Of a stretch of 64,000 bases of DNA, positions 1-64,000 are shown in pieces. The first letter of the stretch is position 1, and the number at the start of each line of letters is the position of its first letter. Origin of the DNA: Morchella semilibera (lineage: Eukaryota > Ascomycota > Pezizomycetes > Pezizales > Morchellaceae); the NCBI GenBank assembly GCA_009192285.1, contig WBVU01000010.1, forward strand, positions 1,610,111-1,674,110, written 5' to 3'. Under the pieces are notes generated by a model, which saw only the letters and a list, made by a program, of their open reading frames with translations, had not been told where the DNA came from and did no database searches. The translations under genes and the position numbers were made by a program.

Positions 1-409
1 ATCTATATTCCTTACTTAAGTGGCACCAATGCTTAATATCACCGGCTGGATAGGGATTTACCAAGCATGACTTTGCTTTCAAAGCTACTTCACACGCGGA
101 GGTATTTTCATCTCTTCCTACGAGTATAGGGTATTCAATAACTCAACCGTCTAGGGCGCCAAATGGCACGAAATTATCTCGCAATGCGCTGGTCTAACAA
201 CTAATGAGACTCCAATTACGAGCCCTATATCGCCCAGTACTGCAGGAGCTAGTGAGGAATTGACTGGTATGCCACCACCAAGCTATTCTCGCACGAGCTC
301 TCAAGAAGCGGGCACTACAAAAACTGCGGACATGCCTGTCGGGAGTGGAGACGGAGCTGAATCTGCTGCCGCGGATGTACCAATTACTCCGGTAGCCACG
401 AAAACTTGA
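1..409 (+). CDS. PH-domain protein, C-terminal fragment (gene enters from the left edge)
   Basis: Two terminal exons are visible, 54-101 and 155-409, joined by a 53-bp intron. Both are 3n and in phase, and the stop TGA is at 407-409. The first exon and the start of the second give HDFAFKATSHAE then GAKWHEIIS. This fits the last strand and C-terminal helix of a PH domain, where a Trp followed by xxII is typical. The remaining roughly 70 residues are Ser/Thr/Pro-rich and look disordered. An intron acceptor at 52-53 implies further exons outside the window. The pattern resembles fungal Slm1-type (PtdIns(4,5)P2-binding, TORC2-linked) proteins, but so little is seen that only 'PH-domain tail' is supported and the Slm1 link is a guess. 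Confidence 0.6.
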
Positions 410-1727
410 AGATGAGTTGTTGGCAAACCATGTGCGTGTGAAGAGTAGTTAGTCTAGCTGTATTAGAAATATTCCCTAGTAGTATACAGTGGATTTCTTT
501 TGGAATTAGCGCTACGCTATCTATATGTAGTTCTAAATAATACTGTCCCTAAATTATACAATCTCGCATATATATCAAGTCCTCTCTTTCCCACTCCATG
601 GGCAGTACACCTAGGGAAAGGTGTACTACTTAACTAACAATAGCCGTCGTGTACTTGGAATTCCCATGTGCCCCTTGATAGGCATTTACATAAATGGTGC
701 CAAGAAAGACACAGGCTACCTACATGTAGTCTAGTGAACTCCGGTGGTATCGCTCACGATATAACCAATGAGTTTCTGGACATTCAACGCTTTATACCGC
801 CCAATGATAACTTATAGAGCCAGCTCGGGCTGAAGCTAGTCATATCCTTGCGCATGGAAAGCGTGGGCATGCCGGCAAGTTATCAAGGGATGGTTCCGGC
901 CCGATGTTTTTGAGCTATCAAGGTGCTAGATGTAGGTATCCGGCTACCACCATTACACACGCCCCCACCACACACCCCCACCCCCACCCTCCCCCCTAGC
1001 TACCCCCACCTACCTCCTTATATTCGCATCTTACGCTGCTAGAGCGGCCAAGCAGTTATATTTACCACGTCTGGTATCCATCCATGGTCTTCTATCACCC
1101 AATACAGCAGTCTCATCTACTCACCTCAGCTAAGGCACTCACCAATAAGTCGTTATTAATTATACCAATAGGTCCGGTAAGTGTGATGCCACAGATCAAA
1201 CTTGGCGCATATATCAATCGAGACCAAGTCTCACCTCAAATACGTGTATAACATATACGGGATTATACATGCGCACGCGGGATGACGGTGGGACATACAT
1301 GTAGAGTAGTCGCAAACTTATATGTGGTTCTATTGGGAATCACGAGTGATCTCTCATGATGCGCTGAGTACCAACACTATATCAACCAACCATTACATGG
1401 ACTCTTTGCCAAGCCGCAAGCGGCTGAGGAAATACATAATACCAGACAGCAGATTCCGGTTTTTGGAGTGTGATTAATTCAATTGAGGCACCGTACCCGT
1501 CCAAAGAGTATCACCAGATTAAAGAGAACTTCTCTACAGGTTAGAACTGGCATAGGTTCCTGTAGGTCCTGGGGATAGTGTTTCCCTGATAGAAGCTTCT
1601 ATTATGTGAGTCTACTTTGATACATGTATTCACAAGACATTCTAACAGGCCGATACTAAAAGGAATATATAATCCTTGACTAGTGCTCGGGATTAGTTCT
1701 TTCGCAGCTCCTATTGGAGTAGGTTTA
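410..1727. other. intergenic spacer between two convergent 3' ends
   Basis: No coding region is recognised. It holds a C-rich tract near 955-1015 and three copies of the palindrome TACATGTA (721, 1296, 1621). The gene on the left ends at 409 and the one on the right ends (minus strand) at 1728, so no promoter is expected here. Confidence 0.5.
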
Positions 1728-3898
1728 CTAAACAATGTGCACATCTAGAACAGCGCTCATTCCACCCTTCACTACTTCAACTGCCTCCACAAGTAACTTC
1801 TCCATTTCTTCAATGTTATGGGCAGTTCCTGCCCAAACCTGACCGCCTGCCGCTGCTTTTGCAATCCCGGCCTGTTGATATTATTGTTAGTGCTGCCCTC
1901 CCCTAAATCTAGGAAGTATTCCTGGAAACATACATAATCTGGCGAAGGCCTAAAAGAAATGTTCAATTCTTCATTGGTTGCGTGAGCTGCATACCCATCG
2001 GGGTGTACGAGCTTTGCAGATCGCAGGGGAGCGTGCCAACCGTCATTGTTCAGCACAATGGTCAGGAAAGGAATGTTGTAGCGGCGGGAAATCCAATATA
2101 CCGATGCTGGTACAGCAAAGAGGAAAGTTCCGTCACCAACAACGGCGACAACAAATTTGCCAGAGTTGTCTTTGCTGCTATCGAGCCCCAGCTTTGCCCC
2201 AATTGCTGCACCTCCAAACCACCCGACTGTTTCACTGGGTCAGCTCCGTTCATTTAAGTCCAAAGTAAGAAATAACTTACGACCGCCTGCGCCCGAGCCC
2301 AAGAAGCTACCCGGTTCTACACACTGCAGCTGATTTGCCACGGCTACTGTTTGGGTGACAGCTTCTAGGAGTACAACTGCGTCCTTAGGCATGATATCTC
2401 TCATACGCTTTGCCATATACGCCGCCGAAACCATGCCATCCTCTCTGGGCTTTGCAAGTTCTACAAATTCATCCATCCGCTTCTTATGTTCATTTTCCAA
2501 TGTTTTTAACCGGGATGCTGCATCTATTTGTTGGAGCTTCGAAGAGCTTGAGATTCGAGCATTGATCTGCTTCAAGGCAGTAGAGGCGTCAGCTCTGTAT
2601 CTAGCATGCGCATTAATATAAAACACCGGCATTTGCTGCTTCAACGGATCGATATCAATGTGATAAATTTTTGCTGTAGACGAGGGTTTGCATCTTTGTT
2701 CACAGGTCAGTATGATTCTCCCATATTTTAGGGTAGAAGTGGAGACCATACTGAGTTGGGATCCAAGGCACGTCGCAATCAATGACTAATATCATGTCTG
2801 ATGTTCTGATACGTTCGTGTACGCCGTACCCAAGACCTAAAGAAGATACATGGTTTGCAGGGAAACACATATCGCTACCAAGAGTGTCAAGAACTCTTAC
2901 TCCTGGTAAAACATCTGCGAGTTTCACTAGCTCTTTTACAGCCTCGTGATTACGCCCAGAATATCCTGTCAATACTAGCGGCTCTTTTGCTGTGAGAAAG
3001 GCTTCCGCAATGGTTTCTATGGCGTCTTCTGGAAGAGCAGAAGGCATGATGGGGTCCCAGACGCTCTGATCAAGGTGATATGGCTCGATATCTTCCTCCA
3101 GTACCTCCCGAGCTGCAGTAAGGTATACAGGGCCCTTTGGGTCAGACATAGCAAATGAGAGGGCACGGTTGATCATCTGCTTTATGTTTTTCCCTGTCTT
3201 AATCTCGGCTGTGTATCGGCAATACTGTGCAACGATTGCACGTTGATCTGGTACATCCTGGATGTAATGGATAAATTCGGTTCGGCTGCCACGCATTTCC
3301 CCTTCTTGAGTGAATGGGGATAGACCAGCAAATATCAAAACGGGAATGCGACCACAGGAAGCATTGTGAACAGCAGCACCAAGACCTAGACTGTAAGCTT
3401 TAGCTATTATGATATAAGAAGGAATGGTTTAAGACCTTGTGTGCCAACATCCACATGGACAATGACGCATTGTGGCTTTCCAGTAACTTGGGCAAAACCA
3501 TGAGCTGCTGAAAGAGCTACCATCTACTCAAAGAGAACGTAATATTAATCAAAAATCCTTAAAAAGCTCATAGATGTCTATATGTAAAGGCTGCAATTCT
3601 CGGTTTCTTACCTCATTTGGGCATGTAATTATCTTAGGGAATCTATCTGGAGTCTCTCTTTGGCCCTTGACCATTGCTTCCAAGATACCTGGGGCACAAT
3701 TAAATCCAATTGGCCTCCCACGCTGAAGTAGGCCATTACTTACTTGGATGATCAGAACCCAGGTTGACAAAGCAATGGGAGATCCCCGCTTCCCAGAGAG
3801 CTTCGAAGAAGGCAAATGAAGCGGTGTACCTAGAGTAGTTGAAGGATATCTGTAAGCATTATGTTTATAGCCCTCATGAAAGAGATCAATGCTTACAT
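1728..3898 (-). CDS. thiamine diphosphate-dependent enzyme (acetolactate synthase / benzoylformate decarboxylase superfamily)
   Basis: Eight exons on the minus strand: 3897-3898, 3744-3829, 3612-3688, 3436-3523, 2752-3385, 2281-2693, 1934-2226, 1728-1871. They encode 578 aa, the usual length for a ThDP decarboxylase/carboligase. The N-terminal PYR domain carries the catalytic glutamate in TCPNE (about residue 53), then VDVGTQGLG. The C-terminal PP domain has the GDG...NN cofactor motif (VVGDGTFLF ... VLNNDGW). All junctions keep phase. The start is unusual: exon 1 supplies AT and exon 2 begins with G, giving M-YTASFAFFEALW. No in-frame ATG exists between an upstream stop and the TASF block, so an upstream exon is required. 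The substrate cannot be told; fungal members of this branch are usually called acetolactate-synthase-like but are not the biosynthetic Ilv2 type. No targeting peptide is seen. Confidence 0.85.
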
Positions 3899-5147
3899 GA
3901 CTGATAGATATAGTTTGGGCAGCTATGAGGGGAGATTGTGATAATTATCAAAAAGAGTATCCAAAGGTTGCGGGGGAGGAGCTTTATAAGTGATGTTCAT
4001 GAAAGTAAATCATGGGCCGCGCATAACCGAGACATATGCGTATGTACTACAAGAATAGAGTACATGTATGTAGGTGGCAGCTAGCGTGCCCTCAACGCCA
4101 ATCAAATGCAAGTGCGGCTTTATCAGCTTGACTATCTAGATAAACCTTAGCCCAGAAATAGTGTGCTTGTATTGAGGTGCCGAAAAGTCTCTGGATCATA
4201 CAATCGAATCTGGCGGTGACAATTAGCTTTGAGGATAGGCTGGAGCTATACTGTAGAGTATGTTGTACTTAAAGTACATGTAAGTACTGTTGTTGCAACA
4301 ACACTTACCCCAGTATGCACATTGTTGAACTCAACATCGAAATCGTGGACCCCACACATAAAAGAAAGATGGAAACACAAGGGAACAAATTTGTACCTGC
4401 ATCTAGAGAGGGAAATCACGCTTAATACTGTAGAGTATTAGTTCTTGCAGAATCAGTTAAACTTGGTGATAAATCTGATAAATCCCAAGACATTATTTGT
4501 CCAGCCCTATATATGTAATCCTCCTATGGATTTCTAACACGTGACCTAAAGACTTCTTAGCGCCTCGTACTCTATTATAGTCTTTCTAAGGAGATGACTA
4601 TACCAAATATAGCTTGTTGCGGCTAAATACTAAGCACTCATCGCTACAACATGTACATGTAGGTACTAGGTACATGATACATGATACATGTCTATACATG
4701 TATCTTTGTTACTTTACCTACATGGTCATCTCCACTATACCATCTTTGAAATTCAAATAGTTACCTGCTTTCCCATTGAGGATGGTTACAAGCGATTAAA
4801 AAAAAGGAACGGCCAGAGTCTCTACCAATACAATAGTTACCAATAAGCAAATAAAACACCCGACCGGATCGCTTTTTCAAATAAGATCAATTCTCCCCCC
4901 CCCACTCCCCCAGGCACGCATTTACTCCCGTCACCTAATACCGACAACAGCAATAGCCTCCAATCAACTACTATTTAAACTGAGGGAGAAAGAAAAAAAT
5001 GTGGGTAGTAAGAATAAAAAGCTATTATTCCAATGATTGTTTCCTCCAAATCCAAAACCATTTAGAGTCCCTTCAATACAAATTTAAAACCCCTGGGCAT
5101 TCAGTGACTCTTCTGTGAAACATGACAACGCTAGAGGATAAACGATC
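3899..5147. other. intergenic spacer upstream of the ThDP enzyme and downstream of HSE1
   Basis: No convincing coding region; the short open frame around 4229-4441 has no recognisable motif. The stretch holds four TACATGTA copies (4061, 4275, 4654, 4695) and a tandem run of tacatgata/tacatg units at 4650-4705. Pyrimidine- and A-rich tracts lie at 4797-4920. It should contain the promoter of the ThDP enzyme (left end) and the 3' UTR of HSE1 (right end). Confidence 0.5.
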
Positions 5148-7620
<2,473 letters not shown>

Positions 7621-8574
7621 GTTGCTCAGCGCAGCTCCTGTAGTAGATGTATTATTTGCGGAGATGACGGAGGTTGGACGTTCGTGTTTTGTGTTTCGGA
7701 GAGGTATATTTAGTTAACAGGTGTGCTGCGAAGAATATAAAAAAAGAGGTATTTCCTATGAGAAGAGGATGGAGGAAAGGAGGGGTGTGTGGGATGTCAT
7801 AAAAACGGCGACTAGGTAGGTTTATCGACATGCGTAATGCCCAGGCGCCTCTTGCTCTTGGTTGTGGCTGTGGAGGCAACATGCAATCCTACTAGCGGGG
7901 TTGCAGCAACCACACTAAATTATCAACAGATTTGTATTGTTGCCTTCACAGCTTCTCTTTGTGCACGCGGCTCTGGCTCATCTGCGGTGACGACGCAACG
8001 AAACCTGTTCACAAATAAGAATGGGTGAAACCACAATCATGTCTCTAGGTAAATAAAAATATTTAAAGTAATTGAGTAGACGAGTTAACCATTACTGTAC
8101 CATGCCATCTTCGGGAAGCCCTCCCGCTATCACCTCTTTTTTTTTGGGGGGGGTCAATTAAAAGCTGAACCTTCACAAACATTTCCGTTCCAAACCCCAC
8201 AGACAAAAAGAAAAAGAAAGAAAAAAGACTAAACTGATCATGAGGGGAATACAGCAGAGAAAGAAAAAAAACTCGTGGCCGTTAGTCAAAAAGTAGTAAA
8301 TCCACCTAAGATAAAAACATTTCACTCCTTCTCCAAAAAAAGTAGGAAGAAAGAAAGAAGGGGAGAAAGGGAGAAACGAGAAAAAACGAAAAACTATTCC
8401 GTGGCCAAAATAAAATAGGAAAAAAAAAGTACATTATCCCATACCACAAGATTCTATAAAATCAATCCCGCTTCAAATGCATCATGACACTCGTCGTATT
8501 GACCCCTCCGCTGTTAACCCGACTATTCTCGCGTTACACCTCCGATTATTGAGAGTTTCTGTACAACTTTAATA
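7621..8574. other. intergenic spacer: HSE1 promoter side and STE20 3' region
   Basis: No gene recognised. The left part is the presumed HSE1 promoter and 5' UTR. The part at about 8130-8430 is very A-rich on the plus strand with a T9/G8 run at 8140-8155; it corresponds to DNA 3' of STE20, which ends at 8575. Open frames at 7652-8028 lack any motif. Confidence 0.5.
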
Positions 8575-11487
<2,913 letters not shown>

Positions 11488-14400
11488 GGCTAGTTCGAAT
11501 GACAGGGCCAACGAGAGCTCAGAACGGCCCCCAACGGATGGTATTACGGGGTTTTTCTTAACTGATTGACCTAGCTAGATGCTTGTATGAACTATGTGAG
11601 GGGATTTGGAGGGGGGGTTTGCAACGGAATAAATTGCGAGTGGGCAGGCAAAGAGAAGTGAGCGAGCGAGGGTCCGGGAGGGGAGAGCCTTGGGCAACAA
11701 ACAGCAACAGGGTGCGCTGGAGAGTCGGTATGGTACTGTATGTAATAGGTAGATAGTATGGATGGATGGATATGGCTAGGTGAGCATATGTAGTAGCATG
11801 TACATGTAGTTGGATGGAGGTGGTTAGGTGGGGTGGGAGGCAGGCAGGCAGTAAGAGGTTGAAGCCGAGAATTGAATATGGGGAATTGATTTATTTCTTG
11901 AATTAGAGGAATGATTATTTACTGAGACCCTTAAAGTTAACTAATTGAACTTGGATTAGGAGTTTTTCTTCAATTCTTGGGTGTGGGTTTTGAACTGGGA
12001 TCTATGCGATCGAGAAATTAGAGGATCGCAGCTTCTCTCTTCTCGCGACAGAGTCGGACAAATTTTTTTGTTTTGGGAGATGAAGGATCTGTGAAATATG
12101 ACTGCCGAATCCCTTAATTCCTTTCTTATTTCTACTTATTTCTGACTTCTCATTTCTTAGTAATTAATTATTGATACACGTAGAGCACTCGACCTGGATA
12201 ACATTGTTTTTTTAATTACTACTACATGTAAGTATGTACTTATTGTGTGTTCCTTACTCTCCCCACACACTCTCTCAATCCCTCCTCCTCTTTCCTTCCA
12301 TCGTTCCTCTCTTCTCTCGGTATCCATTCTCTCAATTCTTTCCTAAGTGTTGTCCAAACCCTCCACTTTACTGCAGTACAAACAACAAAGTTAGAGTGTC
12401 GTATGTAGGACGAGTCCCATACTCTGAAACCCAGCTAAAATCGGGCACATGTAGGGCACATGTATGTACAGAAGCTCTTCATAGGTAACGTAATCTCGCC
12501 ATGGCATAATTGCAGATACAAATGTGTTCTCAGTCAATTCAACCCGTGCAGTCAATTCTGGGCTGGACTACTGTATAAATGCCGTGATGTGCTTGTTCAG
12601 CAATAATCATCGCTGCAGAACCTAGGAAAAAGGAAAGGCAGGGGACTGCAGATGGGAGAAAGGCCCAGAGCTGTAAGACCACCGCAGAAGCTTCATTCTT
12701 GCACCGAAACAAGCGGGAAGATGGACGACAAAATCTGCAAACCTCCATTTTGCATGTTTCGCGGGTTGCATTAACATAAGACCCACAAGTTAGCCCCCCA
12801 TCCTTCTCGTTCATATGAGGTCGAACTGTAGCAACTACCAATTGACCTTCCTGTTGCGTGTTATATTTGGAGTAAGTAACTGCACCGAGGATCCTGCCAT
12901 TACTGCTACTACTTACCACTCTGGAGAAAGTGCCGAAAATATCAATGGTATTTTATTCAACATGTCCTTATTTCGTTTTTACAGTCCTTTGCCTTGTTTG
13001 CTATGTGGCGTAACATAATCTAATAGGAGACAAGAAGCACGCTGTCGTCCAAAGCACACGTGGGCATGATCCAGAGCTGAACCTTTAAAAACTTGAGAGA
13101 CATTCTTTGACCAGCAAACACGCCAAGTCTCACACACAACAACAACAACATCGGTACTAACCTACGAGTCTACATGTAGGTACATACTTGTAGGGATTCA
13201 AACTTAGAACAGCAGAGCAACCGAACATTCTTTGGAATATCCCGGTTGCCTGGGATGGGGAGCAAAGCGTTCCAACTTCCAACCTTCTAGTAGGTATGCC
13301 AAAACCCATGTCGCTACATGGGTGTATATTCTCTGCTACCACCCCCCCACACCCCCATTTTAAAGCATCCGTGCCTAGATATCCGGATTATCACTCTTTC
13401 ATAGGCAATGAGCAGTTGAGGGGGGCTAAATTATAGCCACCCTCATCATCACCATAATAGCTATCGCGTTGGAAAAGGAGGAGAGCCCCGCACCTGACCC
13501 TTCATTTCGTTTATCTGGGGGTTGTCTCGCTCTTTATCGACGACGTCGCCGCCTTCGCTTGACGCCGGTCTCTTGTGCAATGAGCTTATTCTTGCTTGTG
13601 ACCATGCTGGGCTTCTTTTACTGGCAGAGAGAGGCAGTGCTCCTGTTGGCTTGAACGCAGGCACTCTACATCAGTGCAGTAGTGACCACGCAAATTGTCC
13701 CGCGGTGGGAAGGGGAGCCTTCCTTGTGTGTGCAGTTAGTTAGTTACGGGTTACGTGACAGAGCGTACCGATACTATATATGTGGCTAATACCATAATGG
13801 TGGTAACAAGACGCGCCGGACACGCGTCTTTCCTTTGAAAATCTTTCCTTATTCAACTGCCATTCACCGATTTGAATCGGTGACAGCTGAACTCTCCCCA
13901 AGTCTCCGATTAATTCCGCCCAGCGGCCCGTTATATCGGAAGTGGATCCTGCCTGGAACAGATATGTGTTCCAGGGACACTCCGAAGCCCATATATTTTT
14001 CTTGGCAATATGCACATATCATGGATTAACGTCACGTCACGCTGCTAAGCAAAGCATATATACATGTACATTCCGAGACGCAGTACACGAACCTACATGT
14101 AGTACTTGCTGACCGGCCGGCACCTACGAACTCTTTGCCTACATCTCAATTAGGAATCTACAATATGTTCCTATTGTAGACTCTAGCGGGCGTGAGTTCA
14201 AGTCACAGGATATCACTCGGATATAAACATCTGCTACAACAGTCGCTTGGTCAAGATTTAACTAGATGTCACAACCATCGTTACAGGTGGATACAGAGCT
14301 TATTAGAATTAATTACCCCATAATCTTAAAATTTCCCCTGGGTTACCTAGATTGGTTTTTAGTGCCGTGCAAATGCCTCGGGCCTCAGCGCGGGTCCTAT

Positions 14401-16918
14401 AAGATGACGGCCTGCACTCTGGGCCTTTTGCCATTCTCCTCAAACCCTTAATATCAAACAATCCCTGCGTATTCTTACACCCATAGGCATGGTATTCTGT
14501 AAGTAATAAGTACTAGAGCACACATGCACAGTGAACATTTTATTTGACGATCTATTATTATTAGCTACTTGCATGAAAGGAAATATGGCTGGCCATCAGG
14601 GCCGAGGGGACACTGTGTTTTTTATGTCAATTACATGATGGTGCATATCTACCTTCATTATATTTTCTAAGTACTTAGCGACAAACATTTCAAGCTCTTA
14701 CCAGCGGGGGACATGGGGTCAGCTTCTGGTACCACGCATAACAAGCTTGAATTGGATTGAGGAGCATAAACCAGCAAGTATACTAGGTTTAGTCTTAGGT
14801 TCAGATATAATATGGAGTTCAATTACGGTGGATGTGGCTGATAATTGGGCCGGTGATTATGGGGCTAAGAAGCCTCCCTCTATGGAAGCTTTCTCTCCCC
14901 TACAAGAAAGTACCTTGATACGGAAGCTTGGCCAATTAACCGTTTTACATTTATTACGTATAGAGTACTACATCTACATATAGTTCTTGCATACGAATAC
15001 TAACGTATATACTACAATTAGATTATTAGTAGGAACATGTCTATTTCTTGGCTACACCATATTCTCTGGATCTAGAAATCGAAATATTGGGAGAGAGATA
15101 TTTATTCATTTATGGACGGTCCAGGGCAATCCTTAGTAAAGAGATACTTATTTAGGGACCTACATGTACTTAACTATATATAATAGAAGTCGCCATGTAA
15201 GGTTGAGCCTGAAAATATTGATGAATGGTTGGTTACACTGATATAATGCATCACGTTTTTTTATATATATACACTTCAATTAAGATCCCACCTTCCTGAC
15301 CCCAGAAACCCTATGCACGCACACGTCTAGTGTATTTGACGGGCTTCCATCTGTTGTCATAATTACGGGAGAGTAGATAATGTCGTGGTAGCTGTACATG
15401 TATTTACAATGTATTTTATCCGCGGATGGGTTGGCTATTCCGATCATGCCACACACAACCCATTACTAGTGTGATGAGGTTGCATATATGTGCATGGGTT
15501 CAAAGAGCCTTCTTTGCGAGCATATCATTTACACCACATATATGTCCAACCAACATACTCTTAAGAACCAGATTCCGCTCAAAAAAAAAAAAAAAAAAAC
15601 CAACTCAAGATAAGCCTAACTAGGATAACCGCACTAGGACCAGTGACGGACCGGACCGTCTTTGGGGGCTTTGCCTGACAAGGTAAAGCTTTAATGGCGG
15701 CGGATAGGTACAGGGTTAGGTGAACCCTTTTTTTTCTTCCCCCCACCTCCTCTCCCCACATGATATGACGCTGCACCCTTCTAGGCAAAGCTTCCACGAG
15801 ATGGCGAACTACAGAAGTTCTGGTAAGTGATCTGATACTTGCATAATTGGCAGATATGCACGAAGTAAGTGTGTGTGCTCCACTCGTATTATATATATCG
15901 ACTTTCGCAGTCCTTTACTTGTATATATGAGAGTTTATTTAGGGGGGCTTTCCTTCTGCATGTGTGAAACAGGTGGTAGGATGGACAAGCGAGCATCAAT
16001 CATACCACTAAGTACATGTAGCAAGTAGCATACATGTACGGAATGGAGCGGAGTAGAGTTACATATGTAGCTGGGTGTGGTGGGTGTTGGACGACTAGCG
16101 AACTCTAGATCTGGTGCCTGGATTTCAATTGTGCCGGGGAGGGGGGTTCTATTCGTCTGTTCGTTATGTGCATCAATGATCCCCAAGCAAGGATTCCCCC
16201 ATCCCCCCCCCCCCCCGGGGATCGATCCGAGTTCTTTTGAGACAGCATTCTTCTTCGAAGCTTCCACAGGAGCTTCGAGAAGAAAAAAATATGGCAGGGG
16301 GTGGGGGTTCTAGCTTTCGGCTTTTTTTTAATGGCGCAACTTACACACGCAAAGTCTCCGAGATGCAGACGTCGCAAACAATCTGTGTGAGATTCACCGG
16401 AAGCCCTATCTCTCTCAGTTTGGGGGGGTGGGGGGGTTGAATATCACTCACTCTGAGTACTCACTCGGACCAGGGAGTTAGTGCTTGGCCGTCATATCTA
16501 ATCACTCGATACAGATCTTTTGAGATCGCGCCTGCACCAGAGTTAAAAGCACTCACTCTAAAAGGAGATCTCCACGATGAGACACCCTTTTTTTTTTTTT
16601 TTCCCTTCTCCAAATAAGCTTTTTCCCTTCTTCTGTGCTTCTCTCCACAGCACAACACAGCACAGCACAGCACACAGCACACAGCACACACGTGACCTTC
16701 CATGTATCTCGAACACCGGAGAGGAGGGGGCTCAGGCTTGTGGCGAGTGCGACGCACCCCCTTGGCGCCCCTCCGACTAGCTACAGCTACAAGCTGTAGT
16801 TAGCGCCCAGCCACAATCTCATCTCAGTCACTTCCCTCCAACGTCAACTTCCTTTTCCTTGATTTCTTCCCACTCTCCCACCCGCAAACTACTCTATTTT
16901 ACCCCACGCAAAAAAAGA
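11488..16918. other. long gene-poor spacer
   Basis: About 5.4 kb with no gene I can support. Many short open frames exist (for example 12539-12919 on minus), but none shows a motif or plausible splicing. The left end is the presumed STE20 promoter. The spacer holds nine TACATGTA copies (11801, 12223, 13171, 14061, 14094, 15161, 15395, 16013, 16031), the densest part of the window. It also holds CA/CAA repeats near 13130, a small hairpin at 14155-14180, an A18 run at 15580-15599, C- and G-runs at 16200 and 16424, and a CACAG-type repeat at 16650-16690. The last 300 bp is pyrimidine-rich and probably the SFT1 promoter. Confidence 0.45.
16650..16692 (+). repeat. CACAG/ACAGCACAC short tandem repeat
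   Basis: Direct reading shows consecutive cacag and acagcac units just upstream of the SFT1-like gene. It is a simple-sequence tract with no assigned role. Confidence 0.7.
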
Positions 16919-17461
16919 ATGTCTGAAGCTTACGAACGAGAAAGGTTTGGCGAATACCCTCTTTGAATTTCTGCATGGAGAGAGGAGAGGGGGGGGGGGA
17001 TGTTGTACTCTATCTATACCCGGTCGGCTAACCGTACTGTACTGTACGTAAAAGGCAGAACAACGCCCGCCTGGACGAACTGGCCTCCAAGGTGACCTCT
17101 CTGCGCGACGTCACAATAAACATCTACGACAATGCCCGCGACCAACACATCATCGATGACTCCGTACGTTTTCCTCCGTCCGTCTAGATTACTTTCTAAT
17201 TAAACGAGGGGGAGGGAGGGGGGAGGGAGGGGGGGAGAGGGGGAGCTGTCCGGAGAGAATAAATAAATAAATAAATAATCTAATAGTATTGGGTGCGCGT
17301 AGAGCGATCTGTTTGAGAACTTTAGCTCGAGCTTGAAGCAGTCCACGGCTAGGATCACACGCATGGCCACGAGCGGAACAAAGACACAGACACTGAAGAT
17401 GGCGGCGATCGCTACGGGGACCATAGTCATGCTCTACCTAGTATGGGGCTGGTTCTTCTGA
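16919..17461 (+). CDS. SFT1: small tail-anchored Qc-SNARE, Sft1/Bet1 family
   Basis: Three exons, 16919-16944, 17055-17163 and 17303-17461, give a 97-aa protein (294 nt including the stop). Residues about 9-70 form a SNARE heptad region: LDELASKVTSLRDVTINIYD, then SDLFENFSSSLKQS. The pattern TxxIYDNARDQxxID is closer to Sft1 than to Bet1. A hydrophobic C-terminal anchor of about 20 residues (MAAIATGTIVMLYLVWGWFF) ends the protein. Sft1 acts in retrograde transport within the Golgi. The exon-1 donor splits codon 9 (AG|G), and the 139-bp second intron carries a strong G-run. Neighbours face it convergently on the right (capping protein alpha). The family assignment is firm; Sft1 versus another small Qc-SNARE is probable. 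Confidence 0.82.
17207..17244 (+). other. G-quadruplex-prone tract in SFT1 intron 2
   Basis: At least six runs of three or more G separated by single A bases lie on the sense strand of the 139-bp intron (17164-17302). Such DNA or RNA is expected to fold into a quadruplex; any effect on splicing is inference. Confidence 0.6.
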
Positions 17462-18039
17462 AAGTAGGAGCGAAGCATAATACGCAGGGGTGTATGGGAT
17501 AGCAATTAGCGATAGCTTGGAGTCCGTAAGGGGGGCTCGTCCTGGGGATATTAGGTGTACCACTAATCTCAAGTGTCTGTAGAAAGACTCGTGAGCAGAT
17601 CCCCCCCCATATACATATGTGCTTGAAGCTGGTGAATATCTAGAGCTGCCTATAAATTGGTGTTCTTGAATTTCGGAGTTTGTTATTATTACCATTTTTT
17701 CTTTCTTTTTTTGGTTGGGCCATAATAAAGTAAATCATGTACTTGTCAAATGTTCTTATTTCTCAATTTTTCTCTCTTTCTCTCGAACTCACCTTTTGCA
17801 TCATTAGTCACTTAGCTTCAAGCTTCAAAGCATGGCTGGGCCATTTGCTAAGAATCCCTAGACTGTAACAGCTATCCATCTTGAAACGTGTCTTTATGGT
17901 CTCATTCTGATATTGATCGGGAAAAAGACAACTATGGCCCTCGGGTGTATGTTCTAGATATCACGCATTTCTCTACGCTCCACATGCATTTCCAAAGGGG
18001 AAAAGAAGGACCCACATTATACACAACCCAAAGTCTCGT
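17462..18039. other. spacer between two convergent genes
   Basis: No gene seen. This 578-bp stretch lies between the SFT1 stop and the CAP1 stop, so it should hold both 3' UTRs and poly(A) sites. It contains T-rich runs at 17693-17780. Confidence 0.5.
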
Positions 18040-19286
18040 CTATCTCTGAGCACCCCTGCCACCACCAATGTCTATCAAAAAAGTTAGCACTACCCTCCTC
18101 TATACACAGGGCTTATCTATCCGGAAAAGACCCACCTTGACCCAGCCTGTAGCTGCCAATCTTATCCCAATCAATCTTCTGTCTCGTGATCGGCAGCTGC
18201 CTCCTCAAGCTCTTGAAAGCACCCTCGCTCAGAGCACCAAAGGCCTTGTTCAGCTCCTCCTGGTACTTCTTCTCGATGCCGGCGATCGTCTTTACGACCT
18301 CCGCGGCTGAGCCAGAGCTCAGAGACACCTGCACGGGCTTGTTGGTTAGAAGACGCACGTTCCCGTCCTCGTAGTAGTGGACGTCGACCTGCACGTCCCC
18401 ACTGAGCTCGGAGCTTGCCGGGTTGAAGACGTAGGTGGAGCGCCAGCGGCCATTCCAGTAGTTTGAGGGACTGTACTTGTTACCAACGATAACGAGGGCG
18501 ACGGCGGAGTCGTCTTCGATTGGGTAAACACCAAAGGCCGGGAGAGAGGGGTAATGCTCTTTGACATGGGGTTCGACGTCGCGGAGGAGGGATTTTCTGG
18601 CGCATGGTTTAGCAGTTAGATTTCTTTTTCTCTCTCTTATTTATCATGGACCGAGTGAGCTCTTGTGGCGCGGTTACATCAAATCGGCGTTCTGGGACTC
18701 GAGAACGTAGGATTGAACATTTGAAGCTTTCTACAACCACCACCACCCCCGAGTACCCATTAGTAACTCATACAATCCCCTATTCACATTTTTGATCTTG
18801 GGGAAAATCATACCTGCTTCGTGTGATCAAAGTCAAACGAACTCTGACTGCCCACATCAAAGTACCTCCCATCCGGCAGCTCATTGTACTCGCTAATAAT
18901 AACCTACAACCACCACCACCCTGAGCACATATACCCCCCTAGTTCAGCCCAATCTACAATCCATACCTGCTGGCTACCACCTGGTAGCTTTGTGGACACA
19001 AGCTGCTCCTTGTTGTACCGCTCCACCGCCGGCGAGATGGCGTCTAGAACGTCCTTGTCATCACCGACGAGGATCTTGATATCTATGGCGGCGAATAATC
19101 AGTCTCTACTCCTTCGGCAATAGTTTCAGACGGTGCTGAAGGGTACCAGTGATCACGTCTTGGAGCTGTTGCGGATGAGGTTAGTTTTTCCGTAGCTAAG
19201 TTGTGGGGGGGGGGGGGAGTAATCACCTCGCCCGGGGGAGCATCAAGGACAAAGTTTGATACAGTTTCAATTGTCTCGGCTGACAT
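18040..19286 (-). CDS. CAP1: F-actin capping protein subunit alpha
   Basis: Seven exons: 19227-19286, 19147-19165, 18967-19082, 18814-18903, 18678-18730, 18136-18596, 18040-18071; 276 aa, close to the usual 260-280. With the beta subunit it caps the barbed ends of actin filaments. Family signatures are continuous across junctions. ILVGDDKDVLDAISPAVERY is in exon 3, then EYNELPDGRYFDVGSQSSFDFDH. KASNVQSYVLESQ lies in the 53-bp exon, and NYWNGRWRSTY and DVQVDVHYYEDGNVRL in the long exon. The C-terminus is a Lys/Arg-rich helix ending GQDIGGGRGAQR. Exon 2 is only 19 bp (LQDVIT). Intron 1 has a 14-nt C-run in the transcript. Confidence 0.95.
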
Positions 19287-20046
19287 TGTTGATGGGGGAA
19301 GTATCTGGGGCGTGAACGGAGATGATAGGGGGGGGGGGATGGGGGAAGCTTATGGGGGGTGTAAGTGAGAGGGGGGTGAATGAGAGAGAGAGAGCCCCAC
19401 TACTTTACATGAGTTTTCTTGGCAGCAACACAGCAGTAACAAGCTTGCGAGCTCTATGAAGTACGTACACAACTCGATCAAAGCTCGTTTCATAATATTT
19501 TGACTGTTTCCTCCAGGCAATATAGTATAATATGTAGCTGCGTGTAGTTTTATAGATGTTAAACCAGCTAGGACCTTCTTTTTCTCTCTCTCCTTTGGCC
19601 TGGTGTTGACTACAGGACGTAATGTATAATACATGTAATATTCGCAGCTGATCATGATTATTTGATTGATCCGTTTTTTACTCATGAAGCCATCAGCTTA
19701 AGATGTATTGTGAGAAACCTCTGCAGTTGATATTCTGTATAGTGGTAGTAGCATGTACGAGTACATATGTAAATAAATAATACAGAAGGAACGCGTGATA
19801 TTCTGTGACTGAGAACCTCATGCTAATGCCAATGATATAAAAGCCAATGATAATGGCAACCCCCCTCCCCCCCCCAATACGCCTGATGATAGTTTTTACA
19901 GCTGCCGTGAAAGTAAAGCAAGAGAAGAGGAAAATAAAGAAGCAAAAAATAAGCAAATAAATAAAAAATAAGAAAAGATATATATACATATATACACCCC
20001 AAGAGCAAGAAAACAAGTAAAAAAAAAAAAAGAAAAGAAACCCACC
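19287..20046. other. spacer between CAP1 promoter and the 3' end of the disordered protein gene
   Basis: No gene recognised. It contains G-runs (19329-19338), a GA-rich tract (19366-19392), one TACATGTA at 19630, and an A-rich stretch at 19917-20040. The CAP1 promoter must lie at its left end. Confidence 0.5.
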
Positions 20047-21711
20047 CTACTGCGTCTCACTCCCAAAACTCATATCCCCATACCCATAACTCGAATACTG
20101 CGACAGCGGCGGCGGCATCGGAAACGTCTCCATCAGCTCGCTCGGCAGCAGCTGGCTCGTCGCAATCGTGATATCCTCCTCCTCCTCCTCCTCCTCCTCC
20201 TCCTCCTCCTCCTCCTCCTGGGACACCTCCGGGAGGACCTGAGAAGCCTGCTGCTCGTCGTCACCCCTCGCCGCAGGCAGCGGCAAAATCTCTGGCGCCT
20301 TCCACTGCGACGGGTCGTTCGCGGGGTCGTACCTCGTCCGCACCGCATCCGGGACCCACTGCGACTCCTGCTCCTGCTCCTGCGGGTACGGGTATGTACC
20401 TGCCGTGTGCAGGAAGCTAGAGGGGAGCTGCTGCGTGCGGTACGGTCTGTAGTGAGGCGCGTCGTCCACGTCCGAGGGGTCCTCCTCGCTGGCGGTATCC
20501 TCGATGATCTGCTGTTCGGATGCGGGGAGCGGTGGTGGTGGTAGTAGCTCGGGCCCGGGGGTGGAGTCGCGGAATGTGGGCGGTAGTGGGTACGTCATGC
20601 TGTGGAAGGAACCCTGCGACTCGGGCTCGGGCTCGGGCTGGGGCTCGGGGGTGTCGCGCGGGAGGTCCTTCTTGTATGTCAAGTCCACGCGGAACGTTTC
20701 TTGGTCCTCCACCGCCGCTTCCCCGGCGGTGGAGGAGGAGGAGGAGGAGTGTTGGTGTCGCTGCGGGTGCGAGAGTATCACGGTGGCGATGCTCTCTTGG
20801 GATTCCGTTTCTGTATCTGTATCCGCTTCTTCTTCTGAGGCGGGCCGGCTCTGCGTGGCCTGCGTGGAGAGCGGAGCTTCCTCTTCGACCTCCCACCATT
20901 GGCTGCTGTTGATTTTCCTGCCGGCGCCAGTGGCCGGTGTCGGCGCGTGTGTGTACGGGCCTGTAGTAGTAGTAGCAGTAGCGGTAGTAGTAGCAGCAGA
21001 ATTACCGCTCCCCCGTCCCGGACTGGCCATAAACAACCTTCGCTCCGTCCTCTGCCCATCCCCGTCCTCCACCTCCGCCTCCTTCTTGAGCGGCAGTCTC
21101 CCCGTCCCCAACCTCGAAGTCGGCGAGAACTGCGGCGGTGGCGGCGGTAAGCTCTGCCCCCGCTGAAACGGCGAGAACGGCGTCGTCGGCGGCGACTTTG
21201 AGTCCGGGATCTCGACCAGCACCCTCCGCCGCTTCGGCGTCACCGGCGGCGGCGGCGGCATTGCAACCGCAGAGCTCATCGATTTCTGCGACCCTTGCTC
21301 CTGCTCTTTCTCCTCCGGGAGTGGTGGCGGCGACGATAACGGCGACGAGGATCCTGCGCCGGAAAAGACGCTGCCCACGCCGTCAAGGTCGAATGCAGGC
21401 GACTGCGTGACCTGCGCGAACTGCGTCTCGGGGACCTCCTCCACCACCGGGTCAGGATCGGGGGGTGGTGGTTGCCGCCTCCTACGCTTCCTGGGCTGCT
21501 GGGCAGGTGCTGGTGCGGGTGCGGGTGAGAAGCCGAAGGAGGCGAGACCGGCCTGGCGCTTCTCGGAGGAGGGTTGGTGGCGGCGGCGGATGCATTTGAG
21601 GTTTTCGGAGGACCCGGCGAGGCGTGTCTGGACGAGGGAGGGGGGGCGGTGGCGGGTGCTGGCGGGGACGGTCACCGGTTTTGGGGAGGCGGGGGTCTTG
21701 CGTTTGGCCAT
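20047..21711 (-). CDS. uncharacterised intrinsically disordered protein, GC-rich gene
   Basis: A single open frame of 554 aa from ATG 21711 to TAG 20047-20049. I chose this ATG because the frame upstream is only a CTC-repeat leucine run. I do not recognise the protein. It begins MAKRKTPASPK, is rich in Pro, Ser, Gln and Glu, and has polyproline blocks and a run of about 15 Glu (20175-20219). Residues about 51-61 (KRQAGLASFGF) resemble a degenerate PCNA-interacting (PIP) box. Basic clusters (RKRRRRQ, KRRR) could be nuclear localisation signals. A nuclear replication or repair role is a weak inference only. The gene is markedly more GC-rich than its surroundings, as is its left-transcribed neighbour, the transporter. 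Confidence 0.55.
   Translation of the reverse strand: MAKRKTPASPKPVTVPASTRHRPPSLVQTRLAGSSENLKCIRRRHQPSSEKRQAGLASFGFSPAPAPAPAQQPRKRRRRQPPPPDPDPVVEEVPETQFAQVTQSPAFDLDGVGSVFSGAGSSSPLSSPPPLPEEKEQEQGSQKSMSSAVAMPPPPPVTPKRRRVLVEIPDSKSPPTTPFSPFQRGQSLPPPPPQFSPTSRLGTGRLPLKKEAEVEDGDGQRTERRLFMASPGRGSGNSAATTTATATTTTGPYTHAPTPATGAGRKINSSQWWEVEEEAPLSTQATQSRPASEEEADTDTETESQESIATVILSHPQRHQHSSSSSSTAGEAAVEDQETFRVDLTYKKDLPRDTPEPQPEPEPESQGSFHSMTYPLPPTFRDSTPGPELLPPPPLPASEQQIIEDTASEEDPSDVDDAPHYRPYRTQQLPSSFLHTAGTYPYPQEQEQESQWVPDAVRTRYDPANDPSQWKAPEILPLPAARGDDEQQASQVLPEVSQEEEEEEEEEEEEEEDITIATSQLLPSELMETFPMPPPLSQYSSYGYGDMSFGSETQ
20175..20219 (-). repeat. (CTC)n microsatellite encoding polyglutamate
   Basis: An uninterrupted CTC tract on the plus strand reads as GAG codons on the coding strand and produces the acidic run near the C-terminus of the disordered protein. 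Confidence 0.85.
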
Positions 21712-21752
21712 TGGTGCGGTGCGATGCGGTGCGGTGCATGGGAGGAGGAGGG

Positions 21753-21802
21753 AGAGGAGGAGGAGGAGGAGGAGGAGGAGGAGGAGGAGGAGGAGGAGGA
21801 GA
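21753..21802 (+). repeat. (GAG)n microsatellite in the 5' flank of the disordered protein gene
   Basis: GAG/GGA tract starting about 40 bp upstream of the chosen ATG. On the transcribed strand it is a CTC pyrimidine tract, so it may lie in the promoter or 5' UTR. Confidence 0.85.
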
Positions 21803-22087
21803 AGGAGGATTTGTATTGGGAGACGCGCTTGCCAACAGCAGCGCCCGGACCCAACACGCACGCACACCCGGCAAATCAAATCGTCCATGCAGGTCCGCTC
21901 ATGCCGTGACTGCAAAAATGAACCCGGCCGCAGATCACGATTCCATACCTTGCAGAAATTGAAACCGCGCCCTTCCCCAATTATGCGGACTGCATTAAAA
22001 CCAACACCTGCACGCGGTGATTCATTATCTCTATAATATTACATTCTCTATTGCTGCGCTGGCGGCGGATCAGCGGACGGACCGGAC

Positions 22088-22116
22088 CGACGACGACGAC
22101 GACGACGACGACGACG
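22088..22116 (+). repeat. (GAC)n microsatellite
   Basis: About nine perfect GAC units read directly; no coding context is supported. Confidence 0.8.
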
Positions 22117-22280
22117 AACGGACTTTGAAACCGGGCTGCGTGCGCTGTAACCGGGCGGTTGGATTCGTTGGTGGCACAGGCCGCAGGATGCGAGTGATGG
22201 GCTGTGATTTCTCGGTGCGGTGCGGTGCGGTGGTCTGGTTTTGTGCATTTCAATCATTTCCCCGACTACAGTACCTAAAG

Positions 22281-22375
22281 GTAATGATAGTAATGATGGT
22301 AATGATAGTGATGATAGTAATGATAGTAATGATAATAATAGTAGTAATGATAGTAATAGTAGTCACAATAATAGT
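22281..22375 (+). repeat. TAATGATAG-type minisatellite
   Basis: Tandem imperfect repeats of taatgatag/taatgatgg run through this stretch. It ends about 60 bp beyond the transporter stop codon and so may lie in its 3' UTR. Confidence 0.7.
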
Positions 22376-22434
22376 ACTCAAACTAATCTCCTCAAGCTCT
22401 ACAATTAATTGATCCCCTCCCTCGAGATCCCCCC

Positions 22435-24046
22435 CTAATCAACATAATGCCCCACAAACCCACACGCAACCGCCAGCAGCCCGCAGCACCCCAACAGCAT
22501 CTCCTCCCCCCGCACCCTCCCCACCGCTCCCAGCGCTCCCACGACCAGCACCCCCACCGGCATCCTCATGAGCGCATACACCCCCGCCCTATTCGCATCG
22601 CCCACCACGCGGCCCTTGAGCGTGCCCATGGCCGGGAAATACACGCCCACGCACACCTCAAACACGCAGAACCCGTAGAACACGGCCTGCTCGCTGCCCG
22701 CACCATACACGACTGTGTACAGCGCCGCGCCGCCCGCCGCGAACGTGCACACGAGCAGCCGCGAGTGGCCCATGGTGGACGAGAGGGCAAAGAGGTGGGA
22801 GCCCAGGTTCATGCACGCCATGAAGTTGGCAAAGATGATCCCGTAGGGGAGCGGGGTGGCGGTGGTGGACTGGAGCGTGGGCGACCACAGAAAGACAAAG
22901 ATGTACATTGATGCCTCGAGGCAGCAGGATGAGACTGCGAGGGCGAGGATGCGCGGGTCTGTGAGGTGAGTATATTATATTATAATTATTATAGTAATGG
23001 GGGAGAGCTGTATATCAAACTCAACTTACCATTAAACACCACAGCGACTGCATTCCGCGACACCGCACCCCCGGGCATACCAGTCCTGGCCCCATAATTT
23101 TCATTCTACCTCACCGTACGTACTCTGTCAGTCCAGTCCAGTCTTGTCCGGTCCGGTCCGCCCGAAGATCAATCAATTCCCACACGCACCCAAGTGACCC
23201 CCACCACCGCAAACGCCAGAATCAGCATCCCCGCCGCCGCAACAAACGGCCCCTCCCTCGTCCCCGTCCCCCACACCAGCCACTCGGCGACCACGCCCGC
23301 CGCCACGGCCACCACCGAGTTGACCGCTGTCAGCACGCCAAATAGCTTTCCGAGCGCGCCGGGATCGCGCCGCGCCAGCCCCCGTGCGCAGAACTCCGTC
23401 ACCATCCACGACTCGAAGCAGCTGTACAGGATGGCCGTGGACACGCCGCCGAGCAGCCGTCCAGCGTAGAGCACGGGTGTGCGCCGGGAGAGCGTCGACA
23501 GGCAGGAGAGCGCGTAGAGGACGCAGTAGCTCTGGCACAAGAGGCGCCGGCCGAATCTATATGTATATCCGCATTATGTAGTGTTCTAGTGAGCTATATA
23601 CATTCAATTTATACAAGTATATACGAACCTGTCCGCAAGACTACCGACGAAATACGCGCTGACGGCGCCAGAGAGGAAGCCGGCCGTAAACAGCCTCGCC
23701 ACTGTCTCCTCCGAGAAACCCATCTGGTCGCGGTAGAGCGCATAGATATGCGCGCCCTTTTCAATCACTCGGGGCAGGGCAGTCAGTTAGCTTGTGTACT
23801 AACTACTTGTAGCTATTCGTCCCAAAGACAGACCTGGAGCCAATCCGCGCCCATGACAAGGACGTATACGATAATGTAGAGGCGTCTGAAGCTCGATGCC
23901 GCATCCTTCAGCGTGCCCACCTCGTCGGGGGCGGCGGAGTGGTTTCCCTCTGCACTGCCCGGTCCTCTGGCGGCGTTCGAGCGCTGGCGGAAAAAGAGGA
24001 AACTGCAGATCGTCCCCAGCGTTATGAAGTTTGCCGTGTAAAACAT
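22435..24046 (-). CDS. MFS transporter, MFSD5-like (molybdate-anion transporter family)
   Basis: Five exons: 23834-24046, 23629-23756, 23190-23556, 23030-23105, 22435-22958; 435 aa with about 12 hydrophobic segments. The second exon begins right after GADWLQ with GAHIYALYRDQMGFS. The conserved VGSLADRFGRRL loop between helices 2 and 3 spans the next junction. WNENYG appears in the central loop and a run of C-terminal helices ends GHYVD. These features match the DUF791/MFSD5 branch, whose algal member transports molybdate. Substrate in this organism is inferred only. Start: the ATG of MFYTANFITLG opens the first helix; a longer in-frame extension is charged and poly-Lys and was rejected. The donor after W in exon 3 (gtgcgt) was preferred to gtggga six bases away. 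Third positions are strongly G/C. Confidence 0.88.
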
Positions 24047-24358
24047 CGTTGGAGTATTTTCCATGCGTGTATTGTGTTTTTTTTTTTTATGGGGGAGGAA
24101 TGGGCAGGCGCTGCAATGGTAAATATACAACTGAATATCACATATGCTCGCTCTATACGCGGTTGGATAGAATAAGTGACCCTCCCATTCAGAGTCTTGT
24201 GGATTCGGCCATCACCCTTTTTTTTATTCATTTGGTTGTGGGCAAAAAGCAATTGTTCAATGACATTACCGCAGTACAAAGCGCTAGACAGAACGGATTC
24301 TTTTTTTGACCTCATGCAATTCACTGAATACACATGGAAAAAAAAATGGTGAAACAGG

Positions 24359-24389
<31 letters not shown>

Positions 24390-24467
24390 TGAATAAACCA
24401 CGCTTTTTTGTACATGGAGGATCACAAACAACGCCTGGCATCTCTAAATCCAAACATGATATCCCGC
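24047..24467. other. short spacer between KAR2 3' end and transporter start
   Basis: No gene. It contains T-runs and a long A-run (24360-24380) and should hold the transporter promoter at its left end and the KAR2 3' UTR at its right end. Confidence 0.5.
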
Positions 24468-26656
24468 TTACAACTCGTCGTGATTGGTTGGTTCTTCGTC
24501 AGATCCACCGGCACCAGCATACACTATAAGAAGAACCGTTAGTCAACCAATTCCACACAACAATAAAACAGATCTGATGGAATGAAACTTACTCTTGCTA
24601 GTGATCGGGTAGGCGACCTGGCTGAGTTTCTCCTTCTGTTCGTCAAAGTCCTCAGTGGTGGCAGTGGAAGCGTTCTCCTCAAGCCACTCGGTGGTTTCCT
24701 TAACGGCAGCCAAAAGAGTCTCCTTGTCATCTTCATCAAGCTTGCCACCAAGACCCTCCTCGTCGTTGACCTGGTTCTTCAAAGAGAAGGCATAGTTCTC
24801 CAGGCCATTTCTAGCCTCAACTCTTTCTCTGTTGGCCTTGTCCTCGTCGGCGAATTTCTCAGCCTCGGCAACCATGCGGTCAATCTCTTCTTGGCTCAAA
24901 CGGCCGCGCTCGTTGGTGATGGTGATGCTCTCGGCCTTCCCGGTAGCCTTGTCAGCGGCTGAAACCTTGAGGATACCGTTGGCATCGAGTTCGAAAGAAA
25001 CCTCGATTTGGGGAACGCCACGAGGGGCGGGGGGAATGCCAGTGAGCTCGAATTTGCCCAAAAGGTTGTTGTCCTTGGTCATAGAACGTTCACCCTCAAA
25101 GACCTGAATCAAGACTACAGGCTGATTATCGGCAGCAGTGGAGAAGATCTGAGACTTGCGAGTGGGGATAATAGTGTTGCGGGTAATGAGCTTGGTCATG
25201 ACACCACCGGTAGTCTCGATACCAAGAGTCAATGGGTTGACATCCATGAGAACAATCTCATCGGTTCCCTCCTCCCCAGACAAGACACCACCCTGAACAG
25301 CGGCACCGTAGGCAACAGCTTCATCGGGGTTGATACCCTTGGAGGCTTGCTTCCCAAAGTATTCCTCCAAGAGGGCCTGAACCTTGGGAATACGGGTAGA
25401 TCCACCAACAAGAACGATGTCGTCAACTTCACCCTTTTTGACTTTAGCGTCCTTGAGGACCTGCTCAACAGGCTTGAGGGTCTTCTTGAACAAATCGAGA
25501 TTGAGCTCTTCAAACTTGGCACGGGTAAGGGTCTCAGAGAAGTCCTTGCCTTCGTGGAAAGCCTCAATTTCGATACGAACTGACATCTGGGAAGAAAGAG
25601 TACGCTTGGCCTTCTCAACCTCACGCTTTAGTTTACCCATGGTCTTGAGGTCCTTAGTGATCTCAACACCGTGCTTCTTGTTGTAGATCTTGGTAAAGTG
25701 CTGGATAACGCGGTGGTCGAAATCCTCTCCTCCGAGGTGGGTATCACCGGCGGTAGCCAAGACCTCGAAAACACCCTGATCAATGGACAGAAGGGAAACA
25801 TCGAAAGTACCACCACCAAGATCATAGACAATAATTTGGCGCTCACCACCCTGCTTATCAAGTCCATAGGCGATAGCGGCAGCGGTAGGCTCGTTGACAA
25901 CACGAAGAACGTTAAGACCGGCGATGGCTCCCGCATCCTTAGTGGCTTGACGCTGAGCGTCATTGAAGTAAGCTGGGACGGTGACAACGGCGTGGGTAAC
26001 AGTCTTCATGAGGTATCCCTCAGCAATCTCCTTCATCTTGCCAAGAATCATGGCTGAGATCTCCTCGGGAGTGAAAATTCTCTCGGCACCGTTGACTTTA
26101 ACCTCAACGACAGGGTTTCCGTTCTTGTTGATGACATTGAAGGGGAAGTGCTTGATGTCAGTCTGAACGTCCTTGTCATTGAACCTTCGCCCAATCAAGC
26201 GCCTAAAAAGAGTTATTAGCACCAGTAACCAATTATTGAGGTATCAAGGAAGCAACATACTTGACGTCGAATACGGTGTTGGTGGGGTTGGCCGCATATT
26301 GGTTCTTAGCGGCGTCACCAACCAAACGTTCATCATCGGTGAAGGCGACATATGATGGAGTGATACGGTTTCCCTGGTCGTTTACCAAAATCTCGACACG
26401 ACCAGATTTCATTACACCAACACAGCTAATTATCGGATTGTAAAAGTTAGATCTAATTCCTCTCATAAAGATTCAATATTGATTAGACTTACGAGTATGT
26501 AGTTCCTAGATCAATACCAATGACAGTGCCATAGTTCTCAGCTTCACTATCTGAAGCGGCCGAGGCAGGTGAAAGAAAAAGAAGAGGCGCCAGGAAAATG
26601 AAGAAGAGGTAGAGGACCGCAGTCCATGCTACCGGTTTGCCCTTGTTATCGATCAT
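24468..26656 (-). CDS. KAR2: ER Hsp70 chaperone BiP/Kar2
   Basis: Four exons: 26493-26656, 26261-26425, 24593-26202, 24468-24523; 664 aa. It is the ER-lumenal Hsp70 for protein folding, translocation and unfolded-protein sensing. A hydrophobic signal peptide (about residues 9-32, cut near SPASAA) precedes the ATPase domain. That domain shows GIDLGTTYS at the first junction, [14 protein letters not shown] and [10 protein letters not shown]. The substrate-binding domain follows. The last short exon ends with the ER retrieval tetrapeptide HDEL. A second in-frame ATG 16 codons upstream (26704) would give a longer N-terminus; the downstream one fits a signal peptide better. A TATA box lies about 155 bp upstream of the ATG. 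Confidence 0.97.
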
Positions 26657-26809
26657 GGGGGCGACCGTTTTCGTAGAGAACGTAGGGTATGAATTACAAA
26701 CCAATCAAGGCTGTTTATGAATCGGATGAAGGGGAATTTATGTTGTTGTGTAGAAAGCGTGATGGTTGATGGAAGGAATTGGACGAGGTGGGGGGAGAAG
26801 ATGGATTCC

Positions 26810-26815
26810 TTTATA
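26810..26815 (-). promoter_or_regulatory. candidate TATA box of KAR2
   Basis: TATAAA on the minus strand (context gttataaagg) lies about 155 bp upstream of the KAR2 ATG. The DNA between is pyrimidine-rich, as in many strongly expressed fungal promoters. This is inference from position and sequence. Confidence 0.45.
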
Positions 26816-27165
26816 ACAGTCCTGGGAGAAAAAGCCACCTTTCGTAGTTGAGGACACTTTTCAAACTTCCAGGTTCCCTCAAGCTTCCTGCCTACGGCGG
26901 TTTCCTAGAGGCCCAAGCTTAGTCACACACCCTACCGCAGCCCGCCACCCCCAGGATCTGCGCCAAGTCAGGGGAAAGAACACGGTGGTAACTTAGGGCT
27001 AGAGGTGCAGTAGTAAATGCTGCTGCGCTACTTTATCTGAACCCACGAGCTATAGAAGTTTCTAGTTTCCGTTTCACCACCGTTCTATTTAGATCCAGGA
27101 GGCGTAGAATTGAGCCATCGGAGATGACTGTATCTACCACAAAAGCCTAGCGATTACACTCTATG

Positions 27166-27270
27166 ATATGTACCGGGGGTTCACCTAAAGTCTGAAGAAT
27201 CTGATAAGACAGATACCCCTGTTTTACAGCAAAATCGAGTTCTTCAGACTTATGCTGAGCACCCGGTACT
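27166..27270. mobile_element. foldback (MITE-like) element
   Basis: Two arms are imperfect inverted copies. The outer pair is GTACCGGG (27170-27177) with CCCGGTAC (27262-27269). The inner pair is AAGTCTGAAGAA (27188-27199) with TTCTTCAGACTT (27240-27251). The arms are about 35 bp and the loop about 30 bp. No coding capacity. No convincing target-site duplication was seen, so a non-mobile hairpin is also possible. Confidence 0.5.
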
Positions 27271-28046
27271 ACTTTGCCTTCAATTTGTATTGAGGTATAG
27301 GATGCGTTAGTGCTAGTGGGTACTCTTTGTTGCAGACACCACCCCTCCCCAGGCCCTAACCCCCCGGCCCTCCAAGCTTATAACTAAGGGTACTTAATCA
27401 CCAACTAGGTCTGCCAGGCTCCAGCCTTTTGTAAGGTTAAAAGGGTTTGTTATGCCGACTAGACTACATATATGTAAATTCCTATTATACCCATGCATCT
27501 GACGACCAATTAGATTCAGTGATGAGGTAATGTATGTATTATAGGCATATATTAATCACATTGTGGGGAAAGGTCTGTGGCTGGTGTCTGCTTTTTCCAA
27601 AGAAATGGGGAAACTGCGCGTAACTTAGGTCGTTGAAATCCACCTGGCATTTTCACGATGTTGGCAACTACAAATAACAACTACAGACATTTTTGTATAT
27701 ATACCTAGGTATACTCCAATGATGGGCCTTAAATAGAACTAAAGACCTAGGATTGATAACCACCCTAATGAAGCCTTTAGGTTGGATGCAGCACTATCGG
27801 GGAGGGTGCCATTATGAATGCTCCTTTACATCCTGTGCCCAGCCCAGAGGCGAAAAAACTCAACGGCTCCGGGTCGGTTATCATATCGTTTAATTATATG
27901 TCGTTACTCGGTCGAGCCACAATCAGTCTATGACTGTAGGTGGTACATTTGCAGACATCCTAGTAATTTCTTCCTGCCTAAAATAGTAATCATCCTAAAT
28001 GCACAAGAAAATTTATTAGGCAACGTGGCTGTCCAACTAGTATATA

Positions 28047-31000
28047 TTATTCAACAATTCCAGCGGCAATAGTTTGCCCGCCGCTTCGCAATACCACCCT
28101 GTAACCCGATTCCAGTGGGATCGAGTTACCCATAAGCTCTACCTTCACAGTCGCTAGAGATCCGGCAGTAATATGCCTTGGCTTCTTCTTTAAGACAACA
28201 CCGGTTGCTTTATCCAGTGTTGCAAGTAGATAAACAATTTTTCCTGGCGCGTGAAGTCGTCCTCTGTGGACATCAACCATCATAGGCGTGAGGCCTTCGA
28301 ATGCAAGTATTTTTATCGTAAATGAAGCTTTGGGTGTGACACGGTTTGTTGGATCGCAGAGGATATCCCCCTCCCTGCGGAAACTGTTAGAATAAATTCA
28401 TACAAGCAAATATATGTATTATGACGATACCTTAAATGCACCATATCAATATTAGATAGGTGGAGGATGACATTGTGGCCAGCAACCGCCCAAACAGTAG
28501 GCTCTTCATCAACCTCAACTGCCTTTATAATTCCACTTTCGCCGCTGGGTACGGCAATAATATTATCTCCAACTTGAAGACTTCCGGCTTCTATTCGGCC
28601 GGAAATGGAAACTGGGTTCATGATTCCACCTTTGAAAACATCCGAGATTGTGAGCCGCAACGGTTTTTCGATCGCGCGTGTTAACGGCTTCGTTTTTTCT
28701 GTTTACATGTAATGCGATCAGCATAATGATTTCACAGTTGGGATCAAGAGTGGATCTTCTACCAAGTTCTTCTACTAAGGTTGGCCCCGAGTACCAAGGG
28801 ATGAGACCGGATTCCGGTTTCTTCACAATGTTTCCACCTGTTAATCCACTACAGGGTATGAAGCTGATGTTTTTTGACGCAAATCCGGCCTGTGTAAGGA
28901 ATTGTGTCATCTGCTGCTCAATCTCTTCGAACCGCCCATGAGACCACTCGATTGAATCAAGTTTGTTTACGGCTACAATTATCCGTTGCACCCCCATGCT
29001 TCTGACGAGTAGTGTATGTTCCTTGGTTTGCCCTTTTAGATGAAATCCAGCCTCAAAGGCCCCTGTTGAAGAATCAATCACAAGCACTGCAAAGTCGGCT
29101 TGAGATGCACCAGCAATCATATTTGGGATAAAGTCGCGATGACCTGGGGCGTCTAAAATCGTGAATCGAGCCTTTTCGGTTTCAAATTTGTTTACGGCAA
29201 TATCCATTGTGACCCCCCTGACAGGAAACCAAAGTTAGCGTTCAATATAATTCAGGATATCAAGCTACGATACCTGCTTCGTTCCTCTTCTGTTTGGTCC
29301 AGCACCCAAGCGAGCGCAAAAGATGATTTTCCGATCTTCTCTGCCTCCTGTTTGAACTTTTCAACCGTTCGTTGATCTACTACACCGGTGTCTAAAAGAA
29401 GTCTCCCCATGAGAGTACTCTTCCCAGCATCAACGTGTCCTACAATAGGATAAATGTAAGTGATTCCATTCTCAGCTCCATGGACGAATATTGCAAACCT
29501 ATCACTACGAAGTTTGCATTTTCTTTCGCGGTTGAATTTTTGTATTCTTGGAGAACATCGATCTTTTTTCGTTGTTTCACTGGTGTACTATCGATATTCA
29601 CTGCTTGTAGAGCTGTTTCGACTTTCTTGAGTGCTTTGGCGTCTGCCACGGCTTTTGGGTCATTCTTGGAAACTGCTTTCCCGTTCAAGCCTGAGGGTAA
29701 TATCTATATGTTAGGCCAACCTTAGATGATACCCGTTGAATTTCCAGAACATAATTTATTACCTTTACTCGAACTTTGCGCGGCAACAACCACATCGTCT
29801 GGGCTTGGCCCAGAAAAGGCACTTGTGGGGGCTCCTGGTAACGAGAATATGCGTCTGTCAGTTATTTCAATCTCATACGCAGATGAAAGTCTATCCCCAA
29901 ACATAGACAGTGCAAATTTTGATGGCCCAGCTCTTAAATCTAAAGCAGGAACAGAACCCTCTTGTTCCTGGGCAGGGAAAGACCGCTCTTCTGGCTCTTT
30001 TCTTGCCGATTGGTCAAGGCTCTGGCAAGGCTGATGTACGGGGCTCGGTACGAGTGGTCGTGGTGGTGGTGAAGCGGTAATATTTGGATTTTCGAAGGGA
30101 TTTGTTAGCTGGACATCGATCTCCGCTGTTACTGAAGAAGTTGTCGCTTTAACAGGTGAAGATGATTGCTTTGCCGAGAGGCGTGACAACATAGACACCG
30201 CGGAGCTTTTTTCTCCATCGGAGGATTTTTGCTGAAACTTTTTTTGGGCGTCCGCTTTTTCCTTTCTAGCTTTGGCCAAGGCTGCAAGTTTCGAGATCTT
30301 TCCCCCAGATGGTCCGCCCGAACCTCCAAGGAGTCCACCGGGAGGGTTTATAGGTTGGACAAAGATAGATCCCTTTCGATCTTCCGGAATCATCCCCCAT
30401 GGTGCATCCGCGAAAAGCCCATAAGCCATCGCAGAGAGTTTGGGCGCCTCGTAATCTCCGAAAAAGCCTTGACCTTGACCAATCCCTTAGATGAGCTCTG
30501 AGCATCCTGTACAATCAGTGTAGGAGTGATGTACCGCTTGCAGATGGTACCTTAACGAGGAAGTTGGGCTGGAGGTAGGCAAATTGTAAACAGAAAAGTT
30601 AAACTACCTTTGCTGGCTTGAGGCTTTTTCTTTTTGGTAGATTTCCCGTGTTGGTCTATTCAAGCTGTCAGTAATCTTTCATTTCAGTAGGGCGAGAGAT
30701 GGATTACTCAGGATATAATTAACGGTCTTTTCGACATCGAAAAAATAGTACCACAAAGACTCCTGAATTTCCCTGTCTGTTGCTATGTCACTACCGAGTA
30801 TCTCTCTTACTTTCCGTAGGCCCACGTTTAATTGATCTATTACGCGCGCATTTTTTTTTATTGAGCTATTAGCGATGCGCACCTCCCTGGCAAGAGAGTT
30901 TAAGAAAGAAAGAGCTGTAATACGTTTATCGCTGTCACTCATTTCTGTTTTGATACTACGTTAGAAGTTTCGCAAGAGTTGAGCATTTGTTAGGTACATA

Positions 31001-31144
31001 CCACCCGAGCCGTCATCGTAATCTTCCCCATCGTAGTCGTATAATTCTATAGTGCTATTAGAAGCGCAGAGTTGGTGTTAATTAGATTTTCAAGGACATG
31101 CCTTCAGCTAAATCCAAGTTCCTAATGTTCTTATGTCTCGACAT
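28047..31144 (-). CDS. HBS1: ribosome-rescue GTPase Hbs1 (eRF3-like)
   Basis: Ten exons: 31102-31144, 31002-31046, 30708-30944, 30608-30655, 29763-30485, 29499-29690, 29274-29439, 28763-29217, 28431-28698, 28047-28374; 834 aa. With Dom34 it splits stalled ribosomes in no-go decay. The N-terminus [12 protein letters not shown] and an acidic/Tyr stretch lead to the HBS1_N domain ([20 protein letters not shown]). A disordered linker follows. The GTPase domain has GHVDAGKST (G1), DAPGHRDF (G3) and NKLD (G4). Two beta-barrel domains end [21 protein letters not shown]. Intron 1 needs a GC donor (GAAG|GCATGT) to keep phase with ELYDYDGED. The ninth exon begins after a short intron that contains TACATGTA. 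Phases and total length agree throughout. Confidence 0.95.
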
Positions 31145-31374
31145 GGTGAGTAACGAGTGGATAACTATTGTGTGTGTGGGGAGATGGCGGGGTTGGTTGC
31201 AGTGAAGCTACTCACGAGCCGTTGTTATCGCTCATTTATCGAATGCAGGCATATCCGACAGGGTAACATAAAGTCTCTTAACGAAAGTGCTCTACTTTAC
31301 TTAGGCGTTCAGTCCGTTGCAACGTCTTCACGACCTTTTACAATATAAGAATAATATTTTTTCTGGGCAGGTAA

Positions 31375-31471
31375 GCCACCATGGCCGAGTGGTTTAAGGC
31401 GGCACATTTAAGTTCTACGAAACTGAACTGTGCTATCGAAAGATGCGTGCGTTCGAACCGCACTGGTGGCA
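31375..31471 (+). tRNA. tRNA-Leu(UAA) with a 15-nt intron
   Basis: Acceptor stem GCCACCA (31375-31381) pairs with TGGTGGC (31464-31470), and A 31471 is the discriminator. The D stem is GCC/GGC with loop GAGTGGTTTAA. Anticodon stem GCACA (31402-31406) pairs with TGTGC (31429-31433). The anticodon TAA is at 31409-31411. A 15-nt intron (31413-31427) follows the purine at position 37. A long variable arm (ATC/GAT) marks a class II tRNA. T stem GTGCG/CGCAC has loop TTCGAAC. All arms pair, so this looks functional. It would read UUA codons. It sits about 230 bp upstream of the HBS1 start, on the opposite strand. Confidence 0.95.
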
Positions 31472-32101
31472 ACAGCAGGTTAGGTTAACCTTTTTCGTTT
31501 TTGCACGTCATTTTTAGTCCGTGATTCACCCTCAATAGCTATGGGATATGGTCTATTCCTTTTTTGGGTATTAATTGAGTGTATAACGGAAATCTTATGT
31601 ATGTAGTTTTCCTCAAGAAAGGAAAAGAGGAAAAGAAGTGATTATGGGATTGATACTAAGGGACTTGCAGTTGAATCAAAGTTAACGGGCGTTATCTAGC
31701 GTTATCGATAGGCATATGCACGACGTCGTCATAACAAACCACCGCAAAATCTGAGAGAACTCGTTGTGCTGCAGCAGGGATATTCTACACCAAAACCTGC
31801 ATATTGGCGTTCAAAGACTGCCTCTGGTTGGCCTATACCCCTGCTCTCTCGCAACGAGTTTTCTCAGATTCTACGGTAGGGGCTGGCCTAAGACCGGGTA
31901 ACATCCATCACAATAGAAAATACATGTGATATTTATTTTACCGTACATGAAGTTATTCAATATTTAAACTACAGTAGGCCCGGCCACGTCCCCAAACCAA
32001 CTAACACAATAATCATTATCCAAGGGGTTGAAACGACCCATGAAAAACTATTTCGTAAAGCATCATGAGCAAAAAAGAAAAAAAGACATGCACAGGGCAA
32101 T
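31472..32101. other. spacer between the tRNA and VPS27 3' end, with a foldback element
   Basis: A T-run shortly after the tRNA (31490-31502, ttttt..ttttt) could end Pol III transcription. A foldback element occupies about 31738-31885. Otherwise nothing recognisable; the right end should be the VPS27 3' UTR. Confidence 0.5.
31738..31885. mobile_element. second foldback (MITE-like) element
   Basis: AATCTGAGAGAACTCGTTG at 31748-31766 is repeated in inverted orientation at 31852-31870 with a single mismatch (18 of 19). The similarity extends more weakly outward (ACCACCG / CGGTAGGGG) and inward (AGCAGGGATAT / TATACCCCTGCT). No open frame. Unrelated in sequence to the element at 27.2 kb. Target-site duplication not identified. 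Confidence 0.5.
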
Positions 32102-34477
32102 CTACAGATCAATCAAGCTCTCTTCTACAACTTTTGGTTGTGATTGTGGTGGCGGGTTTTGAACAGGGGTAGAAGCCGAAGCTTCGCTTACACCATGAGG
32201 AGGAGGATATGTATATTGACCGCCACTGGGAGGTGCACTAGACCCTTGTTGCCAAGGTATTTGTTGCTGTGAATGAGGTGAATATGGATACTGGTATCCA
32301 GGCTCCTGCCCGGTTTTAGGATATTGCCAGTAAGAATTTTCAGGGAGAGGCTGTGAGGTTGGTATGGACTGTTGATGTTGTGCCGAGGGCCCCGTATGCT
32401 GCTGGTGGAGGGGCTGTTGTCTCGATACCGGTGCTGAAGGGGGTTCTGAAGGCTGTTGGGCAGGGGATGTGGTAGAATCATTTTGTGGTGGAGGATTGGA
32501 GTTGTCGTATCCATTATACTGGTATGGCGCTTGAGAAGGTGTTTGTTGATACTGTGCCTGTGGATTTGGCTGTGGTTCGGGCTGTCCAGGAAATGACCCT
32601 TGTTTGTCAAAGGTATGCGGCTGAGTGTAGTAATTCTGATAGTTCGTCTGAGGAGGAGGGTAGTTCGTCTGAGGAACAGATGAATCGCTTCTACCATAAT
32701 AGTTTTCCGCCGATGGCAACGTTGGGTATGCGTTACTGCTAGATGAGGGTTGTTGATATGGCGATGGCGATGATACACCGTGCCGGCCATAAGTGTAGCT
32801 AAGCCGCTCCTCCAACATCCTATCATAATAGCGGACAACTGTTCCCAGTTTCGCGTGCAGATCACACAATGCCTCTGTGGTTTTCGGGATACATTAGTTA
32901 AAGTTAGTGATTTGAGGAGTAGTTATATTACCATATTTGCTCATAGTTTCGCCGAACGTCCTAGCTAGCTTTGGCCTTAACGTCCCAATGCTCTCATATA
33001 ATTCTTGGATTTGCGGCTCCCTCAATATCGTTCCCGGTGGCTGCGTCTGCAAGCGATCTACTAATGTTGCGAATAGGTTGATGTTCTCGGCCTCTCCAGG
33101 GCTCAACTCATGGTCCGGTCTGCGGACTATACTAGCCTGAGAGCCCGTAGATTTTGCGGCTGCACTGGGGTTCGACCAGGCTGATTTGGCCTTCTGCTCC
33201 TCCATGTCCCTTAAACTTGCGGCAATCGCAGCCTTTAGCTCCTCGTCCTCGTCCTCTTCGGGGGGGTTCCCCTGTCGGGTGGGTTGGACGGACTTTGAAG
33301 GCTGAGCTTCGGGATACGAAGCTGCCGAGGTAGCTTGGGTAACTAGCTTTTGGGCCTGCAGCTGTTGTTGCGAAACATAACCGGCGCTTGGTTTGCCCGT
33401 AGCCTCCTCGAGTGACATCTTCAAAGCCATTTTAAGATCTTCATCGTCATCATCTTCAACTCTAGCATTTCTTGGCTGCATCGGGGTAGATTGTGCTTTT
33501 GGTTTCAAGGTCGTATGCCTTTGACTATGACTCCCATGATGTTTCGGAGAACCCAGCGGAGTCACAGGAGCCCGCCGCTCTGTTAATTTAGTATGGCATC
33601 CATCACAAACACGTACGGCCTGAACTATTCCGATATGTGGCAACGGTATTGATTTTGAAGAACAAGTACCGCAGAAAGTATTTCCACAGTTACGACAGTG
33701 GTGCTTCCTGTTCGTGAAAGTGAAAGGGGTCCGACAGCGCATGCAAACATCCGAATCAGTCCAATCAGGTGGCTGATCAATTTTATTAGCATTAGTCCAG
33801 GTTTAACCGGATATCTAGGTAACATACCGCTGAAGAGTCTACAAAAGTTGACGAAACTTTAGTTGGGGGAGGGAAACGAAAGTTTTCTGTTTGCAGTTGA
33901 CGGTATATCTGGTTTGCGTAAGACAGATGGGGCTGTCCTTCAAAAGCAGAAGCCCATGTCTGGATAAGCTCCAGCATTTTAGATTCCACTTTTGGGTCAA
34001 TCGCATTAGGGGCCTTCAATAAAGAAACTAGGTTATCCATGAATTCACGAGATGCAATCTCGGTGAGAAAATGAGAACCGCCGTTTTTGACACAAGTATC
34101 AGTAAGCTACGGAATGAAGGCAGTTAGTCGATTCTGGATTGTCCACATTACTGATTAAGGTCCTTATATCAGAGCTCACGTTTAAGGCAGCTAGCTGAAC
34201 ATTAGGGTTTTTGTGTCCGATACGTTTTCTCAACGAGCGCATAGCTTCTTTAGGTTGTACAGTCTTGCTCCGAATTACATCAGATATCTCGAGGTTCAGC
34301 GCCATATCCTCCCTACCCAGTGGTTAGTTTTGATCGAGAGCTTGAAGCCTTATGATGTAAAAGAGGTTTGGTGTAAAAACTTATGAGTGATGGAGAGGGG
34401 ATATACAGGCTTGATTCGGTAGCTTTCTCAACCTGGTCGTCCAGGGAGGAGTTTGAAGCTGTAAACCACGAAGCCAT
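32102..34477 (-). CDS. VPS27: ESCRT-0 subunit Vps27 (HRS homologue)
   Basis: Five exons: 34407-34477, 34180-34312, 33828-34106, 32932-33772, 32102-32874; 698 aa. It recruits ubiquitinated cargo and ESCRT-I to endosomes. The VHS domain runs from [20 protein letters not shown] to about residue 150. The FYVE zinc finger is CMRC ... RKHHCRNCG ... CGTCSSK ... VCDGC, with the RKHHCR motif that binds PtdIns3P. Two ubiquitin-interacting motifs follow ([14 protein letters not shown] and [12 protein letters not shown]). A coiled-coil core binds Hse1. The Gln/Pro/Tyr-rich tail contains PSAP, a candidate ESCRT-I (Vps23) motif, and ends with LIDL, a clathrin-box motif. Its start faces DOA4 across an 844-bp spacer. 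Confidence 0.96.
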
Positions 34478-35321
34478 TATTTCGAAGGGTGCTGTAACTA
34501 TTATTCTTATGAAGATGGACTAGAAGCCCACAAATGATTGCGGTGATAGGGAAAGAACACAGCAGCTCAGAACTAGCCCCTTTCTCGGAGGGGAAGAGGT
34601 AAAACCTGAGATTTTAGATGAGATAAAGAAATACCTATGTAGATGGGATATGGAAACGAGATTGAGTGAAGCTGGTGCAGATCGCTGCTTCACCGACTTG
34701 CTTGAGTAACGCCGCGTCGCCCCGCTGTTACATAAGCTGTCAGAGACAGAGACGTATCCTTTCCCACGTGATAGCCACTAGCTACAAAATTCCAAACCCT
34801 GTTGCGCTAAAGCTTGGGCCAAAGCCAAGGGTCCAGCATAAACGAATCTTTTCTTTAAGATGCGCGCGCATACTAGTAACATAAAGCGCTATAGAAGCTA
34901 TGAATGACTCAAATACAGAGCATTTGATTACACGCACTCATACGTAAGCCTCGAGTTACATAGTACGACTACATACAGGAAATTTTTGGAGAATTCGAGA
35001 GACCCATAGCTTGTTGTTTGAATGGAATAAAGTAAAAGCATACACGTGCCTACATACATGCGTGTACGTAGGGCAGGTACATGTGGAGTGCTGGTAGTGT
35101 CAACTTAGCTGGGGCACCTCCGAAATCTTGTTCCGGCGGCTCCCCCACAATCACAATCCTACAACCCCCCCCCCCCCCCCCACCATTCTTTCTCCCTTCA
35201 GCTTGCCTCCTCCACATCATCAGACAACTCCCCCTGCGATGAGAGATACCCAGTTATACCTTACGACTTGATAGGGATGAACTCTAATACACCCCCTCAA
35301 CCACTTCGTAGTCCGCCAGCA
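34478..35321. promoter_or_regulatory. shared spacer between divergent VPS27 and DOA4
   Basis: 844 bp separates two start codons pointing away from each other, so both promoters must be here. A 16-nt C-run lies at 35166-35182, followed by pyrimidine-rich DNA leading to the DOA4 ATG. No TATA box stands out. Co-regulation is possible but not shown by sequence. Confidence 0.5.
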
Positions 35322-38300
35322 ATGCCTTCCGCAAAGTCACAACGAGTTTACCCTCACATCCGCGACCTTTATGCACGCTCAGAAGGCCTTCGCCCCATGG
35401 ACCGCTCGGTAAACTAGGTTCCACTCTCATATCTGCTAGCCTTGTCTAACTGGACCTGTTATATATAGATTAAAGCGTGGGTTGAAGAAGCAAAAATCCA
35501 CTGGCGGCAAGCAACATGGCATTATGAGTTTGGGAGGCTAGACCAAGCGTATTGCGACTTTATTATGGCCAATACAATTATATTAGAAGTTATTCCGGGG
35601 TGTGTAGATTGGCCTACCTTTAAATCTGGCGAACGGGGGTTAGCCTACACGGAATGGAGCAAGCTGAAAGGGGTATGCCCTGGTAGAAAGATAAATTCTA
35701 GGGCCTTGCTAACTGGAATCGAAAGGAACTTAACGCAAAAACCCCTCTCTATCTCAAAGTAAAAGAAGAAATAAAGAAAGACAACGAGCTCTCTGGAGTT
35801 CAGAGCGCAAATGCCCAGCTTGAAGCTGAGAGGGTTGCGGAGAGGGTTAGAACCCTCCACCCAGAAACTGGGGTGTCTCAAGATATCTCATCGAAAACGA
35901 AGCCAGAAGTTCGAGCGAAACCAGACTATCTATCAGCGAGTAAACAACGTAGGTTCGACTGGTTCAGATTATAAAGGGCTCACTGACGCGGAAAAGATTC
36001 TCGAACAGGCTCTGGGGCCACCTCCCCACGGCCATATATCCAAGGGGTTGTCCCGACAAATGGAAAACCTTCATCCAATGCTTTAGACAGTACTTTAGAT
36101 TTAAACCTTCGACTGGAGAGATTGGCCACAACCTCCTCCAGATCAAGCTCACCAGCATCACTTTCACAGCAAGCCCCCACGATGCCATCCTCAGTCCTTC
36201 GTGTCCCTCGGGAGATGCCGGCAAAACCACCCCCGTTAAATGTGAATGTGATGCCCACACTGCCCCCGCCTACCTACTCCCCAGCTACTAGTCATGGCGG
36301 CATGTTACCTTCGCGGAATGCACCGCGGCCTCCTGCTGATGGGAATGGAGCACCTCGCCAACAAAAACCTAATTTTCCGAGTGATACTGTAGTATCGGTG
36401 GATGCTCTATATAATTATTTAAGTAAAGAGTCGCAAGTTACAGTTCTCTTACTAGATGTCCGTAGTCGGGAGGAATTCGATGATGGGCATATCTACGCAA
36501 GATCTGTGGTTTGTATCGAACCGATAGTTCTTCGTGACGGGTAAGAGTGGAAAATAACTCTCGAAAAATTTCATTCAATTATCCTGACGCCTTTTAGGAT
36601 GTCCGAAGATGATCTAGATAGGAGTTTTGTTCTAGCACCGTCAAAAGAACAAGAGTTATTCGGGGCGAGGGACAAATACGACATTGTGGTTTATTACGAT
36701 CAATCCACGGCAAACAACAAATTTCTCTCTGGCTTGACACAGGATGAACATCAGATAGCTCTCCGAAGCTTACATATGGCCATTTACGACTTATCTTTTA
36801 GGAAACGATTGCAGAGGGCACCAATGCTACTACTTGGAGGCCTCGATGCTTGGGTAGAATTGGTTGGAAAACATTCCTTGAAAACTACGGATATCTCAGA
36901 GCTTGCAAAGTCAGAGCCAACGTCTAGACCTTCAAGCCGGATAGGAAGACAAACTATATCACTCGAAAAACCACGTAGTGGTATCGGAGTCGTACGGGAT
37001 GCCTCACCAAACTTATCTGAGAACCGGTTGTCATTGGCCCAGAGACGACAGGATCGCGACCCCCAAAGAGGTTCCATGCCACTTATACCAGTACAAAGAG
37101 CCAATTATGGTAGGAGGCAAGAACCCACACCGGTCGATCCCATAAATATTGAAGAAGAGCGGAAATGGATGGAGAGGCTACAGAGAGAAAGAGAACCCCT
37201 TACTATTAGTGTCCCACCAGTATCTCCACATCCAGATGCCGACGTTGAGTCAAAAAGGCGGCGACGAGGTACTTCCATAGTCGCAGGAAATGACAATCTT
37301 CCGACTGGATACGCCAGAACAATGGAGGAGTTTGTAAGTTTACTATAATCACTTTCTGCCCTTCGAAAGAAGCCCCTCTAATAAAGCATCTTAGTTCCAA
37401 CGGTATCCTGCACAGCCTTCTATGTCTCCTATACCACCAACCCCAATAAGTGCTGGACTTGTAACGCCCATAACTCCACGCGGGCAACATACGATCATCG
37501 ATCACCCATTTTATGGCTTTACAGATGTCCGTAACCCAGACTTTAATCCCCCACCTACTCCAATTAGACCACCACCTGCAGTTCCACGAAAAAGCTATAG
37601 TGGAGTCTCAGAACGTCTTGCCCCACCTATACCACCGCCCCTCCCCCCTGCCCCTGAAATACCGCCGAGACCGCCTAAAATCCCAATCATCCCAGATGGA
37701 GAATCAGGCTCGCCGTTTCGAACAATTGGGAGCATCAATATTGGTAAAACTGGATTGAAGAATTTGGGAAACACCTGCTATATGAATTCAATACTACAAT
37801 GCATGAGTGGTACGATACCACTGTCGCGATACTTTTTAGACGGGAGTTACAGAAGTCATATCAACAAAGACAACCCACTCGGATCTCGGGGAGTTTTGGC
37901 AGAAGCATTTGCAAGTGTGGTGAAGAATTTATGGAGTGGTGAATACAAATTCATCTCTCCAGTGACGATAAAGGTTCTGCATAAGATAAATCTCCCTAAG
38001 GATCTTTTTTACTGATGTGAGCTATAGGATGTGTCCGGTCGATTGAATGAGATGTTCAAATCAGATGATCAGCAAGACGCCCAAGAGTATCTTGAGTTCT
38101 TACTAGACGGGCTACATGAAGATCTTAACCCCTACGCAAATAAAAGTAAGCTCAGACCTCTGACTGACGAGGAAGAAAGGACAAGAGAAAATCTTCCTCA
38201 GCAAACAGCATCGTATTTGGAGTGGCAACGCTACATTCATTCAAATTTCTCGGTCGTTGTAAATTGGTTTCAGGGCCAACTAAGTAGCAGGCTCATGTGT

Positions 38301-38931
38301 TTAACGTGTGGCATCACTTCGACCACGTATAGCGGGTTTATGTATCTGTCGCTTCCAATACCTTCGAAGAGGGGTGTGTTCTCCCTCGCGGACTGTTTGG
38401 AAGAGTTTGTGAAAGAAGAAACATTGGAAAAAGATGATGCTTGGCATTGTCCAAACTGCAAAAAGGCTCGGAAAGCTACGAAGAAACTCACTATCACTCG
38501 CTTACCTCATATTTTGATTATTCACCTCAAGCGATTTACAAATCGTGGTCTGTGGCGGGATAAACTCAACACAATGGTTCAATTTCCTTTAAAAGACTTG
38601 AACTTGACAAAATACGTACCACCTTTATTGCCTAGGGGCGCGCTAGGCCCCGATGCTCCTGAGCCTAGTGCCGAAGTGACACCGCCTTTCATGTATGACC
38701 TTTACGGAGTATGCAATCATTATGGAACGCTCAATGGGGGGCATTATACGTCCTTTGTGAGGAATAATCATCAGAATGCCTGGAATCATTTTGACGACAG
38801 CAAGGCGAGCTTTGTTGACGATTCCGCAGTAGTGGTAAGCAATCAATTTAAGTCGTTTCACAACATTTCTAATGATTTTATAGTCCAGGAATGCATACGT
38901 ACTTTTTTGGGTCCGGTCAAATGTAATGTGA
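35322..38931 (+). CDS. DOA4: ubiquitin-specific protease of the Doa4/USP8 type
   Basis: Eight exons: 35322-35408, 35469-35672, 35726-35948, 35997-36540, 36598-37333, 37395-37973, 38028-38834, 38884-38931; 1075 aa. Doa4 removes ubiquitin from cargo at the endosome before vesicle budding. The N-terminal helical region resembles the USP8 dimerisation domain (WRQATWHYEFGRLDQAYCDF). A rhodanese-like domain spans about 300-420 (VLLLDVRSREEFDDGHI). A proline-rich stretch follows (PPIPPPLPPAPEIPPRPP). The USP domain has Cys box GLKNLGNTCYMNS (Cys about 726) and His box NHYGTLNGGHYTSF (about 1030). Two CxxC pairs form the zinc ribbon. The C-terminus reads SRNAYVLFWVRSNVM. The 48-bp intron 3 is inferred because it removes two in-frame stops. 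Confidence 0.94.
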
Positions 38932-41247
38932 TTAGAGGCTTCGGCAATTGGACTTACACCTGTCTCACACCGGCCATCGGAGGGAGTTTATCCTTTGTCC
39001 ATTTTTATTCATTCCATTACGTCTACTGCCTGTTCATTTGAAGGTAGATTTTTTGTAGATAAATTTACAAGCACATTATTACATTTCTAGCCTGGTGGAC
39101 AATGCTCTTCTTAAACTAGGTTATTAAGCATGATGAAGGACGGTTCTATTTGCGATAACATAATTAAGTGGGTGTATTTAGATGATAGCTTAGGCCTAGA
39201 AAGACTTGGTAGATAATGCTGTATCGTAACCTTTCCCACGTAGACTCAGTCAATAGAGTAGGCGCAGAAGATAAAGTATCAATCAATCAATAGGCACAGA
39301 AGATTACACGCGCCAAGACCGAGTGATACTATATGAGCAAACCACCAAGTTATTCGAGGGTACTCATTCACCTAATCGCGTGTATGTACTGATCGCGTAA
39401 AATAATCGACATATCTTGAAATATGTATGTATGAGGAAACAAAAATCATCAACCTCAAGGTATAAACCATATATAGACTTTGTCCCAAAATATGGCATAT
39501 ATGTGCACTTTGGGGATATTCAGCTCTTTAAAAAATCCCGTACCATATAAACAGCATTGTAATGCGGCATTCTAAAGGCATAGATTTCTGCAAGTGAGTA
39601 CCCCTAGTATAAGGCCGAGTCTTGTCATCTCGCCTTTGTTCTTGCTCCCCTCTAGTTCCTTCACGCAACGTCTCCTCCTTTTTTTACTCGATAAAATACT
39701 ACTCACTATCCCCCTATACGGCTCCGTCATGCTTGGGTCTGCAGGTAAGGAACTTGAAACCAGTTAGAACATTTTCACACCCAACTCACCTGGTACGCCC
39801 AGCTAGACGAGCCGAAATGAGACCAAATTTCTTACTGATGTACATTAAAAATATTCCCTATTTCTATTACTAGCGTACTGACGGGATGCCGTACTAGTGA
39901 TCCCACTCCACCTTTTGGTACTGTACATAGATGGATAACAAGTTTGTCCTACTTCTAACAACTACATATATACGAAGTAAGAGACTTAATTCACCACATG
40001 TATGTCCCTGACAGTCTGATCCTACGAGTACAAATACTAAAGTAGATATCTTATTTTTAGCAGTCAACATAAGCATTAGCTATTAGTTACTATTTTGATT
40101 TTATAGCCCATTATTACTTGAGATGTATCAATCATGGCTTCCACTACCTTTGGTGTCTCGATACTGCTATTGTCAATGCATTATCTTATATTGCATCGTC
40201 AATATTGAAGATGGTGTAATGGTAAAGTATTTGATGTCCCACCGCGAGCCTAGGGAATAAGCTCATCGCAACCGGACTTCCTATCAATCACACATCTAAG
40301 GGGTGTTCATTGAAACATTTGCCTGCCATTAGGTTACATACCGGAACCCATACCCGTACCTTTAAGACTACTTACCCAGACGCGGTAATATTATTCTTTT
40401 TTTACAAGACCTATCTTTATGGACACTATTCTGACATATATCACAGCAAAAAGCGGTCATATTATGTTAGAACTGTGGTAAACTACAAAATAGCAAGAGT
40501 ATCATTGACTCGAGGCTTGGGCGAGACATGTGGCGCACACGCATCAATATTTGCCCCTCCAAGTGGGGACAGTAATCAATAGAGGGATATTGTGGTAGAA
40601 ACAGAAAAGGGGTTTTCGGTGAAGATTTATCTACTAGATTATGTCAACGATGCTCGTATTCCTCCAACTTTTAGTTGTTCACGAGGACTGTGGCTAGGCA
40701 CTAATGATTGATTAACTGAGTCCAATCGCGCATTTCTAGGCGCATACTTTGTGTGCCGCCCCGTAGGGAAACGCTGTACCACATCAAAGTAAAGACGGTG
40801 GAAATTTGATTATGATTCAACTGGAAAATACCTCAACTGAAAGAAAGGAAAAAAAGGGGGGGGGGATCCAACTGCACTCCAGGAACAATATAGCTGTGAA
40901 TATATCCGCCCTAACTGGAGGGGAAAGGCGAGGGTCCAGTGGTCCTATAATTGACCAGACTGAACAATTCTCATGTCCATAAACCATGGGGTAGAAACAA
41001 GCGGTTGCGGGTGGGTGGATCTCTCGTCGATTTAGTAGAGAGAAGCAGAGCCTCAAAGCTTGGTGATGGCCTGTGCACAGGTTGAGCCGGGTAAGTTCTG
41101 AGAAAGCTTTGGAAAGTTTCATGCAAACCTCCGGACAACGTCTTGGTGAGCTTGCTACGAATAATATACCCCCCCTCAAATCCATTCAGATACCCCCCAG
41201 TACCACATTCGCCACTTTCAACATATACCAGAAGGCCATAACTCATC
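38932..41247. other. long spacer between DOA4 and LUC7
   Basis: 2.3 kb without a gene I can support. Open frames at 40310-40582 (+) and 40817-41423 (-) have no motif, and the latter runs antisense into LUC7. AT-rich with scattered homopolymers. The LUC7 promoter is expected at the right end. Confidence 0.45.
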
Positions 41248-42439
41248 ATGGCAGCAGGTTTGTCGCCCCCCATTGCTGACTTCCTACAGCATTTTTGACT
41301 AATTACCGATGCGCAAACAGAGCAACGCAGGCTCCTAGAACAGGTAAACCCCGACTTTTTAATAGTTACGCGTAACATGGCACAATTCTGATACATTCCT
41401 AGTTGATGGGCACGCCCAACCAAACAAACTCATCGGTACCTTTCACTGACCCCTCTGTCTGTCGAAGTTTTCTCGTAGGAACCTGTCCACACGACCTCTT
41501 CACGAATACCAAGGTATATATTTTGGCCCTTCTGCTGTCGCTGCCATTATCTTTGGCGGGTTCTAACAACCGTAATAGCAAGACCTAGGGCCTTGTAAAA
41601 AGACACACCTCGAAGCCCACAAGCAGGAATACGAGCGCGAAAAGAAGAACCGCGAATTTGGATACGAGTATGACTACCAGCGCGATCTTCAACGCTACAT
41701 CGACGAGTGTAACCGACGTATAGATGCTGCGCAACGCCGCCTTGATAAAACACCTGACGAGATAACCAAGACGAACTCACTGCTCAAGCATATTAGCGAT
41801 CTAGACAGCTCGATCTCTACCGGGCTACAGGAGGTAGAGGTGCTTGGTGAACAGGGTCAGGTAGCGAGAGCGCTAGAGGAGTACCACAAAGTTAAAGTCG
41901 CGAAGCAAGAAAAAGACAATAAAGAGAAAGAGTTGAAGCAGCTTTCAGATAGTGCAGGGCCTAGCGGCCATCAAAAGCTCCAAGTCTGCGATGTCTGTGG
42001 CGCGTATCTTTCTAGGCTGGATAACGATCGCCGTCTAGCGGATCATTTTTACGGAAAGGTAACCTCCCAATCATTAGATCATATTCAAATAGGATGCTAA
42101 TTATAATACTCCGGACAGATGCACTTAGGCTATGCGCAAATGCGAAGCACTCTCAAGAAGCTCCAAGATGACCTTGGGAGCCGTGGCCCGCCTCCAGGGC
42201 ATCATGGCGGAGGAGGACGGGAATTCCGTTCGGACGACAGACATGACGGGGGAGGTTACAGCAGAGACGGTCCTGGAGGCTACCGCGGAGGCGGTGGTGG
42301 TGGATTTAGAGGCGGGAGAGGCGGTGGTTATAGGGGAAGTAGAGGCGGGGGCGGAGGTGACGGGTGGGGCGGCCGTGGTAGCTCCGGTGGTGGTGGAGGG
42401 GGGTATGGTGGAAGAAGAGGTGGCGGCAGTGGATGGTAA
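41248..42439 (+). CDS. LUC7: U1 snRNP-associated splicing factor Luc7
   Basis: Five exons: 41248-41257, 41321-41343, 41403-41513, 41579-42058, 42119-42439; 314 aa. Luc7 helps U1 snRNP choose 5' splice sites. The first coding exon is 10 bp (ATGGCAGCAG), and splicing gives MAAEQRRLLEQLMG, the family N-terminus. A CCCH-type zinc finger follows (CRSFLVGTCPHDLF ... GPCKKTHLEAH). Next is a long helical middle (DLQRYIDECNRRIDAAQRRL) and a second C2H2 finger (CDVCGAYLSRLDNDRRLADH ... MHLGY). The tail is unusually Gly/Arg-rich (RGG type, about 80 residues) where animals have RS repeats. The gene converges on the RG-rich gene to its right with 299 bp between stops. Confidence 0.95.
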
Positions 42440-42738
42440 AATTCCAAACTGTCTTGCGTTCCCTCCTATATTCACGTTTTCACCGGAATGTAACACTATA
42501 AATGTTTCTCTCCCTTTACTTTCTTTTCTTTAGTAAGATTTGGCGCACCTTGGGGGGTGGGTCGGTCTTATTTTCCCCAGTATAATGTCCCCCTAGCTAT
42601 GAAAAGGCTTTTTAAGCAATTATCTCCCCACGAAACATGTAATAAACTAGATGTTTCGAACCTCAAACTAACTCCGTGCCTGCAATTTGAATATAACATA
42701 CATGATTAATCATCCAAGGGAAAACAATGCTTATAGTA

Positions 42739-44238
42739 TCAAGAAGCCGACTCAACTTGTTCCGCCCATGAATCCCCACCGACAGCAGGGGACAGTGGAG
42801 TCAAATTATCCTTGGCATGGTTTTTGGTATCCAAACCGTCTATTGCGGGAGTCTTTTCGTGGGCTATTACTTCTGAAGATGCTTTATTCTCTACAGGAGC
42901 TTCGCCTTCTGTTGATATTTCCCCTTCTGCGGGGGTCTTGGTATCCACGGGAGGCTGACCTTCCGCGCTTGTAGATGGATTGTTGGTAAGTGGTGCGTCG
43001 TTTTCGGCAACTTTATCTTGAGTAGTCGGTATACCCGCAGCGGCCTCGTCCTTGGATACTGCGGGGAGGGCAGGCCATTCTTGTGTTGCATTTGGGTTCC
43101 TGGGCGCTCCCCTAGATGTTGCTCCCCCCCTGTTAGGGCCCTGAGCTCCGCGTTGACCGCCAGAGGGACTACGGAAACCGCCTGGAGGACTACGGAAACC
43201 GCCTGGAGGACTACGGAAACCGCCTGGAGAACCACGGTTACCGCCTGAAGAGCCGCGGAAACCATCCGGAGAACCATGGGAAACAGGAGAACCACGTGTA
43301 AGGTCGACACCCCCGTGTGCGCCTCTACGAAATTGAGAAGACCCTCTTTTTGGATTATAGTCCTCTTCTGTTTTTGTTGAGTCCCATTCACGACTATTAA
43401 CGGCGTTGAGTTTCCTTTGCCTATTCTTCTCTCGCTCGTCGCTATCAAAGAGTTAACTAGGTTCCCGAGTGATATTACGTGAATGACCGGATTAGACATA
43501 CTCGAGCTCTTTCCTGCTCCTTTCTTGCTCGACTTTCTTCTTTCGCTCATAAATCCTCTTAGTGGCATCTGCCTGCCTTCGTGCCTCTTCCTGTACCTGG
43601 AAAGAGTTTTCATCCTCTTCAGCCTTTCGGCGGCGCTCAATGAGGCGCTCATCGTTGAGTTTTACACGTGCCATACGCTCCGTAAGCTCCTCCTCTGTAA
43701 GTTTGGCCTTTACTTATTTAGTTGTTGAAAAGGTAGGGTTTAGGGTGGGGGGACAAGGTATTATGGGAACCATTCATAAACCAGCGGTAAGGTGCGAATA
43801 ATAATAAATGTACTTGCGGAGATGGCTCAAATACCTTCTTCACACCACCAGAAAGGGTTCGGTCCTGCTTTTGCTACCCAGTCGATTGGTCTGTTAGAAA
43901 GACTTTATAGAGCCACCAGAAGCGACTCACCTGTTTTATGGCATCCTTGGACTCTGCAGCCGGGCCACCCGGCGCACCCTCTGCGGCCTTTGCCTCTTTT
44001 TGCGGGTTTCTTTGATCTACGCTTCTCGGTTGCTTTGCCAAAAAGTCAGCGTCGTTTGTGTAGAGCTATAAAAGCGTTCATTAAAAAGCGCGATTCGTAC
44101 AAGACCACCTCTCCCTCCTCTACCCCTCGAAGAAAAGGCCCGTGGCTCAGTGGGCGCACTCGGGGGCGGGTGCTGGGGAGCTGAAATCTCGCTTTCAAAT
44201 AGGTCTTCTGCTTCACGAGTTTGTGCAAAATCGTCCAT
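42739..44238 (-). CDS. conserved-looking Arg/Gly-rich fungal protein, function unknown
   Basis: Five exons: 44101-44238, 43931-44065, 43835-43873, 43502-43707, 42739-43441; 406 aa, all in phase. It begins MDDFAQTREAEDLFESE, an acidic motif, followed by RGRGGRGG. The middle is a charged predicted coiled coil (LTERMARVKLNDERLIERR ... EREKNRQRKLNAVNSREWD). RG/PGGF repeats follow, including four near-identical 7-residue units PGGFRSP encoded by a 21-bp repeat at about 43165-43240. The tail is acidic and Thr/Pro-rich, ending SWAEQVESAS. The layout suggests an RNA-binding or translation-associated protein, but that is inference; I cannot name it. The 39-bp exon is placed by phase and by the motif TLSGGVKKAKLTEEEL across it. 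Confidence 0.7.
43165..43240 (-). repeat. 21-bp tandem repeat within the RG-rich gene
   Basis: Near-identical 21-bp units (gactacggaaaccgcctgg on plus) occur about four times and encode PGGFRSP repeats. Confidence 0.8.
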
Positions 44239-44985
44239 AATTACTTGTGTAGATAGAGATAGGTATAGGACGAGAATGATGATTGGGGGTGGGCAGCTCC
44301 TTGTTGTTTATTATATATCCTACGAGTAGAATGGTGATTGATACTATGGTTTTGCAATAGCGGTGGTGATGCAACGCGTCGGGTGCCTTAAAGTACGGTT
44401 GCGGGGTTATGTTAAATCATCTTGCTAATGGAGGGGCTCCCGATTCTGTTTACCCGGCCTGAAAGGTACATGTATGTAGATTGCCATTAATTCTAGGTAC
44501 AGACTATGGCATACATTTCCTACAAGTATAAGGGTCCGACGCAGTAAATTTGATACATGTATGTTGCGGGCCTGCGTCTCTGTCATCTTATTCCAAACCC
44601 TAACCCTACAATGCCCTTCCTTCAAATGATCATTTGGAAGCCTTTGCACAAAATAGCTAGATCTGGATACCGGCCAATCAACAAATATATATGTATGTAC
44701 CTGCATGACATCATTTTATAACCGCCTGTCAGATTATATTTAGGCGGCTGTGCTCTTTTTGTTTGTTTGTTTGTTTGTTTGCGGCTCTGGTATCACCAAT
44801 ATTTCTTCTGCACAGTTTATTAAGTGAACCCCTTCCACTTTCCGTACGAAATTTTCCAAGATCTGATATCGGCCATTCATTAGCAGCATAAAAATGCATA
44901 AGTAGCGCCTGCCTGATTAATACTGCCGCGATCCTGTTATTATCGAAGAAACAAATAATAAAAACGTCCAAATCAATATATCAGT
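44239..44985. other. spacer between the RG-rich gene start and the BSD gene stop
   Basis: No gene. It contains two TACATGTA copies (44467, 44554), a double telomere-like ccctaaccctac at 44588-44600, and a (TTTG)n tract at 44758-44781. The RG-rich gene's promoter lies at the left end. Confidence 0.5.
44758..44781 (+). repeat. (TTTG)n microsatellite
   Basis: Six consecutive gttt units read directly in non-coding DNA. Confidence 0.8.
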
Positions 44986-46542
44986 TTATTCCCAGTCTTC
45001 TTCGCTGCTTGCATCATCTTCTGAATCGTCGTCATCCCCCTCTTCTCCATCTGGTTTGGATATCTAGAAACCTGTTAGGATTTATATCTAAGAGTAGACA
45101 AAGAGGTACAAATATACCTTTGCTGCCTTAGGACTACTCGTAGCTTGGCTTGGGGCTTTTGATGGAACTCCCGAGACTACATCGTAGCTCGATTCACTAT
45201 CGGGCTGTGACGTTACATCAATAGAATTTTTTGGCTTTAATAATTCTTCCTTAGGGATCAAAGTCTCTGTAGAAGCTGTCGGGGCGGTTTCCATTTTATC
45301 GGTCGGGGCTAAAGCAGCAGTCGAAACACCAGCTGGGGCAGCAGAAGCAGTACCAGCGAGCTTTGATGCCCCCTTTGAAGAATTGGGCACCCCTTCATCC
45401 GAACTATCTTCCTCATCATCCTCGTCCCATGCCACTTCTTCTTCGTCAAGGGTAGTGGCACCTATCTAATCAGTTTATGGCCCACACGCAAAATACTAGG
45501 TTTTGTTTTTACCTTTGAGCAGTTCCTTCCTCTTTTGTTCCTCCATGTCTAGTTCATTTCTTAGAAAGTAATATCTCCTCCAGAAGTCTCCGTACTGTAC
45601 TGAATCCGGGACAAGTTTCTCCATGGTACTCCTTAGTTCAGGATATTTCTCTAGGTCAGAAGCGATTTGCTCTGTTTTTTTGTCTGCAGAGAAATCCTTT
45701 GACCATTCTACAAACGTCGGTTCGCTAGAGTCTGTTTTGAAAAGTCCCAGATTTCCATGCAAAAGATGGAGCTGAGCGTCAAGCCTAGTCGAGCTATACA
45801 CACTCCAATTTGAGTATCGTCCCTCTGTAAAGGATGGGGGTAACTTACTATATTTGTCTCTTACCCTCCTCCCCTTTTTGCTCAAACACAATCTCTTTCT
45901 CCCTAACCGTTTCATCGCTTCCTTCTGGTGGTCTAATAGTAACAGCCTCTTTCAAGAAGTTACCAATATTTGTTCCAAACCTAAGTAGGTACTCGTCGGC
46001 CCTGGCCTCAGCTGCCTCGATCTCCGAGATTCTCTGCGCAGCACCCTTCTTTAACTTTGACAATAATCCCTCCTCTGCTACAGCTTCCTCGCCCCCCCCG
46101 GCTGCAACTCCGCCCTTTGGCGCCCCTCCTGTCTGCCTTTCTTTCTGAGCTCCAGTTGAGGGTGCCCCGCTCTGGTTGATTGAAAGCGATCGAGTCCGAT
46201 TAACTATTTCTGACCTGACAACACTGAAACCCTTTGAGGCCTGTTCTGCTCTTGTGGCAGCCTCCTTCTTTCCGACTTCGTAATAGGATTCGCCCTGTTT
46301 ATTTCATCAATATACCCGTCTTACTAGCCGGGTGCTTGTAAGAGAGGAAGACTAACCTGCTTTTTTACAGTTCCGATAAAGCTTCCAAACTTTGCACCCC
46401 ATGGAGAAGCCGATATGGCCCTGTAAGCCTCCTGAAACTCCTCATTCAACGATTCCTTCGGCCTCTCCGGATCTTTTCCTTTTCCGTTGCTCGGTTCTGA
46501 TGCGACGGCCTCCTCTTGTATGTGATCATATGCAAACTCCAT
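44986..46542 (-). CDS. BSD-domain protein (Dos2-like)
   Basis: Five exons: 46357-46542, 45865-46294, 45513-45824, 45118-45461, 44986-45063; 449 aa. It starts MEFAYDHIQEE, the first true ATG of the frame. An amphipathic N-terminal half carries ISASPWGAKFGSFIGTVKKQ and a coiled coil (LSKLKKGAAQRISEIEAAEA). The BSD domain lies at about 260-310, with the diagnostic Trp/Phe pairs (FVEWSKDFSADKKT ... YGDFWRRYYFLRNE). The C-terminus is acidic and ends DASSEEDWE. This layout matches fungal Dos2 and plant/animal BSD proteins, whose cellular role is poorly known. The family call is secure; a Dos2 orthology is probable. Confidence 0.85.
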
Positions 46543-47395
46543 GACAAGAGCCAAGTATTTTTCCTCGGTGATGTTCTCGTAGGTGGTGAGGCGCTGATTG
46601 TTATCAGAAACCTAGCTCGAGGGGTAGTTACTGATTGGTATTAGCGTCACATGTCTGTAGTCAAACCTACATGTAAAGTACATAGTCTGCTGCAACAACC
46701 ATCCACACTGCCAGTGTCACAATGTACCTAAGCCGAGGCCATTGAGACTCCCCTTCATGTAATTGTTCTACCCGTCTATTATCCCTAACTATTATACCTA
46801 TTAGACTCACTTATGGGGGTATATCCCACTCGAACTCGACGTTGCCACCAGTTACGCCCATAAATGCCTATCACTGACTAGTGTTGTAACATTAGAAACC
46901 TTAGGCCAACCATCACTTTTGGTCAAATACGGTATCGTGAAAAACTTCCGGATTAAATCGGAGTTTCAACCATTATACCATAGCAATGCTGTAGCAATAC
47001 CGCTTTCCTGGTACATACTGTAGCTGCAGGGTTCTTTCTACTAGGCCGGCAAACAGCACTTCTCAAAAGTGATGCTTGGCCTAAAGTCTCCAACAATTTA
47101 AAGCAGCGAGAACAAGCATAACACATACGTGCATACATGTATTACCGTGCTGCAATAACCAGTGATTTTTAAACTAATAGTGAGTAACATCAGAAATTGA
47201 TTACAAAGAAAAGAAAAAACAAAGAAGAAAAAGAAAAACTTAGTACATAGCTCTTCCTCGACTACCTCATATCTCATCTTGACTACCAATATCATATCAA
47301 TCATTTCCATCTGCCATCACGTCTATATGCTGCGAAACACACTAATGAACAATTATTGCAACTAATTTTCCCTACAAACATTCTCATAAAAACAT
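46543..47395. other. spacer between the BSD gene promoter and AGE2 3' end
   Basis: No gene. Two TACATGTA copies (46668, 47134). An A-rich stretch at 47205-47245 and a minus-strand frame at 47098-47310 are not convincing as coding. Confidence 0.5.
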
Positions 47396-49260
47396 TTATT
47401 TCCATACGTTCCCGAACAGATCATCCTGACCAAACCCTGTTGTCTGTAGTGGTGCCCCTGAAGTTGCAGCTCCTCCAGTGCTAAATGCGCCCCATTCATC
47501 ATCTTCAGTGCTCTTTGTAGGCGCCATAGACGAAATTCCTGTCACTGAAGTATGTGGTTTACTAATTGATGTTGTCGCCGGTGAACCCCACGCATTGGTG
47601 GCAACGCTAGCACCCCCTATTGACGTTCCCCAGGCAGACTCATTGTTTGAGGCCGTAGAAATTGTCGCAGCAGGTGCGGCCCATGCATTCGCATCAAATG
47701 AGAACTGCGGCGTGGTTGGCTGTTTAGGGGCAGCAGTATTACTGGTAGTCAAGTTAAATGTACTCATGGTGGACATGGCCGGAGCTGCGGGTGCAGGTGT
47801 CGAGGAAAAATCAAACAAATCATCCATTGCAGACGAGCCACTCGGCTTTGAATACATTGATTGCTTTGTAGACGTCGAAGAACCAAAGAATCCGTTACTT
47901 GAAGTAGGAGATAGTTGAGAACCAGCTGAGGATTTCATCATCCCAGCCGTTAGGTTTGCAAATGGAGAAGGCTTGGGCGCTACCGGTTGGGCAATTGGTA
48001 CGGTGGATATGGAAGGGCCTGTACTTTGTGAAGAAAACCCAAGCCCCCCAAATGCGTCATTGAGATCCCCGAGACCTGAGGATGCCGAATGTTGGTGGCC
48101 CGAAGGCTGCGCCATGCCGGAGAATGAAGAGCTCTGGGCATGTTGGGGTCGAGGCTGCGGCTTCGAGGCATATAGAGAGAGGATTGACCTGTTCAGGTCA
48201 GGCCGAGATGAGGCGGTGTTTGTGACCGGATTTGAATTTACGGAAGCTGGGCGAGCTGGAGTAGGGTCTGACGATCCAAAGAAATCCAAACCCAAAAGAG
48301 AATCAGCTGGCTTTGTAGATTTTGGCGGGGCGGGAGCACTCTTTGGAGGAGGCTGGTTTTTGTTTCCTGGAGGCGCGGTAGTAGACCTCGGCAGCTCCAT
48401 TGGAGAAAGGTCATCGAAGAGGTTGATATTTTGCTGTTGCTTCAGCGCTTGTTGTGGCGTGGGTGGGGAGGTTTGCCTGTTCTCCAACTTCTGCTGGACA
48501 ACTTTCAAAGGCTTAGATGACGAATTAGCAGGGGGAACTATGTAGGAAAAGAATGAGCTACCAGATTATCCTCTTCTCCAGAGTCATCGAGGGTAGATGG
48601 GTCAGGCATTCCGCCTTCCATAACCCATCTTTTTGCATCATATTTCGTGCGTACAAAGTTTTCAATTTTCCTACTCCGGGTCAGATCTTGCGCCCAATCA
48701 ATCCTAAGGGTCCCGGCGAAAGGTACGTACGCTTCTGACGGCACGTGCCCCGGTGCAAGATTTGCTTCCCAGTACCTGGCATAACTGTTAACCATTATTG
48801 TGTATATGAGCGTGTTTAGCTATTCATACTTATTCGCCTTAGTATTTCCCCACTTCAACATGTTGGCCAACTGTTCATCCGTCCATGTGTCAAGGTCCAC
48901 AGATTTAACTATGATTATAGCAACATTAGTTACTGTTGAGAGTAGCTTCAAAAAGAGCTCCAAAAGAGCTTTATACCTTTGCTGATATGAGTGCCCATGC
49001 CTCGATGTATGCCGGAGCATCTATACAGCTTCGATGTTAGTATCTATCCACAATGACAAGCTTCACAATATGAACACTATAAGCAACCTAATACATATGA
49101 AAAGCCCCAAATTCCAGCTAGCCCATCTGGGGAGCTTGTTTCTCTTGCAATCAGCGCATATTTTGTTTCCAGGTAACTTAAGTAGTGATTTAATGACAGC
49201 CTGATTTGCAGCGGCTTTGTCGGCAGCTTTGGCAGCAGCAGAATTGGGGCGCCGAGACAT
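47396..49260 (-). CDS. AGE2: ArfGAP, Age2/SMAP type
   Basis: Six exons: 49088-49260, 48977-49020, 48908-48830, 48775-48731, 48670-48562, 48511-47396 (minus strand); 521 aa. Age2 stimulates GTP hydrolysis by Arf at the trans-Golgi and endosome. The N-terminal ArfGAP domain has the zinc finger CADC ... CIRC, the catalytic-arginine segment IHRGMGTH, and [26 protein letters not shown] and IENFVRTKY. The C-terminal 370 residues are Ser/Pro/Gln-rich with [12 protein letters not shown] and DDLFGNVWK, which resemble adaptor/clathrin-binding peptides. The last intron uses an internal AG (acceptor before PLKVVQQ) because the nearer AG breaks the frame. Confidence 0.93.
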
Positions 49261-50379
49261 GCTTGAGTTATGGCGAGACGTGAGATGTGGGAAGGGAAGT
49301 TTAGGGAAATGCTCAGGGCTGCTATATAAAGGTATTAAAGCGTAAAGTTTGATGATCCTTCAGGGTGTAGGAGGTTCTTCAGCGTTAGTGTTGCCAGAAA
49401 TGGGGTTGACCCTCCTTTTTTTTCCTTGTTTCATAGAGGGGACACCACGACGGCGTCGTGAAGATTGTTTAGTAAGCGATTATAGACTTGGCATGATTAT
49501 GTGGACGTAGGAGATGAGGTAACTTATCAGTCAGCGTATATACTGAAGTTGCACAGCTTATTTACTCCATAGAATGGAGATACCAAATAAGCAACTCAGA
49601 CTCACTTTCCCATTACACATATCTATAGGCGTCTCCAAAAATTGGGTTTCAACAAACACCGTTTATCAAACTGTCCCTTAACATTTGATACCAGGTATTA
49701 TCTCTGAATATCTCCGTGCAGAGATCAGCCTCATATATTTCTTTAGTGTCCACCCGGAAAGGCCCTTATATTCTCGCCGCCGGGTCATACAAAAACGGTA
49801 ATTGATCTGTATACCACAAAATAGTGAGCTCTTGCTAGCTACAACCACCCGCCATGGTTCTCAAATCAGCCGCGAGAGTAATGTAGATGTAGGTGTTCTG
49901 TCCGTTGTCAGGTAATCATGTAGCATGAGTACATGCCTTATGTCAATGACAGGCTTTAATAATATAAACGATTTCCTTGGGTACCCTTGTGGTCACAGCC
50001 AGAGAGACCTATTCATGGTACTGGGGATCTTCTAGGTCACTCGGGTTCCAGCCCTTCCGCCCAAGAATTGATTGACTATAGTAGGCACTTGGCAATACTC
50101 GCCTACCATAAAGCGTTAGAACGAAAGTCTCCCGCCGTTCGGAAAAGATCCATAATTTTTTTTCCCCCCAGTTAGGTGTAACGGGCTAACAGCAAACAGC
50201 TGTCCTCTTGCATCTTGTGTTAATTGTCTTCCTCTTCTCTCCCTCCCCTTTCCCCCTTCTTCATCAGTCTCCATCTACTTAGACACTCTCACTTTCTCAC
50301 TTACCATATTATCCACAACATTCTTTCGACAATCCAACTAGACAATCCGTCACTTCCTTCAGCTTCAACATAAATCGCT
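49261..50379. other. divergent promoter region of AGE2 and cytochrome b5
   Basis: 1.1 kb between two start codons pointing outward. No gene recognised. A hairpin (GCTTATTT ... AAATAAGC with CTCCAT ... ATGGAG inside) lies at about 49557-49593. Pyrimidine-rich DNA at 50215-50345 precedes the cytochrome b5 ATG. Confidence 0.5.
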
Positions 50380-51232
50380 ATGTCTGACACTACACCTACT
50401 TTTACTCTTGAGCAGATCAAGGAGCACCAAACTAAAAAGGTATAACCAAGTTCGTTCCGCCAGGGTTTCTACTCGGGGGCCTTTGCGCTCTAACTAACAC
50501 TCCCATCTGCGACCAACAGGACTTGTGGATGGTTATTCACGATAAGGTTTACTCGATATCTGGTTTCGTCGATGAGCACCCGTACGTGATTCAACTCCTT
50601 ATGCGCGGCGGTACACTATAAATATTCTGCTAACATCGCTTTTCGTGCAATAGAGGTGGCGAGGAGGTCTTGATGGATGTTGCTGGGGTGGATGCTACTG
50701 AAGCTTTTGAGGTGTGTTCTTTTGTCACAAATTTGGCAGTTTTTGATTTAATATTGAACATATACTCATCCTGGTACCAACTACAGGACGTTGGGCATTC
50801 GGATGAAGCACGTGAAATTCTGACAGGACTTTTTGTTGGGAATCTGAAGAGAAGTGTACGTATTTGGCAGACATATCTACTTTCGTTGGCATCTCGGCAC
50901 CGCTTACAAAAAAAATGTTTAGCCGTCCGACAAGAAGCCTGCCGCCTCCACATCAAAACCTACGGCAGCGCAATCATCATCGGCAAACGCTGGAGTGTAT
51001 GTTCCCATTCCCCTACACCCGCTCCCAACCCTGTAACAGAAATGCTCGGCTCTAACATCTACCGACAACCCAAACCCCATCCCTATCCACACCACCACTA
51101 TCATTATCGTATCACCCTTCCTAGAAACATGGCTAACATCTTCTCTATAGCGCTTTCAATGGTTTCCTTGCTGTTGCCGCCGTCGGTGTTCTGGTGGTTG
51201 CCCTACAAACTCTATACCTAAGATGGACTTGA
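50380..51232 (+). CDS. CYB5: microsomal cytochrome b5
   Basis: Six exons: 50380-50439, 50520-50581, 50654-50711, 50787-50855, 50923-50996, 51151-51232; 134 aa. It supplies electrons to ER desaturases and sterol enzymes. The heme domain has both axial histidines: HPGG (split by an intron as CC|A) and the His of [33 protein letters not shown] and the [11 protein letters not shown] helix complete the fold. A Lys/Ser/Ala linker leads to a C-terminal hydrophobic anchor ([20 protein letters not shown]) with a basic end YLRWT, typical of tail-anchored ER proteins. Length and layout match the family. Confidence 0.95.
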
Positions 51233-51562
51233 GGGGATTATGTGAGGGGCTGTTCTTGACAAATGTTGAGACGGGGGAGGTTTCTGTACAACGCGTGTTT
51301 CTGGGTCCTTACGGCTCCGATGCGGTGCTCAAACTCTCTGGTTTTTTCTATCTGCTTTTTGTAATGTTCCAGAAATTCCCACCATATAACGTTCTTATGG
51401 GAAATTGTAATAGACTTGGAGTTTTATTCTGTGGATTTTCTGGGTTCCGTTCTTTTCTAGTTCATGCTTCATGATTGGCTCCAAAATTCAGCTCATCATC
51501 TAATTAGTATCCAATTAGGTGAATGCCCGGGTCCCCCGATTCCGGCAGCATGATCCGGTTAC

Positions 51563-51665
51563 TACTTGTTATCCACCATAGGAACCTGAAAATGCAGGTG
51601 CCAATATTTGTATGGGGCCAAGGCAATTCCCCATACAAATTATCCCTGAGGTGGATAGCGAGTAC
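51563..51665. mobile_element. nested palindromic element
   Basis: A perfect 12-bp stem, ATTTGTATGGGG (51606-51617) with CCCCATACAAAT (51629-51640), has an 11-nt loop. It sits inside an imperfect outer pair, TACTTGTTATCCACC with GGTGGATAGCGAGTA. The left arm carries a 20-bp insertion that is itself a small hairpin (cctgaaaatgcagg). It resembles a small foldback transposon remnant; no coding capacity. Confidence 0.5.
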
Positions 51666-51783
51666 ATGTATCTTCAAGCCCTGTCGAATTGTCATACCAA
51701 GTTGTAACACCAGTATTACGGTTTTAATTCAACTAAGGTCTTCCTGGTGCAGGGTTAGGGTTGTATATTCTGGAGCTTGCGAT

Positions 51784-52262
51784 AAGGGTACCTTCTATGG
51801 GTAATCTCACTTTAATGGCACCACTCTGCGGTCCGCTTTCTTCCACCTGCGTGCTTGGTACCCTCTATATAAGGGTAATCTCGCTCTTCAGTCCCCTTCT
51901 AGTTGCGCTGTAGTGAGAGTGCGGGGCCAATGTCTCTTCTTCCTTGCTATAACAGTTTCATAAGACCATAGAAATCCAGGCCGATGCCTTCTGTACACAC
52001 CCATTACGAGGTTTGCTTAAAAGATACTAACACGCATATCTACTAACTATTTGAGAGGACTCCTTCAGAAAAACGAGAACACATAAACTCGGCCAATAAC
52101 ACCCTTTGAATCGCACATTGCATACTTGGTATATTTATACATTTATTAGATCAGGAGGACAATCTCTCTATAACTGTACTACCTTTCTTTTATTTTATTT
52201 GTGTGCTTTGCACCCTCTATATAAGGGTAACCTCGCTATAAGAGTACCAAATTTCGGTCCCG
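51784..52262. repeat. three copies of a degenerate repeat resembling pogo-type transposon ends
   Basis: The units at 51851-51885 and 52203-52237 share 32 of 35 positions (ACCCTCTATATAAGGGTAA then tCTCGCT or cCTCGCT). A more diverged copy starts at 51784 and continues to gcggtcc, matching ttcggtcc at 52254-52260. The string CCTCGCTATAA followed by TTTCGGTCC recalls terminal repeats of pogo/Tigger-like elements from memory. No transposase frame is present, so these are at most relics. Confidence 0.45.
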
Positions 52263-52729
52263 GGCATACCCTTTCTACCTCCAAGAACCGCACCTAGTTT
52301 GATAACTAGATGACTACACAACTCCACACTCACAGTGCACAAGCTATTTTTGCCTAGAACCTAAACAAAAAACAAAATTTTCAAAAGAATAGTGAAAGAT
52401 AACACGGTAAAATTGGCGCTGGGGAATAACTAAGAAAGAAACAGATAGAAAGAAAAAAGTGGGACGCCACCCGTTTTCCCTTGACTAATGCAATCAATTA
52501 CTTACCACACTTTTCCCCTTTTCTTCTTTAGTCATCGGACAAGTACAGTATACAAACATACGGATATTCTTACTGCACAAACAGGGAATTTGGTAAAGGA
52601 GGGAAACAAAAGAATAAAAGTAAACCGAAAGATTATGAGCCCTTTTCCTCATCCCATTGTAATATACTTCGTAATCATACTCTTTCAGCCCCCTGGACTT
52701 CTAAAACTAGGCGAGAAAGATTGGCGAAA

Positions 52730-53717
52730 TTATAAAGTACCACTTTCCTTGAATACGAGATGCTGTTCGTAGAAACTAAGCATCTATAGAAGAATAAGTC
52801 AGAAACCATACTTTTTATGAGACTTTCGGGAACTGTGTTATCAATTACCTTCTGGGGGCACTTTGTGTAGACATACTGGATGGGATGCTGTGTTTTCTTC
52901 CCGTCGGCCCTATAATAAGTGATCAGTAAGGTGTTTGTTTCAGTGCATGCTTCACCTGATGATCAAGTCGGTACCAATGAGGGGGCACTACCAGTGAACA
53001 TAGCAAATTAGACCCTTGCCTGTCTTTTCGATGGTGTCAATGGTGGCATCCTCGTCCCAGTTCTTCTTAACGTCTACGGGTGCTGGAGAGGTATCATCCC
53101 CATTTGACTTTGAAGAAGAGGCGCCAAAAGATGTCCTAGCGCGCTTAGTGTTCTTGGGCGCCGCTGAAACTGGGGCTGAAGCACCACCAGCGGGCTGTCG
53201 TCCACGCTTTGGAACTGAGATGGCGCGAAACACTGGGCGGCCACCGATCTTGTCATAGTACTCCTGCAAGATTTCCTTTGCTCCCCTGTTCGGTAATCGA
53301 CCGTCAGTGTTTAGTCCCCCAAATGGCAGGATGGGGGGATAAGCCTACTCGCAATTCTCCTCAGGCTCCCAGGTCATGTCGCTTTTCTTTTCGTATCCCT
53401 TCCACTTAACATGAAGATACAATTTCTATATAGCGGCCATGAACCACTCATCCGTCAGCAAAGATACCTGAGGACCAGCCAAACCAATATCCTTCCCCCC
53501 GACAATCTCGACGTACCTTGCCTTCGAACTTGTGGTCTTTAATGGCCTCTACGATAAATTCTTCCCCATCTTCATCAACAGCATCCTCATCATCATCCTG
53601 CTCCTCTACTAAATCATCTTCAACGTCATCATCATCCACGGGCATAGCCTTCCTCGAGTTTCTGGCAGGGATCAGATCGCCGTCTGATTCAGACTCAGAC
53701 AGTACTTGGGGAGGCAT
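52730..53717 (-). CDS. heterochromatin protein 1 (chromodomain / chromoshadow domain)
   Basis: Five exons: 53517-53717, 53349-53425, 52992-53285, 52849-52909, 52730-52783; 228 aa. HP1 binds H3K9-methylated nucleosomes and dimerises through its shadow domain. An acidic N-terminus (DDDDVEDDLVEEQDDDEDA) precedes the chromodomain at about 48-110 (EEFIVEAIKDHKFEGKK, LHVKWKGYEKKSDMTWEPEE, NCEGAKEILQEYYDKIGG). A basic, Ser-rich hinge follows. The chromoshadow domain is at about 165-225 (GLICYVHWADGKKTQHPIQ, CPQKMLSFYEQHL). The last intron was chosen because it restores the canonical FYExHL end. The first ATG in frame starts MPPQVLSESE. Confidence 0.94.
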
Positions 53718-55255
53718 TCTCAATTTGAGTTAGGTGGGCTAGAAATGAGCTTGTAGCGGTGGTCGTTGCGTGACCGTTCGTTGCGGTTGAGGTAGGATGC
53801 GGGTGTTGGTGTCGGTGGAAAGAAGAACGCGCGAGGAAGACGCGGTACGAAAGTTGGGGCGTTGGTGCTTTCGAGTTAAAGCCCCCTTCACCCTCCCAAT
53901 CTAGGCGAGACACGTCGCGCCACAGCAAAACGCCACACAATGAATAAAGAACAGCACAATAAGACTTGTCTAAACAAAGAGCAAATAAAACAAACCTGAC
54001 CTTATATGCTCTCCGCATCATAATCAGTGGGAGAGATTGACCTCGTACCGGTCTATGGTTGTGCCAAGACTTCCGCCAAACAAATTCTCTATAATCACGT
54101 GACCGCCATTGACCAACCGCGTAATCACAATTTATCACTCGTTGCCTGTTTGCTGTCGTACCTTCTTCCCACTCCGACCCAGGTTTATTGAAACCTATCT
54201 ATTGGCGCAACAACAGCCAAGTCTCATCGAAGCGCAATAAGACATCAACTAGGGCAAGGCACTAACCTACTCTTTTAGTTAATAGGAATATGTTGTTCGA
54301 CGAGCTGACTTGGTTCATGGCACTTCACTCAACGGCTGCACTGGGCCAACCCTTCCGCGACAACAACAAGGGTAATGAGATAACTTAATAAATACATGTG
54401 TGCGTGCTTTTCGTTCGTGTGCATGTACTGTCACCTGTGGTTGAGCATGGCAGACAAGACCCCGACTTCATATCTACGCTCAGTTGTATTTAATAGAGGG
54501 ATTTGGCAACAGACTTTTGGGTCCATGTTTTCTTGGCGACCAGCTTTTGTGTTGATGGCCCAGAATTCAGGCTGTGGCCGTTGCTAAAGCTAGAGAGGCA
54601 TTGCGTTTGGCACTTGGCGCTGTGTCCCAATTACTCTAGGCCTCGGCGCCATGGAGCCAAGAACTTCAATATGAGTTCCCTTAGACGAACTTCTAGTTTT
54701 CTAGTCGTATAAGAGAAACCACCTGTGGGTTCTCTCCCGAGTATTTCCAAATACTCGGTTTACCTCTATGAATTGCTGAAATATACACCCGTTGCCTAGG
54801 ACCAAACCTAAAATAGGCTTAACGTCGTTGATAATTCAACTTTTAGTAATCATGCCTCAATTCCAAACTTCAGAGCTACCTACAAAAAAAAATGCATAGT
54901 TGTATGAAAGATAAGGGAAAGCCCTAGTACCCCCCCTCTCCAGGCGAAAAAAAAATGACAAAGAAAGGTAGGATCCGAATTAATGACAAATTGCAACCAA
55001 CCCGAAAAAAAAAAAACTGTTTCGCCTCGTTCTACCTTTGAACTGAAACCCTTTCCAAAGGGAAAACAAAAGAGACAGAAAGAAATAGTATAAGTATATC
55101 ATTAGGAAACAGTGCTGGTTACAAGAGTCTTGAAAAGTGATTCGCGAAATGGAAATAAGAAGATGTTTTGCAATAGCGTTTGCCATCATCCACTTCGTTC
55201 CTAATCCTAAACCGTTCGCGCAATTTTATGCCTAGCTGATGTGACAAAGGAAATG
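53718..55255. other. HP1 promoter, UFD4 3' flank and an unresolved short frame
   Basis: HP1's promoter is at the left end. On the plus strand, ATG 54291 opens about 27 codons (MLFDELTWFMALHS...) up to a possible donor at 54371. A possible second exon begins at 54453 (DKTPTSYLRSVVFNRGIWQQ). I recognise neither part and call no gene. The stretch from 54880 to 55100 is A-rich and probably 3' of UFD4. Confidence 0.4.
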
Positions 55256-58200
55256 TTAAGAGAGATGGAAAGCACCTTGACCTTCCCTGATGGCCACTGA
55301 CAACCGCTCTTTCAAAATCTCTAGTGTCGAATAATCCGGCAGCTTGAGATAGTTTACACATGTCATGACACTCGGAAGGTAGTCATCCGAGGTGTAAGGT
55401 GCTTCACTCGGCTTACACACCACAGTAAACAATGGTGTCAAAGATTTAAAGCCTGCTCGAAAAGTTAGCTAGATATCTAAATATATATTTCTTAAGTATT
55501 TAGATATACCTCCAATAGGAAGTTTTGGACTTCCTGTTACGAATTGTAGGAAGTCACGACGCTCTTGCGGTTTAAACTCGCTCATAGCCTGTAGCAGGTT
55601 CCGTACACTCTTACTGTCCATATTGAATCCATGATCTGCCTTGATTGAATCCATCAACGCTGCAAATACTTGTTAGTAACTCCCCAGGACTTTTCAGGAA
55701 AGGAAATTATAAACTTACTTTCAAGTGACCAATCTTCATCTACTCGTCCAAAGAGCATGACCAGTTCGTCGGGCGTGAAAGCTCTCAATGCGGAGTAAGG
55801 GAAAACCTGTGAAAAGCCTGCACGGAATGCCTCTGCCTGGCGTCTCACACCACTCCCAAGAGTGAGGTCAATGACCCTATCAACATAACTGGCAATATTA
55901 TGTATTGTCACAGGAGTATTGGAACCATTAGGAATGAGTTCGATATCTTGGTATCCCGGAAGCGTAAAATCCAATGCAAGATCTTCAACGCTTGCCGAAT
56001 CGACTCTAATCTCGTTAATTCTCTTTGCCTTCCCTTCAGCAGTAAGTACCATATTGTTATCAATTGCTTTCTTTGCCAAGACGAACTTTCGTAGCATCTT
56101 TAAGGAATTGGCAAGATCTTTGTCAACAGTTCCCACAGCTCCCAACGACGGCGCGACTGGCTCATCGTTCTCACCAGTGCGGAAGAATGTCGGATTGAAG
56201 GATATGTCAATAATACGTGAATCCAACATGGAGCGGGCCACAAATTTGCCAAGCATCTTAAATAGGTGCAATACTCTGCGACCATTCTCTGATTCTGCAA
56301 TTGATTCGTTCATTGGCGCCGGGAAGAGACCTTGTTTTCCAAATGCAAATTCGCTGACGGGTTGTGATTCGTTCTCCCGCCACAGTTTCAGCTTCTTTTT
56401 TGCAAACGCCCTGGATACACTTGAGTAAAATTCAAGTGTAGGCCCGAGACCAGTTCCAACCTCTTCAAAATACTCCACCTCCAAAACGCTCGGCGATGCA
56501 CCGTAAAGCTCCATTACCTTGATCGCAGATTCAAGAATCCGAACTCGTGAAATTCGGACCTTTTGGCGTTGAAGCCTACCAAGGAATGGGCGGTTATCAT
56601 CGCGGTGGCGGTCTTGTCGTGAGTCGCCTGTAGACTGGGAGTTTTGCCACCTTGTCATAGAACGCGAATAGCCGAACGAAGTTGATTGTAGGAATAGATG
56701 TCGAGTCTCGAATGGAAACAGAAAAGGGTACAGCCTTGCAAGGTCCTCACTCCAACTAGGTAAGCACGCACTAGCAACAATCAATGGTTCTTCCAACTGG
56801 CGGTTCAGTTTGGCAGTCAGTTTTGTATTGACAAACTGACTGAGTGGCTGAGGGTTGGCAGGTTTGTTTGCCTCATTGTCGCCGGCAAATACATCGTCGA
56901 GATTTGCATTAAGTGCATGGAGTATACTAAGAAGTTGAAGTATTGACGAGGAAATTTTGTTTTTATCCAAAGAGGCGGGGAAAGCTGATGTCAACTGCGA
57001 ATGGTCCGGTGCAGGGGACAAAGAACCTTCCAATGGTGCAGGCCCAGGCATCCTACGGAATTTTATGGGGTGCACTGTGGCCCAGACATTACGGTAGGAT
57101 TGCTCTTCAGGTTGATCCCTACCAAGATGAACTGCTCGGTAGATTGTCATGTCGTTAGAGATGACTTGGTCGCCGATACTGAACTCTATATGCCAATCTG
57201 GAGGTGTCTGTATGGCAGCTACACGAGTTCCTAAGGTCTGTGATGACGAGCCTGGTGCCCTGGGGAGGTTGGGCGCAGCCCCAGAAGGCGTGGCTACCCG
57301 AGTGCCATCTTCTTTCCGAGCAGTAACCTTACCACTCGAAGCTACCTCCATATTCACAGGACCGGCTTCAGGCTCAGGTTCATCCTCCATTTCTCGATCA
57401 AGATCATCAAGCACTGCATCCATTTCGTCCATTTCTTCATCATCTGGCAATTGCCTTTCGTCCATGCACTCCAACTGCTCCTGACCTGATGCTTGATTCT
57501 CTCTTTCTTTCCTTGGGGCCTTTTCATGTGAAGCACTAGAAGATGCTCCATCTGCAGTCGTTGCTTTCCGTCGTGAGTTGCGCCGGGCTGTTCTTGGTGA
57601 CCTAGGGGCCGATGGGTCAGCCGCTTGCCCAGAAGCCGCTGCTGCCGCTGCCCGTGGAATCCCTGCTGCCGCTGCAAAGGCTGCAAGAGCATTAGCCATA
57701 GCACCTCCGTTATTTGGATCTCTACGTGTTCTTGGACGCTCAGAAAGGCTGATTCGGGGCCTTAGATAATCATCCAGCGCCTTAAACGTGGCAATTGCGT
57801 GAATCGAGACCATGATGTTTCGGTAAGCCCGTGGAATTTCAGACTCCTCGTCTGCTACCAATTTGAGGCGCAATTGTTTTGCTAGCATAGACGCAGCACT
57901 ACTTCTATTTCCATCAAACGTGTTTTGATGTACTGTGACCACTTCAAAGTGCTCGGAGCGGCTCAACAGCTCTTGGAGTTTGTGGACCAAAACACTTAGA
58001 GGTGTATCTCCTTCACTAGTATGTGATTTCGAGGCGCCACTACGCATAAAAACTTCAAGAAATGCCCTCCTGATGTCAAGTTTATCGGTTTCTACTACCA
58101 TTAGCACCCTCCAATCATTATAGATAAGGATAATATTTACCGGGACCACCCTTTAAAACTGCCAACAGTGCCTCCACGATATGAGAGTTCAGAAGCTCAA

Positions 58201-61090
58201 AGCTGGAAATCGAATCCAGGGAGTTATCGTTGTCAAAGTAAGCTGCCAAGCGTTCAAAAAGACTCTCAGGATTGTTCGAGGACTTTAATCCCTCCCCCAA
58301 GGCCTTCAAATCTTCCATGATCTTTAATGCTTTATCCCTGATTTCCACGCTCTCATCTTTATCATGTGCTTCCATGAACGCTACGGCCCTCCCCACGATC
58401 CATTGCTGCCTGTCCGTAGTGGTGCCGGTTGGAATATGCCTTGAGGATGAGGATGACCTTGAGCTCACTGGAGACGAGCTCATACGCTCCTCGCTGTCCC
58501 TAGAATCATCCGACTTCCTATCATCATCACTCCCATGAAGTTCCTTATCCATAGTTGATCGTTCTGTCTTCTTAGAGGCAATTTTAGATATTTCAGCAAA
58601 AACACCCTCCCGGTAGAAATGATATGTGTAAATCTCTGGGAGACGTCGGAGGAGTAGCTCAGCAGCTTGGAAAGCAGCGGTGACTAGAGTTTCATTATCC
58701 TGCTGCGATAGTATGGATGCTAAGTGTGATGCAAATTGGACACTTGATAAAGCTTCTTTAAGAATTTCCGCATCCAAGTTACATATCATCTTTAGCTGGG
58801 CTGTAAGAACTTTCCTTCGAACATCGAAATTGACAGTACTTGAGTAAGCGTCTGTGAGTGTTGGGAGAAGGATTGTTGCAAAACGCTTCAGCTCATCTTT
58901 ACAGCTGCTTAACAGTCGACGCCTTTTTTCGTCGGGGTCCTCCTCTTCTTCCTCATCTTCATCCGATGGATCCTTTGAGGGCCTTGATCCATCAGGGATG
59001 TCGAATAAGCCACCGTGTTCCTCGCCTTTTAGTAAAGTTAGTAAAGAGGCCTAGAGCTAGATGACTACTGAACTTACCATGGGGTAGTCCGGGTAATAAC
59101 TCGCAGATGACGTTCAAAGTCTCAAAAACTTGCTCCCTTGGCCTATGGATAAGGGCTTGCATAGTCATTACAGTATCATTCTTCATAGCTGCTCCATCAT
59201 GATGATCGGAGGGGGGCGAAACTCCGGTCAAAATCTGGAAAAGCGTATCAACAATGTTCATTTTTAACATATCCATAGATAACGTCGGACTGGCCTTTGC
59301 GACTATCCCTAGAACACGCAGAAACTGAGTGTGAATATGAGGCCCAACAAGGTTTGTTGTGCCCGGCAGAAGTAGTTGTAAGATGGCTTTCATCATATCT
59401 CTTGACATAAGTTGTTCTAGCTTGTCCGGATAATGACGGAAGCTGTCCACAATACGGGCTACGCACAGGCACGCATGTTCAACAACTTTCTGGTCGCTGC
59501 TGTTTAAGACATTTAAGAGAGTTGGCATGACATCCCTAACTGTGGGAAAGCAGTCATCTGGGATATTCCGACAACAGTTTGCTGCTGTTGTGACCGCTGT
59601 CCTCTGAACATTTGTCGCAAAGAAATCCAAATAAGTCAGACATGCCACCAAACCGCCTTCTCTGACTATTGATGTTGGATACTCGACAGATATTTTCTCA
59701 AGCGTCTGGGTAGTGACAATCGTTAGTAGATTCCACAAAGTTCCCTCGTATAACTATGTGACCACATACGCTCAGGGCCTGTTCGGCCAAATCAATGTAC
59801 TGAATTTCCATCAATTTCCTGCAAAGTACTGGAACAGCGCCACCGTATACTACATTAGCTGTTGCCGCCGGCAATGCCTCCATTAGATTTGCAATGCATC
59901 GACATGCAAGTAGCATCATATCAGGATTTTCGCCAAATGGCCCCTGGTCTTCCATTAAACTGACAAGCTCTTTAACAAACTGGTCCGGCGAAAAATGACC
60001 CGATAGGTTATCTTCGGTAGACACGAGCAGAATTTCTGCCAGCTCCTGTAGTGCAATCAGCTGGGCTGAGGGATCATCTTTCTGTCTAAGGTTGGCGAGA
60101 ATATCTCGAAGCCGTGAAGAAATCCCGGAAACCATTCCTGAGAGAGCTCTAAGGGTATTGGAAATCCCACTTGAGTTGTGGACACCACCGAGGTAACTTC
60201 CTTCAAAGACATCTTCGTCATCTTCATCATGCTCATAATCATCCTCATCTCTATCATGTTCATCATCCTCCCCAGGTCCCGCATCACCCATTTCTTCGTC
60301 GTGATCCTCATCAATATCAAAGTTATCATCTTCATCTTCCTCGTCGTCATCGTCATCCTCTTCTTCGACATCATTTGGCTCACTCATTCGAACATCCGCA
60401 TCACTTAAATCGTTGTGCATTCTTCGTGAGGCTCGGCGGGAGGAAGCGGTAGAAGAAGCGATGGCAGTATTGCTGTTGGTGGCAGTGGCGGTGTTATCTA
60501 TTTAATGCTTAGCCAATCAACCCTCGAGATGTAAGGGTATTGATGGGGGAAGGTTCAAATGGAACTTAGAGGGAATCCAAACCCCTTGTCGATTTTTTAC
60601 TCCGACTTGACCTACGTTTATGTGTTGATGATGAAACATCCGGTGTCTGTACTGGAACGCTAGGTTCTACGGGCATATTGCTACCCTATTGTTAGCCCCG
60701 AAGTCTACTTGTTTTAGGTTCAAACCCTTCTGACGTAACTTACCTTTCCTCTGGCGTGTCCATGACTTGATTTTTTGCGCTAACAGTCTTCTTCCCCTTA
60801 CCCTTTTGTCGGCTTGAGGGCTGGTTTTCTTGATGTTTTGGAGGTGTATCTGCAGAAGAGGAAGCCTTAGGGCGCTTTCGGCCGCGAGTGCCGAAGGAAG
60901 GTTCAGGTTCTTCCGTTATCTGACCAGAGGAAACTTTCCGTTTACGATTTGGCTTTGACGAGGAAGGTGTTGAAGTTGTAATAGATGGTGGTGCGGGTGA
61001 AGCAGTGGCGGGGAAGATGCTACTAGTTGACGAGACGGCCTGATCTGAGGATTGTCTCGTCGATGAACGAGTGACTCTGCGAGGAGGCAT
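55256..61090 (-). CDS. UFD4: HECT-type ubiquitin ligase Ufd4 (TRIP12 homologue)
   Basis: Eight exons: 60744-61090, 60583-60680, 59770-60497, 59078-59705, 58141-59025, 55719-58094, 55510-55659, 55256-55452; 1802 aa. Ufd4 ubiquitinates ubiquitin-fusion and N-degron substrates. A basic Ser-rich N-terminus ([13 protein letters not shown]) leads to a long Asp/Glu tract (60190-60380). Armadillo-like repeats follow ([39 protein letters not shown]). A second acidic insert precedes the mid-region. The HECT domain occupies the last 350 residues ([38 protein letters not shown]). The catalytic Cys is in [17 protein letters not shown]. All seven introns keep phase. A longer N-terminus through an upstream exon is possible (see findings). 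Confidence 0.95.
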
Positions 61091-62696
61091 GAACAAGTGT
61101 CCTTTTTTTTTTTTTTGCGTGCGTGTGTGTGATTTTCTCTCTTGCGATTGGGAGAGGAGAAAGACCAAGAGATTATAACGCAAAGGTAAAAAATGATGAA
61201 GGTGGATGAGCGGATGGAAGAGAGACTCAGAAAGTAAAAAATAAAAAATAAAAGAGATGGTGAATAACTACCTTCGTAGGAGAGGCGTGTTACTAGTGTC
61301 GGAGATTGTGGGGGATAGTGGATGATCAGCGGGTGAGGAAGCGGATGAGGCTGAAGAGCTTGTAAAGACGGCGGAGGTTGGCCTGAGATCAGCAACAGAT
61401 GCTCTTCCAGATGCTTGATGCTTGCGTGATCTAAGCTCCATACGATGCCGCCATCCACGGAGGGATCAGTGGGAGTAAGGCGAGCAGATATCAGGAAGCA
61501 GGTGAGGAGGCCGAGGAGAAGAAGCACCCAGGAACCTGCGAATGGCGGGGCGTCTGTTTCTGCTGTTGGGGCTTGGACCGTGAGGGGATTTTCCTGTATG
61601 CAGGAAACTTGTTAATACTATCCTTCCTTTCCCTTGTTATTCAAAATTCTTCTATCTATGTAGTATGTATCAGTTGTTGTCGGCCGGGTTGCGAAGCTCG
61701 GAGGGGCGGGCTGTTCGCTGTCATGAATATGTGGGTGTTGAGGCGAGCCGAGTGTCAAGCGTAGGATTGAGCGGGCAAGGTGATGATTCAGTTACACACA
61801 TAAATACTAGTACCTAGCCCTCATTTGCCTAGCGTGGTCCTTTAGGGCTCAAGAGCCCTCTGATACATGCAACCAAAATCGATTCAGCACAGAGTATCTA
61901 CATTTTTTGTACACGTACGTAAGTACATATCGTCCTTTAGAGATCTTAGTCGATAAGATAGCGTCGCCAGTGATATCTGTTAGTACACACATGCCTCCAC
62001 AATTCCAGTACCATGAAAAAATGATGCTATAGAGACTATCGATTCTTAGCGATGTTGATGTGAATACAAGGTTTCGATAGATACATGTATTTTTGATAAC
62101 CCGATAACCTTTCAACCCCTCCTTAACCCCACCATAACTACATGTACATGTGCAATAGATCCTTGCAAATCCGCACGCATGAGTACCTCCGACATTAGTC
62201 TTGGTCTATACGTAAAAAGCTTCATCCGAAAGGTTTGTTCTATCAGTTCTATCAAGAATGCCCAAATAGCGAAAGTATTAAAGCGAGTGATCCGCAGCCT
62301 AGTTTGCAAAGGAGAAATAGCCAACACGTTTAACATGAGTTACTATAAACCCTGATATCGAGAGAGAAATCAACTGTCTAGAGGGAAACAAATGCAGCCC
62401 CAAGAAACCCTTCACGAAAATACCCGACGTTTGAAAGGAAAATAGGAAAACAGCTCCAACAAGAACAACCCTTGAGAAGAAAGCTCCATATAATTTCTGC
62501 CGGTACGCCCCCATCACCCAAATTCCGAACGACAAACCCGCTTAGATGAGCTCGGATATTTATGAAACAAAAGCGAGAAAGAAAAGGAAAGATAAACCGT
62601 TTATCGGGAGAAGCCCCTAGTTAGACCATGCCTTTTCCCGATAAACACAGAGTATTTTGGAATATCGCAGATTATATGTGGGCAGAGAATCTACAA
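61091..62696. other. UFD4 upstream region and SDR 3' flank
   Basis: A T14 run (61102-61116) lies just upstream of the UFD4 ATG. A candidate alternative first exon is at 61272-61441 (minus). Two TACATGTA copies (62082, 62139). No other gene; minus-strand frames at 61849-62535 show no motif. The right end is the presumed 3' UTR of the SDR. Confidence 0.5.
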
Positions 62697-63937
62697 TTAC
62701 CAACAGCAGTAACCACCCTACGCCCAAAATCAGAATAAATTACGAGCACGAGAAGGCTGAAGGGACTTACATCAATAATAATATCAGACCCAGTCATAAA
62801 GGTAGAAGCATTGGATGCGAGGAAGACAGCAGTGCTGTTCAATTCATCAACATTTCCGAGACGGTTCATGGGAGTGCGCGAGCACCACAACTTCTTCTGT
62901 GCCTCAAGAGCAGGAACACGGTTCAAAGCGGTATCTATAGAACGTTTTAGCTAACACATTCAAGAACAAATTGTTTTGAGTACTGACCCATATAACCTGG
63001 GGAGATTGAGTCTAAAATGATGTGAGCAACAGATTCAGATTATGCTTGACGGGGAGATTCCGGTTAACTTACTAACGCGAATGTTGAATTTGCTCCATTC
63101 AGCGGCAAGGGATTTTCCGAGCTGGATAACACCGGCCTTTGAAGCATTGTAGCAAGACTGCTCCTGGGGCCAATTGACAATGTGTCCGGACATGGATCCA
63201 ATGAAGATGATAGAGCCTCCGTTTCCTTGCTTGATCATGATTTGACCAGCCGCCTGGGCGCACAAGAAAGTACCAGTAAGATTAATGTCGATAAGACGAC
63301 GAAATCTCTCGATATCGTAGGTCTCGGCCGGCATGTTGGAGCTAGGAAACATACTATTAGTGTTGTTCATGCAGATAGTTTAGCAGCTGAGGGTGGTAGC
63401 TTACTCGGCAATACCAGCAGAGCAGAGAAGAACATCGACACTTCCCAAGTCGGCAGCAATCTAACCTTGGATATTAGGTATTTGTACACTGTAAAAGCAA
63501 GGAACTAGGATATCGCACACTAGTCATGACCTCTCTGACGGCCTCGGCATCACGAACGTCAACCTTGTAGAATGCAGCAGGAATATTGTATTTCTTGTTC
63601 AGTTCAAGAGCAGCAGAATCTCCATGCTCTTGCAAGACATCCATGATGGCAATGGCCTTGCAACCAACTTCACAGAGAGCCTCAGACATGCAGAAGCCGA
63701 GACCACGCGCACCACTTGATCACACCGATATTATTAGTAATTGAAGCCGTGATGGTTATTGTTAAGGATGAACACAAACCCAGTGACAACAACAACTTTC
63801 CCGGTCAAGAGAAAGCGCTGAAGATTGTCCGGAAGTGCGGAATATCCAGCACTGTGAGCCTGGGTAGGAGCCGCAATAGCAGCATCAGGGTTCATCTCGG
63901 CCATGGTAATATCCGGAGAGAGTGTCGGAGTAGCCAT
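62697..63937 (-). CDS. NAD(P)-dependent short-chain dehydrogenase (mannitol/arabinitol dehydrogenase or sorbose reductase type)
   Basis: Seven exons: 63780-63937, 63519-63714, 63405-63460, 63073-63341, 62988-63011, 62771-62934, 62697-62717; 295 aa. It is a classical SDR: cofactor motif TGGARGLG (split by intron 1), DVRDAEAV, catalytic Ser in FIGSMSGH, and YxxxK in CYNASKAG. NSISPGYMDTALNRVPALE and MNRLGNVDELNSTAVFLAS follow, with FMTGSDIIIDGGY at the end. The N-terminal extension of about 40 residues and this C-terminal wording fit fungal polyol dehydrogenases (mannitol, D-arabinitol or sorbose), but the exact substrate cannot be told. Exons 5 and 7 are 24 and 21 bp. The protein ends with an unusual CCW. 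The promoter lies mostly beyond the right edge. Confidence 0.9.
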
Positions 63938-64000
63938 TTGCTTAATTGAAGTTGGTTGGTAAAGGTGGGGCGAAAGTCCGGAGGTGGGGTTGATACTTAT

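What the first reader, a model, noticed from the sequence alone, without database searches (positions are those of the whole stretch)
721..62146. TACATGTA palindrome is strongly over-represented and avoids coding exons
By eye I find 25 exact copies of this 8-bp palindrome. With roughly 54% A+T, about one to two are expected in 64 kb, so enrichment is of order 15-20 fold (my rough estimate). None falls in the exons of the 20 protein genes, one is intronic, and copies cluster (4654/4695, 14061/14094, 16013/16031, 44467/44554, 62082/62139). The enrichment is not explained by simple repeats, since flanks differ. It could be a binding site for a chromatin or replication protein, a methylation or meiotic motif, or a mutational product. 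I know of no described fungal motif of this form.
Basis: seen in the sequence. Interest (0 to 1): 0.8.

Follow-up and report, generated by a model that had tools for sequence, protein, structure and literature searches.

The report
Genome-wide intergenic palindrome in a fungus
The 8-letter palindrome TACATGTA recurs about 22,000 times, almost always outside coding sequence, in this fungal genome, roughly 25 to 30 times more often than chance, and it looks like a landing site for an abundant, unidentified DNA-binding protein.

Summary
All 25 copies are there (0.76 expected), and the window is ordinary for its genome: 22,206 copies in 56.76 Mb, or 25.0 per 64 kb, against 3,723 for the reversed palindrome. 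In sampled DNA the word is 26-fold enriched outside coding calls (87 vs 3.4) and near chance inside them (2 vs 0.7). So exons are not 'avoided'; they lack the enrichment, which also fades near genes. The site is wider than 8 bp: 36% of copies read AnnTACATGTAnnT. Copies cluster, and neighbours prefer a 2-bp spacer of varied sequence, a 10-bp register (19 of 94). Flanks are not palindromic, which argues against hairpin growth. I found no abundant transposon to have left 22,000 Tc1-type scars, though scars are not excluded. Best reading: a hyper-abundant site for an unknown dimeric DNA-binding protein, probably regulatory, with neighbouring dimers on one face of DNA. The same word is a known, very abundant promoter motif in Phytophthora; I saw no fungal report in the searches made. 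The organism is probably a morel (inference).

The parts
721..728 (.). TACATGTA copy 1, intergenic by rough gene calls
1296..1303 (.). TACATGTA copy 2, intergenic
1621..1628 (.). TACATGTA copy 3, intergenic
4061..4068 (.). TACATGTA copy 4, 0.7 kb upstream of a minus-strand coding call (2307-3320), followed by TGTA
4275..4282 (.). TACATGTA copy 5, same intergenic cluster
4654..4661 (.). TACATGTA copy 6, same cluster; TACATG words lie between it and copy 7
4695..4702 (.). TACATGTA copy 7, same cluster
11801..11808 (.). TACATGTA copy 8, 0.35 kb upstream of the p21-activated-kinase-like gene (coding call 9288-11452, minus)
12223..12230 (.). TACATGTA copy 9, upstream region of the kinase gene
13171..13178 (.). 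TACATGTA copy 10, upstream region of the kinase gene, flank GGTACA
14061..14068 (.). TACATGTA copy 11, upstream region of the kinase gene
14094..14101 (.). TACATGTA copy 12, upstream region of the kinase gene
15161..15168 (.). TACATGTA copy 13, same long intergenic stretch
15395..15402 (.). TACATGTA copy 14, same long intergenic stretch
16013..16020 (.). TACATGTA copy 15, paired with copy 16 (10 bp between them)
16031..16038 (.). TACATGTA copy 16, paired with copy 15
19630..19637 (.). TACATGTA copy 17, intergenic
28704..28711 (.). TACATGTA copy 18, at the edge of a called exon (intron or gene edge; unresolved)
44467..44474 (.). TACATGTA copy 19, intergenic, followed by TGTA
44554..44561 (.). 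TACATGTA copy 20, intergenic
46668..46675 (.). TACATGTA copy 21, intergenic
47134..47141 (.). TACATGTA copy 22, intergenic
51663..51670 (.). TACATGTA copy 23, intergenic
62082..62089 (.). TACATGTA copy 24, between divergent coding calls
62139..62146 (.). TACATGTA copy 25, between divergent coding calls

Best explanation
TACATGTA is the core of a hyper-abundant cis element: 22,206 copies genome-wide, and 0.55 per kb of sampled non-coding DNA more than 300 bp from genes (shown by count). It is most likely bound by an unidentified homodimeric DNA-binding protein, one subunit per TACA/TGTA half (inferred from exact dyad symmetry with flanks that vary independently on each side). Weaker base preferences extend the site to about AnnTACATGTAnnT (shown). 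A second copy is preferred at a 10-bp centre-to-centre register with varied dinucleotides as spacer (shown in the pairs listed), so dimers probably sit side by side on one face of the helix and bind cooperatively (inferred). Copies form local clusters with related half-site words around them (shown), lie outside coding DNA, thin out within about 300 bp of coding ends, and lean to promoter-side intergenic DNA (weakly shown). The role is most likely general transcriptional or chromatin organisation, like a general regulatory factor site, rather than control of one pathway (inferred from number and spread).
For: Count and sharpness: 22,206 vs 3,723 control; 28-fold for the exact word in 254 kb; the 12 one-mismatch classes 1.1 to 3.4-fold except TATATGTA 6.2; 87 vs 3.4 non-coding, 2 vs 0.66 coding. 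Extended site: T at +3 in 60%; left and right flanks independent: matching pairs at positions 1 to 4 are 28, 20, 38, 24 of 84 against 23.7, 22.4, 35.3, 28.0 expected; 8,039 of 22,206 read AnnTACATGTAnnT. Register: 2,666 pairs with a spacer of 0-30 bp; 129 for the reversed word; spacer 2 in 19 of 94 pairs, spacers 1 and 3 in 2 each; nine different dinucleotides; the 94 come from the first 100 rows listed, all on contig C1. Clusters. Location: 1 copy in 11.6 kb within 300 bp 5' of coding calls where 6.3 are expected; 2 in 12.7 kb on the 3' side where 6.9 are expected; divergent 10 in 10.6 kb, tandem 30 in 47.1 kb, convergent 5 in 16.6 kb. Precedent: the same palindrome is a very abundant upstream motif in Phytophthora, and its authors call it suggestive of a homodimeric factor site.
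Against: No binder was identified: the one TALE homeodomain found has the WFINARRR recognition helix, not the Irx-type WFANARRR (recalled). The promoter-side bias is weak: divergent vs convergent P = 0.028 with coding calls of 500 nt or more, 0.085 at 300 nt, and at 800 nt the divergent class has 0 copies in 2.8 kb. The gene calls come from a home-made dicodon finder. Copies lie far from starts (5' median 1.6 kb vs 1.1 kb background), unlike a core promoter element. The +3 preference and the 2-bp spacing are also what a TA-targeting transposon with TAnnTA preference would leave. The reversed control ACATNNATGT is about as common as TGTANNTACA (5,992 vs 6,112 genome-wide; 35 vs 29 in the sample, 13 vs 17 away from TACATGTA), so half-site spacing is not orientation-specific evidence. 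One-mismatch copies partly keep the flanking context, as neutral decay would also give. Density does not track local coding fraction (Spearman -0.12, P = 0.52). An order-4 Markov model cuts the non-coding excess to 4.5-fold.
Confidence: 0.55

Rival explanations
1. Excision scars of a Tc1/mariner-type transposon: the element inserts at TA, duplicates it, and on leaving deposits two bases of each end (CA and TG), turning TA into TACATGTA. Thousands of past excisions would give the copies, and selection would clear them from exons and near genes.
For: PMC3520976 itself notes that taCATGta is a Tc1 excision footprint in C. elegans. The genome has 96 DDE_1 transposase matches, and two copies of one element have ends TA-CAGG...CCTG-TA. 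AnnTAnnT flanks resemble Tc1-type target preference (recalled). TACATA/TATGTA, expected as shorter scars, are enriched 2.6-fold and carry some of the same flank context.
Against: Only 8 matches to that element's end in the whole genome at up to 2 mismatches, and no abundant inverted-repeat family with CA ends in 318 kb (6 pairs). Other element families were not searched genome-wide. Few copies in the four gene-poor loci (6 in 36.8 kb non-coding), where scars should survive best. PMC3520976 rejects it for Phytophthora on grounds of conservation and abundance.
Confidence: 0.22
2. Microsatellite or hairpin by-product: TACATGTA is the point where (TACA)n meets (TGTA)n and grows by slippage or cruciform repair.
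For: TACATACA, ACATACAT and TACATATA are enriched 6 to 9-fold; TGTA is the commonest 4-mer after the palindrome, 16 of 174 flanks; all these words alternate pyrimidine and purine.
Against: Palindromy stops at 8 bp: outer flanks are no more complementary than chance. Removing sites next to TG, CA or TA leaves T at +3 in 54% of 94 flanks, each remaining site read from both sides. Spacers of 2 bp between paired copies are of nine kinds. In one search only poly-A has a higher z-score than TACATGTA.
Confidence: 0.13
3. A lineage-specific compositional or mutational bias favours this word without any binding protein or transposon.
For: Words with TAC and GTA are generally raised near the sites.
Against: The exact 8-mer is 28-fold enriched while most one-base changes are 1 to 3-fold; order-3 Markov still leaves 13-fold; coding DNA shows no comparable excess (2 vs 0.66).
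Confidence: 0.1

Closest known systems
Phytophthora motif-1 / M93 (PMC3520976, PMC3597505; passages read)
   Same: Identical word TACATGTA, palindromic, among the most abundant upstream motifs (12,070 Phytophthora genes; 4,150 times in P. infestans promoters); binder unknown in the passages read.
   Different: Oomycete, not fungus. There it was defined in promoters and tied to expression; the 10-bp register and AnnTACATGTAnnT extension do not appear in the passages I read. A sister motif there, TACCGGTA (M94), has 0 copies in the non-coding sample.
Tc1 excision footprint of C. elegans (noted in PMC3520976)
   Same: TA-CA-TG-TA is exactly the letters such a scar has.
   Different: The paper calls it a rare footprint of Tc1; here there are 22,206 copies and no abundant matching element was found.
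Irx (TALE) homeodomain sites (PMC3520976 passage)
   Same: Preferred site reported as TACATGTA.
   Different: The single TALE homeodomain found here has isoleucine, not alanine, at the specificity position (residue rule recalled).
NACC1-type BEN domain sites (PMC11472053 passages)
   Same: CATG-core palindrome; the crystal was grown with a TTTACATGTAA oligo.
   Different: No BEN domain found in this genome, although the tool warns that this does not show absence.
p53-type response elements (recalled)
   Same: CATG-centred decamers abutting at 10-bp centre-to-centre distance.
   Different: Outer bases are TA/TA rather than RRR/YYY; no p53 search was run. A CP2 domain, recalled as a related fold, is present on two paired contigs, which by itself says little.

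Membership tests
Hyper-abundant homodimer-type cis element (as Phytophthora motif-1/M93) | Identical palindromic consensus, far above background | tested here: met
Hyper-abundant homodimer-type cis element (as Phytophthora motif-1/M93) | Located upstream of genes | tested here: inconclusive
   divergent > tandem > convergent but weak and dependent on the length cut-off, and copies stay away from the first 300 bp
Hyper-abundant homodimer-type cis element (as Phytophthora motif-1/M93) | Conserved at orthologous promoters; correlated with expression | not testable with these tools
   no related fungal genome or expression data held
Tc1/mariner excision footprints | Letters TA + 2 bases of each end + TA | tested here: met
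   sequence itself; element with TA-CAGG ends
Tc1/mariner excision footprints | A source element (or its MITEs) common enough to make them | tested here: not met
   8 ends of the one candidate within 2 mismatches genome-wide; 6 CA-type inverted-repeat pairs in 318 kb. An extinct or unsearched source is not excluded.
Tc1/mariner excision footprints | 6-bp insertion relative to an empty TA site | not testable with these tools
   the paired contigs sampled differ by 1 mismatch in about 10 kb; no diverged relative held
Microsatellite or hairpin junction | Palindromy or repeat extends into the flanks | tested here: not met
   flank complementarity at chance; varied spacers. TGTA does follow in 16 of 174 flanks.
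Irx-type TALE homeodomain target | A50-type TALE homeodomain in the genome | tested here: inconclusive
   one TALE hit, I50 type; domains split by introns may be missed
NACC1-type BEN target | BEN-domain protein in the genome | tested here: inconclusive
   none found, but nothing rang in the controls either

The most novel reading that the evidence does not exclude
A filamentous fungus runs a genome-wide array system: an unknown dimeric architectural protein occupies some 22,000 mostly intergenic TACATGTA sites, stacking dimers every 10 bp on one face of DNA, as an insulator or general regulatory factor unlike the known yeast ones; Phytophthora evolved the same word independently.
Probability: 0.25. 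Interest if true: 0.78.

Novelty: new member of a known kind. Interest (0 to 1): 0.57.

Why it matters
If it is a protein site, the genome carries about two copies per gene (22,206 copies; 11,269 genes in M. sextelata, if this is a similar genome), so the binder would be a major, uncharacterised regulator or chromatin organiser. The site's sharpness makes the protein straightforward to pull down. If instead it is a transposon scar, the genome would hold a very large record of past excisions. The same word being hyper-abundant in oomycetes and in a fungus makes convergence itself a question.

Tried and rejected
Hairpin or microsatellite origin: weakened by independent flanks and varied spacers. 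Restriction of the feature to this window: rejected, since the window equals the genome mean. Polyadenylation element: no 3' bias (33 nearest to 3' ends vs 46 to 5' ends, background 9,936 vs 9,373). AT-rich nucleosome-free signature: GC is about flat beyond 20 bp. BEN and TALE candidates: no support. Rows for words written with brackets are wrong (my script used the length of the pattern text); I dropped them and recounted. TGTANNTACA as orientation evidence: dropped because the reversed control is about as common. rRNA search for identification: not answered twice and dropped. Structure prediction was not used. Samples differ by call: searches use 254 kb including L027, the near-duplicate of L026; searches use 244 kb without it; searches use the 24 unique loci (294 kb, window included); one search adds L028-L034 (318 kb).
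Full report
What was checked. All 25 TACATGTA copies lie at the coordinates given; 100 dinucleotide shuffles average 0.76 and never exceed 4. Among the 256 8-bp palindromes of the window it is first with 25, the next being TATATATA with 7. The whole genome, 56,756,124 bp in 23 contigs with the window at C9:1610111-1674110, holds 22,206 copies against 3,723 of the reversed word ATGTACAT, itself a palindrome of the same composition. That is 25.0 per 64 kb: the window is average, and the finding belongs to the genome, not to this locus. The total includes contig pairs that look duplicated (C9/C10, C12/C13, C21/C22), so independent sites are somewhat fewer.

Where it lies. I drew 19 stretches of 10 kb, later five more, and called coding DNA with a dicodon Viterbi script. 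These calls are rough. In 178,194 bp called non-coding there are 87 copies against 3.4 (order-1 Markov), 6.7 (order-3) or 19.5 (order-4, which already holds much of the word); in 115,805 bp called coding there are 2 against 0.66. Coding DNA is thus at about chance level, not below it. Within 300 bp 5' of coding calls there is 1 copy where 6.3 are expected from the density elsewhere (P = 0.013); within 300 bp on the 3' side, 2 where 6.9 are expected (P = 0.031). Density per kb is 0.95 in divergent, 0.64 in tandem and 0.30 in convergent intergenic DNA with coding calls of 500 nt or more (divergent vs convergent P = 0.028, but 0.085 at 300 nt; at 800 nt the divergent class has 0 copies in 2.8 kb). 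The four loci with under 15% coding hold 6 copies in 36.8 kb non-coding, but there is no overall trend with coding fraction (rho -0.12, P = 0.52). In the window nine copies lie in the 6.7 kb between the p21-activated-kinase-like gene and the next coding call of 300 nt or more, on the kinase's upstream side.

What the site is. One-base variants of the core are enriched only 1.1 to 3.4-fold, except TATATGTA at 6.2, against 28-fold for the exact word. Outside the core T is at +3 in 60% and A at +4 in 48%, mirrored on the left, and the two sides vary independently (base tables). Genome-wide 8,039 of 22,206 copies (36%) read AnnTACATGTAnnT. In the sample the figure is 62 of 166 (both strands counted), against 7.5% for generic 8-mers and 44 of 314 (14%) for the one-mismatch variants. 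So some variants share the context, as either decay or tolerated binding would give.

How copies relate to each other. There are 2,666 pairs with spacers of 0 to 30 bp, against 129 for the reversed word. Of the first 100 rows listed, all on contig C1, I used 94: a spacer of 2 bp occurs 19 times, spacers of 1 and 3 bp twice each, and the dinucleotide between is of nine kinds. Centre-to-centre this is 10 bp, about one helical turn. Of the 99 spacings among the first 100 places, 20 are 100 bp or less where a random scatter gives 4.5. Words such as CCTACA, ATGTAG, AGTACA and TACATA are raised 2 to 3-fold within 100 bp of copies. Against over-reading this: TGTANNTACA (6,112 genome-wide, against 1,568 with a 3-bp gap) is matched by its reversed control ACATNNATGT (5,992; in the sample 13 vs 17 away from TACATGTA), so half-site orientation is not proven.

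Mechanism. I commit to a binding site for an abundant homodimer that can occupy neighbouring sites one helical turn apart (0.55). Shown: number, sharpness, extended context, register in the listed pairs, clustering, non-coding confinement in the sample. Inferred: the protein, its dimeric state, cooperativity, and a regulatory or chromatin role. The main rival is Tc1/mariner excision scars. It explains the letters TA-CA-TG-TA, the AnnTAnnT flanks and even the 10-bp pairs (two scars at TAnnTA). Against it: the genome has 96 DDE_1 matches and an element with the right ends, but only 8 such ends genome-wide at up to 2 mismatches, and no common CA-ended inverted-repeat family in 318 kb. A diverged relative would settle it; none is held.

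Organism. 49 Zn2Cys6 matches (that the family is fungal is recalled) and a BiP ATPase region that scores higher against the chain named 78 kDa glucose-regulated protein homolog (501 bits; that this is yeast Kar2 is recalled) than against BiP chains of similar length (479) point to a fungus. An internal array on C1 has the unit TAGTTAGGGT, which is a rotation of the reverse complement of AACCCTAACT, the telomeric repeat reported for Morchella sextelata, a genome of 54.64 Mb, 47.38% GC and 11,269 genes (PMC13208314; passages read). With 56.8 Mb and similar GC in the sample, a morel or close relative is my inference; it was not proven.

Prior knowledge. Eight of my ten searches of the held library bear on this motif (two searches asked other things). 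One search listed 40 of 290 papers holding the word; one search listed 15 that also hold 'motif' and 'fungi'; searches found none. I opened passages of five papers holding the word: in two (PMC3349750, PMC8081344) it was part of a primer. I saw no fungal report of the motif, but most of the 290 were not opened. For Phytophthora it is described twice (PMC3520976, PMC3597505; passages read), as an abundant inverted repeat upstream of 12,070 genes in three species and 4,150 times in P. infestans promoters. The first paper discusses both the Irx homeodomain and the Tc1 footprint. NACC1 BEN was crystallised on a TACATGTA-bearing oligo (PMC11472053; passages read). None of these binders is supported here: one TALE homeodomain of I50 type, no BEN found (not proof), one CP2 match on each of two paired contigs.

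Noticed in passing
window 1343, 9131, 14212, 16501, 22191, 23764, 36378, 36958, 38493, 39320, 43466, 54134, 62284; 51 copies in 18 of 24 sampled loci (window included): A second widespread element, ATCACTCG, 45 non-coding copies against 4.5 by order-3 Markov; 6 of 51 overlap coding calls. In 32 of 51 it is preceded by TCAYR-N4 at exactly that spacing (0 at N3 or N5), a direct repeat of TCAY with a 10-bp period. Possibly another general regulatory factor site.
   Followed up: partly
L038:5219-5412 (C1 near 4,005,219): Internal array of 19 copies of a 10-bp telomere-type unit, TAGTTAGGGT; AGGGTTAG words also occur in 12 other sampled loci.
   Followed up: partly
contigs C9/C10, C12/C13, C21/C22: Contig pairs with matching content at matching positions; one sampled pair differs by 1 mismatch and 29 gap openings in about 10 kb: near-identical haplotypes, duplicated chromosomes or assembly duplicates.
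   Followed up: partly
whole sample: Runs of A/T and of C/G are strongly over-represented (AAAAAAAA 345 vs 19, CCCCCCCC 171 vs 12 in 254 kb).
   Followed up: no
L017:4516-6400: Tandem array of diverged repeats with a period near 99 bp inside a long coding call, perhaps a repeat protein.
   Followed up: no
L028, L029 (C2 and C11): Two copies of a transposon of about 2.1-2.2 kb with ends TA-CAGGAGAAGCT and a DDE_1 domain; in L028 it sits inside a longer inverted arrangement.
   Followed up: partly
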